This document shows positions 1-64,000 of a stretch of DNA of 64,000 nt, piece by piece; within the stretch, counting starts at the first letter, position 1; the number at the start of each line of letters is the position of its first letter. The stretch covers positions 186,001 to 250,000 of the forward strand of contig NZ_JSVC01000015.1 of NCBI RefSeq assembly GCF_000814475.1, written 5' to 3'. The notes under the pieces were generated by a model that ran no database searches, was not told the DNA's origin, and saw nothing but the letters and a program-made list of their open reading frames with translations. This DNA is from Flavihumibacter solisilvae. GTDB lineage: Bacteria > Bacteroidota > Bacteroidia > Chitinophagales > Chitinophagaceae. The position numbers and the translations under genes are program-made.

Positions 1-142
1 CGCCATTTGCGTTTGCAAAGATCGTTACCGGGCTCTTGTCGTCAAAGGATTCCGGTTCCGTTTTCACTACGTCATAGCTGCAGCCGCTGATCAGGATAAT
101 GGTAAATAGCCACAGGAAGTTTTTTGGCCGCAATCGCGTCAT
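1..142 (-). CDS. Lipoprotein, N-terminal fragment cut by window edge
   Basis: Only the first 47 residues lie in the window. The frame opens with ATG at 142-140 and encodes a hydrophobic segment at about residues 9-18 followed by a lipobox-like ISGC at 18-21, so the mature protein would be a lipidated periplasmic or outer-membrane protein. After the cysteine the chain is polar and acidic. The start overlaps the stop of the upstream histidine kinase gene as ATGA, which suggests translational coupling and a role tied to that signalling operon. The family cannot be named from this piece. Confidence 0.6.
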   Translation of the reverse strand, partial: MTRLRPKNFLWLFTIILISGCSYDVVKTEPESFDDKSPVTIFANANG

Positions 143-1881
143 CGTGATTTCGTTTGGTCTATAATAATACGTGTTCCTTTTCTATTTTCAATACTGAATC
201 GCGCCGACAGGTCTTCACTCAGGCCTCTCATCAGTTTCAGGCCGAGTGATTTATTGTTGCCTGCATCAAATTGTTCAGGCAGGCCTATCCCATCGTCTGA
301 AATCTCCAGTATGAAATGATTATTCGATGATTTTGTCAGCCTGATGTTGATTTCCCCCTGGCGTTGCATCGGGAATGCATACTTTAACGCGTTTGTGACA
401 GCCTCATTAAGGATCAGTCCAATGGGTACAGCCTGTGAAATGTCTAGTGTAAGGGAGTCAAGGTTTGTTTGGATGATCACCCGCTGACCGGTCTCATAAC
501 TCTCCTGCAGGTTTTTGATCAGCTCAAGCAGGTATACTGAAATCTCGATCCCGGTCGATTTACTTTCGGGCTGGTAAAGTTTCTGGTGAATAAGTGACAT
601 GGCAAAGACCCTGTGCTGCGTATCACGAATTGCATTCAATGCATCATTCTTAAGATAGGCCGACTGTGATTCAAGAAGGCTGTTAATTGTATGAAGGTTG
701 TTTTTTACCCGGTGATGCACTTCTTTCAGTAACCATTCTTTTTCTTCTACCAGGCGCTGAAGTACGGTATTGTTTTCATTGATGAGTTTTTGCTGTGTAT
801 TGAGCTTCCTGACCTGCTTCGCAATAATAAAACTCAGGGCAATCAGCATGATGAATAGCAGCGTAATAATAAACGCATACAAAGTTATATTCAGCTTGTC
901 CTTTTCAACTGAAGCAACCCTTTCAGCTTCGATGACCGGTAATATATTGCCTAGCTGCACCATACGCTGCCTGGCCCCGAAAGTTTTAGCATCACTCGCC
1001 GCTTTTTGAATGAATAACGAAGCATTCTCAATGTCGCCCAGCTTAAAGAGTAAGGTGGCCAGGTGCAAAATGGCAGTAGTTTCTTTTGTTGAGGAACGGA
1101 TGTCTGCAATCGCTGCCTCAGCCAGCAATATGATCGCAGAATCTGTCATGCCTCTTCTGATGTAAATGTCACTGAAAGTCGAATAGGCAATAGCTTGTTC
1201 ATGTAATGTCAGCGCCGGATCTTTTGTCAGCCGGTTGAAGTATTGGCCTGCTTCCCGGATATCTTCCTGCCGGATGCTTTTTAAGCCTTCGTAGTATAAC
1301 CTGGTGAATGAATTTTCGGGTGACGAACTGATGCAGGAATCTATATAATTATCCGCCTGGACATTGTATAGGTCTCCAAAAATTCCCGCCTGGTTGTATT
1401 CCGATAGATCCGTATAACTGCGTGCTTTGAGAATATAGTAGGATGTTTGTACGGAATCCGGAAGGCCCTGGGGACTGAAGAGTTTCAGCGTGTCGAACAT
1501 TTCCTTGAACATTCCCGCTGAAAGCAATACTGCACAGATTTTCAATTCAGCCTGCTTCGCAAGCAGTGAATCCGCGCCTGCTGCTTCTTTCAATTTCATC
1601 GCATAGAAATACGCAGAATCAAATTTGAAAACGGAATATGCCTCCTGGATCTTCAATAAATGCCTGAATTGATTGCCGCCTCCACTTTCTGGTGCGTCCG
1701 AGTGCAATTCTGCGATGGACTTTATTTTCCCCTTATCGTAATGGTAAGATTTGCCTATTTCATTTCTGAGTGCGTATAACCATTCTGATTTGTTGTTCTG
1801 GCAAAAAATGGTTGTTGCTGCCAGCTGGAACAGTGTGCACAGAATGGCAGTTAAGAAGGTGTTATGACGGGTTTTTATCAA
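139..1881 (-). CDS. Membrane sensor histidine kinase, TPR-like sensor with HisKA_2/HATPase_c
   Basis: 580 residues. A signal or first membrane segment covers about 9-27, followed by a long helical TPR-like region to about 325 that should face the periplasm. A transmembrane helix spans about 331-354 and a short coiled coil about 357-385. The HisKA_2 phosphoacceptor motif EVHHRVKNNL is at 387-396 (probable His390). The C-terminal ATPase has an N-box (NEAVTNALKY) and a DDGIGLP G1 box. The start is TTG at 1881-1879, overlapping the stop of the response regulator gene (TTGA), and I see no better in-frame ATG. Its natural partner is the receiver/sigma-54 activator encoded just upstream. The signal sensed is unknown. 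Confidence 0.9.
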   Translation of the reverse strand: MIKTRHNTFLTAILCTLFQLAATTIFCQNNKSEWLYALRNEIGKSYHYDKGKIKSIAELHSDAPESGGGNQFRHLLKIQEAYSVFKFDSAYFYAMKLKEAAGADSLLAKQAELKICAVLLSAGMFKEMFDTLKLFSPQGLPDSVQTSYYILKARSYTDLSEYNQAGIFGDLYNVQADNYIDSCISSSPENSFTRLYYEGLKSIRQEDIREAGQYFNRLTKDPALTLHEQAIAYSTFSDIYIRRGMTDSAIILLAEAAIADIRSSTKETTAILHLATLLFKLGDIENASLFIQKAASDAKTFGARQRMVQLGNILPVIEAERVASVEKDKLNITLYAFIITLLFIMLIALSFIIAKQVRKLNTQQKLINENNTVLQRLVEEKEWLLKEVHHRVKNNLHTINSLLESQSAYLKNDALNAIRDTQHRVFAMSLIHQKLYQPESKSTGIEISVYLLELIKNLQESYETGQRVIIQTNLDSLTLDISQAVPIGLILNEAVTNALKYAFPMQRQGEINIRLTKSSNNHFILEISDDGIGLPEQFDAGNNKSLGLKLMRGLSEDLSARFSIENRKGTRIIIDQTKSR

Positions 1882-3272
1882 TGATAATAATGCTCCTTGT
1901 TGATTGCGTGTTTTTTTATTTTGGCATTAAGGGTAGACACATGAATATTTAAGAGTTGCGCCGCACCCCCTTCGCCGGAAATTTTACCGTGGCACTGGAC
2001 CAGGGCCGTAATAATATGTTCTTTTTCATTTTCTTCAATGGATTTTAAAGTGCCGGCATCACTGCCTGGCAGAGCGGCTTTTTTTCCTGTTTGAAAGGGT
2101 AGGGCTATTTCTTCTATCCTGTTCCCTTTCGCCAGCAATACAGCTCTCTCAATCAGGTTTTCAAGTTCCCGGATGTTGCCGGGCCAATCGTACTCCAGCA
2201 ACCTGTCCAGGGTAACCGGTGAAATGTCATCGACGCTCTTGCCTGTCACCCTTGAATAGTTCCGTAAGAAATGACGTGCGAGCAGGGGAATGTCAGACCT
2301 CCTGTTCCGCAGCGGCGGCAAGGTTATCGGGAAAACATTAAGCCGGTAGAATAGGTCGAGCCGGAATCTCCCGGAAGCTATTTCCTGTTCGAGATTTCGA
2401 TTTGTTGAAGCAATGACCCTGACATCTGTTTTAATTGTGTTACGTCCACCCAGCCTTTCAATTTCCTTTTCCTGCAGCACACGAAGCAGTTTCACCTGCG
2501 TTTCCAGGGGCATCTCGCCAATCTCGTCAAGGAAGATTGTTCCACCATTCGCCTGTTCGAATTTACCGGTCCGTTTTTCTACTGCGCCCGTGAATGCTCC
2601 ACGTTCGTGGCCGAATAATTCCGACTCTATAAGTGTGGATGCCAATGCTGCACAGTTCACCACTACAAATGCTTTGTTCCTGCGTTTTGAATGTTCATGG
2701 ATCGCAGCTGCGATAACTTCCTTACCTGTACCGCTTTCTCCAAGCAATAATACAGACGTATCTGAAGGTGCCACACGGGAAACCATTTTCAGGATGTCCC
2801 GGAATTCAGGGCTTTCTCCAATGATGTTGTTGAATGCATTCTCCTTTTCATCTCCGCGGATGCCTGTGTTGTTCTCCTTTTTTCTTCCATGGATCTCCAT
2901 GAGTTCTTCATGCAGGTACCAGGCAATATCCAGCATTACAAGCAGCTCTTTTTCCCGGAATGGTTTTACCAGGAAGCCATAAGGACGGGTAACTTTTGCT
3001 TCTTCCAGTGTTTTTTTATTGGAATTGGCAGACAGGTAAACGAAACCGATATTCTTTTCTTTCAGAACTTTCGCAAGATCAATTCCTGTCTGGTAGCCCT
3101 GGAGAAATATATCCAGTAAGACCATATCCGGCCTCTCTCTTTCAACTATTTCCAGCGCTACGGGAACAGACCTGGCAATGGTGCAAACGTGATACCCCGA
3201 TTTCTCAAGGATCATCTGCAGGTTGTTGGCCTCGATAAACTGGTCTTCAACGATCAGCATTTTCTTTTTCAT
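1878..3272 (-). CDS. Sigma-54-dependent response regulator (receiver-AAA+-HTH)
   Basis: 464 residues from the ATG at 3272-3270. The frame is open further upstream, but that part lies inside the neighbouring gene and the receiver begins exactly here. The receiver spans about 3-120 with phosphoacceptor Asp54 and a conserved Lys near 103. The AAA+ sigma-54 activator domain covers about 148-390, with Walker A GESGTGKE (178-185), the sigma-54 contact loop GAFTGA (225-230) and Walker B FLDEIGE (247-253). A Fis-type helix-turn-helix lies in the last 45 residues. It should activate sigma-54 promoters when phosphorylated, most plausibly by the kinase encoded downstream. Start and stop overlap both neighbours by 4 bases. 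Confidence 0.93.
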
Positions 3273-6200
3273 GTAAACATTTTGTTTTTCCTGATCCCGA
3301 GTTTTTTGATCTTGGAATTCAGTGTGGATACAGGTAGTTTGAGGATCTCTGCTGCTCCGCCGGTCCCAAAGATTTTTCCATTGCACTCATTGAGAACACT
3401 GATGATATGGTCACGTTCATTTTCTTCGTGTGACTTCAGGTATTGTTCCTTCAGGCTGTTTTTCAGTTCCTGTTTGTTGTTGACCGGCAGGTGCACTTCT
3501 TTTATCATTGAAGTATCGGCAAGTAATACGCTTCTTTCAATCAGGTGCTCCAGTTCACGTACATTGCCTGGCCAGTTGTATGCGAACAACTGTTTCATTG
3601 CCCTGGCCGAAATATTGTTGATCTTTTTGCCGGTGGTTCTTGAATATTTGTCTATAAAGTGGGCTACGAGCGAAGGAATATCCTCCTTCCGGTCCCGCAG
3701 CGCAGGAAGGCTTACGGGGAAAACGTTAAGCCGGTAGTACAGGTCCCGTCGGAACCTTCCCTCGTCCACCTCTTTTTGAAGGTCGCGATTGGTTGCGGTA
3801 ATAATGCGGACATTCACTTTGATCGTGGACTTTCCCCCAATGCGTTCGATCTCTTTTTCCTGGATCGCACGCAACAATTTTACCTGCAGGTCATTCGGGA
3901 GTTCGCCGATCTCATCAAGAAACAAGGTCCCGTTATTGGCCAGTTCAAATTTCCCGATACGCCGTTCCGTTGCACCGGTGAAGCTACCCTTTTCATGTCC
4001 GAATAACTCGCTCTCGATGAGGTTAAGGGGCAACACCGCACAATTCACTTTTACCATCAGGTTGTCCTTCCTCGGTGAAGTATTGTGGATGGCACGGGCA
4101 ATCAGTTCTTTACCAGTGCCTGTTTCCCCTAGTATCAGCACCGTGCTGCTGGCATATGAAACCTGTGACAGTAATTGAAATACCTGTTGCATGCTTACAC
4201 TGGCACCAATGATCTCATTGTAGGCATAGGCACTGCTCACTTCTTCCTGCAGGTACTGTTTCTCTTCTTCCAGCTGTTCTTTATAACGGCTGATTTCAGC
4301 CATCTGCCGGACGATCCTTTCATTTGCCAGGATGTTTGAAAGTGCAATTGAGATCTGGGCACTGATGCCCTGCAGCAGGTTCAGTTTGCTGGTAATTGTT
4401 TCGGTGTTTGCCGCTTCGGTATGAAAGAACAGCACGCCCAGTTTGTTGTTGCCTACGCGTAAAGGTGAACCGACCGCTACCTCAATTCCCACTTGCTGCC
4501 AGAACTGAACATACATCGGTATCTGGTCGCTGCCCGTAATATTACTTACGATAAAAGTAACCGCCTGTATTGAGCCGAGTACCTCATCGAAATAGCCATC
4601 CCTGATGGGATGCCTGTTTTGGATAACACTATTAAAATCTTCATGGTTCCTTATCCTGTCTTCAAGGTCGAACAGGTAAACGCTATGCGTATCACCGTCA
4701 TCATTGATCAGGCCGATCGCGAAACCCTTTGCGCCGAACAATTCTCCCATCCTGTCCTTTACCACGCTGAACAGGTCATCCTTGTTCCTTACACCTGCAA
4801 TATCTTTAATGAAGTTCAGCAGCACTGATTTTTCCTGGTCACGCATCCTGATCTCTTCGTTCGCCAGTATGTTGGCAACGGTTGTTCCCAACTGGTTTCC
4901 GATGCCCTGCACAATATTGAACTGGAGTTCTGAGAATGTCCGTTTTTTATTGGCAAATACGAACAACACACCTATTTCCCGGTTCCTGTCCCGCAACGAA
5001 ATACCAACCATCTCCACAGTTCCATTTTCATGCAGAAAGCGGATATATGATGGCGCGTTTCCCTGGCCCAGGATCTCATCAATGTCAAATATTACCGGCC
5101 TTCTGGACCGGAGCGCAACCTCAAATACACCGTCAGGGTAGGGATGATGTGCAGCACGCATTTGTGGATACCGGCTGTCTGTTTGCCTCGACGAATGTTC
5201 ATTAACCAGGAATGCACTGAATGTTTTATTGTTGCTATCGATTTTGGAAATGGAGATATCACTGTAAAAAGACAGGCTTTCCAGCTGTTGCCTGAGGATC
5301 TGCAACAGGTCCTGTTTATCGCGGATGGAAGAAAAGGCGCTCGCAGTTGATAACAGGATCTCGTTCTTCCTGCTTCTTTCCCTGATTTCCTCATGATAAA
5401 TGATATTCACCATCGCCGTTGCGAAATGATGGGATACTTCTTCCAGCAATCGCCTGTCTGAACGGGAGAATGAATTGTCTTCTGCAGACAGCAGCACCAT
5501 TGTACCAATAATATTGTTATTGTGTTTAAGCCGGATCCCGGCCAGCTCCTTAATGCCTGCCTGCTGCAGGAATTCTATATGCACCATACCTTTATCCAGC
5601 AGGTCCCTGACCGACAACACAACTGCCTTTTCAGAATTCATGATTACGTCATGTATGCCGTCTGCAATCGGGTATTCCCTGAAGGCGATGTCCTGGAAAT
5701 CCGGATGCTGGCTTGTCTTCTCGCATGATTCCAGGAACACCCGGAACGTTTGCTTTTCCAGGTTGAATTTTGTAATGGCAATATCGGAGAACTGTAATGC
5801 TGACTGAAGTGTTTTCTGGATAGCAGTGATCATGTCATTTTTATTCCGGATCGCTGCTATTGCATGGCTAACCGCCATCAGCACCTGGTTTTCCTTTTCC
5901 TTTTGCCTGATCTTTTCATTATCTGAAATATTGCTTAAGATGATCGCTACCTGGTCAGCCACCTTCAGGATCAGTTTTTTGTGATGCTGTTTGAAAGCTC
6001 CCTTTTTATCTGACCACAAGGTTAGTACGCCAAGAACCTGGTCGCCATAATGCAGCGCTGTTGAAATGCTTTCCCTGATTCCTGCAGCGTAGGAAATCTT
6101 TGCATAGTAAGGCGCTCCCGGCCAGTTACATACAGCTTCGAGATCATATTGAACCGGCTGTTTTGATTGGAGTATATGTGAAATGAACCGTTCATGGATG

Positions 6201-6454
6201 CTGAACATGCCAGTCAGTACCCGTGCGTATTCCGGGAACCGCTGTCTCGATTCTGAAGCCACTCGCAGAAATGGTTGTATTGTTTCGGTTTCATTATCGA
6301 GCCGGCAGATGAAAATGTCTTCAGTCTGGAACAGCTCTTTGAGTTTTGGCTGAATGAGCTGCAGAATGTTCAGCTTGTTGCTTGAAGTTGCTATGTCATT
6401 GATCACCGAAAGCAACATCTCATTTTCATGGACTGTCTGCGGTTGTTTTGGCAT
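3269..6454 (-). CDS. Four-GAF sigma-54-dependent transcriptional activator
   Basis: 1061 residues, first gene of the operon. Four tandem GAF-like units of about 170-180 residues (roughly 10-175, 185-355, 365-535, 545-715) are joined by short charged helices with related sequences. A coiled-coil stretch at about 722-745 leads to an AAA+ domain (about 750-985) with Walker A GETGTGKE, a GSFTGA loop (Ser for the usual Ala) and FLDEIGE Walker B. The final 45 residues form an HTH very like that of the next gene's product. There is no receiver, so activity is probably set by ligands of the GAF units, as in FhlA/NorR-type activators. Ligands cannot be read from the sequence. Confidence 0.92.
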
Positions 6455-6576
6455 TTAATAAAGTTAAGCCAAAGCCCTGTTCAAATAGCACCAACAATTT
6501 CACCAATTAGCGAAATACCGACAGGAACATATCTTCCAGTTGAGCTGTATATGATTGTAAATGAATGTATTACACA

Positions 6577-6594
6577 TTGGCATCCGAATTGACA
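6577..6594 (+). promoter_or_regulatory. Possible sigma-54 (-24/-12) promoter-like site
   Basis: The bases TTGGCATCCGAATTGACA contain TGGCAT, five spacer bases and TTG, close to the consensus TGGCAY-N5-TTGCW. The nearly invariant GC at -12 is GA here. It lies 30-45 bases before the likely start of the AraC-type gene and next to two sigma-54 activator genes, which is why it is listed. A single mismatch at the key position makes it weak. Confidence 0.2.
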
Positions 6595-6621
6595 TATATA
6601 GCCTGGACCAAACCCTGTATC

Positions 6622-7494
6622 ATGCAATCAACTTCAGTTCGTAAAGACTATTACCAGGCGGGTCATCATTTCGGGATCGACGACCTTCAAGCGATAACCC
6701 CGGATAGCCAGATCCTGGCCAGCCAGGATCGTCTTACGCTTTACGAGTTTATCTGGTTGAAAAGTGCAGAGGGGACAATCATCGTCGACCATACGATCAG
6801 TGCCGTCAGGCAACAGGCCGTCTATTGCTTTCTCCCCGGCCAGGTAAGGCATTTCCATTTTACCGGCCGGGTATGTGGGTTCAGGTTATCGTTCTCAAGG
6901 GAATTTCTTTTCCTTGGCAGCAATATTTCGTCAATTGATAATTGGCTGGATGAGCACCTGAACCCTGCTGTCCCGGTAATCATCGCAGGGGAAAAACTGG
7001 AAAATGAAATAGATGGTATTTGCAGGAAGATGCAGGAAGAAGTGGAGCAACGATTCCTGTTACACGATGCGTTACTCTCAGGATTGTTGAATATGCTTAT
7101 GATCTATTTTTCGAGGAACGTGACCGAACTTGAGGGGGGAGCAGCAGGTTCCGGCGACCGGTTACTCGTGAGCAGCTTTAAATCCCTGCTTAAGCAAAGA
7201 TTTATTGAGAAGAAGCAGGTTTCTGATTATGCTGACGAACTGTGTGTGACCGCAAATTATCTCAACCGTACGGTCAAAAAGATTACCGGGATAACAGCCA
7301 GCCACCATATACAGCAACAGATCATCCTTGAAGCCAAGCGGATGGCCATTTACTCCAATGAAAGCATGAAGCAGATTGCCTACCGGTTAGGATTCGACGA
7401 CCTGGCTCATTTCAGCAAGTTTTTTAAGAACAAAAGCGGGATGAGTTTCACCTGCTTTAAGAAGGCCTCCCTGGCGAGCCGGCTGGCGCAATAG
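6622..7494 (+). CDS. AraC-family transcriptional regulator
   Basis: 290 residues from ATG 6622. The frame is open back to 6565, but the extra 19 residues are not domain-like and a promoter-like element lies inside them, so the later start is preferred. The N-terminal 150 residues look like a cupin-type ligand-binding region. The C-terminal 100 residues hold the double AraC helix-turn-helix, including the typical IAYRLGFDDLAHFSKFFKNK second helix region. It is divergent from the sigma-54 operon and upstream of the GH29 fucosidase gene (103-base gap), so either could be its target. The inducer is unknown. Confidence 0.88.
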   Translation: MQSTSVRKDYYQAGHHFGIDDLQAITPDSQILASQDRLTLYEFIWLKSAEGTIIVDHTISAVRQQAVYCFLPGQVRHFHFTGRVCGFRLSFSREFLFLGSNISSIDNWLDEHLNPAVPVIIAGEKLENEIDGICRKMQEEVEQRFLLHDALLSGLLNMLMIYFSRNVTELEGGAAGSGDRLLVSSFKSLLKQRFIEKKQVSDYADELCVTANYLNRTVKKITGITASHHIQQQIILEAKRMAIYSNESMKQIAYRLGFDDLAHFSKFFKNKSGMSFTCFKKASLASRLAQ

Positions 7495-7597
7495 TTAATG
7501 TACTGTCAGACTTTGATAAAATTGAGTAAGCAATCACGATCTGCAGGTTGCCAAATCTATTACCTTCAAAGGTTGATTAAATACATTTTTTTGCGCC

Positions 7598-8926
7598 ATG
7601 AAAAAGACCATCGTTGCTCTCTCAATTCTTGCCCTAAGTTCAGCTGTAAACGCGCAGGAATATATACCCGCCAAAGAAAACATCGCAGCCCGCACCCAGT
7701 TCCAGGATAATAAATACGGGATGTTCATTCACTGGGGATTGTCGAGCATGCTTGGCGATGGTGAATGGGTAATGAATAACCGGAACATAAAAGTGACAGA
7801 TTACAAGCGCCTGCTGACTGCTTTCAACCCCTCGGAATTTGATGCAAAGCAATGGGTGACTACGGCAAAAAATGCCGGGATGCATTATATCGTGTTCATC
7901 ACACGGCACCATGACGGATTCTCGAACTGGGATACCAAATATTCAGACTGGAAAATTACCAATACCCCGTATCGTAAAGATGTACTTCGCCAGCTTGCTG
8001 ATGAGTGCAAGCGCCAGGGAATCAAGTTGGGATTGTATTATTCCACACTGGACTGGTCGCGCGATGACTATCCCTACGAAACGGGCAGAACCGGGCAGGG
8101 TACAGGTCGTACAGCAAAGAGCGACTATGCATCCTACCTGCAGTTTATGAAGAACCAGCTGACCGAGCTGCTGACCAATTACGGTGAGATCATGTCAATC
8201 TGGTTTGATGGCCACTGGGACCAGACTAACCCCGAAGGTCATACGGACCGCACGTCCCGTATCGATTGGAAGTATGATGAAATCTACGGCCTGATCCATC
8301 GCCTTCAGCCACAATGTATGATCGGCAATAACCATCATTTGTCACCCATTTCCGGCGAGGATTTCCAGATGTTCGAACGCGACCTGCCGGGAGAAAATAA
8401 ATCGGGTCTCAGCTTCCAGGAGGCATCTGTGGAAGTGCCGGTTGAAACCTGTGAAACAATCAATGGTTCATGGGGCTATAACATTACCGACAGAAGATTT
8501 AAAACTGTGGATGAGATCATTCGCCTCCTGGCAGGTGCAGCTGGGAGAAGCACAAATCTCCTGCTCAACGTGGGACCAATGCCCAATGGACTCATCCAGC
8601 CCGAATTCTGTGATTCGCTGGCTGAAGCCGGTAAGTGGCTTCAGCAAAACGGGGAAAGTATCTATGGTACTCGTAGCGGTCCCCTTGCGCCACAGCCCTG
8701 GGGCGTTACAACAACAAAAGACAAAAGGATCTTTGTTCATTTCTTTAGGTCCCCTGCAGGCAACAGTGTTTACCTGCCAGGTGTAACAGGAAAGGTGAAA
8801 TCGGCTGTTCTTCTCGGAACTGAAAAGGCAGTTAAGTTTCGCCAGTACAACGAGGGCCTTATTATAAACCTGGATGGAGTGGAATTAACGGGGCCTGATA
8901 CCGTTGTTGAGTTGAATGTAAAATAG
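7598..8926 (+). CDS. Alpha-L-fucosidase, GH29 family, exported
   Basis: 442 residues with a Sec signal peptide (about 1-19, cleavage near VNAQ). The GH29 TIM barrel starts at about 35 with the YGMFIHWGLSS motif (40-50), followed by the RHHDGFSNWDT segment (103-113) and the nucleophile motif IWFDGHWD (201-208; Asp204 is the expected nucleophile). A short C-terminal beta domain follows. GH29 enzymes release alpha-L-fucose from glycans with retention of configuration. Length is normal for the family. The gene is followed after 9 bases by a di-haem peroxidase gene, so they are probably co-transcribed. GH29 assignment is firm; the exact linkage is not known. Confidence 0.93.
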   Translation: MKKTIVALSILALSSAVNAQEYIPAKENIAARTQFQDNKYGMFIHWGLSSMLGDGEWVMNNRNIKVTDYKRLLTAFNPSEFDAKQWVTTAKNAGMHYIVFITRHHDGFSNWDTKYSDWKITNTPYRKDVLRQLADECKRQGIKLGLYYSTLDWSRDDYPYETGRTGQGTGRTAKSDYASYLQFMKNQLTELLTNYGEIMSIWFDGHWDQTNPEGHTDRTSRIDWKYDEIYGLIHRLQPQCMIGNNHHLSPISGEDFQMFERDLPGENKSGLSFQEASVEVPVETCETINGSWGYNITDRRFKTVDEIIRLLAGAAGRSTNLLLNVGPMPNGLIQPEFCDSLAEAGKWLQQNGESIYGTRSGPLAPQPWGVTTTKDKRIFVHFFRSPAGNSVYLPGVTGKVKSAVLLGTEKAVKFRQYNEGLIINLDGVELTGPDTVVELNVK

Positions 8927-8935
8927 GGAAGAAGA

Positions 8936-10132
8936 ATGCGGTTAAAAGTAATAGTGATCCTGGTAGCTTTGATCGTTTCCTGCCTGGTCATGGTCGAAAG
9001 CTGTAAGTCTCCTGCGGATGAGCGCAAACCCGCTCACCGCAGGAAGGAACAGGTTGATCCTGGTAAAATTTCCGCCTTGCCTGAAACTTTTGAATCACCT
9101 GCAGGCAATCCGACAACTGCACAAAAAATCGAACTCGGCAGGTTGTTGTTTTATGACCCGGTGCTGTCAGGCGGCAATGACGTAGCCTGTGCAACCTGTC
9201 ACCATCCCGAATTCGGTTACGCAGAAAGCCTGCAGCTATCCATTGGCGTTAATGGTCGTGGCCTTGGCGAACAGCGCCATTTTAACTCACGCAATAAGAT
9301 CCCGTTTACAAAGCGGAATGCACAATCGCTGTTAAATGTGGCGTTCAGCGGTATTGACCAGGAAGGGAATTATATTCCTGCAGAAGCCCCAATGTTCTGG
9401 GATCTCCGGGCCGGGGGACTCGAAGAGCAGGCGATGATGCCGGTTCGCACGTTGGAAGAAATGCGCGGCCATGGTTATGGGGAAGAAGATATTACAAATG
9501 AGGTTGCAAAGCGAGTTGGGAAAATTGCTACATACAGGAAGCTTTTTAAATCGGCATTTGGCACTGATGAAGCAGTTTCTGTTGAAAATATCAGTAAGGC
9601 CCTGGCCAGCTTCCAGCGCTCCCTTGTGGCAAATAATTCCAGGTTCGATAGGTATATGCGGGGCGATAAAACGGCTATGTCTGCCCGCGAAATCGAAGGC
9701 ATGCAGCTGTTCATTAGCAGCGGCTGCGCCAGGTGTCACAGTGGCCCGATGCTTTCTGACTATAAAACACACGTATTAGGCGTAGCTGAAAGTGAACTGC
9801 TTTCGTTACCTGATTCCGGGTTTATGAAAAGCTTTGCCTTTCGCACCCCGACCCTGAGAAACCTCAGGTTTACCCGGCCGTATATGCATAACGGTAAAAT
9901 CCAGACATTGAATGATGTACTCACTTTTTATGAAGATCTTCCGGGAAAAGATCTGCCAAATCCCCATGTAAAAAAGGAACAATTGGATACCCTTGCCGGC
10001 ATGGTCAAGGTGAAGTTTGGTGATATCAATACGATCGTCGAGTTTTTGAACACGCTTAACGATGAAAAGTACGACCGCAAGATCCCTGAATCAGTACCAA
10101 GCGGTTTACCTGTTGGCGGAAACATCCATTAA
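8936..10132 (+). CDS. Di-haem cytochrome c peroxidase / MauG-family lipoprotein
   Basis: 398 residues. The N-terminus has a hydrophobic stretch and a cysteine at 23 that could be lipidated. Two c-type haem motifs are visible, CATCH at 85-89 and CARCH at 264-268, spaced as in bacterial di-haem peroxidases (CCP/MauG superfamily). The protein should sit in the periplasm and either reduce hydrogen peroxide or perform a MauG-like oxidation. An AGGGAAGAAG-type purine run precedes the ATG. It follows the fucosidase gene by 9 bases, an unexpected pairing. The family is clear but the substrate is open. Confidence 0.9.
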   Translation: MRLKVIVILVALIVSCLVMVESCKSPADERKPAHRRKEQVDPGKISALPETFESPAGNPTTAQKIELGRLLFYDPVLSGGNDVACATCHHPEFGYAESLQLSIGVNGRGLGEQRHFNSRNKIPFTKRNAQSLLNVAFSGIDQEGNYIPAEAPMFWDLRAGGLEEQAMMPVRTLEEMRGHGYGEEDITNEVAKRVGKIATYRKLFKSAFGTDEAVSVENISKALASFQRSLVANNSRFDRYMRGDKTAMSAREIEGMQLFISSGCARCHSGPMLSDYKTHVLGVAESELLSLPDSGFMKSFAFRTPTLRNLRFTRPYMHNGKIQTLNDVLTFYEDLPGKDLPNPHVKKEQLDTLAGMVKVKFGDINTIVEFLNTLNDEKYDRKIPESVPSGLPVGGNIH

Positions 10133-10151
10133 TGAGTAAGCTGCATTCAGC

Positions 10152-11285
10152 TCACCTTCCAAACCAGCGTTGGATCCTGCTTGATCCGAATATTTTTTTT
10201 TCCTCGAGGAGCGTTTCGGACGGCTCCGTATAGGCGCCGGTAGGTTTTGGTCCCGAAAAGAAATTGACATTTACCTTTCCCACCCGGCCACCTCCAAACT
10301 CAACATAACAGGTGCCTTCACCGGAATATGCCAAAGGCCCCTGTTTGTTATGCCACCACGCAATAATGGATTCTGCTGCCACCCGGCCTGCACCTTCTGC
10401 AAATACTCCTGCCTTGGGTGTTCCAACGCTGGTTACATCGCCAATGGCATAAACCCCTGCGTAATTTGTCTTCAGGTTCTGCGGGTCAACCGGGATCCAG
10501 CCGTTGACGGTCATCCCGCTTTTTTCAACGACTGCTGGCACGCGGTGTTTGGGAATACCCAGGAAGAGATCAAAGGGAAGAACCCGTCCATCGTCTAATA
10601 CTGCCGCCTTTTGTAAAGGATCAATTTCACGCACGATTTGTTTGGGAATATATTCGATGTTCCTTTCTTCAAAAGCCTTTAGTAATGCTTTGGAGGTTTC
10701 CGGTGACGGCGGAACCGGCAGCCCAAAAGGCATTACCAGGGTTATCGAACAGTGTTGTCGTATATTCCGCCGGGTGAGATAATCGTGCATCAGAAGTGCT
10801 GCCTCACTTGGTGCGGGCGGACATTTAAAAGGAGTTGAACAGACACCCACAACTATCCTGCCTTTGGAAAAAGCAGGTAAAATCGTCCGGAGAGTTTCAG
10901 CGCCAGGGAGTGAATAGAATTCATTGCCACTCTCTTTCAGCCCTGGAGTTCCTGCTATATCATAGTCGGCTCCAAGTGCCAAAACCAGGATGTCTGCCTG
11001 GTATGTTCCGCCATCAGTTGTAATTCTTCTTTCCACCGGGTCGATCGCCGTTATATTCTCCTGGATGAACTTAACGCCCGGTTTGTTAATGGCCTCGTAG
11101 GGGACAAGCACTTCTTCCGTCGTTCTGTGCCCGAACATGACCTCAAACTTTGAGAAGCCGAAATAAAACGAATCGCTTTTGTCGATCAGCGTCAGATCAA
11201 GGTCATTTCCGAGTTGCTCAGAAAGGATGGAACTGAGCTCAAGCCCGCCAAAGCCGGCACCTGCAACCACCACTTTTAACTTCAT
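10152..11285 (-). CDS. FAD/NAD(P)-dependent oxidoreductase, sulfide:quinone-reductase-like
   Basis: 377 residues without a signal peptide. The N-terminus has a Rossmann FAD motif, VVVAGAGFGGLE (residues 5-16). A middle segment holds the CSTPFKCPPAPSEAALL region typical of the SQR/flavocytochrome-c sulfide dehydrogenase group, and a second FAD motif near YAIGDVTSVGTPKAGVFAEG lies in the C-terminal third. Such proteins oxidise sulfide or related thiols and pass electrons to quinone. Only part of the cysteine set of classical SQR is obvious, so it may instead be an NDH-2-like enzyme. It converges on the peroxidase gene with a 19-base gap. Confidence 0.85.
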   Translation of the reverse strand: MKLKVVVAGAGFGGLELSSILSEQLGNDLDLTLIDKSDSFYFGFSKFEVMFGHRTTEEVLVPYEAINKPGVKFIQENITAIDPVERRITTDGGTYQADILVLALGADYDIAGTPGLKESGNEFYSLPGAETLRTILPAFSKGRIVVGVCSTPFKCPPAPSEAALLMHDYLTRRNIRQHCSITLVMPFGLPVPPSPETSKALLKAFEERNIEYIPKQIVREIDPLQKAAVLDDGRVLPFDLFLGIPKHRVPAVVEKSGMTVNGWIPVDPQNLKTNYAGVYAIGDVTSVGTPKAGVFAEGAGRVAAESIIAWWHNKQGPLAYSGEGTCYVEFGGGRVGKVNVNFFSGPKPTGAYTEPSETLLEEKKIFGSSRIQRWFGR

Positions 11286-11489
11286 GGTAAAAGAGATTTG
11301 GGGAGGAAAAATGATGCTACAATTTACTTAATCACCTGTACTGTTTTACCCGGTATCCGAGCTTAATGGCGCCGGTAGTGGATTTTTTGCCTGTTTCCGA
11401 GGGAAATTCCTCCTGAATTACTTCTTTTTCATAAATACATTTTCTTATTTTAGTAGAAGTATCCAGTCATACTAACCCAAACATCTACC

Positions 11490-11927
11490 ATGGCAACATC
11501 TAAGAAAGCGGCTCCAAAGAAAGCTGCAAAGAAAGCGGCTCCTAAAAAAGCTGCACCTAAAAAGGCGGCAAAAAAGGAAGCCCCGAAAAAAGCTGCTAAG
11601 AAAGCGGCACCCAAAAAAGCGGCTCCTAAAAAAGCTGCAAAAGCTGCTCCTAAAAAAGCTGCAAAAAAGTCTGCCCGTAAGCCGAATGCGGCGTTTATGG
11701 CTCCACTGGAACCCAGTACTGCACTCGCTGACGTTATAGGTTCAAAGCCTCTGCCACGGACAGACATCATTAAGAAGATCTGGGACTATATCAAGAAGCA
11801 AGGACTCCAGGATTCAAAGAACAAGCGCATGATCAATGCCGATGCAAAACTGAAAGTTTTGTTTGGCGGTAAGTCTCAGGTTTCTATGTTCGACCTGGCC
11901 AAGATCGTTAGCTCCCACGTGAAATAA
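11490..11927 (+). CDS. Histone-H1-like Lys/Ala-rich tail fused to a SWIB domain
   Basis: 145 residues. Residues 5-66 are almost entirely KKAA/KKAAP repeats, resembling eukaryotic histone H1 tails and bacterial H1-like proteins, and should bind DNA non-specifically. Residues about 70-144 form a SWIB/MDM2-like domain: LADVIGSKPLPRTDI, then WDYIKKQGLQD and an LKVLFGGKSQVSMFDL core. SWIB domains are known from chromatin remodelling factors and from Chlamydia. The gene stands alone with its own terminator. A nucleoid-associated or topology role is inferred, not shown. Confidence 0.9.
   Translation: MATSKKAAPKKAAKKAAPKKAAPKKAAKKEAPKKAAKKAAPKKAAPKKAAKAAPKKAAKKSARKPNAAFMAPLEPSTALADVIGSKPLPRTDIIKKIWDYIKKQGLQDSKNKRMINADAKLKVLFGGKSQVSMFDLAKIVSSHVK
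11502..11673 (+). repeat. In-frame Lys/Ala codon repeats
   Basis: Short imperfect tandem units encoding KKAA or KKAAP (12-15 bases) run through the first part of the SWIB-protein gene. The third codon positions vary between copies (GCG/GCT/GCA, AAG/AAA), so the repeat is kept at protein level more than at DNA level. Length change by slippage would be possible. Confidence 0.8.
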
Positions 11928-11948
11928 ATGGGAAGGGAAGAAATTAAG

Positions 11949-11980
11949 AATGTCCGTGGTAAACCCTGCGGACATTTTTT
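11949..11980 (+). terminator. Rho-independent terminator of the SWIB-protein gene
   Basis: An 8-base stem, AATGTCCG (11949-11956) with CGGACATT (11969-11976), encloses a 12-base loop and runs into a T tract ending at 11980. It lies 22 bases after the stop and its last bases reach the stop of the convergent globin gene. Confidence 0.8.
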
Positions 11981-12452
11981 ATTCCGGTATGTAAGGACCA
12001 CCTGTTTCACCCCATCCCCAGCTGGGCATCGGCTCTTGCTGGTCAACCGGGTTATTGATGAGCCGTGAATTTATTACTGCGATGCGCGTACCCCATTCAA
12101 GGTAACCAACAAACGCTGACCGGAATTCGGGATCACTTTTAAGTCCGACTTCATCAGCAGTTACCAGTAAGAGCTGCATCCAACGCTGTCTCTTTTCTTC
12201 GTCCAGCATCTTCCCGATATGTTTTCCGATCATTGAAGAATGGCTCCCTTTGTCCTGGTTCGTATATTGTTTCTCACCACCAAACACTTCTGCAACGAAA
12301 TGCGCTACATGTTGCACGTGGTCTGGTGACATATTCCTGAATACATCTCCGAGCAGGTCATCTTTCAGGACCTTATCGTAAAAACGTGAAAACAGCGTTT
12401 CAAATGTTTCCATGTTTCCCGCCCATTCAAAAAGTGTTGGTACTTTGCTCAT
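11979..12452 (-). CDS. Group II (O-type) truncated haemoglobin
   Basis: 157 residues, cytoplasmic. It has the short 2-on-2 globin pattern: a FYDKVLKDDLLGDVF helix near the N-terminus, the MSPDHVQHVAHFVAEVFGG segment with the likely proximal-side and distal residues, and the group II C-terminal mark WGWGETGGPY (145-154). Such globins bind O2, NO or peroxide and are linked to nitrosative or oxidative stress. It is convergent with the SWIB gene and divergent from the RidA-like gene, with 54 bases between. Confidence 0.9.
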   Translation of the reverse strand: MSKVPTLFEWAGNMETFETLFSRFYDKVLKDDLLGDVFRNMSPDHVQHVAHFVAEVFGGEKQYTNQDKGSHSSMIGKHIGKMLDEEKRQRWMQLLLVTADEVGLKSDPEFRSAFVGYLEWGTRIAVINSRLINNPVDQQEPMPSWGWGETGGPYIPE

Positions 12453-12506
12453 ACTAATAATTGATTTGGTAATTTACAAAAACTCTTCCCCATAAATCGG
12501 TTGCGT

Positions 12507-13019
12507 ATGAAACTGCTTATGCTCGTCCTCGCACTGGCGCTTACCCACATATCGGTTGCCCAGACGCCCGAACAGAACCTGGATAAATTGAAAATAAAGT
12601 TACCACCTGCAAGCGCTCCTGTAGCCAGTTATGTTAATGCAGTTAGGACTGGAAACCTTGTATTCCTTGCAGGGAAAGGACCAAAGAAAGAAAATGGAGA
12701 ATACATTACAGGCAGGTTGGGAGAGAACCTTACCATAGAACAGGGATATGAAGCAGCACGGCTTACAGCTGTTAACCAGGTTGCCGTTTTGAAAGACCTG
12801 CTTGGCGATCTCGGCAAGGTAAGGAGGATCGTGAAAGTGAATGGATTTGTAAACAGTACGGCTGAGTTTTATGATCAGCCAAAGGTTATTAATGGATATT
12901 CCGATTTGTTGATCCAGGTTTTTGGCGATAAGGGTAAACATGCCAGGACAGCACTTTCGGTTAATGCTCTGCCTTTCAACATGGCCGTTGAAGTAGAAAT
13001 GGTAGTGGAAGTGGAATAA
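12507..13019 (+). CDS. Exported RidA/YjgF-family protein
   Basis: 170 residues from ATG 12507; a TTG two codons earlier is less likely. Residues 1-18 form a clear signal peptide (LMLVLALALTHISVAQ), unusual because RidA proteins are normally cytoplasmic. The remainder is a complete RidA fold with the GNLVFLAGKGP strand, VNGFVNSTAEFYDQP, and ARTALSVNALP, which holds the arginine that RidA enzymes use to bind imine/enamine acids. The stop overlaps the start of the DUF481 gene by one base (TAATG). A periplasmic deaminase-like role is inferred. Confidence 0.88.
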   Translation: MKLLMLVLALALTHISVAQTPEQNLDKLKIKLPPASAPVASYVNAVRTGNLVFLAGKGPKKENGEYITGRLGENLTIEQGYEAARLTAVNQVAVLKDLLGDLGKVRRIVKVNGFVNSTAEFYDQPKVINGYSDLLIQVFGDKGKHARTALSVNALPFNMAVEVEMVVEVE

Positions 13020-14041
13020 TGAAACCCACGTTTTTTTGTATAGCTTTTCTTCTGTCAGTTTCCTGTCTTGCACAGGAAATAAAGGATACCATTTTCTTCA
13101 GTAATGGCAGCATGATCATTGGCGAATTGAAGAAAGTCAAGCTTGGTATACTGACCTTCGATCCGGATGATGTCAGTGACATTACCATACAGCAAAGGAA
13201 AATTTCTGCGATCTCCGCAAGAAGTAAAGTATTCAGGATCGAGACGATCGATAACCGCTTTTTCTTTGGTACGATAGCTGTACATGAACAGAAGAACCTC
13301 GTGTACATATTAAGTAGTGGTGATACTACGGTAATCAGTATCCAGGACATTTCGGTTTTGTATGCTTTTGAAAAATCTTTCGCTCAGCGTTTCACCGGAT
13401 CGGTTGGACTGGGTTACACCTATACCAGGTCGAGCGGCTTTGGACGACTGAATTTCAATACCGATATTAATTATGCCTCGAGAAAAGGTGAGGTTATTAT
13501 TTCAGCTTCAGGTATTTATTCCATTTATGATTCGTTGTTCAGCCGCGATCGTGAAGATGCAAGTGTCAAGTATAACCACTACTTCATAAGAAACTGGTTT
13601 GGTACCGTTTTTCTCGCGTACCAGCGAAATCTTGAACTCGGTCTGCAACGTCGTTTTATGCAGGGTGTGGGTATCGGAAATAAATTTATCCGCAGCAAAA
13701 AGGTTTACAGCTGGGCACGGACAGGATTTGTTTTAAATATGGAAAAAAACACGGAAGGCGAAAGTTCAGGAGCACTTTCTGAATTATTTGGTCAGCTGCA
13801 AATAAACTTCTACCAGTTTGAAAAGCCCAAAATAAGTTTCCAGGTTGCCGAGTCGATGTTCTATAGCCTGTCACAGGGAAATCGATTCCGTAATGATGGT
13901 TCATTTAATGTGACCTGGGAAATCATCAGCGACTTCGATTTAGGATTCGAATTCTATAGCAACTTTGACAACAAGCCACCAGTAGCTGAAAACCGGAAGT
14001 TTGACTTCGGTATTGTCTTCTCCATCAACTACAAATTTTGA
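13019..14041 (+). CDS. DUF481-family outer-membrane beta-barrel protein
   Basis: 340 residues with a signal peptide (about 1-18). Residues 20-110 form a small beta domain with repeated hydrophobic strands. From about 120 the sequence alternates in the manner of a beta-barrel (GSVGLGYTYTRSSGFGRLNF and later strands) and ends in INYKF, a typical outer-membrane C-terminus with terminal Phe. DUF481 proteins are salt-stress-induced or uncharacterised barrels. The gene is co-translated with the RidA-like gene. No enzymatic residues are evident. Confidence 0.8.
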   Translation: MKPTFFCIAFLLSVSCLAQEIKDTIFFSNGSMIIGELKKVKLGILTFDPDDVSDITIQQRKISAISARSKVFRIETIDNRFFFGTIAVHEQKNLVYILSSGDTTVISIQDISVLYAFEKSFAQRFTGSVGLGYTYTRSSGFGRLNFNTDINYASRKGEVIISASGIYSIYDSLFSRDREDASVKYNHYFIRNWFGTVFLAYQRNLELGLQRRFMQGVGIGNKFIRSKKVYSWARTGFVLNMEKNTEGESSGALSELFGQLQINFYQFEKPKISFQVAESMFYSLSQGNRFRNDGSFNVTWEIISDFDLGFEFYSNFDNKPPVAENRKFDFGIVFSINYKF

Positions 14042-14050
14042 TTGCAGTAT

Positions 14051-14080
14051 TTTGATTACTGGAAATTTATTATAGCTTTG
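14051..14080 (+). promoter_or_regulatory. Bacteroidota sigma-ABfr-type promoter for rtcB-prfH
   Basis: TTTG at 14051-14054 (-33) and TAGCTTTG at 14073-14080 (-7, consensus TAnnTTTG) are separated by 18 bases, within the known 17-23 range. Transcription would begin near 14087 and give a leader of about 270 bases before the rtcB start. Confidence 0.65.
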
Positions 14081-14109
14081 CGTTCTCTAACAATATTGTG
14101 TAACCTTAA

Positions 14110-14166
14110 ATGCACAATCATATGATTCGGAATACCTACATATCATCCCCGTTTATTGCCGCCTGA
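14110..14166 (+). CDS. Possible 18-residue leader peptide
   Basis: ATG at 14110 opens an 18-codon frame ending in TGA at 14164-14166, inside the predicted rtcB leader, followed at once by a small inverted repeat (GCCTGACCAGGC, 14161-14172). There is no strong ribosome site and the peptide resembles nothing known. It is listed only because of its place between promoter and attenuator-like hairpin. Confidence 0.15.
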   Translation: MHNHMIRNTYISSPFIAA

Positions 14167-14300
14167 CCAGGCTGGTGAAGGTTTTATTGCAAATTGATAG
14201 TCTTCGGTAGTCACATGATTCTTAGCTAATCGGTTTCTTCGGTTGCGCATACATGTTAATCAATTTACCGTCTCTCTCTTTTTGCTTAAACCAGTATTTT

Positions 14301-14335
14301 CTGCTTCACTTTTGAAGGAGCAGGCTTCTTTTTTT
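14301..14335 (+). promoter_or_regulatory. Attenuator-like structure upstream of rtcB
   Basis: CTGCTTC (14301-14307) can pair with GAA...GCAG in 14314-14323 (a three-base bulge), while the overlapping GAAG (14314-14317) can pair with CTTC (14325-14328), directly before seven T bases (14329-14335). The two pairings exclude one another, as in antiterminator/terminator switches. The terminator stem is only 4 base pairs, so this is tentative. Confidence 0.25.
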
Positions 14336-14355
14336 CATATTTCAAATTTCAGATT

Positions 14356-15762
14356 TTGAGTTTTAATCAATTTAAACCGAAAGAGCTGAGTAAGCTCGGC
14401 TATACTAATGATGTTGCCAGGAGCCTTGTGGTGAATATTTTTTCTAAGTACTATAAACACGCTTCGAGGGCAGAACTGGAAACACTTTTACAAAACATCA
14501 GGAATTCACCGGCGGACTATGTAAATGATCCGGTGCTGGGTAAGATTGCGGGCACATTTGTTTCCACTGAAATGCCCTGCAATTTCCAGGCATTCGATCT
14601 CCTGGAACAAACCGGGCAGCTTAAGATCTATGGCGGAAAAGCTGTTGAACACGCTGCGAAAAAGCAAATGGAAACAGCTATGTCGCTACCGGTAACTGTT
14701 CAGGGCGCCCTGATGCCCGACGCACATCTGGGCTATGGATTGCCAATTGGCGGAGTACTCGCTACCAGCAAGGCAGTGGTTCCCTATGCCGTTGGAGTTG
14801 ATATTGGCTGCAGGATGTCACTTTCGATTCTTTGCGAAGGCGAAGAATTCTTAAAAAGTAATTCATATCAGCTTAAAACAGCATTGAAAGAACATACTCA
14901 TTTTGGAACAGAAGGCGGCCTTGACAGCAGGCAGGAACATCCCGTTTTGGATCATGCAGCATTCGGGTCAACAGAATTGCTGAAGCGATTACAGGTAAAG
15001 GCCGCCCGGCAGTTGGGATCGTCAGGAAGCGGAAACCACTTTGTTGAATTTGGGGTTATCGAGCTGTTCGGGAACAATACACTTGAACTGCCTGCAAAGA
15101 AATATCTCGCTATTTTATCCCATAGCGGAAGCCGCGGGCTGGGCGCAGCAATCGCTACGCATTACACCGAAATAGCTATGGACACATGCAGGTTACCCCG
15201 TGAAGCCCGGCAGTTGGCCTGGCTCGACATGGACAGCGAAGCCGGACAAGAGTATTGGCTTAGTATGAACCTCGCGGGTGAATATGCGAAGGCTTGTCAT
15301 GACCGCATTCATCACAGCCTTGTAAATGCCACAGGGCTGCAGGTTTTACGGAGGATCGAAAATCACCACAATTTCGCCTGGAAAGAGCACCTGGCGGATG
15401 GAAGCGAGGTGATTGTCCACCGGAAAGGTGCGACCCCGGCCCATGCAGGCGAGTTAGGAATTGTGCCGGGCAGTATGACCACGGCAGCTTACCTGGTATC
15501 AGGTAAAGGGGTTGAAGAATCCCTCTATTCCGCATCACATGGCGCAGGGCGTGCAATGAGTCGTCAACGTGCAAGGGAATCAATGACATCGTCGGCATTA
15601 AAAAAGATCCTGGCCAATGCGGGAGTCACATTGATCGGCGGTAGTATCGAAGAAAACCCGCAGGCGTATAAGGATATCGAAAATGTCATGACTGCCCAAC
15701 AGGATCTTGTTTCTATCCAGGGTCGCTTCATGCCAAAAATTGTAAGGATGAATAAAGAATAA
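14356..15762 (+). CDS. rtcB: RtcB-family RNA ligase (3'-phosphate/5'-OH), PrfH-associated
   Basis: 468 residues. RtcB joins RNA 2',3'-cyclic-phosphate or 3'-phosphate ends to 5'-OH ends using GTP and Mn2+. Seen here: PDAHLGYGLPIGGV (121-134), the metal-binding GVDIGCRM (147-154; Asp149, Cys152), GSSGSGNHFVEFG, HSGSRGLG, the VHRKGATPAHAGE segment, and SASHGAGRAMSR, which carries the histidine guanylylated in studied RtcB enzymes. No ATG fits, so the TTG at 14356 is taken as the start. It is followed after three bases by prfH, the arrangement of RtcB2-PrfH modules that rescue and repair ribosomes cut at the decoding centre. Confidence 0.93.
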   Translation: MSFNQFKPKELSKLGYTNDVARSLVVNIFSKYYKHASRAELETLLQNIRNSPADYVNDPVLGKIAGTFVSTEMPCNFQAFDLLEQTGQLKIYGGKAVEHAAKKQMETAMSLPVTVQGALMPDAHLGYGLPIGGVLATSKAVVPYAVGVDIGCRMSLSILCEGEEFLKSNSYQLKTALKEHTHFGTEGGLDSRQEHPVLDHAAFGSTELLKRLQVKAARQLGSSGSGNHFVEFGVIELFGNNTLELPAKKYLAILSHSGSRGLGAAIATHYTEIAMDTCRLPREARQLAWLDMDSEAGQEYWLSMNLAGEYAKACHDRIHHSLVNATGLQVLRRIENHHNFAWKEHLADGSEVIVHRKGATPAHAGELGIVPGSMTTAAYLVSGKGVEESLYSASHGAGRAMSRQRARESMTSSALKKILANAGVTLIGGSIEENPQAYKDIENVMTAQQDLVSIQGRFMPKIVRMNKE

Positions 15763-15765
15763 CAA

Positions 15766-16383
15766 ATGAGAAAAGTAATCATACAGATCTCAGCCGGGCA
15801 GGGACCGGTTGAATGCTGCAGGGTTGTGGGGAAGGTGCAGGAAATAATCCTGGGACAAGCTCGTAATGCCGGTATTTCAATCGAAGTGGTCGGTGGCATT
15901 AAGGGCGATCTTAAAGGGGCCCTTTCGTCTGCCACCTTGCTTGCGGAAGGCAAAACGCTGTTGTCGTTTATAAGTGAGTGGGAAGGAACTATACAATGGG
16001 TATCAGTTAGCCCATATCGCAAACTGTGCAAAAGGAAGAACTGGTTTGTAGGCGTTTCCGTATATGACGTGATGAAGCAAATGCACTGGAATGAAGGTGA
16101 CCTTCGTTTTGAAACCTGTCGCGCATCCGGACCTGGTGGACAGCATGTAAATAAAGTTGAAACTGCTGTAAGGGCAATCCATTTGCCTTCAGGTATTCGT
16201 GTATTCGCGTCTGACAGTCGTTCGCAGCTTGAGAACAAACAACGTTCCATCGAAAGGTTAAAAGCAAAAGTGATGGCCTGGCACGCCGAACAATTGGTGG
16301 CACGCCAACAGGAACTCTGGCTCGACCAGAAGCAACTTGAACGTGGCAACGCGATAAAAAAAATCGTAGCCCCACTCCAATAA
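15766..16383 (+). CDS. prfH: PrfH, peptide chain release factor homologue
   Basis: 205 residues, much shorter than RF1/RF2 (about 360). It keeps the peptidyl-hydrolysis motif GPGGQHVNK (GGQ at 124-126) and the basic C-terminal tail, but lacks the N-terminal domain and the usual PxT/SPF-type codon-recognition element. Known PrfH proteins release peptides from ribosomes whose 16S rRNA was cleaved in the decoding centre, so that RtcB can religate the rRNA. It begins three bases after the rtcB stop, so the two are surely one operon. A strong hairpin terminator follows. Confidence 0.92.
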
Positions 16384-16415
16384 AAGAAGCCTGGCACTCG
16401 CCAGGCTTCTTATTT
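16384..16415 (+). terminator. Terminator hairpin after prfH
   Basis: A perfect stem of 11-12 base pairs, AGAAGCCTGGC (16385-16395) with GCCAGGCTTCT (16400-16410), has an ACTC loop and then TATTTAAT. The 5' side is A-rich, so it may also act on the minus strand, where the DUF5107 gene ends 44 bases away. Confidence 0.75.
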
Positions 16416-16458
16416 AATAGTCGCCATATTCACTTTTTCACTTACCGCCCCATCCTGC

Positions 16459-18264
16459 TTACTCAAATTCCCTGTATGCCCCAAACCTGGCAAGCCTGTC
16501 TTCGCCCAGTTGCTGTGGGATCGGCTCAACCGGCTCGCCGAGTTTTTCGCAGATCTGCATCCATAGCCCTGTTCGCGTGTACGTCTGGTGCACTTTCTGG
16601 AAAGGCGTGGCGAGTAAAACTTGTTTTGCTTCTTTTGTCATTCCTTTATCGATCATCAATTGTACCCTTCGTTCAATTACCCATTCGTCTGTCATGGCAT
16701 CAACCTGTGACAACCATTTCTCCCTTTCCGGTAATGTCTTTGCCCCGAGGTTGCGCAGGATCTTATCTCTCTCTACAACAATTTGGGGATGCAAAAGCAG
16801 CCATTTTTCCCTGATCGCGTCCATTGCGCCTCGGGCGCCTTCCATATCTCCTTCCTGTTTCAATAACCTGGCAAGCATTGCTTTTGCCAGTCCATTATTT
16901 GATGCTGCCAGTTCTGCCTTCGCTTCTTTATTCCTGTCACGACCTGCGAGCCAGGTACCGTAATAAAAACGCCACAGATCTTTATTATCACCCCTCGCAG
17001 CTGCGATGGCAGCTTTGAACGGACCATCCAGGTCCTCGATTCCTGATGGCGCCCAGAAATTCTGGCTCACCTCCGGTGGCTGGGGAAGCGCATTACCTGA
17101 CTTAAATGCCTGCTGCAACCCGAGCCAGTTGCTCACCTCATTTTTTCTTGCCCAGCCAAAAAGCGGTACGAGATCAAGCGGCCTCAAATTCGCAGCCGGG
17201 ACTTTTAATGCATGTATATCCAGTTCCCGATCGGAGGGAATCCAGTATTCTACATGCCATCTTGTTTCTTTTGGCTTTAGTTCAAGCTTTATTGACTGGT
17301 CACCAATCGGGCCACCCTGGATCTCCGCATATGGCTGGTGCTTTGCAGTGCTGAGCGTTGCCCACGCACTGTCTGCACCGTTCCCATAGCTCCACAGCTT
17401 GATCCCGTCTGCAATTTTTTCGTCAGCAATATGATACAACCCGGTGCCTAACGATGGAGTATAAGCGCCGAAGGCATTGGCATCCTTTGTTTTCCAGAAA
17501 TATCCTGTCATCTCGCGGATGTCTTTTTCCGTTTTCGGGCCCTCACTCACCCAGTCGATCGTATCAATCGTTGATGCATGTGATAGAACCTGGCCCTTAG
17601 GAAAATTGTATTTCGTATCTGGCGCTGAAGGTATTGCTGCATTTGACCACGACATCCAGGGGTAGGAGCGGGTACCCGGGTTCAGGAATTTGACACGCTG
17701 CGCCAGGAATTCATCGTCAGGTCCCAGCGAATATTCAACCGTCCAATGCATACCGAACCTCAGCTCCCTTTCGCCGCAGCTCACGTAGATGCGATCCTTA
17801 GTACGGTCCACCTGATGTATGACGTGTTCATTCTGAGAGGGAGAGTGGGCAATCGGAAAGCTGACTTCAATACCGCCGGCGATAAAATAGAAACGTGGAA
17901 GGATCCTGGTGTACCTGATCATGTCGGGTACATACAATACTTCCTTTCCTGATCCTTTGTGAACAATGGAAATCACTTTGCCGCCGAGGTCGGGACAGAT
18001 CACCACTTTCATTTTGCTGTTCTCAAGAGTTACAAAACGGTATTTCTTCAATACTGGCCTGTTCGATGTTTCCGAATAGCTCATGTATGGGTAAACGCCA
18101 TTCGGGTCAAGTGCGGTTGGTACCGGCCCTGCAGGTGTCAATACGCTTGTCAGTACGTATTCATCTTTTTCTGTGCAAACGAGCTGACCGGACGATGCCT
18201 GCGGGAATCCCACAGGCATCAGACCGAAGATTAATATCGTCAGCAGAAAATATTTTCTTGCCAT
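16459..18264 (-). CDS. DUF5107-domain protein with C-terminal TPR-like region, exported
   Basis: 601 residues with a signal peptide (about 1-21). Residues 70-350 match the DUF5107 pattern, which resembles the aldose-epimerase/galactose-mutarotase-like fold: FVTLENSKMKVVICPDLGGK followed by VLYVPDMIRYTRILPRFYF, with GMHWTVEYSL further on. Residues about 420-590 are helical and TPR-like. DUF5107 proteins are often found beside glycoside hydrolases in Bacteroidota polysaccharide loci, but no activity is established. It is the last gene of PUL1 and starts 17 bases after the GH123-like gene. Confidence 0.8.
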   Translation of the reverse strand: MARKYFLLTILIFGLMPVGFPQASSGQLVCTEKDEYVLTSVLTPAGPVPTALDPNGVYPYMSYSETSNRPVLKKYRFVTLENSKMKVVICPDLGGKVISIVHKGSGKEVLYVPDMIRYTRILPRFYFIAGGIEVSFPIAHSPSQNEHVIHQVDRTKDRIYVSCGERELRFGMHWTVEYSLGPDDEFLAQRVKFLNPGTRSYPWMSWSNAAIPSAPDTKYNFPKGQVLSHASTIDTIDWVSEGPKTEKDIREMTGYFWKTKDANAFGAYTPSLGTGLYHIADEKIADGIKLWSYGNGADSAWATLSTAKHQPYAEIQGGPIGDQSIKLELKPKETRWHVEYWIPSDRELDIHALKVPAANLRPLDLVPLFGWARKNEVSNWLGLQQAFKSGNALPQPPEVSQNFWAPSGIEDLDGPFKAAIAAARGDNKDLWRFYYGTWLAGRDRNKEAKAELAASNNGLAKAMLARLLKQEGDMEGARGAMDAIREKWLLLHPQIVVERDKILRNLGAKTLPEREKWLSQVDAMTDEWVIERRVQLMIDKGMTKEAKQVLLATPFQKVHQTYTRTGLWMQICEKLGEPVEPIPQQLGEDRLARFGAYREFE

Positions 18265-18281
18265 CCTATAGTTTTAATCAA

Positions 18282-20087
18282 TTATAATTTGTCACTTAAT
18301 TTTTCCAGTAACTCGCGGCCTTTGTCAACATCACCGGTGATCTTTGCTTCATCAAACTCTTTTTCTTTGGTGAATACAACCAGGTGCTCATCAAACGATT
18401 TCAGCAATTGCTTAACCTGCGGATCCTGTGAGCGGGAAGCTTTTTCCCTGACAATCCGGATCTTTTCAAAGTCGGCAATTCCTTCCCGCATTTTCTCATA
18501 ACGAACGCAACTTACGGCGCCGGGATAGATCATGTAACAATCACCGGACGGCCATGATCCGAAGCGGGCATCCCTTGACGGGTCTTCCGGCCACGCGTCG
18601 TAAGCCCAACGAAGAAATCCATCATAACCGAATGCCGCGGAATACCAGCTGATCCAACGGCCTTCGACAGGTGGACTGAATACAAAATTGTTTGGCTTGG
18701 CGGGGTTACAACAAACATAGAAGGTAGAGTAAACGCCGCGTGCCGCACGCTGTTTCAGTTCCGCAGCCGTGGGTTCATTGCCATAGAGGAATGAATAATC
18801 GTCAAGCAGGTTGTCGAGTTCCTTGTGCCAGTTGCCTGCGTAGGTGATCTTCCAGTCTGCAGAATGTTTCTTGATCACATTTATAGCGGCAAGCGTGTGC
18901 TTCATCTCGCTTTCATTAATGCCAATGAACATTTTCTGCAGCCAGCCTTTCTGCTGGAGGTGTTTTTTAAAATCCGTCAGGAATACATTCCAGTTTTTGC
19001 TGTACACATCAGAGTTTGGTGCCCAGTTCTCATATACATAGTTACCGGTTGCCTGGTCTTTATAACGGAAACGATCACCCCAGGGTACAGCTGTATACAA
19101 TGTTATTGCCTTGTCGACGCCGGCTTCCATCGCCAGTTCAACATAGGTGTCGAAGATTGTATAGTCAAATTGCCATGCACCCGCCCGGGTTTTGGTCCAT
19201 TCGATCATTCCACCTTCAATCATGTAGGAATTATCATTCCATGGCGAATGCACGCCATAAGTTGTTATGTATTTACCTCCTGCATCTGCATACAGCTTCA
19301 GGTGTTTCTTCAGCAACATCTTATGTTCTTCCGACCATGGCTTGAGTTTGTTCAGCCAGGCGACTGTCCATGGGTTCTGCCAAAGGTCGAGCCGGTAACT
19401 CCATTTAGTCGCTTCAGGAAGTAACTGGTTCTGTACCCTGATCGAAACATCCAGTGTCTTCGACTCTTTCGTGCTGTTTATTGTAATCTTTCCTTTATAT
19501 ACACCTGGTGTAGCAGTAGCCGGGATATCCAGCGTCAGCCATACAGGCCTGATGCTGTTGCCCGGAACGTCAAAACGATCAAAATCTTCAAACCGGTCAG
19601 GCATCAGGAAACCATCCTGGAAAGGTGTATTCCCACATACGGCATTTTTATCTCCATAAGGATAATTGCCCAACACGTAGCGGACCATATTCAGGCCGAA
19701 TTGACCTGCGCCAATCTTTTTCCCGCCTGGTCCTGTCAGTTCGCTTAACTGGAACCGTACCTGCTCCAGGGTGTCAGGCGACCAGACAAGTACCTGTGCA
19801 TTCAGGCGTTCCCCTTTCCAGCCGGTGGCATCCCAGGAAAGGCTGGCCTGTTTTACCGGTACTTCAGTCCGGAAATATGCGCGTTCTGTTGATCCGAATG
19901 ACACATTAAGTCCGCGCTTTTCGTCGCGCCAGTCCTGCGGATCGGAAGGTTTGTCAAATGCATACTCATCCTGGTAATGCATTTTCAGTGAGGGCAGGAG
20001 GACTGAATCCACTCGTCCCAGCAACGGCTGCGAAAATGCAGCTTGCTGGAGTGCGAGGAAAGAAGTCATGATCAGTAAATACTTCAT
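18282..20087 (-). CDS. GH123/DUF4091-like glycoside hydrolase, exported
   Basis: 601 residues from ATG 20087; an upstream extension overlaps the susD gene and lacks domain character. A signal peptide covers about 1-20. An N-terminal beta-sandwich (about 25-215) precedes a TIM barrel (about 220-560) with LYADAGGKYITTYG, FDYTIFDTYVELAMEAGV and a C-terminal FLRWAYDAWPEDPSRD segment typical of DUF4091/GH123. GH123 enzymes are beta-N-acetylgalactosaminidases that use an Asp-Glu pair in substrate-assisted catalysis. At the matching place this protein has GINESE, Asn-Glu instead of Asp-Glu, so the substrate or mechanism may differ. Encoded in PUL1 between susD and the DUF5107 gene. Confidence 0.78.
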   Translation of the reverse strand: MKYLLIMTSFLALQQAAFSQPLLGRVDSVLLPSLKMHYQDEYAFDKPSDPQDWRDEKRGLNVSFGSTERAYFRTEVPVKQASLSWDATGWKGERLNAQVLVWSPDTLEQVRFQLSELTGPGGKKIGAGQFGLNMVRYVLGNYPYGDKNAVCGNTPFQDGFLMPDRFEDFDRFDVPGNSIRPVWLTLDIPATATPGVYKGKITINSTKESKTLDVSIRVQNQLLPEATKWSYRLDLWQNPWTVAWLNKLKPWSEEHKMLLKKHLKLYADAGGKYITTYGVHSPWNDNSYMIEGGMIEWTKTRAGAWQFDYTIFDTYVELAMEAGVDKAITLYTAVPWGDRFRYKDQATGNYVYENWAPNSDVYSKNWNVFLTDFKKHLQQKGWLQKMFIGINESEMKHTLAAINVIKKHSADWKITYAGNWHKELDNLLDDYSFLYGNEPTAAELKQRAARGVYSTFYVCCNPAKPNNFVFSPPVEGRWISWYSAAFGYDGFLRWAYDAWPEDPSRDARFGSWPSGDCYMIYPGAVSCVRYEKMREGIADFEKIRIVREKASRSQDPQVKQLLKSFDEHLVVFTKEKEFDEAKITGDVDKGRELLEKLSDKL

Positions 20088-20119
20088 TGTGCTGCTATAA
20101 TTGATTAGTGTTTTAATAA

Positions 20120-21766
20120 TTACCACCCCTGGTTCTGTTCGAGTGTTCCTTTGGATAGCTGGATCTGTTGCAAGGGGATCGGGAACAGGTAGTGTTTGGG
20201 CATAAACTGGCGTGATGATGCTGCTTCTGTAATGATAAATCCGTTGTTATCTACCTGGATATCCGTTCCTACCTGCAGGTCAGGATATTTCTGCTGGTAT
20301 TCTGTGCCCACAAATTTCACACCGCGGATTGATTTTACGAGTTCCTGTTCAGCAGTTTTCCATCGACGGAGATCGTCCCTTCTGAACCCTTCAAATGCGA
20401 GTTCAACAGTTCTTTCACGACGGATTTCAGTTTGCATATCAAGATTGTTTGAAGATACAAATGCATTGGTGAGTGCCGGCATTCCCGCACGTGACCTGAT
20501 CACGTTAATAGTGCGATCCAGGTCGCCGTCTGAAATAGAACCGTTTTTCTCGTACAGGGCTTCTGCAAGTATAAGTAATACTTCGGCATACCTGATTTCC
20601 TTAAAGTCATACTGCCCCCTGAACTGTGCGGCATCGGTTGTTTCGTCGAGGAATTTGCGGATCATGTATCCCGTTTGTGTAGCGTTGGTTCCTGAAAAGC
20701 CAGGGAAGGTTGGCTGCCAGATATCTCCTTCGAAAAAGATGGAAGATCCGGGAACGATAAAGGTCATTGCCATGCGGGGATCGCGGTTCTGGAATTCACT
20801 TGTCAGCGTTGCATAACCCTGGAACTCCGGCGACTGGCCGATCGGTAAACCATCTTTTGCAAGATATAGGTCAGCCATATTCTTGGTAGGTACCATGTAA
20901 TTGAACCAAAGCTCGCGTGTCCAGTTATGCACTACCCTGTTCTGGTAGTAACGTCTTGCCAGGATCACTTCACGACTGTCGTCGCCCTGGAGGATAAAAA
21001 AGTATTTATAGCTGTTTTCCGCCTTATCTGTATATAAACCATATACACCGGAGTTGTAAACGGCTTCGGCAGATTCGATCGCAATGTTGAGATATTTATC
21101 TGCATCACCGCTTCCATGGTATTTTGCCCATGTACCCATGTAAAGTGCAGCCCTGGCTCTCAACGCCTGTGCGGCTCCCTGGGTTACCCGTCCGAGGTCA
21201 TCTTCTGACAACTCGTTTTGTTTCGGAAGTTTTGCAGCCGCAGATTCGAGATCAGCAAGTATAAAATCAATGATCTCTGACTGGGATGAACGCTGACTAT
21301 ATAATTCGGGTGATGATACATCGAGCACCTTGTCAATTTTTGGAACACCACCGAAAGTCTTAACCAGGTTCCAGTAGTTATATGCCCTGAAGAATTGGGC
21401 TTCTCCAACCCATCGGTCAATTTCAGCACCCAGTTCTGAAGCAGAAGCTTTCTCCAGCAGGTAATTGGTAGACCGGATCCACTTAAAGGCATTATCCCAA
21501 ACTTCGGAATTCGCTGTGGGCAGAAAAGATCCATTGCTTACATTGTTTGCACCACCACCAAAAGCTATGTCGGAAGTATTGTCTATGTATTGGGGTACTT
21601 GCATCAATCCATAGTAGAAGTCATTTGCTGCAAGCTGGAAATCTGAAGGTTTTTTCCAGAAGGAAGGATCAGATACCTGGTCCTTCGGGGTGAGGTCAAG
21701 TTTTTTACAACCTGGCGCCAGGAGTATAAACAGGAGAGCGGTAAATATATATTGTGTACGTCTCAT
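20120..21766 (-). CDS. SusD/RagB-family surface glycan-binding lipoprotein (PUL1)
   Basis: 548 residues. The N-terminus has a signal and lipobox ending at Cys20 (ILLAPGCKK). The SusD fold is clear: an early TPR-like ANDFYYGLMQV region, WVGEAQFFRAYNYWNLVKTFGGVP in the middle and EIRRERTVELAFEGFRRDDLRRWK in the C-terminal third. SusD proteins form a lid over the SusC transporter and bind the glycan outside the outer membrane. The gene follows susC with a 20-base gap, as is usual. The ligand cannot be told from sequence. Confidence 0.95.
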   Translation of the reverse strand: MRRTQYIFTALLFILLAPGCKKLDLTPKDQVSDPSFWKKPSDFQLAANDFYYGLMQVPQYIDNTSDIAFGGGANNVSNGSFLPTANSEVWDNAFKWIRSTNYLLEKASASELGAEIDRWVGEAQFFRAYNYWNLVKTFGGVPKIDKVLDVSSPELYSQRSSQSEIIDFILADLESAAAKLPKQNELSEDDLGRVTQGAAQALRARAALYMGTWAKYHGSGDADKYLNIAIESAEAVYNSGVYGLYTDKAENSYKYFFILQGDDSREVILARRYYQNRVVHNWTRELWFNYMVPTKNMADLYLAKDGLPIGQSPEFQGYATLTSEFQNRDPRMAMTFIVPGSSIFFEGDIWQPTFPGFSGTNATQTGYMIRKFLDETTDAAQFRGQYDFKEIRYAEVLLILAEALYEKNGSISDGDLDRTINVIRSRAGMPALTNAFVSSNNLDMQTEIRRERTVELAFEGFRRDDLRRWKTAEQELVKSIRGVKFVGTEYQQKYPDLQVGTDIQVDNNGFIITEAASSRQFMPKHYLFPIPLQQIQLSKGTLEQNQGW

Positions 21767-21786
21767 GATTGTCGTTTTTAAGGGGA

Positions 21787-24700
21787 TTAGAAGGTCAGGT
21801 CAAGTCCAAATGAATAAGATCTCTGGAAAGGATAGTTTCCGCCCCAGTCTGCCGATTCGGGATCCCATCCTCCTTTCACATTGTGGTGTTCCCAGATGTC
21901 CTGGCCGCTGAAATAAATTCGTGCACGGTTCACATAGATCTTCCTTGTCAGGTTTTCAGGTAAAGTATAACCCAGTTGGATATTCTTCAGCCTGATATAT
22001 GATGCATCGATCTGCTGCATTGTTGACGCCTGGTAGTTCCACCAGCGGATGTTTCCATGTGTCAGGCGCGGGAACTCAGCATCGGGACGATCTTCGTTCC
22101 AGGTCTTGCCATAGTAGAACTGCGGTGGTTGTCTCCACCATTCGCTCCACGGCATAGAGTAGTCGCCGGAACGGAATAATGTACGTTTACCCACACCCTG
22201 CAGGAATAAAGCAAAATCAAATCCCTTAAAGTTTGCTCCCAGGTTAAATCCATAATTGAAACGGGGCGTTGTGTTACCTACTTTCTTCACATCACCTTCC
22301 TGTCCGGGCTGGTCGCCATACAGGCTGATCTTGCCATCACCATTAAGGTCTTTGAACCGGGCATCACCAATCCCGATATCTGAAGGAACACCGCCGAGCT
22401 GCTTATAATCGTCCAGTTCCTTCTGGTTGCGGATTACACCGTCAAACACATACGCATAGTATGAATTGAGGGCATCACCTTCCCGGACATGCGGATCCCA
22501 TGAAGTGAGGCTGTTCAGTCCGAGGACATAAGTATCTTCTCCGCCATAGTACAACACTTTATTCTGGGCATCGCTGAGAATAAATCTTGCATTGTAACCC
22601 AGTTTGCCAATCCTGTCGCTCCAGGAAATGGAAGTCTCGAATCCTTTTGTTTCGAGCCTGCCGACATTGGTATACGGAGCAGTTGCACCGAGCATCGATG
22701 GGTAGGCGATCGGGATGAGCATGTTGTCGTTGTTCTTTACGAAATAGTCGAACGAAAAGCCCAGCCTTGAGCGCAGCACCGTCATGTCGATTCCGATGTT
22801 CTTGTTTTTGAGTGTTTCCCAGGTCCTGTTGGGCGAAGCTATACCGCTGATTGTTGCTGAGGGAACCTGCCGGCCGGGACCGAATGGATAGGAACCGCCA
22901 ATATTGATCAGCTGCAGGTAATCATATAAATGCGGGTCACTGTCAGGAAACATCTGGTTTCCAACCTTGCCATAAGAGGCGCGTAATTTCAGGTCGTCAA
23001 AGATTCGCTGCGACTTCATGAAATTCTCTTCAGATATTCGCCAGCCGACAGAAATTCCAGGAAAGAATCCCCACCTGATTTCTTTGCGGAATCTTGAACT
23101 TCCGTCATATCGCAGGTTTGCTTCAAGCAGGTATTTGTTGTCGAAAGCATAACTCAAACGACCGAACGCAGAGCGAAGTGCCCAATGGCCACCGCCGCCA
23201 TCACTAAACCAGTTTTCTGTACCCAGGCCCATAGAAGGAACTTCATCAGAAACCACGTTCGATACGCTGGCCAGGAACCATTCACGGTCTTCCTCTTCGT
23301 GCGAAACGCCTGCCATTACATCAAAATCATGCTTACCACCAAAGTTGTTGTGATACTGCAGGTAACCGGTGTAGTTCTTGCCAATCACTTCTTCATTCTG
23401 CTTTGTCAGTTTGCTTTGCCCGGGATTGGCAACAGCATAATACTGAATCGTTCCATCCCATTTATATTGAGGAATGGGCTTGGCATAATCATCACTGTTG
23501 AGCGTGCGGTAGTTGATCCCGGTCTGCACATTTAATTTCAGTCCTTTAGCGAGATCCGCAATGAGTTTGAAATTGGTATTAACACCTCTTGTATTGTAGG
23601 TTGATGTAGCTCCTTCTTTTGCATAAGAAACTGCATTACCCCACCCGCCCTGGGCAAAGAAAAGGCCGTCCGGCGTATATACCGGATGGTTAGGCATGCC
23701 GAAGATCGCTTCACCGATCACCCAGTCGCCCACGCCACCTATATCTGTACGTTTCTGGTTCTCCAGGGCAACTTTTGATTCCAGGCGAATCCGTTTGGAG
23801 ATTTCGTAGTCGTAGTTGAGGCGAAGGTTATAGCGCTTATTGTTGTCATCGGCATATTTCACCACACCGCGCTGGTCAACATAACCTGCAGAAAGGAAAT
23901 AATTTGAATTGGTGCCACCTCCTGAGAGACTCAGGTTATGCGATTGCTGGAATCCATTTTCAAGCAATGCATCCATCCAGTCAGTCGAACTGAAAAAAAG
24001 CAGCCAGCCGCCATAGCCGTTGGGGTGGGGGACAGGATTTGGATCATTGTTCTTGATGCGTTGCAGGTAGTCATCTGAATACAACGGAACTGCACCGTTA
24101 TGAATATTTGCTTCATTATCCATCACTGCCATTTCATAGTGTGAAGGACTTTTCATCATACCCGTCATTTTGGAAACAGCTGCATTACCACTGTACATAA
24201 TACGGGGTGTTCCTTTCCTGCCTTTTTTGGTTGTGACAAGCATGACACCTCCCGCTGCCCTTGCTCCGTAAATCGAAGCTGCAGCATCTTTCAGTACTGA
24301 AATGGATTCAATATCATTCGGGTTAATCAGATCGAGGTTTCCGGCAACGCCGTCGATGAGCACGAGCGGTGCATTTCCGCCATTGGTTGAAGATGCACCA
24401 CGTACATTCATTTCAAATCCTTGTTTTCCAGGCTGACCAGCATAGCGTTGAATGGTAACACCTGGGATCTCACCCTGTAATGCTGTCATCGCATTTGCAA
24501 TGGGACGGCTTTGAAATACTTCCCCACCAACTGTAGATACAGCACCAGTAAGGCTGGTTCTCTTTTTGGTGCCGTAACCCACTACCACTACCTCACTTCC
24601 TTCAAGGGCTTCAACGTCCATTGTCAGGTTATAACTTGAATTTGTTCCAACGGTTACCTGCATTTTTTTATAGCCAACAATTGAGAATTCGAGCACTTCT

Positions 24701-25197
24701 CCATCATTTGCTTCAATGCTGAAAAAGCCATCCTTGTTGGTCGAAGCGCCGCGTGTAGTGCCCTGGACAACAACTGATACTCCTTCCAGTGGCCTGCCCT
24801 GGTTGTCTTTCACCGAGCCGGTTACCTGGATCCTCACCGGCGCCGTAGCAGCTGGCACCGGATTCGTTTTTACAGGCTTTTCGCGGATCACAATTGTCTT
24901 GTCAATAATACTGTACTGAAGTGGCTGATTGGCAAGACAAATTTCCAACGCCCTCTCCAAGGGTACATTCTTTAGCTCGAGGTTTACTTTCGTCTTCTGG
25001 TCGATCAGTTTGTTTTCATACCAGAAATAGTAACCGGTCTGTTTTTCAATTTTCTTTAGCACTTTCGATAAGGGTGCATTGTGTTCCGATAACGAAACCT
25101 GCTGCCCGAATCCTTTGGCATTTACCTGTACACAGGCAAGAACAAGCAAAGCAACTGTCAGTTTCATTCCTAAAAGCGTTTTGGCCTTTAAATACAT
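21787..25197 (-). CDS. SusC/RagA-family TonB-dependent transporter with STN signalling domain (PUL1)
   Basis: 1136 residues. After a signal peptide (about 1-28), residues 32-105 form an STN domain, as in transporters that signal to a FecR anti-sigma factor. A carboxypeptidase-like CNA-B domain (about 125-205) ending near GYKKMQVTVG is next, then the plug (about 215-330; GAVSTVGGEVF, VLIDGVAGNLDLINPNDIES, GARAAGGVMLVTTKKG) and the beta-barrel to the terminal Phe. The STN domain matches the ECF sigma and FecR genes upstream, giving a complete surface-signalling route: substrate, SusC, FecR, sigma. Start ATG 25197. Confidence 0.95.
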   Translation of the reverse strand: MYLKAKTLLGMKLTVALLVLACVQVNAKGFGQQVSLSEHNAPLSKVLKKIEKQTGYYFWYENKLIDQKTKVNLELKNVPLERALEICLANQPLQYSIIDKTIVIREKPVKTNPVPAATAPVRIQVTGSVKDNQGRPLEGVSVVVQGTTRGASTNKDGFFSIEANDGEVLEFSIVGYKKMQVTVGTNSSYNLTMDVEALEGSEVVVVGYGTKKRTSLTGAVSTVGGEVFQSRPIANAMTALQGEIPGVTIQRYAGQPGKQGFEMNVRGASSTNGGNAPLVLIDGVAGNLDLINPNDIESISVLKDAAASIYGARAAGGVMLVTTKKGRKGTPRIMYSGNAAVSKMTGMMKSPSHYEMAVMDNEANIHNGAVPLYSDDYLQRIKNNDPNPVPHPNGYGGWLLFFSSTDWMDALLENGFQQSHNLSLSGGGTNSNYFLSAGYVDQRGVVKYADDNNKRYNLRLNYDYEISKRIRLESKVALENQKRTDIGGVGDWVIGEAIFGMPNHPVYTPDGLFFAQGGWGNAVSYAKEGATSTYNTRGVNTNFKLIADLAKGLKLNVQTGINYRTLNSDDYAKPIPQYKWDGTIQYYAVANPGQSKLTKQNEEVIGKNYTGYLQYHNNFGGKHDFDVMAGVSHEEEDREWFLASVSNVVSDEVPSMGLGTENWFSDGGGGHWALRSAFGRLSYAFDNKYLLEANLRYDGSSRFRKEIRWGFFPGISVGWRISEENFMKSQRIFDDLKLRASYGKVGNQMFPDSDPHLYDYLQLINIGGSYPFGPGRQVPSATISGIASPNRTWETLKNKNIGIDMTVLRSRLGFSFDYFVKNNDNMLIPIAYPSMLGATAPYTNVGRLETKGFETSISWSDRIGKLGYNARFILSDAQNKVLYYGGEDTYVLGLNSLTSWDPHVREGDALNSYYAYVFDGVIRNQKELDDYKQLGGVPSDIGIGDARFKDLNGDGKISLYGDQPGQEGDVKKVGNTTPRFNYGFNLGANFKGFDFALFLQGVGKRTLFRSGDYSMPWSEWWRQPPQFYYGKTWNEDRPDAEFPRLTHGNIRWWNYQASTMQQIDASYIRLKNIQLGYTLPENLTRKIYVNRARIYFSGQDIWEHHNVKGGWDPESADWGGNYPFQRSYSFGLDLTF

Positions 25198-25204
25198 AAC
25201 TTTG
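25197..25204 (+). promoter_or_regulatory. Antisense -7 promoter element (TAnnTTTG) over the susC start
   Basis: TAACTTTG at 25197-25204 matches the Bacteroidota -7 consensus on the plus strand, pointing away from susC into its leader. A TTTG lies at 25180-25183, only 13 bases upstream and closer than usual, so the -33 support is poor. Confidence 0.3.
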
Positions 25205-25210
25205 ATGTGT

Positions 25211-25303
25211 TTGGGTTAAACAATAAGCAGTCTATCAGGGATTGTATAAAGAGAGACCCGAATTTCCGCCGCTTCGGATCCTACCCCGAGGCGGTTTTTA
25301 TTT
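25211..25303 (+). ncRNA. Candidate antisense RNA to the PUL1 susC leader
   Basis: The plus strand has a TAnnTTTG element at 25197-25204 and, about 65 bases on, a terminator-type hairpin at 25269-25294 followed by TTTTTATTT. A transcript of about 90 bases would be complementary to the susC 5' leader. Cis-encoded antisense RNAs at susC leaders, such as DonS in Bacteroides, are known to repress polysaccharide loci, and size and place agree. This is inference from signals only; no expression evidence is available. Confidence 0.3.
25269..25303 (+). terminator. Plus-strand intrinsic terminator between susC and fecR
   Basis: CCGCTTCGG (25269-25277) pairs with CCGAGGCGG (25286-25294), with one U-G wobble on the plus-strand RNA, an 8-base loop and TTTTTATTT behind it. 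On the minus strand the same position would be a C-A mismatch and no T tract follows, so the signal is oriented against the PUL1 operon. Confidence 0.55.
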
Positions 25304-25322
25304 GGATCTGACTGTCCGTTTT

Positions 25323-26531
25323 TTATGGTGACACCACGATATTTTTTCCTTCTACTTTAAAATGAATACCACTTTTTTCCAGGATCATCAACACATTGGT
25401 GAGATTGGCGCTCCGGCGGATTTTTCCGGAAAAAGTCCTGGCGGGAACTTCTGCAGTATACCTCACATCCACATCATACCACCGGGAAACCTGGCGCATG
25501 ATTCCGTGAATATCCGCATTGCTGAAATTGAATAGTCCATCCTTCCACGCCATCACTTCTTCCACATCTACATCTGCCAATACCTTAACTGATTCGTTCG
25601 GGCGAACATTTGCCTGTTCACCCGGTACCAGTTCATGTTGTGATGTGCCACTCAATACCTTTACTGAACCCTCCAGCAATGTAGTTTTAGCAGCAACTTC
25701 ATCCGCATAAGCATTGATGTTGAAATGTGTTCCGAGCACTTCGACTTTCATTTCATTTACCTGCACTATAAAAGGCAGCTTCCGTTTTTGCTTGTCAAAT
25801 GCCTTTTCAACTTCGAAATAAACTTCTCCTTTAATTTCAACCTGTCTTTCATCGGATGCGAATACGGCAGGAAAACGGATCTCCGATGCGGCATTTAGCC
25901 ATACACGGCTTCCGTCCGGAAGTGTAAGCCGGTACTGACCGCCCCGTGGTGTACTGACAGTATTGTAGATGATTTCCTCACCGGTCTTGCCCGACACTTT
26001 ATAAACCAGCGAACCGTCTTCATGCTTCAGGATGCGGGCGGCACCCTGGCTTGCGAGTTGCCCGTTTTGCGCACTGTCGAGATTGATCGTAGTACCGTCG
26101 GAAAGGGTAAGTGTTGCTTTATCAGTACCCGGAAGTATTTCTGCAGGAGAATGGGTCCTGGTTACTGAAACCTGCGTTCCAGGTGTTGTGACGGACTGTT
26201 GCAGAAGGAACCAGCCGCCAGCGGATAGCGTTACCAGTAAGATGGCAGCAGCCCACCAGTAGGCCCGGTATCCCGGTCGCCTCCTGATGCTGATGGGTAA
26301 ATCGAGTTTTCGCGAAATCTTATCCCATGCTTCGTTTTTGTCGATTGAATGAAGGGTGGAGAGGCCTGACTGGACAAATTCTTCATCATGGAAAGTCTCC
26401 AGCAGCTTGTGGTTATTTTCATCTTCGCCGAGCCATTGCTGTAGTTCTTCCTGTTCCGCAGGAGTTAGCTCTCCTTGCAGGTGCCTGGCAATCATCCGGC
26501 CATACCGGATGGCTGAATCAATCTTATCCAT
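25323..26531 (-). CDS. FecR-family anti-sigma factor
   Basis: 402 residues. The cytoplasmic N-terminal 85 residues carry the sigma-binding region (ELTPAEQEELQQWL). One transmembrane helix spans about 88-107 (YWWAAAILLVTLSAGGWFLL). The periplasmic FecR domain follows (ISTPRGGQYRLTLPDGSRVWLNA-like region, here TVSTPRGGQYRLTLPDG at about 193-209), and a DUF4974-type C-terminal domain lies in the last 75 residues. It holds the adjacent sigma factor inactive until the SusC STN domain signals. The gene lies 99 bases after the sigma gene. Confidence 0.94.
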   Translation of the reverse strand: MDKIDSAIRYGRMIARHLQGELTPAEQEELQQWLGEDENNHKLLETFHDEEFVQSGLSTLHSIDKNEAWDKISRKLDLPISIRRRPGYRAYWWAAAILLVTLSAGGWFLLQQSVTTPGTQVSVTRTHSPAEILPGTDKATLTLSDGTTINLDSAQNGQLASQGAARILKHEDGSLVYKVSGKTGEEIIYNTVSTPRGGQYRLTLPDGSRVWLNAASEIRFPAVFASDERQVEIKGEVYFEVEKAFDKQKRKLPFIVQVNEMKVEVLGTHFNINAYADEVAAKTTLLEGSVKVLSGTSQHELVPGEQANVRPNESVKVLADVDVEEVMAWKDGLFNFSNADIHGIMRQVSRWYDVDVRYTAEVPARTFSGKIRRSANLTNVLMILEKSGIHFKVEGKNIVVSP

Positions 26532-26591
26532 GTTGAATCGTTAGATTGATTAAAACACTTCAGCATAACCGAACGGGTGACAGCAACTGCG

Positions 26592-26609
26592 ATTTTCTTT
26601 AAAGAAAAT
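26592..26609. promoter_or_regulatory. Perfect 18-base palindrome between sigma and fecR genes
   Basis: ATTTTCTTTAAAGAAAAT reads the same on both strands. It lies in the 99-base gap between the sigma gene and fecR. It could be an operator or a small hairpin; without a loop of three or more bases the stem would be at most about 7 base pairs. No T tract follows, so it is not a usual terminator. Confidence 0.4.
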
Positions 26610-26630
26610 TTCGGGTGTAAGTGAAAACGC

Positions 26631-27167
26631 TTAGCGGAATCGTGAAACGATGGTGGGTAGGGTAATTAGGATAGCCATAACTTCCGGGCTCAACCGCAGC
26701 CTCAGGAACTGTAATGCCCTGGCCTTCTGGGTCTTTATGGTATTAATGCTTACACCAAGCTGGTCAGCCACTTCCTGGTTCTTCAATCCTTCAAAATAAC
26801 ACAGGCGGAATACACTGGCGCAACCGGAGGGTAGCTCATCAACAGCTTTATAAATTTCTCCCAGCGCTTCCGCTTTAATAATGGCTTGCAGCACGGCTGG
26901 CTCTTCAATGGGGTCCGCTTCTTTCGAATGCAGGTAACCGGTAACTACTTTCTGATGACGGAGATGGTTCAGGCAGGAATTTCGAACCGTAGTATACAGG
27001 TATGCGACTGCCGCCGTTTCTTGTTCAAATTCCGAATGACGGTCATAGTATTTGAGAAAGGCATCCTGCACCAGGTCTTCTGCGACCAGGCTTCCAGCCG
27101 TTAGCTGGCTGGCGAAATAACAGAGTCGGGGGTACTGTGCCTTAAAAAATCCTTCAAAATCCTGCAT
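26631..27167 (-). CDS. ECF sigma-70 factor of PUL1
   Basis: 178 residues from ATG 27167. The frame is open to a TTG at 27191, but that TTG lies in a promoter-like TACATTTG, so the internal ATG is preferred. Region 2 is at about 10-75 (LVAEDLVQDAFLKYY) and region 4 at about 110-165 (ELPSGCASVFRLCYFEGLKNQ and the HTH VADQLGVSINTIKTQ). It should direct transcription of the SusC/SusD operon when freed from the neighbouring FecR protein, the common Bacteroidota arrangement. Confidence 0.94.
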   Translation of the reverse strand: MQDFEGFFKAQYPRLCYFASQLTAGSLVAEDLVQDAFLKYYDRHSEFEQETAAVAYLYTTVRNSCLNHLRHQKVVTGYLHSKEADPIEEPAVLQAIIKAEALGEIYKAVDELPSGCASVFRLCYFEGLKNQEVADQLGVSINTIKTQKARALQFLRLRLSPEVMAILITLPTIVSRFR

Positions 27168-27188
27168 ACTAATCGGGCTCCCTGTTTT

Positions 27189-27196
27189 CAAATGTA
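27189..27196 (-). promoter_or_regulatory. -7 promoter element (TACATTTG) for the sigma gene
   Basis: The minus strand reads TACATTTG, a full match to TAnnTTTG, 21 bases before the ATG at 27167. Transcription would begin about 15 bases before that ATG. A -33 TTTG at the right distance is not evident. Confidence 0.4.
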
Positions 27197-27293
27197 GATA
27201 AAATGTTAAATGAAGCGCCAGGAAAATATATTGATAAAATAATATTATGTATTGGGCTGGACATTAACTGTCAAATTTTTTTTTTGGTCCTGG

Positions 27294-27301
27294 TGTCCAA
27301 T
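27294..27301 (+). promoter_or_regulatory. TGTCCAAT element before ECF42 cluster 1
   Basis: The octamer TGTCCAAT lies 53 bases before the first gene of the cluster. The same octamer, in the same orientation, lies 58 bases before the first gene of the second ECF42 cluster (55851-55858). It resembles the TGTCGA -35 motif reported for ECF42 promoters in Streptomyces at five of six bases. It may be the target of the cluster's own sigma factor. Confidence 0.45.
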
Positions 27302-27353
27302 TTCCTGTCACCCGATCATTATTAGTGTATAAAAAACATTAAACATCAGAATT

Positions 27354-27821
27354 ATGGAACAACGTATCAATTTTTTTGCAAAAGGACAGGCTGCAATGAA
27401 AGCGCTGTATGGACTTTCAATCTATCTTTCAAAATCATCCCTCGAGAAAAATCTTCTTCACCTTGTTGAATACCGTGTATCCCAGATCAACGGTTGTGCA
27501 TACTGCCTCGATATGCATTCAAAGGATCTGCTGGCGGAAGGCGAATCAGCGCAACGTTTATTTGTAATGGATGCCTGGCGTGAAGCGCCGTTTTACACTG
27601 ACAGGGAAAGGGCCGCACTTGCCTGGGCGGAATCGGTTACTGTTCTTACTGCAGGTAACGTACCCGACAGTGTTTATCAGCAAGCGCGGAAGCAATTTTC
27701 AGAGGAAGAACTTATTGATCTCACCATGGCAGTTCTTACAATCAACAATTACAATCGCCTCAATGTAGCTTTCCGCACGCCTGCAGGTTCTTACAAAGTA
27801 GGGGAACACGCGGTGAAATAA
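27354..27821 (+). CDS. AhpD-like carboxymuconolactone decarboxylase-family protein
   Basis: 155 residues, cytoplasmic. The helical AhpD/CMD core has the redox motif CAYCLDMH (Cys48, Cys51, His55), as in alkylhydroperoxidase D and related peroxidase-like proteins. The remainder (RERAALAWAESVT and EEELIDLTMAVLTINNYNRLNVAF) fits the family. It is the first gene of the ECF42 cluster; CMD proteins are frequent companions of such sigma factors. A reductase or peroxidase function is likely but the substrate is unknown. Confidence 0.9.
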   Translation: MEQRINFFAKGQAAMKALYGLSIYLSKSSLEKNLLHLVEYRVSQINGCAYCLDMHSKDLLAEGESAQRLFVMDAWREAPFYTDRERAALAWAESVTVLTAGNVPDSVYQQARKQFSEEELIDLTMAVLTINNYNRLNVAFRTPAGSYKVGEHAVK

Positions 27822-27857
27822 ATATGCATACATTCATTAATCCATAACAAAGAAGCT

Positions 27858-28196
27858 ATGAAAGATTTTGCACTGATATTCCGGCAACCCTCATATGACT
27901 ATAGCAATGCATCGCCGCAGGAAATGCAGGATCTGACCAAAAAATGGCAGGACTGGATTGGCAGCATCGCAGCCCAGGGGAAACTTAAAGGGAATCCTGT
28001 ACGATTGGTACAGGAAGGAAAAGTGCTCAAGGCCGGGGGAGTAGTCACCGACGGTCCATTTGTAGAGATCCGGGAACGTCTCGGAAGCCTGATCATTGTC
28101 AAAGCGGCGGATCTGGATGAAGCTACTACGCTGGCTCACGGTTGCCCGGCGTTAGACGCCAACGGAAGTGTTGAAATCCGCCAGGTCTTCAGTTAA
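27858..28196 (+). CDS. YCII-related (DGPF) domain protein
   Basis: 112 residues. The YCII/DGPF fold is shown by ALIFRQ near the N-terminus, MQDLTKKWQDWIGSIAAQGKL, the family mark TDGPFVEIRERLGSLIIVKA (around 66-85) and LAHGCPALDANGSVEIRQV at the end. Such proteins are genomic partners of ECF42 sigma factors; their biochemical role is unknown. It lies 36 bases after the AhpD-like gene and 8 bases before the sigma gene. Confidence 0.92.
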   Translation: MKDFALIFRQPSYDYSNASPQEMQDLTKKWQDWIGSIAAQGKLKGNPVRLVQEGKVLKAGGVVTDGPFVEIRERLGSLIIVKAADLDEATTLAHGCPALDANGSVEIRQVFS

Positions 28197-28204
28197 TCCA
28201 AACA

Positions 28205-29443
28205 ATGGTGCAATCACATATTTCTACGCTGAAGCAACTGTTCCAGCAGGAGTTTTCGAAAATGGTTGCTGTCATCAGCAACCTTTTCGGGCTTCAGCAT
28301 ATTGAGATCGCAGAAGATATCGTAAGTGAAACCTTCCTGGCGGCAACAGAAAGCTGGGCAAAAAAAGGAATTCCGGAAAATCCCGCTGCATGGTTATATG
28401 TTGTTGCCAAACAAAAGACCCTGTATCACTTCCGGCGGAACAAGATCTATGAAAAAAAAGTGATCCCCGAACTATCATTAAGGCAAGATAATGTAGCGCA
28501 ACCCGGTGAACCGGATTTTTCCCTGGGCAATATCCGTGACAGCCAACTGCAGATGATGTTCGCCGTGTGTAACCCTGCAATAGCCAGCGAAGCACAAATG
28601 GGCCTGGCATTGCGCATACTTTGCGGCTTCGGGATCGAAGAAATCGCAGCTGCGTTTTTGACGGGTAAGGAAACAATCAATAAACGATTGTTCCGTGCTA
28701 AGGAAAAACTGCGATCGGAAAAGATTAGTATGGAAATGCCGCCGGAAAATGAACTGACCGGCCGCCTCGATAACGTGTTACATATTATCTATCTTTTGTT
28801 TAATGAGGGATATTATTCGCGGACGCAGGATCGCATCCTTCGTAAAGAACTTTGCGTCGAAGCCATGCGACTGGGATTCATGTTGTGTGAAGACGTAAGA
28901 ACGAACCTGCCAAAAACCAACGCCCTGTTGGCACTGATGTGTTTCCACGCATCGCGTTTCGACGCGAGATTGACGAATGAGGAATCGCCCGTTTTATATG
29001 AAGATCAGGATGAGTTGTTGTGGGACCAGGAACTTATTAACCGGGGACTTCACTTCCTGGAGCTTTCCGCTTCCGGCGAAGAAATCAGTTCCTATCACCT
29101 GGAAGCCCGGATCGCTTACTGGCATTGCATAAAGGAAGATACCCCGGATAAATGGCAGGAAATTCTTCAATTATACAACCAGCTTCTTTGTATCAATTAT
29201 TCACCCGGCGCAGCACTTAACCGCACATTTGCTTTGTATAAAGCTGATGGAAAGAAGGTAGCTTTGGCTGAAGCAGAAAAGCTTGGACTGGAAGGCAATC
29301 ATTTTTTTCATTTACTGCTCGGTGAATTGTACGACGGCATGGATAATCGTAAGGCACTTGCTAATCTGCGGAAAGCCTATGATCTTGCGCAAAACCAGGA
29401 TGAAAAGCTGGTTATCGAAAAAAAAATTGCCCTGATCGTTTGA
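28205..29443 (+). CDS. ECF42-type sigma factor with C-terminal TPR-like (DUF6596) region, copy 1
   Basis: 412 residues, more than twice a normal ECF factor. Region 2 is near 15-85 (IEIAEDIVSETFLAATESW, NPAAWLYVVAKQKTLYHFRRN), region 4 near 125-180 (IEEIAAAFLTGKETINKRLFRAKEKLR), then a 230-residue helical extension (LHIIYLLFNEGYYS, LLALMCFHASRFDAR, SPGAALNRTFALYKADG) typical of ECF42. No anti-sigma factor is encoded nearby; in this group the C-terminal extension is thought to control activity. It is adjacent to the YCII gene as expected. A paralogue is at 53585-54850. Confidence 0.93.
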   Translation: MVQSHISTLKQLFQQEFSKMVAVISNLFGLQHIEIAEDIVSETFLAATESWAKKGIPENPAAWLYVVAKQKTLYHFRRNKIYEKKVIPELSLRQDNVAQPGEPDFSLGNIRDSQLQMMFAVCNPAIASEAQMGLALRILCGFGIEEIAAAFLTGKETINKRLFRAKEKLRSEKISMEMPPENELTGRLDNVLHIIYLLFNEGYYSRTQDRILRKELCVEAMRLGFMLCEDVRTNLPKTNALLALMCFHASRFDARLTNEESPVLYEDQDELLWDQELINRGLHFLELSASGEEISSYHLEARIAYWHCIKEDTPDKWQEILQLYNQLLCINYSPGAALNRTFALYKADGKKVALAEAEKLGLEGNHFFHLLLGELYDGMDNRKALANLRKAYDLAQNQDEKLVIEKKIALIV

Positions 29444-29519
29444 CAGCTGGATCCTGGCCTGATTCTTTAGTAGTTATGCAATTGAACAACAATTAATTAC
29501 TGTATAAAAAGCTGAGATT

Positions 29520-29930
29520 ATGCCAGTGAAACGAAACGAATCTACCGGGAATCGTCCCAAGGGCGACCGGGCTATTGATGCCCCTTACCTGGTGCTGAAC
29601 ATACCAGGTTATATTGACCAGCTAAAACAGGAGCCAGCCTGGCAAAAAAATGACCGCAATGGGATCACGGTCTTTAAATCGGAAGGGCTAACAATGGTTG
29701 TTACAGCCTTTCACCAGGGAGCCCTGGTTAACGACCTTGGAGTGGATGGATTTCTGACACTCAAAGTGCTACAGGGAAATGTTCGTTTAACCACCGCCGA
29801 TGGGAACTTTGAAGCCCGCGAAAATGATGTCGTGGCCTTTCATCCTGGCGTTGCAAAGTCACTTGAGGCCATTACTGATGCAGCAATATTGCTGTCACAT
29901 TTCACTATTGAAAGCGATCATATACTTTAA
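29520..29930 (+). CDS. Small cupin-domain protein
   Basis: 136 residues, cytoplasmic. The last 90 residues have a cupin-like pattern: AFHQGALVNDLGVDGFLTLKV, VLQGNVRLTTADG and DVVAFHPGVAKSLEAITDAAILLSHF. Few metal-binding histidines of the usual motif are present, so catalysis is doubtful and a binding role is possible. It lies 76 bases after the sigma gene in the same direction and its stop overlaps that of the convergent small gene. Confidence 0.7.
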   Translation: MPVKRNESTGNRPKGDRAIDAPYLVLNIPGYIDQLKQEPAWQKNDRNGITVFKSEGLTMVVTAFHQGALVNDLGVDGFLTLKVLQGNVRLTTADGNFEARENDVVAFHPGVAKSLEAITDAAILLSHFTIESDHIL

Positions 29931-30271
29931 TCATCGCTCTTGTTTTCTTTATCCTTTTTATCCTGCTGAACATCCTGGCCCGAATGCCCACCCGCTGAAA
30001 ATGATTGATATTGGCGGTTTTCGTCCTCGCGGTTATGCATGCCTTCCTGTTGACTCTGTCCCTGCCAATGATTTTCCTGTTGCTGGCGCTCTTCGCTGGT
30101 CTGGCCTTTGTTTGCTTCGTCGGTCCTCCAACTGCGATTTTCATTTTGTCCACCGGAACCTTCCTGTTCGCGGTAACCATATCCCCTCATTTCCGTGCCC
30201 GACCGTTGTTGGCTTTGCTGACCCTGCTGGTTCCTGGACTGTCCGCGGGATCCCCTGTTTCTCTTTTTCAT
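29927..30271 (-). CDS. Small hydrophilic Gln/Arg/Gly-rich protein, probably disordered
   Basis: 114 residues, almost without hydrophobic residues. A basic, Gln-rich N-terminus (RGSRGQSRNQQGQQSQQR) is followed by a more acidic tail ending in KDKENKSDD. No signal peptide or domain is seen. It is likely intrinsically disordered and similar in style to stress-related small proteins of this group, but no function can be assigned. The stop overlaps the cupin gene's stop tail to tail. Another frame on the same strand (30141-30374) is also open, so coding status is probable, not certain. Confidence 0.5.
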   Translation of the reverse strand: MKKRNRGSRGQSRNQQGQQSQQRSGTEMRGYGYREQEGSGGQNENRSWRTDEANKGQTSEERQQQENHWQGQSQQEGMHNREDENRQYQSFSAGGHSGQDVQQDKKDKENKSDD

Positions 30272-30509
30272 GTTCGGGTATTTGTGTTGGCAAATAATCG
30301 TTTGTTGACCAACGATGCTGCAATTCAGATGCCTGTAGTTTATTCATTTGCTTATCGTTATGCGCATGTGGCATGTTATTTTCCTTTCAAGAGGGTATAT
30401 GTGTTGAAGATTAACAGGTTATAAGCCTGTAGGAAAAGTGCGAAGGGAAGAGTGTAGAATCAGGAAGGAAAGATGGGGAAGAAACGTAACAAACACCAAA
30501 ATGAATTTT

Positions 30510-30695
30510 ATGAAAAAGCTACTGATTATCCTGGCAGCTGTTATCACAATTGCTGCGTGTAACAATGCTTCAGACCGGGAAACACACACTGACACTACCA
30601 CCACCACTATGACTGATACCAGCAGTACATACCAAATGGATACTACCCGTACGGATTCCCTGCGTATCGGCCAGGATACCATGCAACAACGTTGA
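30510..30695 (+). CDS. Small Thr/Asp-rich lipoprotein
   Basis: 61 residues from ATG 30510, with another ATG nine bases earlier. The N-terminus (MKKLLIILAAVITIAACNN) is a clear lipoprotein signal with the lipid cysteine at 17. The mature part of about 44 residues is low-complexity, rich in Thr, Asp and Ser (TDTTTTTMTDTSST). It is a typical small Bacteroidota lipoprotein of unknown role. The stop is three bases before the stop of the convergent ROK gene. Confidence 0.7.
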   Translation: MKKLLIILAAVITIAACNNASDRETHTDTTTTTMTDTSSTYQMDTTRTDSLRIGQDTMQQR

Positions 30696-30698
30696 CAG

Positions 30699-31931
30699 TT
30701 ATTGGCTGGAAAGCAATTTGCTTCGCGCGATCAGGCAGCCACCGATAACACCACTTTTTTCTCCCAGCCTGGAAAGATGAAGCTGAGTGTCATTGTTTAC
30801 CAGGCTGAGGGAATATTTGTTTAATGCACTCCTGATCGGGAGCCGGATATAATCTCCCGTTTCTGCAAGCGTTCCGCCAAGGACAACCAGCTCGGGATTG
30901 AAAATATTGATGAGTACGGCGAGCCCGCGACCGATCTTTTCGCCCAGGTTAGCTACCAGTTCAATGGAAAGTACATCTTCGTTGCGGGTGGACTGGATAA
31001 TATCAGATAACCTGAGATCTTCTGCTTTCATGCCGGCAGACATGATCGAGGAGGTGGAGCCCTGTTCTATTTTCTCGCGGAACAAACGGATCAGCGCCTG
31101 GCCGGAAGCTTCTGTTTCCAGGCAGCCCTTTTTACCACACTGGCAAATGAGCTCATTATGGAAGAGAGGGATATGACCAAATTCCCCGCCGAAGCCGGAT
31201 TTTCCATAATACACTTTCCCGTCTATCAGGATCCCAAGGCCAATTCCATAATCCAGGTTTACAAAGAGTACGTTCTTTTCGTTCGATACCACACCGCTAT
31301 GGAATTCACCATAAGCCATTGCCCTTGAATCGTTTTCAAGGAAAGTGCGGATCCCCAATGCGTTCTCCAGGGTTGTCGTGAGCGGCTCCTCATTAAAATG
31401 GAAAAAGCTGTAACTGTAACCGCTCGTCGTATTGATCCGGCCAGAGAGGTTCACGCAGATCGCCAGTACAGGCTTTTGCGTGTCTGGAAGGTCATTGATG
31501 AAATTGCGGATCAGCTCGATCAGCTGGTTCAGCGAAGCCTGCGTATTCTCCAGCAGGAAGGGTACTTTAATATTTACCGTCACCAGGTTCTTCTTGAAGT
31601 CCAGCAGGCCGATATTAATATAATACCTCTTTACATCCACCCCGATAAAAAAGCAGGACTCTGCCACAAGGCCATACATACTCGCCCGTCTTCCGCCCGT
31701 ACTGTCGATTTTTCCATAGTCCCTGATCAGTCCATCCTGGATCAGTTCATTGACCAGGCTGGTAGTCTTGGGCGCACTGATGTTCAGTTCATTGGACAGA
31801 TCAGATATTGTAGCATTTCCACTTTGGTCCAGGTGGTTGATTAATGCCCGCTTCAATGCTTTGTTCTTATATGCTACGCCGGTGGCGTTTTCTTCCGTAA
31901 AAACCTCAACTATGGAATGTTTGGGCGTCAT
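30699..31931 (-). CDS. ROK-family transcriptional regulator (NagC/Mlc/XylR-like)
   Basis: 410 residues from ATG 31931; a TTG one codon earlier is less likely. A winged HTH covers about 25-85 (ISDLSNELNISAPKTTSLVNELIQDGLI), then a ROK sugar-kinase-like domain with FFIGVDVKRYYINIGLLDF, GEFGHIPL and the zinc site CQCGKKGCLETEASG. ROK repressors release DNA when a sugar, often an amino sugar or its phosphate, binds. It is divergent from the PUL2 operon, whose first gene encodes an AGE epimerase, and is its likely local regulator. Confidence 0.92.
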   Translation of the reverse strand: MTPKHSIVEVFTEENATGVAYKNKALKRALINHLDQSGNATISDLSNELNISAPKTTSLVNELIQDGLIRDYGKIDSTGGRRASMYGLVAESCFFIGVDVKRYYINIGLLDFKKNLVTVNIKVPFLLENTQASLNQLIELIRNFINDLPDTQKPVLAICVNLSGRINTTSGYSYSFFHFNEEPLTTTLENALGIRTFLENDSRAMAYGEFHSGVVSNEKNVLFVNLDYGIGLGILIDGKVYYGKSGFGGEFGHIPLFHNELICQCGKKGCLETEASGQALIRLFREKIEQGSTSSIMSAGMKAEDLRLSDIIQSTRNEDVLSIELVANLGEKIGRGLAVLINIFNPELVVLGGTLAETGDYIRLPIRSALNKYSLSLVNNDTQLHLSRLGEKSGVIGGCLIARSKLLSSQ

Positions 31932-31964
31932 CAATTGGTCAGTTACTTAAAAAATTACAGATGT

Positions 31965-31972
31965 CAAAGGTA
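31965..31972 (-). promoter_or_regulatory. -7 promoter element (TACCTTTG) for the ROK gene
   Basis: The minus strand reads TACCTTTG, a full match to TAnnTTTG, ending 33 bases before the ATG at 31931. The -33 region is T-rich without a clear TTTG. Confidence 0.4.
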
Positions 31973-32082
31973 AAAAACAATCCTTATTAAAAAGATTACG
32001 GTCGTTTTCTGCCGGAAAGACCGCACAAGCTGTAATAAATATAATTTTTACGGTTGAAGCAAGCATTTTCCCGCCTATATAG

Positions 32083-32129
32083 AAAATAAATATTTTTAGA
32101 AAGTGGTTACAGATAAAAAAATAAATATT
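32083..32129. repeat. 12-base direct repeat in the ROK/PUL2 divergent region
   Basis: AAAATAAATATT occurs at 32083-32094 and again at 32118-32129, 35 bases apart start to start. Each copy contains the palindromic AATATT. It lies 54-100 bases before the first PUL2 gene, a sensible place for operator sites of the ROK regulator. The region is very AT-rich, so chance is not excluded. Confidence 0.35.
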
Positions 32130-32182
32130 AATTTACTCCGCAGTTACCAAAAAATATGCATTAACTAATTGTTATTGAGAGA

Positions 32183-33391
32183 ATGATCATCACGAATGAA
32201 TCCTTGCCCTCCCGTACCTCGCAGAAAAGCCTGTCGGCCTATGCCTCCCTATATAAAGATGAATTGCTGGATAACATCCTTCCTTTCTGGCTGAATAACA
32301 GCAGGGATGAAGTCAACGGCGGTTACTTCACCTGCCTCGACCGCGAAGGCCGGGTTTTCGATACCGATAAATTTATGTGGCTGCAGGGCCGGGGCGTCTG
32401 GTGCTTCAGTACCATGTACGATAAGGTAAGTCCCGATCCCCAATGGCTGGCTATGGCGCTTCACGGGGCAGCCTTCATGGAAAAGTATGGACGGGATAAG
32501 GACGGCAACTGGTATTTTTCACACACGGCCGACGGTAAACCCCTGGTTCAGCCTTATAATATCTTCAGTGACTGCTTTGCTACCATGGCTTTTGCTGCCC
32601 TGGACAAGGTCAGTCCGAACGAGCGTTACCGGAAGATCGCGCTCGACACATTTGAAAACATCCTTCGCAGGCAGCACGACTGGAAAGGGAAATATAATAA
32701 AGCATTCCCCGGCACCAGGCCGCTCCGCAACTTCAGCCTGCCTATGATCCTTTGTAATCTTTCCCTCGAACTGGAGCACCTCCTCGGGCCAGCACGAGTG
32801 GATGAATTCATTCCCACAGTGATCAGGGAAGTGATGGAAGTGTTTTACCAGCAGGACACCGGGCTCATCATGGAAAATGTTGCCCCCGACGGAACCTTCT
32901 CCGATAGCTTTGAAGGAAGACTGGTCAACCCGGGTCACGCCATCGAAGCCATGTGGTTCATGATGGATCTCGGGAAAAGAATTAATGACGATACGCTGAT
33001 CAGGACATCCACTGACCGCATGATCCGAATGCTTGAATACGGATGGGATCCCGAGCATGGCGGCATATTTTACTTCCGCGATATAAAAAATCATCCGCCG
33101 CAACAATTGGAGTGGGACCAGAAACTTTGGTGGGTGCATGTGGAAACACTTGTAGCGCTTGCCAAGGGATACGCCTATACCGGCGATGAAAGATGTGCAA
33201 ACTGGTTTCATCTCGTTCATGCATACACGTGGGAACACTTCCGCGACGACCAGTTCGGCGAATGGTACGGTTACCTCAACAGGAAAGGGGAGGTACTGCT
33301 GAACCTCAAGGGCGGTAAATGGAAAGGTTGCTTCCACGTTCCAAGGGCACTCTTCCAGGTTTGGAGAACACTTGAAACCCTGTCCATTTAA
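32183..33391 (+). CDS. AGE-family N-acylglucosamine 2-epimerase/isomerase
   Basis: 402 residues, cytoplasmic, the usual AGE length. The (alpha/alpha)6-barrel signatures are present: FWLNNSRDEVNGGYFTCLDR (35-54), MWLQGRGVWCF (64-74), NPGHAIEAMWFMMDLGKR and DQKLWWVHVETLVAL. These match the residues that line the active site (His in PGH and the tryptophans). Members interconvert GlcNAc/ManNAc, glucose/mannose or cellobiose epimers. As the first gene of PUL2 it should process an imported sugar. Which sugar is not decided by sequence. Confidence 0.9.
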   Translation: MIITNESLPSRTSQKSLSAYASLYKDELLDNILPFWLNNSRDEVNGGYFTCLDREGRVFDTDKFMWLQGRGVWCFSTMYDKVSPDPQWLAMALHGAAFMEKYGRDKDGNWYFSHTADGKPLVQPYNIFSDCFATMAFAALDKVSPNERYRKIALDTFENILRRQHDWKGKYNKAFPGTRPLRNFSLPMILCNLSLELEHLLGPARVDEFIPTVIREVMEVFYQQDTGLIMENVAPDGTFSDSFEGRLVNPGHAIEAMWFMMDLGKRINDDTLIRTSTDRMIRMLEYGWDPEHGGIFYFRDIKNHPPQQLEWDQKLWWVHVETLVALAKGYAYTGDERCANWFHLVHAYTWEHFRDDQFGEWYGYLNRKGEVLLNLKGGKWKGCFHVPRALFQVWRTLETLSI

Positions 33392-33400
33392 CCCCGCCAT

Positions 33401-35269
33401 ATGAAACGATTGCTAACCATATTTACCATTCTTGCCTCGGCCTCTATGGCCTGTGGAACAGCTCCTGCGACCGATTCAGTGATCCGCACCGAAGTACTGG
33501 TAGTAGGTGGCGGAACCGGCGGAACCGCAGCAGGAATCCAGTCAGCCCGACTCGGCAGCAAAACCATAATCGTTGAACCTACCTCATGGCTGGGTGGAAT
33601 GATTTCCGCTGCAGGTGTATCTGCTACTGATGGGAACCATCGCCTTCCTTCCGGGATCTGGAAGGAGTTCCGTGACCGCATTTATGCCGTTTATGGCGGA
33701 CCGGCAAAAGTGGAAACCGGCTGGGTGAGCAATACCCTCTTCGAACCACGCGTGGCAGACAGCATCTTTAAAGCAATGGCGGCAGAGTCGAAGGACCTTT
33801 CTATTTATTATGGCTGGCGATTTGACAAAGCCATTAAAGAAGGCAACAAAATAACTGGTGCAGTTTTCATCAATGATAAAAATGAAACGCTCACCATCAA
33901 TGCCGACATCACGATCGATGCAACTGAAATGGGTGATGTGATGGCTTCGGCCGCTGTTCCCTACGACCTCGGCATGGAAGCCGGCAGCCTCACTGGCGAA
34001 CGTGTAGGCATAACCGAAACCAATAATGTTGTACAGGACCTTACCTGGGTGGCAGTATTAAAAGATTACGGTTCCGCTGCCGATTGCACGATCGTTCGCC
34101 CGCAGGGTTATGATCCCAACGAATTCGACGGCGCCTGCAAAGAATATTACCTCAATAAGCAGTTGCCTGAACCAACGGTCAATGCGCAGGCAATGCTCGA
34201 CTACACGAAGATTCCCAATGGAAAATACCTGCTCAACTGGCCAAAGGCCGGGAATGATACTTACCTCAATGTTGTTGAGCTCACTGAAGAACAACGCAAC
34301 GCTGAACTTGAAAAAGCTAAGGCGACTACTATGCGCTTCATCTATTTCATCCAGCACCAGTTGGGCTATAAAAACCTTGGACTGGCAAACGATGAATTTC
34401 CAACTGCAGATAAACTTGCACTGATACCTTACCATCGTGAAGGAAGAAGGTTGAAAGGAATGGTTCGCTTTACCATGCGTAACCTGGCCGAACCATTTAC
34501 CTACGGCGACCCGGTTTACCGTACCGGTATCTCGGTTGGCGACTACCCAATAGATCACCACCACAAGAAAAATCTTTCAGCTCCGCAACACCTCGAATTT
34601 TATCCTGTCCCTTCATTCAATGTGCCGCTGGGTACACTGATTCCGAAAGAGGCGGAAGGATTGATCGTTGCCGAAAAAGGGATCAGTGTAAGTAACGTAG
34701 TTAACGGTACAACCCGCCTTCAGCCCTGTGTAATGCTTACCGGCCAGGCAGCAGGTGTGCTTGCTTCATTAAGTGCGAAGCAACACACAACACCTGCACA
34801 GGTGACAGTGCGCTCAGTACAGAAAGCATTGATGCAATCCGGTGCATGGCTGATGCCATACCTGGATGTGCCTGCTGATCGCCCGCAGTTTGCAGCCATT
34901 CAACGTATAGGCGCAACCGGGATCCTGAAAGGTAAAGGCATTCCCTATAAATGGGCGAACCAGACCTGGTTCTACCCCGACTCCACTGTTAGCGAAACAA
35001 CACTCGTGGATGGACTTGCCACTTACTATCCCAACGTTAAGGCTGCCACAGTAAAAGAAGGAAATGATGTAAATGCAGAAACGCTTTACAAACTGATCCT
35101 GATGGCGGACCCTTCTATAAACAGCTTTAAACTCAAGACTTCACTGAAGCCATTTAGCGGTGCCATGAAACGCAGCGAGATCGCGGTGGTGATCGATGAG
35201 TACCTCAAACCTTTCGATAAGGAAGTCGATCTCAACGGACGACTGAATAATACAAAACCCAAGTTTTAA
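33401..35269 (+). CDS. FAD-dependent oxidoreductase (FAD_oxidored family), exported
   Basis: 622 residues. A signal with a possible lipobox (SMAC, Cys18) precedes the dinucleotide motif VLVVGGGTGGTAAGIQSARLG (32-52). The family segment SWLGGMISAAGVSATDGNH follows, with the C-terminal AEKGISVSNVVNGTTRLQPC and TGQAAGVLASL. Proteins of this family occur in sugar-degradation loci and may oxidise a sugar hydroxyl, but the electron acceptor and substrate are unknown. The last 100 residues look like a separate small helical region. Nine bases separate it from the epimerase gene. Confidence 0.82.
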   Translation: MKRLLTIFTILASASMACGTAPATDSVIRTEVLVVGGGTGGTAAGIQSARLGSKTIIVEPTSWLGGMISAAGVSATDGNHRLPSGIWKEFRDRIYAVYGGPAKVETGWVSNTLFEPRVADSIFKAMAAESKDLSIYYGWRFDKAIKEGNKITGAVFINDKNETLTINADITIDATEMGDVMASAAVPYDLGMEAGSLTGERVGITETNNVVQDLTWVAVLKDYGSAADCTIVRPQGYDPNEFDGACKEYYLNKQLPEPTVNAQAMLDYTKIPNGKYLLNWPKAGNDTYLNVVELTEEQRNAELEKAKATTMRFIYFIQHQLGYKNLGLANDEFPTADKLALIPYHREGRRLKGMVRFTMRNLAEPFTYGDPVYRTGISVGDYPIDHHHKKNLSAPQHLEFYPVPSFNVPLGTLIPKEAEGLIVAEKGISVSNVVNGTTRLQPCVMLTGQAAGVLASLSAKQHTTPAQVTVRSVQKALMQSGAWLMPYLDVPADRPQFAAIQRIGATGILKGKGIPYKWANQTWFYPDSTVSETTLVDGLATYYPNVKAATVKEGNDVNAETLYKLILMADPSINSFKLKTSLKPFSGAMKRSEIAVVIDEYLKPFDKEVDLNGRLNNTKPKF

Positions 35270-35285
35270 CCCAACACAATTGTTT

Positions 35286-38200
35286 ATGAGCCATTACAAA
35301 ATTTCGATGAAATCCTGGCGCAGGTTGTTGTTGTTGCTGCTGGCAATAGTGGTACAGCAGGGCATAACGTTTGCGCAAACGGGGACTGTTAGCGGAACTG
35401 TAAAAGATGATAAGGGTAGTCCGATACCCAGCGCTACCGTACAGGTTGCGAACAGCCAGCGTATGGTGCTGACCGATGAAAAGGGAAGCTTTACGATCGG
35501 GGCGGATGCAGAACGTGTGACGCTTGTAATTTCTTCCGCAGGTTATATAACTGCAAATTTCTCTGCGCGTACAGGCCAGTCCGTTGATATTATACTGAAA
35601 AAGCAACTTAAAGATCTTGATGAAGTAGTTGTGGTTGCCTACGGTCAGCAGAAGAAAACCAACGTGGTAGGATCTGTCTCCCAGATCAGCGGTGAGCAGC
35701 TTAAGCAGGCGCCGACCATGAACGTTACCAACATGCTGGCGGGTCGTTTGCCGGGACTCATCTCCCTGCAACAATCCGGTCGCCCGGGAGCGGATGATGC
35801 AGCGCTGCGTATTCGTGGTATCAGCAGTTATGGCACAAACCAGGCGCCGCTGATCATCGTGGACGGTGTACAGCGTCCATCTTTCAGTAACCTGGATCCC
35901 AGTGAAATTGAAAGCATCACCCTGTTGAAAGATGCGGTGTCTACAGCCGTTTACGGTTTACAGGCTGCGAACGGCATCATCCTCGTAACAACGAAAAGAG
36001 GTAAAGCCCAGAAGACTGTCATCAGTTATGATGGTGCGGTAACAATGAACCAGAACACACGCTTCCCGAAATTCCTGAATGGTCCTGATTATATGCAATG
36101 GTATAATAAGGGTACCGATATGGATAACGACTATAATATGCAGGTCGGTGCCAACCCCGCACCCTATATCTATACGCAGGAGCAGATAGATGCGCTCAGG
36201 AACGGAACCAATACGAACCCGTTGCTTGGTAATACAGACTGGGTTGGTGAACTTGTTGGTAAAAATGCCTTTTCCCAGAGTCATAGCATCAGCCTGCGTG
36301 GTGGAACCGACAAGATCAAATTCTTCTCACAGGTCGGCATGCTTGACCAGGATGGTGTTGTGAACAATACCGGTTTCAAACGTTATAACGTCCGCACAAA
36401 CGTAGATGCTGAACTGACGAAAGTTTTCAGTGTAGCGCTTGATCTCGGCATCCGCCAGACAAATACCAAAACTCCTGGTATCTCTCCGGATAACACGGCA
36501 TATCTCAACCCATTCTACCAGGCGGTACGCATGTTGCCTAACCTGCCGATGTATGCTCCAAATGGATTGCCTACAGCACACTTCAGCAACGCTGGCTGGG
36601 TGAATCCCCTCGCTTCGGTTAACCAGTCGGGTTACCAGAATAACCAGTCGAATGTATTCCAGGGTAACCTGACCTTCAAAGTAAAAGTACCTTGGGTAAA
36701 AGGTCTTGAACTTAAGTTGTTAACAGCTTATGACAAAACAGGAAATGAAGCAAAAGGCTGGCTGACTCCGTATACCCTGATGGGTAGAAACCGCGACCAA
36801 GTAACGGGAGATTTTATTGAAATCAATACACTTCCTGGTATTACCCGTACCACACTACGTCAATCATACGGCCAGAATAACCGTAAGGTTTTTCAGCCCA
36901 GCATTTCATACAATGGAAATTTTGGTGATCATAGTGTTACAGCCCTTGCCTTATATGAGTGGTCACAGTATAAAAGCAACGTATTTTCAACTGGGGCAAG
37001 TAATTTCCCGCTGACGGACATTCACGAAATTAATTTCGGTAGTACCGCTACCGAAGATCTCATTTCGCCTACCGGATCAAGTGGTGTGGATTCACGTGCC
37101 GGATATGTTGGAAGGATCAACTATGGATTCAAAGAGAAATATCTTTTGGAACTAGCCGGCCGGGTAGACGCTTCCGTTAACTTCCCGAAGTATAACCGTT
37201 GGCAGCTTTTCCCTGCCGTAGGTGCAGGTTGGATAGTAAGTAAGGAAGACTTCTTCGATGGTCTCAGCAATACGGTTGATTTCCTGAAGATCAAAGGTTC
37301 ATATGGACAAACTGGAAACGACCAAATAGGAAGTTTCCAATACTTGCAGACATATGCACTTACAGCTGACCCGGTAATGGTCATCGGGGGCAAACCGGTT
37401 TCGGCGCTGTATACCTCGGCACCACCGAATACTAACCTGGACTGGGAAACGGCGACAATTACCAATATCGGCTTTGAGTCTGTTTTCCTCAAAGGATTGA
37501 TAGCTGTTGATTTCGAATGGTTCTATAAGGTTACTACCGATATTTTGGGCGGTGTAAGTGGACTCTATCCAATGACCATTGGCGGATATTTTCCTGCCAC
37601 TGTCAATACTGGCATCATGGATAACCGCGGTTTCGACCTGCAGATCCGTCACCGCAATAAGATCGGCAAATTACAATATGGTGTAACCGGTAACCTGAAC
37701 TGGGCAAAGAACAAGTACATTCGTGTAGATGAAAGCGAGGGACTACCAGCATGGATGCGCAGGGTGGGGCAAAGCTATGGCGAGAAATATGGTTTTGTTG
37801 CAGAAGGCATGTACCAGACCTGGGAGGAAGCTGCTAACGCACCTTCACCAAGTGGTGGGGTAGTAGCACCCGGTTTCTTCCGTTATAAAGACATCAATGG
37901 CGACGGACGTATCACCCGTACCGATGATTTTGTTTCCATCGGTCGCAGCAATATCCCCGAACTGATGTATGGTCTCAACATTGATCTCAACTATGGAAAT
38001 TTCGATTTCTCTGTATTCTTCCAGGGCGCTGCCCTGAGCAGCGTTAGCCTCGCAGGTACATACGAAGGTTCAAGCGGAACTTCAGGTGTTGATGATAACA
38101 CGCCGTTCACCAAAACTTTCTATGGTTATGGTAACTCTCCCTATTTCCTCGTGGAGAATGCATGGACTCCTGACAACCCGAATGCAGAATTTCCAAGGCT

Positions 38201-38483
38201 CACCGCATATAAATCACAGTTGTCTGCTCACAACGCGCACATCAACTCCGGTTGGATCCGTGATGGCTCTTATGTGCGTCTGAAAGCAGTGCAGCTGGGA
38301 TATAACGTTCCATCAAAACTGTTAAATACAGTCAAGATCCAGAACCTCCGCGTATATGTTTCAGGATACAACCTGTTCACATGGGATAAGCTGAAATATC
38401 TCGACCCGGAAATGCCGAACGTAAACAACGGCTTTTATCCGCAACAGCGCATGATGTCAGGTGGTGTTAATGTTACCTTCTAA
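35286..38483 (+). CDS. SusC/RagA-family TonB-dependent transporter (PUL2)
   Basis: 1065 residues from ATG 35286; the frame extends two codons to a TTG. A signal peptide ends near FAQ. A CNA-B-like domain (about 35-110) with VSGTVKDDKGSPIPSATV follows, then the plug with VVVAYGQQKKTNVVGSVSQI, LIIVDGVQRPSFSNLDPSEI and AANGIILVTTKRG, and the barrel ending in VNVTF. Unlike the PUL1 transporter it has no STN domain, so it should not signal to a FecR protein. This fits the ROK regulator next to PUL2. It starts 16 bases after the oxidoreductase gene. Confidence 0.95.
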   Translation: MSHYKISMKSWRRLLLLLLAIVVQQGITFAQTGTVSGTVKDDKGSPIPSATVQVANSQRMVLTDEKGSFTIGADAERVTLVISSAGYITANFSARTGQSVDIILKKQLKDLDEVVVVAYGQQKKTNVVGSVSQISGEQLKQAPTMNVTNMLAGRLPGLISLQQSGRPGADDAALRIRGISSYGTNQAPLIIVDGVQRPSFSNLDPSEIESITLLKDAVSTAVYGLQAANGIILVTTKRGKAQKTVISYDGAVTMNQNTRFPKFLNGPDYMQWYNKGTDMDNDYNMQVGANPAPYIYTQEQIDALRNGTNTNPLLGNTDWVGELVGKNAFSQSHSISLRGGTDKIKFFSQVGMLDQDGVVNNTGFKRYNVRTNVDAELTKVFSVALDLGIRQTNTKTPGISPDNTAYLNPFYQAVRMLPNLPMYAPNGLPTAHFSNAGWVNPLASVNQSGYQNNQSNVFQGNLTFKVKVPWVKGLELKLLTAYDKTGNEAKGWLTPYTLMGRNRDQVTGDFIEINTLPGITRTTLRQSYGQNNRKVFQPSISYNGNFGDHSVTALALYEWSQYKSNVFSTGASNFPLTDIHEINFGSTATEDLISPTGSSGVDSRAGYVGRINYGFKEKYLLELAGRVDASVNFPKYNRWQLFPAVGAGWIVSKEDFFDGLSNTVDFLKIKGSYGQTGNDQIGSFQYLQTYALTADPVMVIGGKPVSALYTSAPPNTNLDWETATITNIGFESVFLKGLIAVDFEWFYKVTTDILGGVSGLYPMTIGGYFPATVNTGIMDNRGFDLQIRHRNKIGKLQYGVTGNLNWAKNKYIRVDESEGLPAWMRRVGQSYGEKYGFVAEGMYQTWEEAANAPSPSGGVVAPGFFRYKDINGDGRITRTDDFVSIGRSNIPELMYGLNIDLNYGNFDFSVFFQGAALSSVSLAGTYEGSSGTSGVDDNTPFTKTFYGYGNSPYFLVENAWTPDNPNAEFPRLTAYKSQLSAHNAHINSGWIRDGSYVRLKAVQLGYNVPSKLLNTVKIQNLRVYVSGYNLFTWDKLKYLDPEMPNVNNGFYPQQRMMSGGVNVTF

Positions 38484-38494
38484 AAAACAGAGCA

Positions 38495-40201
38495 ATGACC
38501 AAGTTATTATCAACTATACAGAAAACAGTAATTCTCGCAGGGATTGTGATGGCGGCCCAGGGTTGCAAGATCGATATCGAACCAACCGACCGCTATACTG
38601 AAGAAGCAGTTTGGAGCAATCCCGCGAATATGGAACTGTACATCAATGGCATGTACAATGAATTCAGAACTTTCCAGTTCGGCCAGTTCCCGATCGGTTA
38701 CGATAACGCAACGGACGCGCTGACCGATATCATGAAATATACTTCAACTGTTGCCGGTAACGGAACAGTGAACATCCTGGCTACTGATGCTTCACGTGTG
38801 AATGCAGCAGGACCAATGCTCAACTACTGGCAGGCCGGGTATGCGCGGATCCGCAGGATCAATGAATTCCTTGACGGTCTCGCGAAATACGGCAAGGTTG
38901 ACGCCGTTGCAAAGACCCAGTACGAAGCAGAAGCGCGCTTCATCCGTGGTTATGTGTATTTCTGGCTCGTTAAGCTTCACGGCAGCGTGGTGCTGATGGA
39001 AAACCTCGACCAGTATTCCAATAAGAACAATCCCCGTGCAAGCGAAGAGGATTGCTGGAAATTTGTAGCGGCTGACTTCCAATTTGCGGCTGACAATCTT
39101 CCAAAAGAATGGGATGCAGCCCACACTGGCAGGGCAACAAAAGGTGCTGCCCTCGGTATGCTCTCACGTACCTGGTTGTACGCGGCATCAATTGCGGAGT
39201 ATGATAAGAAACAATTCAACCAGGATCCGTTAACCGGTGTGTCAGCAGGCAGCGCTACTACCTACTACCAGAATGCAGCCACTGCCGCGGAACAGGTGAT
39301 CGCGCTGGCGAACGAAGGCTACTATGCACTTGAAGCCAACTTTGCCAATATCTTCACCAACAAGTCAACCCGCGAAGCCATCTTCAAGCTTGATTTCGTT
39401 GCGCCGCAGATCACACACCAGTATGATTTCGGATTTACGCCTCCCGGCGATGCACCTGGTCAGCCAATGGTATATGGAGTTCCAACTGCAGAGCTCGTAG
39501 ACGAATTCGAAATGAAAGACGGAACTGCTTTCTCCTGGTCAAATGGAACAATGGCAGCAAATCCTTACACAGATCGCGAACCGCGTTTCTACGCTACCAT
39601 CCTTTACAATGGTGCAAGCTGGAAAGGACGTACCATCAACACCCAGCCCACAAACTCCGTGGAAGGACTCGTTGAATACGGATCTACGCCTGAGCCACGT
39701 AAAACTGTTACGGGTTATTATACGCGCAAAATGCTGAATCCCCTGGTTAATGATTTCATGGTGTATAAGAGCACCCAAAGCTGGATCGAGCTGCGCTATG
39801 CAGAGATCCTGCTGATCCACGCTGAAGCAAAGGCAAAACTTAATGACCTCGGTGCTGCTGCCACTTCCCTGAATATGGTACGCGACCGTGTTGGCCTTCC
39901 TGATGTTAATCCCGCCAACGCAACACAGATGATGAATGCCATCGAACATGAGCGGATCGTTGAACTTGCGTTTGAAGGTCACCGTTACTGGGACCTCCGC
40001 CGCTGGAGAAAAGCACATACTGTCCTGAATGACGTTCGCTTCACCGGGCATAAAGTGACTCCTGCAGGTTCCGGGTTCAACTACGAAGTGATCAGTGCCG
40101 ATAACCTCGACCGGAAGTTTACGCCTGCATTGTATTACATGCCTATTTATGTAAGTGAACTGCAGAACAATACGGCCCTCACCCAAATCCAGGGCTGGTG
40201 A
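38495..40201 (+). CDS. SusD/RagB-family surface glycan-binding lipoprotein (PUL2)
   Basis: 568 residues with a lipobox ending at Cys24 (AAQGCKI). SusD features: EAVWSNPANMELYINGMYNEF, the EARFIRGYVYFWLVKLHGSVV helix, and the C-terminal EHERIVELAFEGHRYWDLRR segment. It should pair with the SusC protein encoded 11 bases upstream and hold the glycan at the cell surface. The sequence is quite different from the PUL1 SusD, so a different ligand is likely. Confidence 0.95.
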   Translation: MTKLLSTIQKTVILAGIVMAAQGCKIDIEPTDRYTEEAVWSNPANMELYINGMYNEFRTFQFGQFPIGYDNATDALTDIMKYTSTVAGNGTVNILATDASRVNAAGPMLNYWQAGYARIRRINEFLDGLAKYGKVDAVAKTQYEAEARFIRGYVYFWLVKLHGSVVLMENLDQYSNKNNPRASEEDCWKFVAADFQFAADNLPKEWDAAHTGRATKGAALGMLSRTWLYAASIAEYDKKQFNQDPLTGVSAGSATTYYQNAATAAEQVIALANEGYYALEANFANIFTNKSTREAIFKLDFVAPQITHQYDFGFTPPGDAPGQPMVYGVPTAELVDEFEMKDGTAFSWSNGTMAANPYTDREPRFYATILYNGASWKGRTINTQPTNSVEGLVEYGSTPEPRKTVTGYYTRKMLNPLVNDFMVYKSTQSWIELRYAEILLIHAEAKAKLNDLGAAATSLNMVRDRVGLPDVNPANATQMMNAIEHERIVELAFEGHRYWDLRRWRKAHTVLNDVRFTGHKVTPAGSGFNYEVISADNLDRKFTPALYYMPIYVSELQNNTALTQIQGW

Positions 40202-40233
40202 TCCTGCTTTAACTCACAGCAAAAACTAACGTA

Positions 40234-41907
40234 ATGAAAAAAATATTTTCTTTCATTTTCATAGCAGCAACAGCTGCAACAACCATCAGCTCCTGTCGCA
40301 AGGCAGACCCTGTGATCCGCAAATCGCAGAACGAAATGAGCGATATCTATGCTACCACACCGGATAAAGGAAGGGAAAGACTTTTCGATGCCCGGTACAG
40401 CGCAGCAAAAGACACCATCTATTTCGATATTCCCTGGTTCTCGCCACAGGACTCCGACAACGAGGTTGATCTTAGCCAGATCATCCTGCGCGCAACAATT
40501 CCATCCGATGCGATCATCTCACCCGCACTGGGTTCGCCGATGGATCTTCGCAACCCGGTTCCGCTTAGCATAACTGCCGGCGACGGATCTGTTGCCAATT
40601 ACGTGGTGGTGGGAAGGAAAGTGGGTAACACTACTGTCAGTGCTGCTGCTATCGAGTTCAATAACAACGGTACGAATGAAATGGTGGAAGCGGTGATCCA
40701 GGAGAATGAGATCCTGTTCTATATTCTTCCCGGTACAGACGTGTCTAACGCCACATTCACATATGCCATTAACCGTCACTCTACCGCTAATATTGCTTAC
40801 GGAAGTTCGATTGATCTTTCGTCAGACGTCCCCTTCATCGTTACCGGTGTTGACGGAGTTGCGAAAACCTATACGCTGAAAGCCAAGGAGCCGATTAAGC
40901 TGACTTATGGTGCTGGTATCAACCGCAGCCTGTGGAACAAATCTGCCAGCGAACTCGGCTTCACCGATAATATGGAAGTATGTCTCGCAGTAAGCGGTGA
41001 TCACCTTATTCTTACGCGCAGGACGAACCCTTCCAAATACAGCGTCTTCAATCGCTTTACGGGAACCTACCTGCAGGACATGAAGTATCCATTCAGTGGA
41101 CTTTCCTTCCAGGTCGTAAATGATAATGAAGGCCACCTCCTCGCTGCTTCCTGGGCGCCTAAGAATGCCAGCTTCATCGTGTATCGGTATAATGACGCAC
41201 TGGATGCTGCGCCGGTTAAGCTCATTGAATGGGTAAACAACAACCCCGCCGGTATCACAGGTGACGGTGGTGTGGGAAGAAGGGTAAACGTTTATGGCGA
41301 TATAAATGGTGATGCGGTGATCACTGCACCTGCCGGGCAATCAGATGTAATCATGAGATGGCGCATTGTGGGTGGTACACTCGTTAGTAATACACCTGAA
41401 GTTGTGGTGTATAAATCACTTGCAGGCGGAGCGGCTACGAAAATGGGCTACTATGCTGAAGCTCAGCCTGTATCGGCAGCAGCTAATGGCGATTATTTCA
41501 TCAATTACCAGTTCGAAGTTGCTTATGTTAACGGCGCAACAAATGAAAGGTCTGCCGCCCTTACACTCGGCTGGCCGGTAGTTTTCAACATGCCTACTGC
41601 CTATGCAAGCTTCAATGGTGCGAAGTACCTCGCGATTGTAAAATATATCGATACCTACAGCCTGAACAAAGTGCAGACCAGCCTTTATGATGTTACGTCT
41701 CCTTCAAACCTTGGTATGGCGCCCAGTAACCCTGCCTATCCTGATTTCAACATCTTCAATTCAGGTGTGCAGACAGGAACCACCAATGGAAACGGTACGG
41801 CTGACATCGCAGTTGGTTATTCAAACAACGGCGAACGCATGCAGGTGTACACGCTCCTTACCAACGGAGGCGTCGCAGCGCATGAGTTTACGAACTACGC
41901 CAAGTAA
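40234..41907 (+). CDS. DUF5018/DUF4623-like surface lipoprotein, probable glycan-binding protein
   Basis: 557 residues with a lipoprotein signal ending at Cys21 (TISSCRK). Two beta-sandwich-like repeats lie in residues 60-225 (DEVDLSQI-type phrases, here NEVDLSQIILRATIPSDA, and a repeated PLSITAGDGSVANYVV / PFIVTGVDGVAKTYTL pattern), typical of DUF5018. The remaining 330 residues look like a beta-propeller-type DUF4623 region. Placed right after susD, it fits a surface glycan-binding protein of PUL2. Domain names are from memory of family patterns and are less sure than the placement. Confidence 0.65.
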   Translation: MKKIFSFIFIAATAATTISSCRKADPVIRKSQNEMSDIYATTPDKGRERLFDARYSAAKDTIYFDIPWFSPQDSDNEVDLSQIILRATIPSDAIISPALGSPMDLRNPVPLSITAGDGSVANYVVVGRKVGNTTVSAAAIEFNNNGTNEMVEAVIQENEILFYILPGTDVSNATFTYAINRHSTANIAYGSSIDLSSDVPFIVTGVDGVAKTYTLKAKEPIKLTYGAGINRSLWNKSASELGFTDNMEVCLAVSGDHLILTRRTNPSKYSVFNRFTGTYLQDMKYPFSGLSFQVVNDNEGHLLAASWAPKNASFIVYRYNDALDAAPVKLIEWVNNNPAGITGDGGVGRRVNVYGDINGDAVITAPAGQSDVIMRWRIVGGTLVSNTPEVVVYKSLAGGAATKMGYYAEAQPVSAAANGDYFINYQFEVAYVNGATNERSAALTLGWPVVFNMPTAYASFNGAKYLAIVKYIDTYSLNKVQTSLYDVTSPSNLGMAPSNPAYPDFNIFNSGVQTGTTNGNGTADIAVGYSNNGERMQVYTLLTNGGVAAHEFTNYAK

Positions 41908-41922
41908 TCAATTAAAATATTC

Positions 41923-43326
41923 ATGATGATGAACAGGTTATTTTGTGGGTTTTTGGTTGCCGGACTTATAGGATTTGCTGCTTGCAGCAAATCCTCCGGT
42001 CCGGATGTTGACCCGCCGGTGACTCCACCGATCGACACGACTTCGAATAAGCCTGGCCGCAACGTTGTTGCCTGGGTAGATGCACGGTCAAACGTTTTCG
42101 GTACTTACGGAAGGCTGAACGATACCACGCAGATCAAAGCTGTTCTCGACTCGCTGAAAGAAGTTGGCGTAACAGGTTTGGTGATCGATGTGAAGGGAAG
42201 CTCCGGCTTTACCATGTACCCGAGCAATATCGCGAAGCAGCTCACGTCTCTTGACGGAAAAAGCCTGCCGGAAGGCGTGGACTATGTTTCCTATATGATC
42301 CAGGAAAGCCGCAAACGGAATTTCAAGGTGTATGCGTCTATCGTTACAATGGTTGAGGGCGACGGCGGTCGCCGCTTCGGTACTGTATTCGACGATCCAA
42401 ACTTCGCACAGTACGAGTCCGTTGTCTGTGATGTGAACGGTAACCGGGTGAAGGTTTCGGAAACCGGCAGGAATGCATTTGTGAACCCAGCCCAACCTGC
42501 AGTGCAGGAGCGGGCTTTGAACATCATCAAAGAGATCGTACAGAAGTACGAAATCGATGGTTTGGTACTCGACTATTGCCGCTATACCGATATCGATGCT
42601 GACTTTTCTGATTACAGCAAAAGCCAGTTCATTGATTTCCTCAAAGCAAAGTACAATGATAACGCGGCGGCAACGATGAACTTCCCTAAGGACATAGTTA
42701 ATACCTGGACTATGAGCGGCGACAGGGTAATACCTAATTCGACCGGGAAGTATTATGGAAAGTGGCTGCTCTACAGGGCATCCGTGATCCATGATTTTGT
42801 TGAGAAGGCAAGAGCTGCTGTAAAGGCTACGAAGCCATCCGTGAAATTCGGTGTATACGTTGGCGCATGGTACACAACCTATTACTCAGTAGGCGTGAAC
42901 TGGGCGAGCAATGAATATGATCCGTTCAATGACCAGGCGGTCCGGTTCGACTGGGCCTACCCGGGTTATAAAGAAACGGGCTATGCGGAAGAACTGGAAT
43001 TCCTGATGACCGGGAACTATTTTACCCAGATCAGGTTGTCGGAAAACCCCGCAACAGCAAACCTGACTTATCATTGGTGGAGCATCGAAGGTTCGCTCAA
43101 CGGCATTAAGTATGTGACGAAAAACAAAATGCCATTGTACGGTAGTATCGATCTGGGAAATGTGGACTGGCCAAGCCAGCAACGCATTTCAGAAGCCATG
43201 AAATATATTCTGAACAATACTTCCGGTGGCATCATGCTGTTTGATGTGGTACACGTTTATGCGCCGCAATATAACAGGCTCAAGCAACCGCTTTGGAATG
43301 CATTAAGGGAAGGGCTCAAACAATAA
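41923..43326 (+). CDS. GHL10-like (DUF187-type) family 10 glycosyl-hydrolase-like lipoprotein
   Basis: 467 residues. Two or three Met codons open the frame; the lipobox ends at Cys21 (GFAACSKSS), followed by a Pro/Thr-rich linker (25-45). The TIM-barrel domain has VGVTGLVIDVKGSSGFTMYP, RKRNFKVYASIVTMVEG, and EIDGLVLDYCRYTDID, the DYxRY signature of GHL10 proteins. It ends in GGIMLFDVVHVY. GHL proteins are inferred glycoside hydrolases or binding proteins with little biochemistry. It is the nearest thing to a surface glycanase in PUL2. Confidence 0.75.
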   Translation: MMMNRLFCGFLVAGLIGFAACSKSSGPDVDPPVTPPIDTTSNKPGRNVVAWVDARSNVFGTYGRLNDTTQIKAVLDSLKEVGVTGLVIDVKGSSGFTMYPSNIAKQLTSLDGKSLPEGVDYVSYMIQESRKRNFKVYASIVTMVEGDGGRRFGTVFDDPNFAQYESVVCDVNGNRVKVSETGRNAFVNPAQPAVQERALNIIKEIVQKYEIDGLVLDYCRYTDIDADFSDYSKSQFIDFLKAKYNDNAAATMNFPKDIVNTWTMSGDRVIPNSTGKYYGKWLLYRASVIHDFVEKARAAVKATKPSVKFGVYVGAWYTTYYSVGVNWASNEYDPFNDQAVRFDWAYPGYKETGYAEELEFLMTGNYFTQIRLSENPATANLTYHWWSIEGSLNGIKYVTKNKMPLYGSIDLGNVDWPSQQRISEAMKYILNNTSGGIMLFDVVHVYAPQYNRLKQPLWNALREGLKQ

Positions 43327-43332
43327 ACAAAA

Positions 43333-44730
43333 GTGGCACAACAACGCAATATCAGCCTGGATGCACTCCGGGGATTTTCCATCCTGGCGATGGTCCTCAG
43401 CAGCAGCATTGCCTTCGGCATCCTGCCTAGCTGGATGTACCATGCGCAGGTGCCACCACCATACCACAAGTTCGACCCGGCTTTACCCGGTATCAGTTGG
43501 GTCGACCTTGTGTTCCCATTCTTTCTTTTCAGCATGGGCGCAGCCATTCCGCTGTCGCTCCAAAAAAAAGTCAACTCCGGCAGCGGGTTTTTACCGGTGT
43601 TCTACATAGCAGGAAGAAGGTTCGTCTTACTGGCTTTCTTTGCCCTGTTCACCGTTCACATGCGGTCGGCTATGTTGTCCGGCGCACCTCAACTCACGCA
43701 CTACCTGTTATCCATAGCCGCGTTTGTGCTTTTGTTTTTCCAGTTTTTCGAGCCGGCAGACGAGCGGAACAGGAAATATTTTCTTCCCGGCAGGTTTGCA
43801 GCCTTCACCATCGCATTGCTCATGTTGTTCTTCCTGCCGTTCAAAGACGGGAATGGATTCTCCTGGACGAGGATCGACATAATTCTCCTCGTGCTGGCGA
43901 ATATGGCATTGTTTGGTACCATCACCTGGTGGCTCACCCGTCACAACACCTGGCTTAGAATAGGCATCGTGCCTTTTATTATGGCTGTCTTCCTCGGTGC
44001 TTCACAACCCGGCACCTGGAACGAAGTACTGTTCAACTGGTCACCGATGCCTGCGTTGTATAAGTTCTATTACCTGAAATATTTGTTCATCATTATTCCC
44101 GGTACCATCGCCGGGGAATGGATTGCAGGGAATAATAAGGTTGAGCCCGTTGCTGCCGAAAAGCAAAGCTGGCTTGTACTGGTAACTGCACTTGCTTTAC
44201 TGATGGTGGTTGCAAATACAGTATTGCTGTTTGCGCAACACAACTTTCCCGCCCTGGTTGTTACGCTTGTATTGTCAGCTGGTATTTACCTGGGCATCGT
44301 GAAAGCAGGAGTAGAACAGATGAAACTTATCAGGCTTTTTTTTATCGCCGGAACCTATAGTCTTTTGCTTGGCCTTTTTTTTAATGCCTGGGAAGGTGGT
44401 ATTAAAAAAGATCCTTCTACGTACAGTTATTATTTCGTAACCGCCGGACTTGCATTTTTCATGCTCATCGTTTTTTATGGCATCCAGCTGGTGAAAAGGG
44501 GAGACAGTGTGGTAAATTATCTCGCCCTCAACGGCCGGAATCCAATGGTAGCGTATGTTGCAGGAAATCTCCTGCTGCTTCCAATCTTACATGCCACAGG
44601 GCTGATCAGCATCTTTACGCAGATGGAAACGGGTATGTGGACCGGCATAGCGAGAGGAGTGTTGTTTACAGGAATTGTTTCGCTGATCACAATATTCTTT
44701 ACCAAACGGAAATGGTTATGGAAAACCTAA
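43333..44730 (+). CDS. DUF5009 membrane protein, heparan-N-acetyltransferase-like acyltransferase
   Basis: 465 residues starting at GTG 43333, six bases after the previous stop. About ten to twelve membrane helices cover most of the protein. The N-terminus RNISLDALRGFSILAMVL (5-22) and GISWVDLVFPFFLFSMGAAIPLSL match DUF5009/YeiB/HGSNAT-type proteins. Human HGSNAT moves acetyl from cytosolic acetyl-CoA to glucosamine outside. Here the likely role is acylating or deacylating a sugar across the inner membrane, which would suit the three esterases in the operon. The substrate is unknown. Confidence 0.8.
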   Translation: MAQQRNISLDALRGFSILAMVLSSSIAFGILPSWMYHAQVPPPYHKFDPALPGISWVDLVFPFFLFSMGAAIPLSLQKKVNSGSGFLPVFYIAGRRFVLLAFFALFTVHMRSAMLSGAPQLTHYLLSIAAFVLLFFQFFEPADERNRKYFLPGRFAAFTIALLMLFFLPFKDGNGFSWTRIDIILLVLANMALFGTITWWLTRHNTWLRIGIVPFIMAVFLGASQPGTWNEVLFNWSPMPALYKFYYLKYLFIIIPGTIAGEWIAGNNKVEPVAAEKQSWLVLVTALALLMVVANTVLLFAQHNFPALVVTLVLSAGIYLGIVKAGVEQMKLIRLFFIAGTYSLLLGLFFNAWEGGIKKDPSTYSYYFVTAGLAFFMLIVFYGIQLVKRGDSVVNYLALNGRNPMVAYVAGNLLLLPILHATGLISIFTQMETGMWTGIARGVLFTGIVSLITIFFTKRKWLWKT

Positions 44731-45434
44731 AAGGAAATAACATCTTGCGGAACCTGGCTTTGGCTGCAAGCTCCCTGCTTTTTGTTCCCGCTGCCAATGC
44801 GCAGCAGGTCGACAAGAAAGTTTATGATTCGTCGTATCATAATTATCTCTACGATAGCCGTACCGCGTATTTCCGCCAACTGCCGGTTGTGAAAAAGCCA
44901 ATTGTATTTTTCGGCGACAGCATCACGCATTGGGGCGACTGGGCCGAATTTACCGGGTTTTCGAAAGTGCTGAACCGCGGCATCTCCGGCGACAATTCAT
45001 TCGGACTGCTCGCCCGCCTCGATGAAGTGGCGCGTCATCAGCCTGCAAAACTTTTCGTGCTGATCGGAACAAACGACCTGAACCTTAACAGTAATGCAGC
45101 CATTCAGCAGGTGGTAATGAACTATCGCCGGCTTGTGCAGGAAGTTAGCCGCTTGTCACCCGCGACTAAAATTTATATTCAAAGTGTTTTTCCGATCAAC
45201 GACCAGCTGATCAACACAAAATATTATAAGGGCACAAATACACAGGTAAGGGAAATGAACAAACAACTCGAATCCCTCGCCCGCGAACTTTCCATCCGTT
45301 ATGTGGATGTATATAGCAGCCTGCTCGACCAGTCGAACCAGCTGGCTGCCCGATTTACTTACGATGGACTTCACTTGTCCGGCGAAGGTTATCTTGCATG
45401 GGTTAATCACTTAAAAAAAGAAAGACTGTTATGA
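44718..45434 (+). CDS. SGNH/GDSL-family esterase 1, exported
   Basis: 238 residues from ATG 44718, overlapping the DUF5009 stop by 13 bases; another ATG two codons earlier is possible. A signal peptide ends near ANAQ (about 28). SGNH blocks: FFGDSITHWGDW (Ser68), NRGISGDN (87-93), GTND (Asn119) and DGLH near the C-terminus (Asp216, His219). It should remove an O-acyl group from a glycan in the periplasm. It is less like the two other esterases of the operon than they are to each other. Confidence 0.9.
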   Translation: MENLKGNNILRNLALAASSLLFVPAANAQQVDKKVYDSSYHNYLYDSRTAYFRQLPVVKKPIVFFGDSITHWGDWAEFTGFSKVLNRGISGDNSFGLLARLDEVARHQPAKLFVLIGTNDLNLNSNAAIQQVVMNYRRLVQEVSRLSPATKIYIQSVFPINDQLINTKYYKGTNTQVREMNKQLESLARELSIRYVDVYSSLLDQSNQLAARFTYDGLHLSGEGYLAWVNHLKKERLL

Positions 45435-46450
45435 AGAACCTCATGCTTTACCTGTTATTGATGGCATGCGTACCCGTAGTCGCACAGGAAACGGTTTCAT
45501 CTGTCCAACTGGATAGTTACCTGATCGATTCTGCGACAAAGAAAGTCGGCACCCTGCACCTGGTAAATAAAACAGGTAATCCGGTATTCCAGTTAAAAGG
45601 TGCAGGCCGTAAATCATTTGAGATCCGTAACGGGAATGAATTGTACTGGAAGAAGACAAAGCAGCCTGATCGCAATGCCTACGACATTACGGTGACAGAT
45701 GGGGCAACTTCTGCGGATTTCCGGATCCTTAAAAACCAGTTCCATCGGAACAAGGTAATCGCACATCGTGGTGCATTTAAGAATACCGGCGCTACTGAGA
45801 ATTCGATCGGCTCATTGAAACATGCCATCGCACTGGGATGTGAAGGATCGGAATTTGACATTCACATGTCATCAGACTCTGTTCCTTTCATTCACCATGA
45901 TCCGACAATCGACAGCATCACTATTGAAAAAACTTCGTCAGCGACTCTTGCAAAGCTTAAACTTCCGAATGGCGAGTTCCTGCCGACGCTCGATGCCTAC
46001 CTGGCAGCCGGGGTTAAGCAATACACAACAAAACTGATCGTGGAAATAAAGCCTTCTGTTATCAGCAAGGAACGCGCAATTGCGCTCACCCGGAAGGTTG
46101 TTGCCGCCATCTATAAGCATAAAGCCCAGGCATGGGTTGACTATATCAGTTTCGACTATGAGATACTGAAAGAAGTGCTCAGGCTCGATCCTTATGCACG
46201 CGTTGCCTACCTGCGCGGCGATGTTGATCCCGGCAAAATTGCTGCCGACAAAATGTTTGGTATCGATTATAATTCAGGTGTATTTCAAAAGAAACCGGAA
46301 TGGATTACAGCTGCGAAAAAGAATAATCTCACGATAAACGTGTGGACAGTAAACGACCCTGCGCTGATGGACTGGTTCCTGCAGCAACAGGTTGATTTCA
46401 TTACCACCAACGAACCGGAACTGTTGCTGAAAAAGATTAACGTTCACTAA
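45431..46450 (+). CDS. Glycerophosphodiester phosphodiesterase, exported
   Basis: 339 residues with a signal peptide (about 1-18). A small N-terminal beta domain covers about 20-110. The GDPD barrel begins at VIAHRGAFKNTGATENSIGS with the catalytic and metal-binding HRG, EN, EFDIH and IHHDP motifs, and ends in TTNEPELLLK. GDPD enzymes cleave glycerophosphodiesters to glycerol-3-phosphate and an alcohol. In this operon it may cut a phosphoglycerol or similar decoration of the imported glycan. The start overlaps the esterase stop as ATGA. Confidence 0.92.
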   Translation: MKNLMLYLLLMACVPVVAQETVSSVQLDSYLIDSATKKVGTLHLVNKTGNPVFQLKGAGRKSFEIRNGNELYWKKTKQPDRNAYDITVTDGATSADFRILKNQFHRNKVIAHRGAFKNTGATENSIGSLKHAIALGCEGSEFDIHMSSDSVPFIHHDPTIDSITIEKTSSATLAKLKLPNGEFLPTLDAYLAAGVKQYTTKLIVEIKPSVISKERAIALTRKVVAAIYKHKAQAWVDYISFDYEILKEVLRLDPYARVAYLRGDVDPGKIAADKMFGIDYNSGVFQKKPEWITAAKKNNLTINVWTVNDPALMDWFLQQQVDFITTNEPELLLKKINVH

Positions 46451-46469
46451 ATCATAACTGCCCCCTGAC

Positions 46470-48332
46470 ATGAATCTTGCTACTATTGACATAGTCATAA
46501 TCCTGCTCTATATCGTCGCTATCGTCGGAATCGGTTTCTGGATCTCCAAAAAAGCTTCAAAGAATATCCAATCGTATTTTCTTGGTGACAACAACATTAA
46601 GTGGTACTGGCTGGGTTTCAGCAATAGTAGCGGCATGTTCGATGTAAGTGGCACCGCGTTTTATGTTGCCCTGCTCTTTGTATATGGTTTCAAAGCCGCG
46701 TGGCTGCCCTGGCTGTGGCCCATCTGGAACCAGATCTTTGTAATGGTGTTCCTCGCCATCTGGATCCGCCGAAGCAATGCCATGACCGGCGCCGACTGGA
46801 TCATCAAACGTTTCGGTGATGACAAAGGTGGAAGGCTCGCGCACATGATCGTGGTGGTCTTCGCCATTATCAGTGTGATCGGGTTTATCGGTTATGTATA
46901 TGTCGGCATTGGCAAGTTTGCGTCAAACCTGCTGCCATGGGACTTATCCAATGCGGTCCTTACCAACGCACAGACCTATGCGCTGATCATTGTTGCGCTC
47001 ACCACATTTTATACTGTTAAAGGGGGGATGTACAGCGTAGTGGCTACAGAGGTGCTCCAATATGGCATTCTCGTTGTGAGCTGCCTGCTGGTCGTTGCCT
47101 ATGCAGTTCGCGATATCGATTACGGTGTGCTGCAAAGCAACCTGCCATCCGGCTGGGCCAGCTTCTGGCCGGAATGGAAGCTCAATGTAGATTGGAACAG
47201 CCGCTTCCCGCAGGCAACACAGAAGATCGCTGAAGATGGGTTCACCTGGTTCGGTGCATTGCTCATGATGATGATTGCCAAAGGAATTTTTGCCAGTCTC
47301 GCAGGACCAGTCCCGGGTTTCGATATGCAACGCATCCTCAGCGCCAAGAAACCCCGTGAAGCTGCGATGCTCACAGGGTTCACCAACCTCGTGCTCTATA
47401 TTCCCCTGTTCATGATGGTGAGTGCACTCACCCTGGTCGGCATCCAGTACCTGATGCCCGTATTGCAGAACCAGCAAAAGCCTGATTTCGAGATCGTGCT
47501 GAGCAAAGTGGTGAGCGACTACCTGCCCTCCGGAATCCGGGGAATTGTGCTGGCAGGTTTGCTGGCATCATTTATGAGTACTTTCTCGGCCTTCGTGAAT
47601 GCTGCCCCCGCGTACCTGGTCAATGATTTCTATAAAAAATATTTCCGCCCTGATGAACCGCCTGCACACTATGTGAAATGGAGTTATGTTACCTCCATCA
47701 GCATTATCCTGGTAGGCTGCGTATTCGGCCTGTTTGCAGAGTCCCTTAGTTCTCTTACCATCTGGATCACTTCCGCATTGTATGGCGGTTATGCTGCAGC
47801 CAATGTGCTTAAGTGGATCTGGTGGCGCTTCAATGGCTACGGGTATTTTGCCGGTATGCTCGCCGGGTTGTTGTCCGCAACCTTCGTTCCGAAACTGATG
47901 CAGTGGCTGGCTAATAACTATATCCCGGAATGTAAGGAACTGTTCGCAAGCAGTATCGGAACCCTGATCTCTTTCTTCCTGATCCTCTTCCTGTCAATGG
48001 CGGGTAGTGTAATAGGTTGCCTGCTCACCCCGGCGCCAAACCAGAAAGTGCTCGAGAGCTTTTATGCCAACACCCGCCCCTGGGGCTGGTGGACTCCAGT
48101 TCTGAAACTTGTTCAGAAAACCGATCCGGGTTTCCAGCCCAACCGCCAGTTCAAATGGGATATGCTGAACGTGCTTGTCGGCATTTGCTGGCAGATGAGC
48201 ATGGTGATCATGCCTATCTTCTTTGTCTTCGGATTCTTCCGCAACGGGTTCATCGCCATGGGCGTCTGGATCACCTGCATGGCTATCCTGAAATTCACCT
48301 GGTACGATCGTTTAAAAATAACCGCAGCATGA
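46470..48332 (+). CDS. Sodium:solute symporter (SSS family)
   Basis: 620 residues, about 14 membrane helices, no cleavable signal. The SSS pattern is visible in YFLGDNNIKWYWLGFSNSS, a WLPWLWPIWNQ helix, and GLLASFMSTFSAFVNAAPAY in helix 8-9, the region holding the sodium-site serines. It should import the final sugar, sugar acid or polyol through the inner membrane for the epimerase and other cytoplasmic enzymes. It is typical of sialate/sugar-type SSS members in length. It starts 19 bases after the GDPD gene. Confidence 0.92.
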   Translation: MNLATIDIVIILLYIVAIVGIGFWISKKASKNIQSYFLGDNNIKWYWLGFSNSSGMFDVSGTAFYVALLFVYGFKAAWLPWLWPIWNQIFVMVFLAIWIRRSNAMTGADWIIKRFGDDKGGRLAHMIVVVFAIISVIGFIGYVYVGIGKFASNLLPWDLSNAVLTNAQTYALIIVALTTFYTVKGGMYSVVATEVLQYGILVVSCLLVVAYAVRDIDYGVLQSNLPSGWASFWPEWKLNVDWNSRFPQATQKIAEDGFTWFGALLMMMIAKGIFASLAGPVPGFDMQRILSAKKPREAAMLTGFTNLVLYIPLFMMVSALTLVGIQYLMPVLQNQQKPDFEIVLSKVVSDYLPSGIRGIVLAGLLASFMSTFSAFVNAAPAYLVNDFYKKYFRPDEPPAHYVKWSYVTSISIILVGCVFGLFAESLSSLTIWITSALYGGYAAANVLKWIWWRFNGYGYFAGMLAGLLSATFVPKLMQWLANNYIPECKELFASSIGTLISFFLILFLSMAGSVIGCLLTPAPNQKVLESFYANTRPWGWWTPVLKLVQKTDPGFQPNRQFKWDMLNVLVGICWQMSMVIMPIFFVFGFFRNGFIAMGVWITCMAILKFTWYDRLKITAA

Positions 48333-49009
48333 AATCAATAATGAAGTTCACGATGCTGGCAGCCCTTGCACTGCCTGCAATCGCATCAACAGCACAGGAA
48401 GTAGACAGCAGCTATAACAATGGCTATTACCGCGACCGGCTCGCTTTCTTCAATAAATTACCCAACAGCAAAAATGAAATTGTTTTCCTGGGTAACAGTA
48501 TCACCGAAGTCGGCGACTGGCAGGAGATCTATCCCGGACAAACCATTGTTAACCGTGGCATCAGTGGCGATAATTCCTTCGGCGTCTTTGCACGCCTCGA
48601 CGAAGTGCTTGAGTCAAAGCCTGCTAAGATCTTCCTCATGATAGGGGTAAATGACATTAAGCGCGGAACGCCCAACGAATACATCGCAGCCAACTACCGG
48701 AGAATAGTGGAAAAGGTTAAAGCAGTCTCCCCGCGTACAAAGATCTATTTGCAAAGCGTGCTGCCTGTAACGGAATCCGTTCTCGCAGATATCTATGCAA
48801 AGATCAAGAATGACAAGATCCGCGACCTGAACACAAAGATGAAAGCGATCGCAGCGGAGAATAAACTCGTATACATAGACCTGCATAACGAAGTGTTTGC
48901 AGATGGGAACGGCCAGTTGAAACGTGACCTTACTACAGACGGCCTTCACCTTAAACCTGCAGCTTACATTTTGTGGGTCGATTATTTACGCAAGAAAAAA
49001 TACTTATAA
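48329..49009 (+). CDS. SGNH/GDSL-family esterase 2, exported
   Basis: 226 residues from ATG 48329, overlapping the symporter stop as ATGA. The frame is open far upstream but only inside the symporter gene. A signal peptide covers about 1-22. SGNH blocks: FLGNSITEVGDW (Ser57, with Asn in place of the Asp in GDS), NRGISGDNSFG, IGVNDI and DGLHL. It is closely related to the next gene product over its whole length, so the pair looks like a tandem duplication. Confidence 0.9.
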   Translation: MKSIMKFTMLAALALPAIASTAQEVDSSYNNGYYRDRLAFFNKLPNSKNEIVFLGNSITEVGDWQEIYPGQTIVNRGISGDNSFGVFARLDEVLESKPAKIFLMIGVNDIKRGTPNEYIAANYRRIVEKVKAVSPRTKIYLQSVLPVTESVLADIYAKIKNDKIRDLNTKMKAIAAENKLVYIDLHNEVFADGNGQLKRDLTTDGLHLKPAAYILWVDYLRKKKYL

Positions 49010-49010
49010 A

Positions 49011-49688
49011 GTGAAAGGAATAATAACCGGCGGCTTGATCTGTGTCGCGCTGGCCTCATCCGCACAGTCTACGCCCAAAAAGATCGACAGCAGCTATAAC
49101 AATACCTATTACCAGGGAAGGATGGAGCTATTTGCCAGTCTCCCGGGTCAAAAGAATGCTATCGTTTTCCTTGGCAACAGCATTACCGAAAGAGGGCAGT
49201 GGCACGAGCTGTTGCCCGGTACAGTGATCATGAATCGTGGCATCGGCGGCGACAATACCTTTGGCGTCCTGGCCCGCCTCGACGATATCCTGGAATACAA
49301 ACCAAAAAAGTTGTTCCTGCTGATTGGTATCAACGATATTGGTCGCGGCTTACCGGTTGAAGTAATAACGGCCAACTATAAGCGCATCGTGGAGCGAATA
49401 GTCGCCGCCTCTCCCAAAACAAAACTTTATGTCCAGAGCGTGCTGCCGATGAACGACGCCGTACTTAAATACGATTACCTGAAAAATAAGAAGGATACTG
49501 TCCTCGCGCTGAACCGGAATATCCAGGGAATCGCGAAAGCCGGCAACCTCACGTACATCAACCTGCACGAGGTCTTCGCCGATGAGAAAGGGGACCTGAA
49601 AGCGACTTATACCCCCGATGGCATTCATATTAACCCCGCGGCCTATGCTGCATGGGTCAAATACCTGAAAGACAAAAAATACCTCTGA
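49011..49688 (+). CDS. SGNH/GDSL-family esterase 3, exported
   Basis: 225 residues from GTG 49011, one base after the previous stop. The open frame upstream overlaps esterase 2 and has no sense there, while GTG gives a proper signal peptide (about 1-19). SGNH blocks: FLGNSITERGQW (Ser57), NRGIGGDNTFG, IGINDI and DGIHI. The segment DSSYNN at 26-31 and most of the core match esterase 2. It presumably deacylates the same glycan at another position or with another acyl group. Confidence 0.9.
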   Translation: MKGIITGGLICVALASSAQSTPKKIDSSYNNTYYQGRMELFASLPGQKNAIVFLGNSITERGQWHELLPGTVIMNRGIGGDNTFGVLARLDDILEYKPKKLFLLIGINDIGRGLPVEVITANYKRIVERIVAASPKTKLYVQSVLPMNDAVLKYDYLKNKKDTVLALNRNIQGIAKAGNLTYINLHEVFADEKGDLKATYTPDGIHINPAAYAAWVKYLKDKKYL

Positions 49689-49695
49689 CATTACC

Positions 49696-50628
49696 ATGAA
49701 AATAACCGGCACATTCATAGATGAGATCAGCCACGATATCCCGCACCAGAACTGGGGCGCGGAGGAGTGGGACCGTGACTTTGCCCACATGAAAGCCATA
49801 GGTATCGACACGGTGATCCTGATCAGGAGTGGGTACAGGAGGTTTATCACTTATCCATCCAAATACCTGCAGCAGGAATTTGGCTGTTATGAGCCGCCTG
49901 TTGACCTCGTTAAGCTTTACCTCGAGGTGGCGGACAAACATGGCATGCAGTTTTATTTCGGTCTTTACGATAGCGGTCGCTATTGGGATACAGGTAACAT
50001 GCAGCATGAGATCGATGCCAACAGGTATGTGATCGATGAAGTATGGAACCAGTATGGCAGTTACAAGAGTTTTAAAGGCTGGTACCTGAGTATGGAGATC
50101 AGCCGGAAAACAAAAGGTGCTGCAGACGCATTCCGCACGCTCGGACTGCAATGTAAACAGGCAAGCAATGGACTGCCTACATTTATCTCGCCGTGGATAG
50201 ATGGAAAGAAGGCGGTGATGGCAGCTTCTTCTACAATATCTAAAGAAGATGCCGTTTCGCTGAAAGAACATGAGCAGGAGTGGAGCGAGATCTTTTCGCA
50301 GCTGAATGGCGCGGTCGATGCCGTCGCCTTCCAGGATGGTCATATTGACTATCATGAGCTGGAAGACTTCTTCGCTGTCAATAAAAAGATGGCCGATACA
50401 TTCGGATTGCAATGCTGGACAAACGCCGAGTCCTTTGACCGGGACATGCCCATCAAGTTCCTGCCCATCAAGTTCGAAAAGCTGCGGTTGAAGCTGGAAG
50501 CTGCACGCCGGGCTGGCTATGACAAGGCCATCACTTTCGAGTTCTCGCATTTCATGAGCCCGCAATCTGCATACCTGCAGGCAGGTCACCTGTACAACCG
50601 TTACCGCGAATACATCCGGACTTTTTAA
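49696..50628 (+). CDS. DUF4434-family TIM-barrel protein, cytoplasmic
   Basis: 310 residues without a signal peptide. It begins directly with the DUF4434 fold: MKITGTFIDEISHDIPHQNW, WDRDFAHMKAIGIDTVILIR, MQFYFGLYDSGRYW, FKGWYLSMEI and DAVAFQDG. DUF4434 proteins are GH-like barrels found in Bacteroidota sugar loci; no activity is established, though acidic residues in the expected barrel positions (YLSMEI, FQDGHIDYHELED) fit a glycosidase. Being cytoplasmic it would act after import. Seven bases from esterase 3. Confidence 0.8.
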   Translation: MKITGTFIDEISHDIPHQNWGAEEWDRDFAHMKAIGIDTVILIRSGYRRFITYPSKYLQQEFGCYEPPVDLVKLYLEVADKHGMQFYFGLYDSGRYWDTGNMQHEIDANRYVIDEVWNQYGSYKSFKGWYLSMEISRKTKGAADAFRTLGLQCKQASNGLPTFISPWIDGKKAVMAASSTISKEDAVSLKEHEQEWSEIFSQLNGAVDAVAFQDGHIDYHELEDFFAVNKKMADTFGLQCWTNAESFDRDMPIKFLPIKFEKLRLKLEAARRAGYDKAITFEFSHFMSPQSAYLQAGHLYNRYREYIRTF

Positions 50629-50654
50629 TTCCTATCACCAATCATATTTTCATT

Positions 50655-51851
50655 ATGAACCTGATTCAAACCAATGCCGTAAAAACTGTCCTGGCCTCTG
50701 TAATGATGGCTGCAGGCATTACGTCTGCCTCGGCGCAAACTATCACTGCAGCACACGAAGCTGCGATCCGGGAAGCTAAGCAGGGTACTATTGTGCAATT
50801 GCCCGGCCTGCTGACAGAAAAAATGTCAAACCTCGACTACAAAAAAGTGGTGATGCCTGGTCCGCAGTATATTATTTCTGATGATCCGGAATATATCCGG
50901 ATCCCGGAAGGGATTGCTCTGAAGGAAGTAGTGCAGCCCGGTTCTGTCCGGCTTTATGTATATAACGTGAACGGTGTTAAAGAGCCGGCAAAGATCGACC
51001 GCAAGATCACAGCTGTTATTAAGAACCTCGGTACCGGAAAGATGAGTATCAAGATGCTGAAGTATTCTTCACAGAAACCCAGCACCAATTACTTCCAGAT
51101 CGGGAAACAGGGACTGGCAGAATACTTCGCTTCAAAGCCGCAGGATAAGGTTCGTACGGTTAAACCTGGTGAAGCAATTCCCATCGACGAACAACTTGAA
51201 AAGAATATAGTGAAGTACGATGAGCTGGTGCATGGCTTCTACGAATTCGTGGTGGACCAGCCAGCGGAGATCAGCATCATCCAGACAGACCCCGGTACGC
51301 CTGGTCCGAAGGCACTGGCCCGGATCAAGGGTGTGATCACTTCTGCGCATGCGAATGCCGGTCGCGGACTGTTTGGTGTGAGCAACTATAAAGTAACCAG
51401 CACATCAGCGATCGATACAAAGAATGGTCCCGTTGCTATGGTGGTTGCTGATGGTGACAAAGATCCATGGGTGCTGGGTACAGACGCGAGCCTTGGTGTT
51501 GAAGCAAAACTCGCCGGCAACTATGGCGTGATGTACAATATGGAGATCAAATGGAAAAGCACGGATGGAAAGGCGCTTGCCCTTGTGACCTGGAACGCAC
51601 GCAGTGGCGACAACAAATGGTGTGGTGGAATGGCCAACAGCATGGTAGTAAGCAAAGGGAAATTTGATGATGGCATCATCCAGCTTCCTTCCGACAAGCT
51701 GATCACCCGTGCCGCGCCTGAAGCGATCCTGGTACAGGTGTTCCAGCCATCCGCTAACGGTGAGGAGCAGACGATCAAGCTAACGTATTCACCTCCCGGC
51801 GCATCCTGCCTCCCTACGCCACTTATTTTTATCCCGGTATCTGTTCAATAA
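50655..51851 (+). CDS. Exported protein of unknown family (PUL2)
   Basis: 398 residues. A signal peptide ends near ASAQ (about 27). I do not recognise the family. The chain looks beta-rich, with segments such as VRLYVYNVNGVKEPAKIDRK, ITAVIKNLGTGKMSIKML and a C-terminal KLTYSPPGASCLPTPL. A central EYFASKPQDKVRTVKPGEAI part is charged, and there are no transmembrane segments or obvious catalytic motif. It lies between the DUF4434 and esterase genes with 26- and 8-base gaps, so it is part of the operon and may bind or present the glycan. Confidence 0.6.
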   Translation: MNLIQTNAVKTVLASVMMAAGITSASAQTITAAHEAAIREAKQGTIVQLPGLLTEKMSNLDYKKVVMPGPQYIISDDPEYIRIPEGIALKEVVQPGSVRLYVYNVNGVKEPAKIDRKITAVIKNLGTGKMSIKMLKYSSQKPSTNYFQIGKQGLAEYFASKPQDKVRTVKPGEAIPIDEQLEKNIVKYDELVHGFYEFVVDQPAEISIIQTDPGTPGPKALARIKGVITSAHANAGRGLFGVSNYKVTSTSAIDTKNGPVAMVVADGDKDPWVLGTDASLGVEAKLAGNYGVMYNMEIKWKSTDGKALALVTWNARSGDNKWCGGMANSMVVSKGKFDDGIIQLPSDKLITRAAPEAILVQVFQPSANGEEQTIKLTYSPPGASCLPTPLIFIPVSVQ

Positions 51852-51859
51852 TCTGATCC

Positions 51860-52723
51860 ATGCTTAACAGGTATTTACTGCTGATCGCATTCTTCCTCCC
51901 GGTTTGCGGTGCCTTTGCCCAACAGCAACCCGGATCAAAACCGGAGCGGACCACTTATGCGATAAAAGGTAACGATACTTTGTGGTTTGAACGGTATAGT
52001 CCCCGTGTGCAGCCAAACGGAATCTCCGTCCTGTTTGTGCACGGGGGCGCATTTACCGGCGGTGACCCAGCCAACCAGCACCCTATGGGGAACGGGCTTG
52101 CCGCTCTCGGCTATAATGTTTTTGTAATTAAGTACCGGTTGTACCTGAAAGGGAAAAGTTTCGGTTGTACAACCCCGACAGGTGAAAAACTGAAGGCCAT
52201 CCGGTATGCGGTGGAAGACGCAATGGATGCGACTGCCTACCTGGCGAATCATGCAGCCGAATTGGGTGTTGATACCTCCCGGTTGTTCATCTCAGGCAGC
52301 AGTGCCGGGGCTGAAGCAATCCTGAATGTAGTATACAACCCGTTCGCTGCCAACCGCTTCCATTATGCCGGTCTCATGTCATTTGCAGGTGCCATTGTCG
52401 ACATGAATAAAGTAACAAAGGAAAACTGGATCCCCGCCCTGCTCATGCATGGTACCCGCGACCAGCTCGTGCCATTCGGAACTGCTGCCCATCGTTTTTG
52501 CCGGGCAACTGACGAAGGCTGGCTGATGTTGTCTGGTTCGGGTTCGGTATTTGAATTTGCAAAGCGTAATAAACTCCCTGCAGCGCTTTATACCTATGAA
52601 GGCGGTGGACATGAGGTAAGCAACTATATGTTCAGGCGTTTCGAAGAAATGGACGCGTTCATGAAGCAGGCTGTTTCGAGAAAGAAAATGAATGCAAAGG
52701 AAATCAGGAAAGCAAAAGGCTAG
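51860..52723 (+). CDS. Alpha/beta-hydrolase esterase, exported (last gene of PUL2)
   Basis: 287 residues with a signal peptide (about 1-20). The oxyanion motif HGGAF is at 61-65 and the nucleophile elbow GSSAG follows in FISGSSAGAEAIL; a His near GGGHEVSNYMF completes the likely triad. It resembles the HSL/carboxylesterase or feruloyl-esterase-like group. A role in removing acyl groups from the glycan fits the three SGNH genes before it. Its stop overlaps, tail to tail by 4 bases, the stop of the minus-strand hydrolase gene. Confidence 0.87.
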   Translation: MLNRYLLLIAFFLPVCGAFAQQQPGSKPERTTYAIKGNDTLWFERYSPRVQPNGISVLFVHGGAFTGGDPANQHPMGNGLAALGYNVFVIKYRLYLKGKSFGCTTPTGEKLKAIRYAVEDAMDATAYLANHAAELGVDTSRLFISGSSAGAEAILNVVYNPFAANRFHYAGLMSFAGAIVDMNKVTKENWIPALLMHGTRDQLVPFGTAAHRFCRATDEGWLMLSGSGSVFEFAKRNKLPAALYTYEGGGHEVSNYMFRRFEEMDAFMKQAVSRKKMNAKEIRKAKG

Positions 52724-53619
52724 TCGGAGGACTCCTGCCTGTTCAGGAATTTACTTAGTGTGCTGGTATATAGTTCGGGCTCCTCGTTCATTGTCATATG
52801 CCCGCTTTTCTCAAAAATTGCCAGCGTTGAATCTTCGGTCATGCATGCGTAGGTGGCAACATTTTCCGGGGTCGTGATGTCATACCTGCCACAGGTATAC
52901 AGGACCGGCATATGCAGATCGACCAGGATATCAGTCCGGTCAAATCCTACCAGGTTTCCCGTGCAGAAAAATTCTACCTGTCCCCACATCGTTTGAAATA
53001 TTTCGCTATTGAATTCTTGGAAAGATCTCTGGATTTCATCCGGGAAAGGGCTGATCCTGCACCAGTGTGCTTTCATAAATGCTTCGTAAGCTTCCTGGTA
53101 GTCGGTTGCGAAAAACGACCTGTCGCCTTCATGTTCGACAAGCGTATTCCTGGTGGCTTCCGGTAAACCCAGCTTAAGTTTGTTAACTGTGGCCAGGTAT
53201 GTTTCAATTGAAAGTATAGGCCCGGCAAATGTGACGGTTGAAATTCCTTCTGTCGTACCGGCAAGGTATTCCGCCACGATCATACTTCCCCAGGAGTGCC
53301 CGAATAAATGGAACCTGTCAAGCTGCAACGCATTTTTTACTTCATGCAGTTCCTGTACAAACCTGTCGAGTGTCCAGAGACTATCGTCATCGGGACGGTC
53401 AGAACGACCGCAACCCAGCTGGTCATACAGGATGACGGGCCTTTCGGTTGCTAAAGCCTTTAACGGTTCAAGATAGTAGGAGGGAAAACCGGGACCGCCA
53501 TGCAGGCACAGAATAGGCGTTGCAGTTTTATCCGCGCCATGAATTTTATACCACACGTTTCCTCCTTCGACAGGAATCAATCCTTCATCCCGAATTGTTG
53601 TATGGTCTTGCCTGGTCAA
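52720..53619 (-). CDS. Proline-iminopeptidase-like alpha/beta hydrolase
   Basis: 299 residues from TTG 53619. The HGGPG oxyanion motif (40-44) and the nucleophile elbow GHSWGS are those of the proline iminopeptidase/tricorn-interacting F1 group; the last third has RYDITTPENVA and a His in KSGHMTMNEEP. The start overlaps the end of the sigma gene by 35 bases. A second TTG at 53580 would begin just after that stop and remains possible, whereas the GTG at residue 22 would cut the first strand. Last gene of ECF42 cluster 2. Confidence 0.85.
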   Translation of the reverse strand: MTRQDHTTIRDEGLIPVEGGNVWYKIHGADKTATPILCLHGGPGFPSYYLEPLKALATERPVILYDQLGCGRSDRPDDDSLWTLDRFVQELHEVKNALQLDRFHLFGHSWGSMIVAEYLAGTTEGISTVTFAGPILSIETYLATVNKLKLGLPEATRNTLVEHEGDRSFFATDYQEAYEAFMKAHWCRISPFPDEIQRSFQEFNSEIFQTMWGQVEFFCTGNLVGFDRTDILVDLHMPVLYTCGRYDITTPENVATYACMTEDSTLAIFEKSGHMTMNEEPELYTSTLSKFLNRQESSD

Positions 53620-54850
53620 GCTTATCTAGTTTTACCCCGATGATCTGCTTTTCCGCCGATGTGTTTGCCAGCTCCCTTGCCTTCTCAAAATACACCCTGG
53701 CACTACTGTTGTTGATACCGGTATAAAGTTCGCCCAATAGGATGTAATAAAAATGATTTTCTTCAAGCCGGAGCTTCTCTGCTTCTTTAATTGCAAACTC
53801 TTTGCCATGCACTTTTGATAGCGCATACGTGCGGTTCATTGCAGCAATCGGGGAATATTCCAGCTGCAGCAACAGGTTATAGAATTGCAGGATATTTTCC
53901 CACTTTTCGGCTGTGTCCTTTTTTTGCGTATGCCAGTAAGCGATGCCCGCCTGCAGGTGGTATGCCGACAGGTCTGAACCACTGGCGGCCTGGTTCAGGA
54001 AATATGCACCCTTACTTACAAGGTCACTGTTCCAGAGACTCTGGTCCTGGTCGTCATACAGGATAAGTTCACCGTTTTCGGCTGTGCGTGCATCCAGCCG
54101 CGAAGCATGAAAGCACATGAGGGAAAGCAGTGCGTTTACGCGCGGTTTATTTGTCTGCTGATTTTCAATCAGCAGGTAACAAAGACGCATGGCTTCAAAA
54201 CATAATTCCCTGCGGATGGGTTGTTGGCCGCTGACAGAATAGTATCCTTCATTGAACAACAGGTAGATAGTGGTAAGTACCTGATCGAGCCTTTCTTCCA
54301 TTTCAGGTTCCTGTGGAAGCGCTATGGCGATCTCCAGTTCACGGAGTTTTTGTTTCGCCCTTTGAAGCCGTTTATTGATGGTTTCCCTGTTGGTAAGAAA
54401 TGCTGTGGCGATCTCGTCAATCCCAAAGCCGCAGAGGATCCGTAATGCCAGTCCAACCTGCGCTTCCCTTGGCAGTGAGGGATGGCATATACAGAATATC
54501 ATCTGCAGCTGGCTGTCGTTTATGTTACCGGGTGAAAGATCAATGTCTGATTCAACCATGGACGTGAACAATGATTGCGTACTTTTTATTTCCGGCGCAA
54601 TCGACTGTTCAAAAAAAGCATTCCGTTTCAATTGGTTGATGGCCTTGTTCCGTGCAACTGCGTATAGCCAGCCGGCTGGATTAACTGGTATGCCATTGAT
54701 TCCCCAGGTCTGCGTCGCTGTAAGGAAGGTTTCACTGGCAATGTCTTCGGCAAGGTCGATATGCGGTGAACCGAAATACTTCGCCAGTACCGAAACGATC
54801 TTCCGGTACTCCATGCGGAACAGGTGGGGAATAAGTTCGCCGTTCTCCAT
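53585..54850 (-). CDS. ECF42-type sigma factor with C-terminal TPR-like (DUF6596) region, copy 2
   Basis: 421 residues, same layout as the copy at 28205: region 2 near 20-90 (IDLAEDIASETFLTATQTW, NPAGWLYAVARNKAINQLKRN), region 4 near 130-185 (IDEIATAFLTNRETINKRLQRAKQKLR) and a helical extension (LTTIYLLFNEGYYS, LLSLMCFHASRLDAR, SPIAAMNRTYALSKVHG). No anti-sigma gene is nearby. It follows its YCII gene by 12 bases. The two copies are similar throughout but clearly diverged, so they are old paralogues that may share promoters. Confidence 0.93.
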   Translation of the reverse strand: MENGELIPHLFRMEYRKIVSVLAKYFGSPHIDLAEDIASETFLTATQTWGINGIPVNPAGWLYAVARNKAINQLKRNAFFEQSIAPEIKSTQSLFTSMVESDIDLSPGNINDSQLQMIFCICHPSLPREAQVGLALRILCGFGIDEIATAFLTNRETINKRLQRAKQKLRELEIAIALPQEPEMEERLDQVLTTIYLLFNEGYYSVSGQQPIRRELCFEAMRLCYLLIENQQTNKPRVNALLSLMCFHASRLDARTAENGELILYDDQDQSLWNSDLVSKGAYFLNQAASGSDLSAYHLQAGIAYWHTQKKDTAEKWENILQFYNLLLQLEYSPIAAMNRTYALSKVHGKEFAIKEAEKLRLEENHFYYILLGELYTGINNSSARVYFEKARELANTSAEKQIIGVKLDKLDQARPYNNSG

Positions 54851-54862
54851 ACGCGTTCGATC

Positions 54863-55219
54863 TTAATTCTTGTTGTGGACGGAAACCACCTTCCTTACTT
54901 CGACACTGTTGCCTGCTCCCTGGAGGATGGGACACGCACTTGCCAACGCAACGGCTTCATCGAAGTCCTTTGCCTTGATGGAAATAAACCCTGCGATGGA
55001 TTCCTTGATCTCTGCAAACGGCCCGTCGGTGATGACGTTATTGGTCTTGATCACTTTCCCTTCGGTCGATAACCCGGTGCCACCATTGAATTTATTCTGT
55101 GCGGCAATGCCACCGACCCAGTCGTGGTATTGCTTCATGTATTCCTGCAATTGTTCCGGTGAAGGCTGTGCTTCTTTGGTCAGCAGGTCCAGTCGCATTA
55201 GTAAAAGATACTCTTCCAT
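54863..55219 (-). CDS. YCII-related (DGPF) domain protein, copy 2
   Basis: 118 residues. It starts with MEEYLLLMRLDLLTKEAQPS, has MKQYHDWVGGIAAQNKF and the family mark ITDGPFAEIKESIAGFISIKA, and ends in CPILQGAGNSVEVRKV. It is the typical neighbour of ECF42 sigma genes and lies between the RibD-type reductase gene (18 bases) and the sigma gene. Biochemical role unknown. Paralogue of the protein encoded at 27858. Confidence 0.92.
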   Translation of the reverse strand: MEEYLLLMRLDLLTKEAQPSPEQLQEYMKQYHDWVGGIAAQNKFNGGTGLSTEGKVIKTNNVITDGPFAEIKESIAGFISIKAKDFDEAVALASACPILQGAGNSVEVRKVVSVHNKN

Positions 55220-55237
55220 TGTATTTCTTTTAATTTT

Positions 55238-55792
55238 TTAAATAGGTTGATACCTGAGCAGTACTACACCCGAATCAAATGCCCGGTATTCAACCAGTTG
55301 CAGGTTAAGCGGTTTACCCATGCCGTTAAAAATCGGGGTGCCCTTACCCAATGCTACCGGATCGATCATGATCTGGTATTCATCAATTAACCCCGCTTCC
55401 GCAAACTGTGTAACAATACTTCCGCTGCCAAGAATGGCCATGTCTTTGTCCTGCTCCTGCTTCATGCGTTTTATGGCGTCGGTGATGTTGACTTTTAGAA
55501 CGCGGGTGTTGTTCCAGTTGCCGGATTTAAGCGTTCGTGAAAAGACGATCTTTTCCGCCCTGTTCATCTCTTCCGCCATCGCCTTGTTGCCGGACTTTGC
55601 CTCAGCTGATTGCCAGTAACCGGACATCATTTCATAGGTAACTCTTCCATACAGAAGAATGTTTTCCTTTTTCATTTGTTCCAGCCCGTATTCCGCTTCC
55701 TGGAGGCCATGCCGATGCCAGCTGATATCGCCATCTGGCCCCTTATAATAGCCATCGAGCGAAATGAAATTGAAGACAATTATCTTGCTCAT
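55238..55792 (-). CDS. Dihydrofolate-reductase-fold (RibD C-terminal family) protein
   Basis: 184 residues, cytoplasmic. The N-terminus FNFISLDGYYKGPDGDISW, ILLYGRVTYEMMSGYW, the NADPH-loop region MAILGSGSIVTQFAEAGLIDEYQI and DPVALGKGTPIF are standard for the RibD_C/DHFR-like family. Members reduce pterin- or flavin-precursor-like substrates with NADPH, and many in this subgroup are unstudied. First gene of ECF42 cluster 2, with a TGTCCAAT element 58 bases before its ATG. Confidence 0.9.
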   Translation of the reverse strand: MSKIIVFNFISLDGYYKGPDGDISWHRHGLQEAEYGLEQMKKENILLYGRVTYEMMSGYWQSAEAKSGNKAMAEEMNRAEKIVFSRTLKSGNWNNTRVLKVNITDAIKRMKQEQDKDMAILGSGSIVTQFAEAGLIDEYQIMIDPVALGKGTPIFNGMGKPLNLQLVEYRAFDSGVVLLRYQPI

Positions 55793-55850
55793 AATGCCTG
55801 CATTTGTTTTTAGTAACTGCTTTGTATGTATAACAAATGAACAGGGCCGG

Positions 55851-55858
55851 ATTGGACA
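55851..55858 (-). promoter_or_regulatory. TGTCCAAT element before ECF42 cluster 2
   Basis: On the minus strand this octamer reads TGTCCAAT and lies 58 bases before the first gene of the cluster. It equals the element at 27294-27301 before cluster 1 in sequence, orientation and approximate distance, which suggests a common promoter element, possibly read by one or both ECF42 factors. Confidence 0.45.
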
Positions 55859-55871
55859 AACGGATCAGTTT

Positions 55872-56330
55872 TTATTTTCGTTTCTTTTCTGAAATGGATT
55901 TGACAATGGTTTGACCACTCACGGGTTGTTTCTTATCCTTTACCTTTTTGATTGAATTGGAATATGCTTCCTGCACGAGTTCCTTAATGTACGCTTCAGG
56001 AAAACTGTCCTTTCCTGTTACCAGGATATACCGGTATTGATTGCCTTTTCCGAGCAGGACCTTTTTAGGATCGCTTAACTCAGATCCGTGGTAAAATCCA
56101 AAGTGCACATTCTTACTGGTTCTTCCGACAGCAATAGAACAGAATGTATGTCCAAGGCGGTCTGTCGGCGACCAGCCGAATGCAAGGGCATTGTAATTGT
56201 CATAGATGAGCTCATTTGTTTCGGGATACTGATCCCAGACAAATGTTCTCAGCCACATGACCAGGTCTGTGATTTCCTGTCCGAATGGCTTAAGGAAACT
56301 CAACAGTTCAGTTGTTTGCTCCTTGCTCAT
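55872..56330 (-). CDS. DUF1801-domain protein
   Basis: 152 residues, cytoplasmic. Pattern of DUF1801: a helical N-terminus (LLSFLKPFGQEITDLVMWLR), NELIYDNYNALAFGW and a basic C-terminal tail (KKVKDKKQPVSGQTIVKSIS). The family has a YdhG-like fold of unknown function, often found beside small stress or resistance enzymes. It lies 32 bases after the hydrolase gene at 56363, so it is probably the last gene of the long minus-strand run starting near 63.9 kb. Confidence 0.8.
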   Translation of the reverse strand: MSKEQTTELLSFLKPFGQEITDLVMWLRTFVWDQYPETNELIYDNYNALAFGWSPTDRLGHTFCSIAVGRTSKNVHFGFYHGSELSDPKKVLLGKGNQYRYILVTGKDSFPEAYIKELVQEAYSNSIKKVKDKKQPVSGQTIVKSISEKKRK

Positions 56331-56362
56331 AACGAATCAAATTTACAAGCTCATCCGCAGTA

Positions 56363-57160
56363 TTACTGGAGTATTCCTGCAAGTGCCTGCTGGTATTGCA
56401 GATTCTCTGTAATCCCGTTATGGGTCTGCCTGTACAGGGTGATCAACGTGTCGGAATGTTTCAGGTGGGCTTTTAATTTGACGGAAGATCCATAGTAGAT
56501 CACTTCATCGTGTTCACCATGAAACAGGACCACCGGCATTTTGCAGGCGTCGAGGTACCTGTTCGTATCAAATTTATATTTCAGCAGGAAGGGCGGTAAA
56601 AAAGGGTAGGTGTGTTTGAGCATATCGGTCATGCTGTAGTAAGGAGCCTGCAGGATCAGCAGGCGTGGATTATTGGCAGCGGCGATAGCAGCAGCGGGAC
56701 CGCTTCCAATGGAATATCCCAGCACAACAATATTCTTTTCGTCGTATCGCGATTTTACCTGGTCATACATGAGTTGCAGATCGCTGATAAACTGGCTTTC
56801 ACTGGTGATCTTTCCTTCGCTTTTCCCGTAACCACGATAATCGGGAAGGAAAACATCATAGTCAAGCGAAGTGTAGGTTTCTGCAACATCTCCCCACGAA
56901 TTCAGGGAACCGGCGTTGCCATGAAGGTAAAATACCAATCCCTTCGGGTTTTTCGCTTTGAATAGGATTCCATGTAAAGAGTTGTCGTCTGCCGAGCGAA
57001 CCGTTAATTCTTCAAATGGCTGGGGGAATCCAAATACAAAGTCCTGCTTTAGTTTTTCCGGGAAAAAGATGAGGCGTTCCTGGAAAAAATAGATGACTAA
57101 GCAAATGACAACATATAACGGGATCAGAATGGTTAGTATGTTAATCAAGATGGATTTCAC
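56363..57160 (-). CDS. Membrane-anchored alpha/beta hydrolase (BEM46/YfhR-like)
   Basis: 265 residues from GTG 57160, overlapping the phzF stop by 20 bases. An N-terminal membrane helix covers about 5-26. The hydrolase domain has FYLHGNAGSLNSWGD, LPDYRGYGKSEG and the nucleophile elbow LGYSIGSGPAAA, as in the BEM46/YfhR/abhydrolase-13 group; a late FHGEHDEVIYY gives the acid residue. Substrate unknown. Confidence 0.87.
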   Translation of the reverse strand: MKSILINILTILIPLYVVICLVIYFFQERLIFFPEKLKQDFVFGFPQPFEELTVRSADDNSLHGILFKAKNPKGLVFYLHGNAGSLNSWGDVAETYTSLDYDVFLPDYRGYGKSEGKITSESQFISDLQLMYDQVKSRYDEKNIVVLGYSIGSGPAAAIAAANNPRLLILQAPYYSMTDMLKHTYPFLPPFLLKYKFDTNRYLDACKMPVVLFHGEHDEVIYYGSSVKLKAHLKHSDTLITLYRQTHNGITENLQYQQALAGILQ

Positions 57161-57932
57161 CTGTTAAATATAATTTACCCTGGCCACTTATCTCTACCCG
57201 GTCGCCCAGGTACCGGCACTGAAGGTAGCCCTTCCGTGGTGAGAGTTGGATGGCCGTAAGTTCATTTTTGCCCAGATTTTTTGCCCAGTAAGGTGTGAGC
57301 GTGGTGTGCGCCGATCCGGTTACCGGGTCTTCGTTTATGCCGGATTGTGGCGCGAAGAACCTGGAGACAAAATCAACTTCATCGCCTTTTGCGGTTACAA
57401 TCACCCCGCGGGCGTCCAGTTGCGCTATAATATCGAGATGTGGCTGGATGTTGCGGACCTGGTCTTCCTTGTCAAATACCAATACATAATCCGTTTTGCC
57501 TTTCAGTGCCAGCACAGGTTTCAGGTTAAACCCGTTCAATAAATTGTGAGACAATTCAACCCGGGTGTACACATCTGTCGGGAAATTTAAAGTCAGGAGG
57601 TTGCCTTGCCTTGTTACCTTCAGTTCACCACTGCGGGGTGAATGAAAAAGTATTTCATCACTGTTATGACCTTCCTGGTTGAAGAGGACAAATGCCGATG
57701 CCAGTGTCGCGTGTCCGCAAAGGTCTACCTCTACTGCCGGCGTGAACCACCTGATCTCGTACTGGTCACCTTTCTTTACATAGAATGCTGTTTCAGCAAG
57801 GTTGTTTTCTAGTGCTATGTTTTGCAACAGCTCATCCGCGGGCCATTGGTCAAACGGGCAAACTGCTGCGGGATTTCCTGAAAAGGTTTTGTCTGTAAAT
57901 GCATCAACCTGGTAGATCTTCTGTTTTGCCAT
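57141..57932 (-). CDS. PhzF-family isomerase
   Basis: 263 residues, a diaminopimelate-epimerase-like double fold. Visible marks are FSGNPAAVC (18-25), the catalytic Glu47 in NNLAETAF, DLCGHATLASAF and DPVTGSAHTTL. PhzF of phenazine synthesis isomerises trans-2,3-dihydro-3-hydroxyanthranilate. No other phenazine gene is near, so this is a family member with another, unknown substrate. It overlaps the downstream hydrolase gene by 20 bases. Confidence 0.9.
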   Translation of the reverse strand: MAKQKIYQVDAFTDKTFSGNPAAVCPFDQWPADELLQNIALENNLAETAFYVKKGDQYEIRWFTPAVEVDLCGHATLASAFVLFNQEGHNSDEILFHSPRSGELKVTRQGNLLTLNFPTDVYTRVELSHNLLNGFNLKPVLALKGKTDYVLVFDKEDQVRNIQPHLDIIAQLDARGVIVTAKGDEVDFVSRFFAPQSGINEDPVTGSAHTTLTPYWAKNLGKNELTAIQLSPRKGYLQCRYLGDRVEISGQGKLYLTGEIHLD

Positions 57933-57948
57933 GGTTCAAATGTACGGG

Positions 57949-58326
57949 CTAATCCGCCAGCAGCTCATACCAGATTTCCACCTCATAACCATCGGGGTCA
58001 CGGAAAAATATAAATGGCGAACCCGGTACAAACTCTCCCTTACTTATAATTATTCCGCCCGCGCTCACAATCTTCTCCTCGAAACCTTCGATATCGCCTG
58101 GCGCTTTCAACCGGAACCCGAAATGTGCAATCCCTGCCGACTCACCTGCCGGCCTGCCTGTATTCTCTTCAAACACCAAAATATCATTACAGCCGGGTGT
58201 TCTCAGCTGCAAAAACCCCTCCTGCAGGTACATCACTTCCATTCCAAAAACCTCTTGGTAGAACTGCAATGTCCTATGCACGTCATTTACCGCAACGGCC
58301 ACATGTGTCAAGCCATATGTTGTCAC
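57949..58326 (-). CDS. VOC-superfamily (glyoxalase/bleomycin-resistance-like) protein
   Basis: 125 residues from GTG 58326. The vicinal-oxygen-chelate fold begins with LTHVAVAVNDVHRTLQFYQE and EVFGMEVMYLQEGF, and ends in FIFFRDPDGYEVEIWYE. The metal ligands in usual places (His8, a middle His and the Glu in VEIWYE) appear kept. Function ranges from lactoylglutathione lyase to antibiotic binding and cannot be narrowed. Confidence 0.87.
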   Translation of the reverse strand: MTTYGLTHVAVAVNDVHRTLQFYQEVFGMEVMYLQEGFLQLRTPGCNDILVFEENTGRPAGESAGIAHFGFRLKAPGDIEGFEEKIVSAGGIIISKGEFVPGSPFIFFRDPDGYEVEIWYELLAD

Positions 58327-58359
58327 AAGTTTTACTTTGTTCGTTTTCGGGTGAATTTG

Positions 58360-58743
58360 TTACACGTCGTGCACCTGGCACGCTTCAAGTTGGTTTCCAT
58401 CCGGATCATAGAAGAAGAAATAGGTAACGAATGCATCTTTGATGATCTCACCCACTTCGATCTCCCTGCCAATTAATTCTTTCCGCAAAGCACCTGCATC
58501 CGGGGTCTTGAAAATAGGGTAGGAGGCTGTTTCCCGGTCATTGCTGATTACTTTATCCGTTTGCCATAACGTGAGGCTTGTCGGGCTCTTCGTATCCATT
58601 ACCGCCAGCCGGATCTGATCATCATGCCAGATCGCTTCAAGTCCAAGTTTCTGTTCATACCATTCTTTGGATGCTGCCACATCGCTTACCCTTACAATCA
58701 CCGTGTCGATCCCCTGCAGCAGGTGGTTGTTGCTACTACTCAT
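58360..58743 (-). CDS. VOC-superfamily protein, second copy
   Basis: 127 residues. VOC pattern: IDTVIVRVSDVAASKEWYEQ, KLGLEAIWHDDQIRLAVMD and a C-terminal TYFFFYDPDGNQLEACQ. It is related to, but clearly different from, the VOC protein encoded 33 bases downstream. The first metal ligand (usually His in the first strand) seems to be Asp/Val here, so it may not bind metal in the standard way. Substrate unknown. Confidence 0.85.
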   Translation of the reverse strand: MSSSNNHLLQGIDTVIVRVSDVAASKEWYEQKLGLEAIWHDDQIRLAVMDTKSPTSLTLWQTDKVISNDRETASYPIFKTPDAGALRKELIGREIEVGEIIKDAFVTYFFFYDPDGNQLEACQVHDV

Positions 58744-58763
58744 GTCGCCTTTTACTTTTTAAT

Positions 58764-59672
58764 TTAAGAATACAGGTCGCCTCGCAGGTACTTCAACCCT
58801 GAGTCTATAATAATCGTTACTATTTTCTTTCCTGGTCCAATAATCCTCGCGCGTTGAATTGCGGCCCATACATTCGCGCCTGATGTCGTTCCGCCAAAGA
58901 TCCCTTCCATCGTTGCCAATTTCCTGGCGGTTTCATAGGCGTCTTCATCCTTTACAGAAATTATTTCATCAGCCAGGTCGAGCCTGCAGATAGATGGGAC
59001 AAAGCTTGACCCTATGCCCTCCAGTTTGTGCGTGCCGGTAGTATCGCCTCCTGACAGGGAACGCACAAAATAGGGTTCAATTGCAATGCAGCGGATGCCA
59101 GGGATTTCTTTCTTAAATACTTCTGAATTTCCTGAAAAGCTACCGCCCGTTCCTACGCCGGTGATGAATTCATCTATTTCCGTTCCCAATACATCCATGA
59201 TCTCGCGGGCCATCGCATGATAGGCGTTCCGGTTGTCGGTATTGTTGAACTGGTCCGTCCAGAAAATGCCTGGTTGCGTACTGAGTTCCCTTGCCCGTGC
59301 GATCATCTGGTCAATAAGTTTTGCCGTAATGCCGTTCGCACCCGGGATTAGTTCCAGTGTTGCACCAAACAGTTTCATGGTCTGGAGTTTTTCCGGCGAA
59401 AAAGCGTCTGAACAAACCAGGTGTGCCTTATAACCCTTCTTTGCACATACCATCGCCAGCGAACCGCCGGTGCTGCCACCCGTGTATTCCAGCACCGTGC
59501 CACCCGGCTCCAGGTCGCCACGTCTTTCCGCTCCTTCGATCATGGACAATGCCATCCGGTCTTTCATGCTGCCGGTCGGGTTTGCGTTCTCGCACTTGAC
59601 CCAGATCTCCGCACATCCGGGCTCAGATAATCGTTCTAACTTAACTAATGGTGTATTTCCTATTGCGTTCAT
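58764..59672 (-). CDS. Cysteine-synthase-family PLP enzyme
   Basis: 302 residues, fold-type II PLP enzyme. The PLP lysine is Lys37 in NPTGSMKDRM, followed by the substrate loop TGGSTGGSLA, the phosphate loop GVGTGGSFSG and a C-terminal TTSGANVWAA. Cysteine synthases make cysteine from O-acetylserine and sulfide; the protein is a little short and uses TGGSTG rather than the TSGNTG of CysK/CysM, so another substrate pair is possible, as in SbnA- or OCBS-like enzymes. The start overlaps the GNAT gene's stop as ATGA. Confidence 0.88.
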   Translation of the reverse strand: MNAIGNTPLVKLERLSEPGCAEIWVKCENANPTGSMKDRMALSMIEGAERRGDLEPGGTVLEYTGGSTGGSLAMVCAKKGYKAHLVCSDAFSPEKLQTMKLFGATLELIPGANGITAKLIDQMIARARELSTQPGIFWTDQFNNTDNRNAYHAMAREIMDVLGTEIDEFITGVGTGGSFSGNSEVFKKEIPGIRCIAIEPYFVRSLSGGDTTGTHKLEGIGSSFVPSICRLDLADEIISVKDEDAYETARKLATMEGIFGGTTSGANVWAAIQRARIIGPGKKIVTIIIDSGLKYLRGDLYS

Positions 59673-60364
59673 AATTGTTTTGTCCCTGGTACAATAAAAT
59701 TCCAGAAGCTGATCTTTCGACGCGTGGTAAATCCAAGCTTCCTGTAAAGATTTATCGCGCCGGTATTGGTTGCTGACACATGGAGGAAGGGAAGCTTGTC
59801 TCGCTGAAGGATATTGTTAACCGTGTGCGCGACAAGTTGTTTCGCATAGCCTTTCCCGGTATGGTCTGGATGTGTTACTACTGCGCTTACTTCAACTCCT
59901 TCATTTACCTGCATCCGCTCTCCTGTTACGGCTACCAGTTTATCATCGATAAATATACCGTAATAATTTCCCAGCTGTGAAGTTTTAATCCGGAAATAAC
60001 CCGGTTGCACCAGGTTCACGAGGTCCCACAACAACTGTGCATGTTGCCGTGTTAACGGAACAATTATTTCAGCACTTTCTACATTGAGTGTTGTATTGAT
60101 GACCATCTGCTCACAAACCAGTTCATTCTTCAGTTCCAGGCTGCCGGGGATAGATGGCTTTTCGCCTACGACAAAAAAGTTGTCGCAATGTGCAGCATAT
60201 TTTTCAATTCCATCAGCAATGTTTTCGCGTTGCTCAAACCCACCAAATGGACAATAGTCCGGATGATAGAATTGAATGTTCCCGAAATCCATAGCATATT
60301 CACGGTGAGTTTCCTGCAGGGCATGCCAGACTGGGTTATCCAGCTTTTCGAGGTCACGGTTCAT
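59669..60364 (-). CDS. GNAT-family N-acetyltransferase
   Basis: 231 residues. The C-terminal half holds the acetyl-CoA site: EVSAVVTHPDHTGKGYAKQLVAH (V-x-x-x-GxGxA type) and a later LHVSATNTGAINLYRKLGF. The N-terminal 110 residues are a less-conserved extension with several aromatic residues. It is linked by 4-base overlaps both to the small membrane protein gene upstream and to the PLP enzyme gene downstream. Tight coupling suggests that it may acylate a substrate or product of the PLP enzyme. Acceptor unknown. Confidence 0.85.
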   Translation of the reverse strand: MNRDLEKLDNPVWHALQETHREYAMDFGNIQFYHPDYCPFGGFEQRENIADGIEKYAAHCDNFFVVGEKPSIPGSLELKNELVCEQMVINTTLNVESAEIIVPLTRQHAQLLWDLVNLVQPGYFRIKTSQLGNYYGIFIDDKLVAVTGERMQVNEGVEVSAVVTHPDHTGKGYAKQLVAHTVNNILQRDKLPFLHVSATNTGAINLYRKLGFTTRRKISFWNFIVPGTKQL

Positions 60365-60708
60365 TCAATTACTTTTTTTCCTTCCTCGCCAAAGATATTC
60401 TTATCCCAGCCCCTCATTTCATAATACTTCGACCGCGGCTCGGCAGTCCACCCATTAATCCCTTTTTTCGGCAGCACTATCGCATGGATGTAAATCACCG
60501 GCAGCAATGACAATCCCAGTACAGCCAGGGCAACATTCCTGCCCGCAAATACGGACAGGCCCAGGATGACCGCCATGGTTACAATGTATTTAGCCAGCTT
60601 GCGCCACCATGGACTTCTTTCCTCAAAGTGCCCTAAGAAAATATGCCCGAGAAGAAAGAAGATCGTTACCACGGAAACTTCGAACCATAATGAATTGGTG
60701 TTCCACAT
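60361..60708 (-). CDS. Small membrane protein of unknown function
   Basis: 115 residues from ATG 60708; the frame is open to 60810 but the added part has no domain sense and would overlap the small ORF upstream. Three membrane helices are likely (about 9-25, 40-55 and 58-78), followed by a polar tail (TAEPRSKYYEMRGWDKNIFG). I do not recognise a family. The start lies 19 bases after the 37-codon ORF and the stop overlaps the GNAT start as ATGA. Confidence 0.7.
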   Translation of the reverse strand: MWNTNSLWFEVSVVTIFFLLGHIFLGHFEERSPWWRKLAKYIVTMAVILGLSVFAGRNVALAVLGLSLLPVIYIHAIVLPKKGINGWTAEPRSKYYEMRGWDKNIFGEEGKKVIE

Positions 60709-60727
60709 AATAGCAGGTTTAGGTTGT

Positions 60728-60841
60728 TTACTTCGACTCCCTGATGATTTTATTGTATACCTCACGGGCATGGTTGTATGCTTTTTCAGCAGCAGCCCGT
60801 TCAACGGCACGGATATTATTCTGTTTGGAATTAATTGTCAT
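60728..60841 (-). CDS. 37-residue small ORF inside the operon
   Basis: ATG at 60841-60839, TAA at 60730-60728. The start lies within the last codons of the NTF2-like gene (11-base overlap) and the stop is 19 bases before the membrane protein gene, so it exactly fills an otherwise empty operon gap. The peptide is a probable helix with the segment IRAVERAAAEKAYNHAREVY, rich in Ala and charged residues. There is no similarity that I recognise. Position and composition support coding, but evidence is limited. Confidence 0.45.
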   Translation of the reverse strand: MTINSKQNNIRAVERAAAEKAYNHAREVYNKIIRESK

Positions 60842-61274
60842 TCCAGATATCATGGGTGGTCTTCCAGGTGCCGTCTGCTTGCTTTTTGAGGATATTGAGA
60901 TATTTGGCTGTGGAGGTTATTGGTGCACCGCCTTTCTTCGGAACAAGAGTTACTTTGGCGAATCCCCGTCCATAAGCAAGCGACCCTGATACCTCCACTT
61001 CTTCATAATGGCTTTCCAGTTGAGTACTGTATTCATCGAAGATCGACTGGTAATAAGCCTGCACCGCGGCCTTACCAGTTTGTGCCGGCTTGCCTGGTGC
61101 CATCAGTTTGGCATCGTCGGTAAAATGAAATGCAATTCCTGAGGCATTGCCTTCATTGAAAGCCTTCGCCCTTGCGCTGCTGATCTCCGTGATGATCTTC
61201 TTCTCTTCATCCGGAGAAGTTGCAGGCGCAGTATTGCATGCAAACAGTAAAACGAGTATCCAAAGTCTGTGCAT
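60831..61274 (-). CDS. NTF2-like (SnoaL/DUF4440-type) lipoprotein
   Basis: 147 residues from ATG 61274, which gives a proper lipoprotein signal (LWILVLLFACNT, Cys13); the longer frame to 61310 overlaps the DUF1579 gene. The mature domain is of the NTF2-like cone type: KAFNEGNASGIAFHFTDDAKL, GKAAVQAYYQSIF and DGTWKTTHDIWN. Such domains bind small molecules or act as dimerisation units; catalysis is uncertain. Five bases after the DUF1579 gene. Confidence 0.82.
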   Translation of the reverse strand: MHRLWILVLLFACNTAPATSPDEEKKIITEISSARAKAFNEGNASGIAFHFTDDAKLMAPGKPAQTGKAAVQAYYQSIFDEYSTQLESHYEEVEVSGSLAYGRGFAKVTLVPKKGGAPITSTAKYLNILKKQADGTWKTTHDIWNDN

Positions 61275-61279
61275 TGAAT

Positions 61280-61705
61280 TTACGATTTGGTTAGCTTTAA
61301 TTCCATCCATGGTAACCAGGTTTTGTTGTCGGCAGACTTTTCCCAGGTCGCGTGCATTTCGTGCTCATTAACAACGCTCAATGTTGCCCGCATTTTATCC
61401 CCGGTGATGTGTAACCGGCGTGTTTTGTCGAGCTGCCCATGCATCAATGTATAATTTCCCTGGTTGTCAAACGAATGCAATTTTACCGATTGGCCTGTTT
61501 TATCAAACTCACCAATAAATTCGACGGCTTCAACTTTTGTGTCACCCATTGTGACATCAACCTTGTGCACGATGAACTGGTTGTGTAAGACCCATTCGTA
61601 AGTATCCGTTCCACTGAACAGGGTAGCAGGAGTTTCGTCATCGGCTAAAACCCGGCCTTCCGTTTGCCAGGTTCCAAGCAGGAAATTTAACGAGGAGAGA
61701 TCCAT
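61280..61705 (-). CDS. DUF1579-like lipocalin-type protein
   Basis: 141 residues, no signal peptide. The pattern LNFLLGTWQTEGRVL near the N-terminus, IGEFDKTGQSVKLHSFDNQG and a C-terminal KTWLPWMELKLTK fits small beta-barrel proteins of the DUF1579/lipocalin-like group. The function is unknown. It starts one base after the cupin gene's stop. Confidence 0.72.
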   Translation of the reverse strand: MDLSSLNFLLGTWQTEGRVLADDETPATLFSGTDTYEWVLHNQFIVHKVDVTMGDTKVEAVEFIGEFDKTGQSVKLHSFDNQGNYTLMHGQLDKTRRLHITGDKMRATLSVVNEHEMHATWEKSADNKTWLPWMELKLTKS

Positions 61706-61706
61706 G

Positions 61707-62099
61707 CTATGCTTTTGCAGTTTCGCCCGATAATTGTGCCAGTTTGTTAGCGATGTGATCCATCACTTCCTTGAATTCCTTCTCAGGACTGAAATCAATC
61801 AGCTTGGTGTCCTTTTCGATTGTGCCAGTATGCCCCGGGGGCAGGTAGAAAACATCGCCTGTCGTATATCTTTCCGTGGTTCCATCATCATACTTCAATA
61901 CCATTTCACCCTCCACGACATAGCCCCAATGTGGACAATGGCAACTGTCGTTTTTGAGTCCCTGCAGAAGCGGACCCATGTCAGTTCCTGCAGGTAGTTC
62001 ATTGAACGCAACCGCCATTCCGCCATAACCGCCCATTGAGCGCATGATTGTGCCTGGTGCCTCCATTTTTACCGGAATGTCTTCTTTCCTGATCTTCAT
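61707..62099 (-). CDS. Cupin-domain protein
   Basis: 130 residues from ATG 62099; the frame to 62144 would run into the upstream hydrolase gene. Cupin motif 1 is at CHCPHWGYVVEGEMVLKYDD and motif 2 at YTTGDVFYLPPGHTGTIEKD, with the metal-type residues His and Glu in part kept. It may bind a metal or small acid; the role is not known. It lies 22 bases after the hydrolase gene and one base before the DUF1579 gene. Confidence 0.82.
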   Translation of the reverse strand: MKIRKEDIPVKMEAPGTIMRSMGGYGGMAVAFNELPAGTDMGPLLQGLKNDSCHCPHWGYVVEGEMVLKYDDGTTERYTTGDVFYLPPGHTGTIEKDTKLIDFSPEKEFKEVMDHIANKLAQLSGETAKA

Positions 62100-62121
62100 A
62101 ACAATTCGTTTTAAAAATGAT

Positions 62122-62916
62122 TTAATTGTCAAGAAATCTTTCAATCATGGGAACGAAGAAGGATTCATTATTTCCACCGGGTTGCAGGGTTGTGATCTCG
62201 CCCATGTAAGCGCCGTGGCCGCCGGGAATGATCGCGAGCCGGCTGCCCGGAATTAGCCTGTGCATTTCAACTGCGTGCTCCGGTGTCATCACATCCTGGT
62301 CGCCGATCACTACCAGGGTTTGTGCGGTTATTGATTTCAGTTGCTCATCACTGATGTCCTTGAAATCAACCATCCGCTTTGCGCATTTGTCGTGCATGGT
62401 TTGAAGATCGCCCGGGTTCAGGGCAACTTCGTTGTAAGCATCTTTGTATTGCTGCGGCATATGGTTGAGCGTTGCCTGTTTCATGAAATCCCAAAAGCCG
62501 CCAGGGATTCCATTGCGTTTACACAAAGCGGAGGCAGCAATGACCTTATCTACTATTACAGGGTGACGGATAGCCAGTTGTAACGCTGTAGTGCCACCGT
62601 TGCTGAATCCAAGTACCGATGCCTTTTGAATGCCGAGGTTTTGAAGCAAGGCAGCAACATCGTCAGCATCCTGCTCAAAGGAGATTTCTGAATCCCTGTC
62701 CCCGCTACGACCATGTGCCTGCAGTTCCACGCCGATAACCTGCCTGTGTTGTGCGAGTGCAGGAATGATGCGACCGAAGCTGGTCTGGATGGTCGAACCA
62801 CCGCCATGAAGAAGCACGAGCGGCTTTCCTTCGCCATAGATCTCGTAGTACATTTTTAGATTGTTGGCGACTGAATAGCCGTTCCTGGACCAGGTGTTGG
62901 TACTTGTTGCATTCAT
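62122..62916 (-). CDS. Alpha/beta hydrolase
   Basis: 264 residues, cytoplasmic. It has the oxyanion motif LLHGGGSTIQTSFGRIIPAL, the nucleophile elbow VLGFSNGGTTALQLA, a late Asp in VIGDQDVMTPEHAV and His in IPGGHGAYMGE. It resembles haloperoxidase/hydrolase-fold esterases. Substrate unknown. It is the second of two hydrolase genes that open this run; the gap to the previous one is 30 bases. Confidence 0.87.
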   Translation of the reverse strand: MNATSTNTWSRNGYSVANNLKMYYEIYGEGKPLVLLHGGGSTIQTSFGRIIPALAQHRQVIGVELQAHGRSGDRDSEISFEQDADDVAALLQNLGIQKASVLGFSNGGTTALQLAIRHPVIVDKVIAASALCKRNGIPGGFWDFMKQATLNHMPQQYKDAYNEVALNPGDLQTMHDKCAKRMVDFKDISDEQLKSITAQTLVVIGDQDVMTPEHAVEMHRLIPGSRLAIIPGGHGAYMGEITTLQPGGNNESFFVPMIERFLDN

Positions 62917-62946
62917 AGATAAGTGAATAAGTCAATAAGTTAACGG

Positions 62947-63888
62947 TTAATTGGAATGCTTGTTTATGAATTCAAGAACAATTTTGTTATAGCCGGAAGG
63001 ATTTTCTGCCTGGAGTCCATGGGAGCTGTTCGGCAAAATGATCAGCGATTTGTTTGTCAGGCAACGATCCAGTTCAGTGTTTATCGCTGAGAAGAAAGCA
63101 GGGGTACGCTCGCCCTGCAGGATCAATACCGGCACAGTTATTTTCTTGAGCTCATCACAGGTTAGTGCAGGGGAGAAGTCCTGCTTGTTGAGTATTCCCT
63201 GGTATTCAATCATGTTCATCTTCATCGAGGCCTGGTCCGCCGGCGGGATTTTTGAATAAAAAAGACTGTCACCGATGACGCCTGTAATGAAAACAGCCAA
63301 GGATCCTGACGTGTCGTTTTTGCCATACGATTCTTTTGCGCGGTTGAGCGTTCCATCAACAAACTGTTTGTAGATCGAGTCGCCGGTAGCTGTTAACTTC
63401 AGCAATGAAGTAACGGGTGGTTCGCCGAGGGTAAGACTGCTTACCAGCTCCGGGTGATTAATTGCTGTTGCCAGGATGGTGAATGCCCCGTAGGAATGTC
63501 CAGCCAGGTGAACCGGCCCAATGTTCAGTGCTTTGATAAATTCTGCCAGGTCGCTTGCATGTGGAACGATCGAGTAATCGGCAGCATCAGATACCCCCTG
63601 GTTGTTCGGGTAGGCATAACGGCGGCTATAAGCAATTACCCGGTGCTGCCGGGAAAAAGTGTCCATTTGCCCCTGCCACGCCCGGTAATCGCCAAGTGTA
63701 CCATGAACAAAAATAATCGGGCTGCCCTGTCCCTGTTCGATATAGTGGATGCTGTCGCCGTTGATCCATACGCTTTTAACGGCAGTTGCGGGTCCTGGGA
63801 GTGTCGCGGTGGTTTTACTGCTGTCTTTACATGCTGGCTGGATGAACAGGAACAGCAGGATGGCAAGAAAAGTATATGACTTTTTCAT
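62947..63888 (-). CDS. Alpha/beta-hydrolase lipoprotein
   Basis: 313 residues. A lipoprotein signal (LAILLFLFIQPACKD) ends at Cys20, so the enzyme is periplasmic and membrane-anchored. It has the motif IIFVHGTLGDYRAWQGQM, the nucleophile elbow LAGHSYGAFTILA, an Asp/Glu near LILQGERTPAFF and His in NSSHGLQAE. It appears to be the first gene of the minus-strand run; a TACCTTTA (near TAnnTTTG) lies at about 63944-63951 upstream. Substrate unknown. Confidence 0.87.
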   Translation of the reverse strand: MKKSYTFLAILLFLFIQPACKDSSKTTATLPGPATAVKSVWINGDSIHYIEQGQGSPIIFVHGTLGDYRAWQGQMDTFSRQHRVIAYSRRYAYPNNQGVSDAADYSIVPHASDLAEFIKALNIGPVHLAGHSYGAFTILATAINHPELVSSLTLGEPPVTSLLKLTATGDSIYKQFVDGTLNRAKESYGKNDTSGSLAVFITGVIGDSLFYSKIPPADQASMKMNMIEYQGILNKQDFSPALTCDELKKITVPVLILQGERTPAFFSAINTELDRCLTNKSLIILPNSSHGLQAENPSGYNKIVLEFINKHSN

Positions 63889-64000
63889 GATGCAACAGTT
63901 TTGATTCCGGCCGGATCAGAGCTGGCTTTCAGCGGGTTGCATTTAAAGGTACGATTTAAGATAAAATGGCTAATGTTGCGTCCTTATGAACAGCGAAAAA

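Follow-up and report, generated by a model that had tools for sequence, protein, structure and literature searches.

Gene organization of the locus

Fifteen consecutive genes on the plus strand occupy positions 32183-52723 of the window (the whole stretch of 64,000 nucleotides that was analysed), and neighbouring genes either overlap slightly or lie at most 32 bases apart. The gene coordinates bear out the preliminary description, which had proposed a 15-gene operon with gaps of no more than 32 bases over 20.5 kb, and the Pfam and NCBIfam matches agree with its naming of an AGE epimerase, an FAD oxidoreductase, a glycerophosphodiester phosphodiesterase (GDPD), a DUF5009 protein, a symporter, and GHL10-like and DUF4434 proteins. 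Upstream of the operon, a divergent gene (30699..31934, minus strand) encodes a ROK-family regulator with a winged HTH, a probable repressor (PF00480, 183 bits; PF13412), whose score against the NCBIfam NagC model is 201.3 bits, below the cut-off of 650. This regulator is probably part of the unit, because 17 of 78 relatives have such a gene in divergent orientation where the run of genes with DUF4434 begins.

The first gene of the operon (32183..33391) encodes an N-acyl-D-glucosamine 2-epimerase (AGE), and is followed by an FAD-dependent oxidoreductase gene (33401..35269; FAD_oxidored, PF12831, 314 bits). The next two genes are adjacent susC and susD homologues, the arrangement that defines a Sus-like PUL, encoding a SusC/RagA outer-membrane transporter (35280..38483; TIGR04056, 898.9 bits) and a SusD-type surface glycan-binding lipoprotein (38495..40201; PF07980, 189.5 bits). 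Additionally, a DUF5018 surface lipoprotein that probably binds glycans (40234..41907; PF16410, 135.7 bits) and a surface lipoprotein combining GHL10 and DUF4985 domains (41923..43326; PF16373, 79.5 bits) are encoded. The DUF5009 membrane protein (43333..44730; PF16401, 343.9 bits) is a probable transmembrane amino-sugar N-acetyltransferase; it falls far below the equivalog cut-off of NagX, a transmembrane glucosamine N-acetyltransferase (38.6 vs 480 bits), and is thus at most related, or NagX-like.

The preliminary description had also counted four exported esterases, and by Pfam these are three GDSL/SGNH esterases (44712..45434, 48329..49009 and 49011..49688; PF13472, 98, 104.4 and 102.9 bits, respectively) and one alpha/beta-hydrolase (51860..52723; BD-FAE/Abhydrolase_3, PF20434, 52.5 bits). 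The GDSL coordinates are based on likely starts at 44712, 48329 and 49011; the mechanically called ORFs, which begin at 44637, 48017 and 48924, are too long. Between the first and second esterase genes lie the GDPD gene (45431..46450; PF03009, 95.8 bits) and a gene for an SSF sodium:solute symporter, the putative inner-membrane sugar importer (46470..48332; PF00474, 98.2 bits). The DUF4434 gene (49696..50628) is followed by that of a mostly beta protein, here called ORFX (50655..51851), for which neither Pfam (E 0.01) nor a sequence search of the PDB (E 1) gave a match. N-terminal export signals were recognized by eye on the four esterases, GDPD, the FAD protein and ORFX; no such signal was seen on AGE or DUF4434, both of which are predicted to be cytosolic.

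Conservation of the gene set in other Bacteroidota

At least 565 DUF4434 relatives were confirmed in one scan, and related loci share the ROK, transporter, AGE, SusCD, DUF5018, GHL10, DUF5009 and esterase genes in varying subsets. In a comparison of ±10.5 kb regions, 73 full ones around DUF4434 genes and 40 around control SusD genes, which is biased in that reference proteins were drawn from the case loci, the controls were hand-picked in listing order and the genome sets partly overlap, the frequencies in case and control regions were 38/73 vs 1/40 for AGE, 44/73 vs 1/40 for GHL10, 41/73 vs 0/40 for DUF5009, 49/73 vs 0/40 for GDSL esterases, 58/73 vs 4/40 for transporters, and 22/73 vs 1/40 for genes cleaving phosphodiesters (GDPD, MetallophosN/C or NAGPA). 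The only control with AGE, GHL10 or phosphodiester-cleaving genes (L183) is itself the same system lacking DUF4434. When only the case loci of the 15 control-source genomes were considered, AGE was present in 8/15, DUF5009 in 9 and any phosphodiester-cleaving gene in 7. ORFX appears to be a recurrent accessory, as it was located within 10.5 kb of DUF4434 in 16/120 loci (the window included) vs 0/40 control loci.

Phosphodiester-cleaving genes occur in a minority of DUF4434 loci (30/120), and their family varies. Neither NAGPA alone nor GDPD alone was significantly enriched in the 73 case vs 40 control regions. In a whole-genome HMM search, 5 of the 32 NAGPA matches in DUF4434 genomes lay within 10 kb of DUF4434, vs approximately 0.13 expected (Poisson). 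NAGPA is common in general (75/147 genomes), and the only copy in the window genome lies outside the operon.

The operon belongs to a widespread, phylum-wide and uncharacterised PUL class. The earlier suggestion of an undescribed system holds insofar as no characterised PUL with the same gene set was found in the open-licence literature.

A relative of the window DUF4434 protein is BT_0435 of B. thetaiotaomicron (PDB 4h41), with 70% identity over 295 aligned residues (E 1.2e-161). In three genomes of one genus, DUF4434 is 97-100% identical to BT_0435. Two of them (G489 and G433) have the order ROK-FAD-DUF4434-MFS up to the contig end, and in the third (G483) this run continues to an AGE gene, there in two ORF pieces. 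The same genus also has the run DUF4434b-SusC-SusD-DUF5018-GHL10-GHL10-METALLO, with SASA, DUF5009, NAGPA and GDSL behind it. Taken together, the BT_0435-like loci read ROK-(FAD)-DUF4434-MFS-AGE-SusC-SusD-DUF5018, followed by NAGPA/GHL10/METALLO/SASA/DUF5009. From these near-identical relatives, and not from the B. thetaiotaomicron genome itself, we infer that BT_0433-BT_0448 shares this gene order and that the BT_0435 region, with the BT0439-BT0443 operon, is the counterpart of the window system. BT_0435-type loci differ from the window in that MFS takes the place of SSF, and METALLO and NAGPA that of GDPD; they also have a second DUF4434 and a SASA esterase. Induction of the B. thetaiotaomicron operon in vivo has been described, its substrate being given in print as unknown, and BT_0439, its SusC, has been linked to host glycans (PMC5238430).

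Putative glycosidases and the epimerase

The DUF4434 protein matches PF14488 over its full length (282.3 bits, gathering score 30), and its structural model is an eight-strand (beta/alpha)8 barrel in which E134 follows strand 126-131 and E245 follows strand 239-244 (local pLDDT 75 and 66, respectively). Both residues are invariant in 121/121 DUF4434 sequences, some of them redundant. Retaining glycosidases of clan GH-A are (beta/alpha)8 barrels in which strands beta 4 and beta 7 each have a Glu at their end. In the model, E134 and E245 likewise follow strands 4 and 7, and GH5 and GH164 enzymes are fold neighbours; DUF4434 is thus probably a retaining clan GH-A-like glycosidase. The best match of the model is 4h41 (Z 35.5), followed by GH5/GH164 mannosidases and Cwp19, which tie with one another; the ranks do not single out mannosides, as cellulases, glucuronidases and GH20 come next at Z 17-18.

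The window AGE clears the cut-off of the curated NCBIfam equivalog NF052547 (667.9 vs 600 bits), and its nearest solved chains are AGEs (6f04, E 6.8e-158; 2gz6, E 4.7e-157), whereas the best cellobiose epimerase reaches 1.9e-19. By sequence, it is of the true monosaccharide-epimerase type. Among 296 genomes of the phylum, AGE was present in 16/16 with DUF4434 vs 22/280 without it (nominal Fisher 2e-16). By gene position, AGE lies within about 25 kb of DUF4434 in 11 of these 16 genomes and elsewhere in 5. In 32 of 78 loci the gene following DUF4434 is AGE; in 23 it is a transporter belonging to one MFS cluster. AGE is within 10.5 kb of DUF4434 in only 60/120 loci, and in the window the two are 17.5 kb apart.

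This dependence on AGE is left unexplained if DUF4434 is a beta-mannosidase acting on Man-GlcNAc of host or fungal N-glycans or phosphomannan. Mannosidases are among its fold neighbours (with tied ranks), GH92, GH38 or GH20 genes lie near some relatives, and the host-glycan link of BT_0439 would fit; however, neither GH20 (7/73 case vs 2/40 control regions) nor GH92 (7/73 vs 5/40) is enriched, and we consider this use unlikely.

AGE could alternatively handle N-acetylmannosamine (ManNAc) made by a neuraminate lyase. The window unit resembles the sialic-acid (nan) operons of Tannerella and Bacteroides in SusCD-type uptake and the epimerisation of ManNAc to GlcNAc (PMC3969230). The GDSL or SASA esterases, a weak NanU score of the SusD protein (51.4 bits, cut-off 425) and a lyase-like gene adjoining AGE at one DUF4434 locus (G370; below all cut-offs) also favour sialic-acid or sialoglycan use. 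Unlike the nan operons, none of the 15 window genes belongs to a lyase family or encodes a sialidase according to Pfam and NCBIfam, and the window genome has a separate sialic-acid-type (nan-type) locus with lyase-like, sialidase-like (by eye) and GH20 genes and a second AGE, which makes sialic acid an improbable substrate. Since this locus has its own AGE, the operon AGE would have another ManNAc source, and its co-occurrence with DUF4434 suggests that DUF4434 most likely releases ManNAc in the cytosol.

The GHL10 protein scores 79.6 bits against PF02638 (gathering score 27.9) and, judged by its family, is a probable endo-acting glycosidase. The precedent is Cwp19 of Clostridioides difficile, which is reported to cleave peptidoglycan (PMC6016235) and with which the window protein shares the GHL10 barrel (E 1.3e-8), although the latter is a lipoprotein with DUF4985 and without wall-binding repeats. 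In a weak phmmer alignment, which may be shifted by one, Asp195 of Cwp19 falls on an Asp of the window protein, and the Cwp19 active-site residue Asp196 (PMC5765458) falls on a Tyr. The operon had been described as having no recognised CAZyme glycosidase; by family this stands, as the candidate glycan-degrading enzymes are the esterases and GHL10 and the matched families include none known to have a CAZy GH number, but in substance it does not, GHL10 and DUF4434 being probable glycosidases.

Candidate substrates and proposed pathway

The preliminary reading of an acylated, phosphate-bearing polymer stands insofar as the unit is a PUL lacking named CAZyme families and encodes a phosphodiesterase beside the four exported esterases, and the recurring phosphodiester-cleaving genes fit a phosphoglycan; glycerophosphate or teichoic acid, which it had also suggested, is a candidate substrate. 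It missed that AGE and DUF5009 appear to point to amino sugars, as well as the two probable glycosidases, the phylum-wide spread and the likely B. thetaiotaomicron counterpart. We give about even credence to the unit being one version of a widespread PUL class whose substrate is a glycan with O-acyl groups and phosphodiesters, rich in amino sugars of the GlcNAc/ManNAc type. In the proposed pathway, the esterases would free the polymer of acyl groups and the phosphodiesterase of phosphate, GHL10 would cut the glycan chain at the cell surface, and SusCD would import the oligosaccharides. DUF5009 may then re-acetylate free amino groups in the periplasm using cytosolic acetyl-CoA, and the SSF symporter would move the trimmed oligosaccharide into the cytosol. 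There, DUF4434 would release ManNAc through E134 and E245, AGE would epimerise it to GlcNAc, a conversion that is established for Bacteroidetes (PMC3969230), and the ROK regulator would sense the amino sugar.

Among ManNAc polymers, the candidate substrate that we favour is a glycopolymer of Gram-positive walls. The teichoic-acid linkage unit is ManNAc-beta-1,4-GlcNAc-1-P-6-MurNAc, and the substrate of human NAGPA is GlcNAc-1-P-6-mannose. If this unit or a related secondary cell-wall polymer is the substrate, which is possible but not probable, GDPD or Metallophos enzymes would remove polyol phosphate, NAGPA (in relatives) would cut the GlcNAc-1-P-6-sugar bond, GHL10 would cut the attached glycan, and DUF4434 would be a cytosolic beta-N-acetylmannosaminidase. 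Such a polymer would unify AGE, NAGPA, GDPD/Metallophos, the esterases, GHL10 and DUF5009, and would be a way for Bacteroidota to feed on other bacteria. Moreover, a calcineurin-type enzyme that breaks down teichoic acids is known, PhoD, as are surface proteins of the calcineurin type with a fused NAGPA domain (PMC11188070). YkuD-like proteins were recognized by eye in 3 loci, and the gene after DUF4434 encodes an S66 LD-carboxypeptidase in two loci, L146 and L148, though this was seen in only these 2. Against wall polymers, the window operon lacks NAGPA, the linkage unit is a small fraction of the wall, and BT_0439 is linked to host glycans. The in vivo induction of the B. thetaiotaomicron operon may not need Gram-positive walls. 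BT0439-BT0443 is reportedly induced in animals without Gram-positive bacteria; if so, a Gram-positive wall polymer is not the inducer there. An O-acetylated amino-sugar phosphoglycan of the poly-HexNAc-1-phosphate type, either capsular or an exopolysaccharide, would follow the same gene logic (a phosphodiester glycosidase in relatives, O-acyl esterases and AGE). Nothing separates it from wall polymers, the GHL10 precedent acts on peptidoglycan, and we regard it as rather doubtful. As a tentative proposal, which may well prove wrong, DUF4434 would found a new glycoside hydrolase family. It would act as a cytosolic beta-N-acetylmannosaminidase and be central to a system, spread through the phylum, with which Bacteroidota, among them gut Bacteroides, would consume phosphoglycans that contain ManNAc and come from other bacteria, e.g. 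the linkage units of teichoic acids and secondary polymers of the wall.

In one survey, 52% of 28,250 susC/D loci had no CAZyme gene, and 576 CAZyme-less loci with phosphodiesterases were counted, for some of which nucleic acids were suggested (Lapebie 2019, PMC6499787). The window unit resembles these loci in having SusCD and a phosphodiesterase gene without CAZy families. An amino-sugar phosphoglycan would be a concrete alternative to nucleic acids for one widespread CAZyme-less class, with DUF4434 as key enzyme. A nucleic-acid or other non-glycan target is highly improbable here, as the unit, unlike that suggestion, has the linked amino-sugar genes AGE, GHL10 and DUF5009, and a glucosamine-6-phosphate-isomerase/PIG-L fusion occurs in the loci of relatives.

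Organization of the operon

The 15-gene operon of the preliminary description was confirmed: in the window, whose source genome measures 5.41 Mb, 15 genes of the + strand (32183-52723) follow one another with gaps of at most 32 bases or slight overlaps. Their order is N-acyl-D-glucosamine 2-epimerase (AGE), FAD oxidoreductase, SusC, SusD, DUF5018, GHL10-DUF4985, DUF5009, GDSL1, GDPD, the transporter SSF, GDSL2, GDSL3, DUF4434, an exported protein that we named ORFX, and an esterase. A ROK-type regulator (30699-31934, - strand) is divergent from the operon, and a proline-iminopeptidase-like gene (52720-53619, - strand) is convergent with its last gene. Promoters of the Bacteroidetes type carry the motif TTTG-N17-23-TAnnTTTG; no such motif was found upstream of position 32183. 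The unit is flanked by two ECF-type sigma factors with DUF6596 (28205-29443, + strand; 53585-54850, - strand).

ORFX (50655-51851) has 14 aligned homologues of 55-71% identity and no sequence family match. The best match of its model (Z 6.6, 115 residues aligned, rmsd 3.8) lies below the usual noise level of the tool, and no fold is therefore claimed; the RNA-transport, haemagglutinin and toxin chains among the matches were likewise read as noise.

Barrel proteins as probable, unrecognised glycosidases

The statement that the operon encodes no glycosidase at all was rejected in view of the GHL10 precedent and the DUF4434 fold, and should be replaced by "unrecognised glycosidases". The precedent is Cwp19 of Clostridioides difficile, a characterised GHL10 member which cleaves peptidoglycan (PMC6016235, PMC5765458), is described as a lytic transglycosylase (PMC6016235) and has Asp196 as its proposed active-site residue (PMC5765458). 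The GHL10 protein of the window matches Cwp19 at E 1.3e-8, but Asp196 aligns with a Tyr, in a weak alignment that may be out by one position, so that its activity cannot be assumed.

For the cytosolic barrel protein DUF4434, a solved structure exists in BT_0435 of B. thetaiotaomicron (PDB 4h41), whose entry is entitled putative alpha-L-fucosidase. In the open-licence literature we failed to find a paper on 4H41/BT_0435, on DUF4434 together with polysaccharide utilization, or on "N-acetylmannosaminidase". The DUF4434 model (mean pLDDT 80.7) matches 4h41 with Z 35.5 and rmsd 2.4 over 295 aligned residues. The next neighbours, tied at Z 18-19 (rmsd 3.2-4.1), are GH5 mannanases/mannosidases, Cwp19 and a GH164 beta-mannosidase, followed at Z 17-18 by glucuronidases, cellulases and one GH20. 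In clan GH-A the catalytic positions lie after strands 4 and 7, and in the model E134 (local pLDDT 75) and E245 (local pLDDT 66) are located after these strands. Both are invariant in 121/121 DUF4434 sequences, down to 47% identity, in a set that includes sequences from the same genomes, and E282, D214, D9, E10 and D14 are likewise invariant.

Distribution of DUF4434 and its gene neighbourhood

DUF4434 was detected in 21/147 genomes of the family (E 1e-3), among these only weakly in G083 and in fragments in G131, and in 16/296 genomes across the phylum (E 1e-60). Its identity is 68-88% in 16 family members, as a rule higher than that of any other protein of the unit (in G002 it ties with SSF). 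Strong GHL10-DUF4985 matches number 9 in the 147 genomes, including the window's own: 7 at 66% identity or more, and those of G002 and G084 at 34% and 36%. DUF4434 is present in all nine of these genomes, within 20 kb of its partner in all except G106.

A scan of named genomes confirmed at least 565 DUF4434 relatives among at least 596 pattern matches; the nearest, among the matches listed, include Rufibacter, Niastella, Longitalea, Chitinophaga and Pedobacter. Eighty loci were kept, and 78 were used for counting same-strand runs, L101 and L128 being omitted as loci without a called DUF4434 ORF. The runs contain AGE (40), DUF5009 (31), SusD (27), DUF5018 (26), FAD (26), GHL10 (24), SSF (19) and transporters of one other cluster, matching Pfam Sugar_tr (26). 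The gene next after DUF4434 is AGE in 32 and a transporter of this cluster in 23 of the 78. A Pfam tally of 37/56 unassigned run members (25/60 families) gave no recurrent extra glycosidase among the families listed. A genome search for DUF5077 gave 0 matches, and its control was also silent.

Several other genes were observed near DUF4434. An exported protein, roughly 290 aa long, recurs in 12 copies in 10 loci (L060:15952-16815, L103, L106 and L119 among them), without a Pfam match in the single copy tested. Proteins with a YkuD-like His / Ser-x-Gly-Cys motif, recognised by eye, are encoded at L103:2666-3991, L106:3077-4306 and L110:4390-5634; the one compared with Pfam gave no match. In two related genomes a peptidase S66 (LD-carboxypeptidase) gene directly follows DUF4434 (L146:10970-12067, L148:2057-3139).

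Some loci belong to a genus presumed to be Bacteroides, because the DUF4434 proteins of its members are up to 100% identical to BT_0435. The order in one of them, L165, is ROK, FAD, DUF4434, MFS transporter, AGE, SusC, SusD, DUF5018, phosphodiester glycosidase (NAGPA), GHL10; L168 differs by the absence of FAD. In L209 (which runs to a contig end), L210 and L211, DUF5018 is followed by 2 or 3 GHL10, calcineurin-type phosphoesterase (METALLO), DUF5009, NAGPA and GDSL genes, with the esterase SASA in 2/3. If their second DUF4434 is BT_0438, the SusC of these presumed Bacteroides genomes (DUF4434 97-100% identical) would correspond to BT_0439. The latter is tagged SusC and linked to host glycans in PMC5238430.

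Substrate class and the role of AGE

The window operon has one GDPD. In the GHL10-to-symporter stretch of related operons it is replaced by NAGPA in G029 and G015, and a calcineurin-type phosphoesterase is found there in G055, G085 and, without the symporter, G084. DUF4434 was found by tblastn in 120/120 case loci; the 73 with full flanks (47 lacked them) were compared with 40 control SusD loci, hand-picked in listing order from 15 genomes among the rows listed, SusD near DUF4434 being excluded. Cases exceeded controls for AGE (38 v 1), GHL10 (44 v 1), DUF5009 (41 v 0), GDSL (49 v 0) and transporters (58 v 4), in a comparison biased by reference proteins taken from case loci and by partial overlap between named and other genomes. 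Any phosphodiester gene occurred in 22/73 v 1/40 (NAGPA 9 v 1, METALLO 12 v 1, GDPD 3 v 0), the enrichment of NAGPA alone or GDPD alone not being significant. With cases restricted to the controls' 15 genomes, AGE was found in 8/15, DUF5009 in 9/15 and any phosphodiester gene in 7/15. An N-glycan substrate is not favoured, as neither GH20 (7/73 v 2/40) nor GH92 (7/73 v 5/40) was enriched. The only control with AGE, GHL10, NAGPA and METALLO, L183 (G490:C1:3637200-3657100), is the same PUL without DUF4434 (ROK, MFS, AGE, SusCD, DUF5018, NAGPA, GHL10, METALLO, SASA), and its genome has DUF4434-MFS-AGE elsewhere.

As a reference-independent check, a whole-genome HMM search for NAGPA gave 93 hits in the family sample, 32 of them in DUF4434 genomes; 5/32 (G029, G015, G066, G010, G131) lie within 10 kb of DUF4434, against about 0.13 expected at random (Poisson 3e-7). 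In two distant genomes (L140, L141; DUF4434 48-50% identical) MFS-NAGPA is divergent to DUF4434-AGE. An acylated, phosphodiester-bearing amino-sugar glycan is moderately supported as the substrate class, the exact polymer less so. The acylated phosphoglycan proposed in the preliminary description agrees with the wider evidence. A characterised PUL with the operon's gene set, the case named as contradicting that description, was not found in the open-licence papers covered.

AGE interconverts ManNAc and GlcNAc. It is present (E 1e-60) in 16/16 DUF4434 genomes vs 22/280 without DUF4434, with a Fisher P of 2e-16 that is only nominal because the genomes are related. The two genes lie within about 25 kb in 11/16 genomes, and farther apart in G022, G275, G158, G177 and G272. 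In G370 (L149, C5:18000-37900, with two DUF4434 copies) the AGE at the locus shares only 35% identity with that of the window; next to it is a lyase-like gene from the superfamily of sialic-acid lyases, with scores below all cut-offs. In G275 the sole AGE found also adjoins such a gene. AGE can thus differ in origin, though present in every DUF4434 genome sampled.

Sialic acid was rejected as the window substrate, there being no linked lyase and a separate nan-type locus, L212 (G000:C4:6000-25900), elsewhere in its source genome. None of 29 genomes reached the curated NanA cut-off; this alone says little about lyase absence, since 28/29 have a weaker superfamily match. L212 contains SusC, SusD, lyase-like, MFS-like, a second AGE (37% identical to the window's), SASA, sialidase-like (called by eye) and GH20 genes. 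With its own AGE there, the operon's copy is not needed for sialic acid, and another cytosolic source of ManNAc is likely to feed it. DUF4434, which lacks an export signal and as a rule exceeds the other proteins of the unit in conservation, is the obvious candidate for this source, the catalytic steps of the proposed route all being deduced from family, position and conservation.
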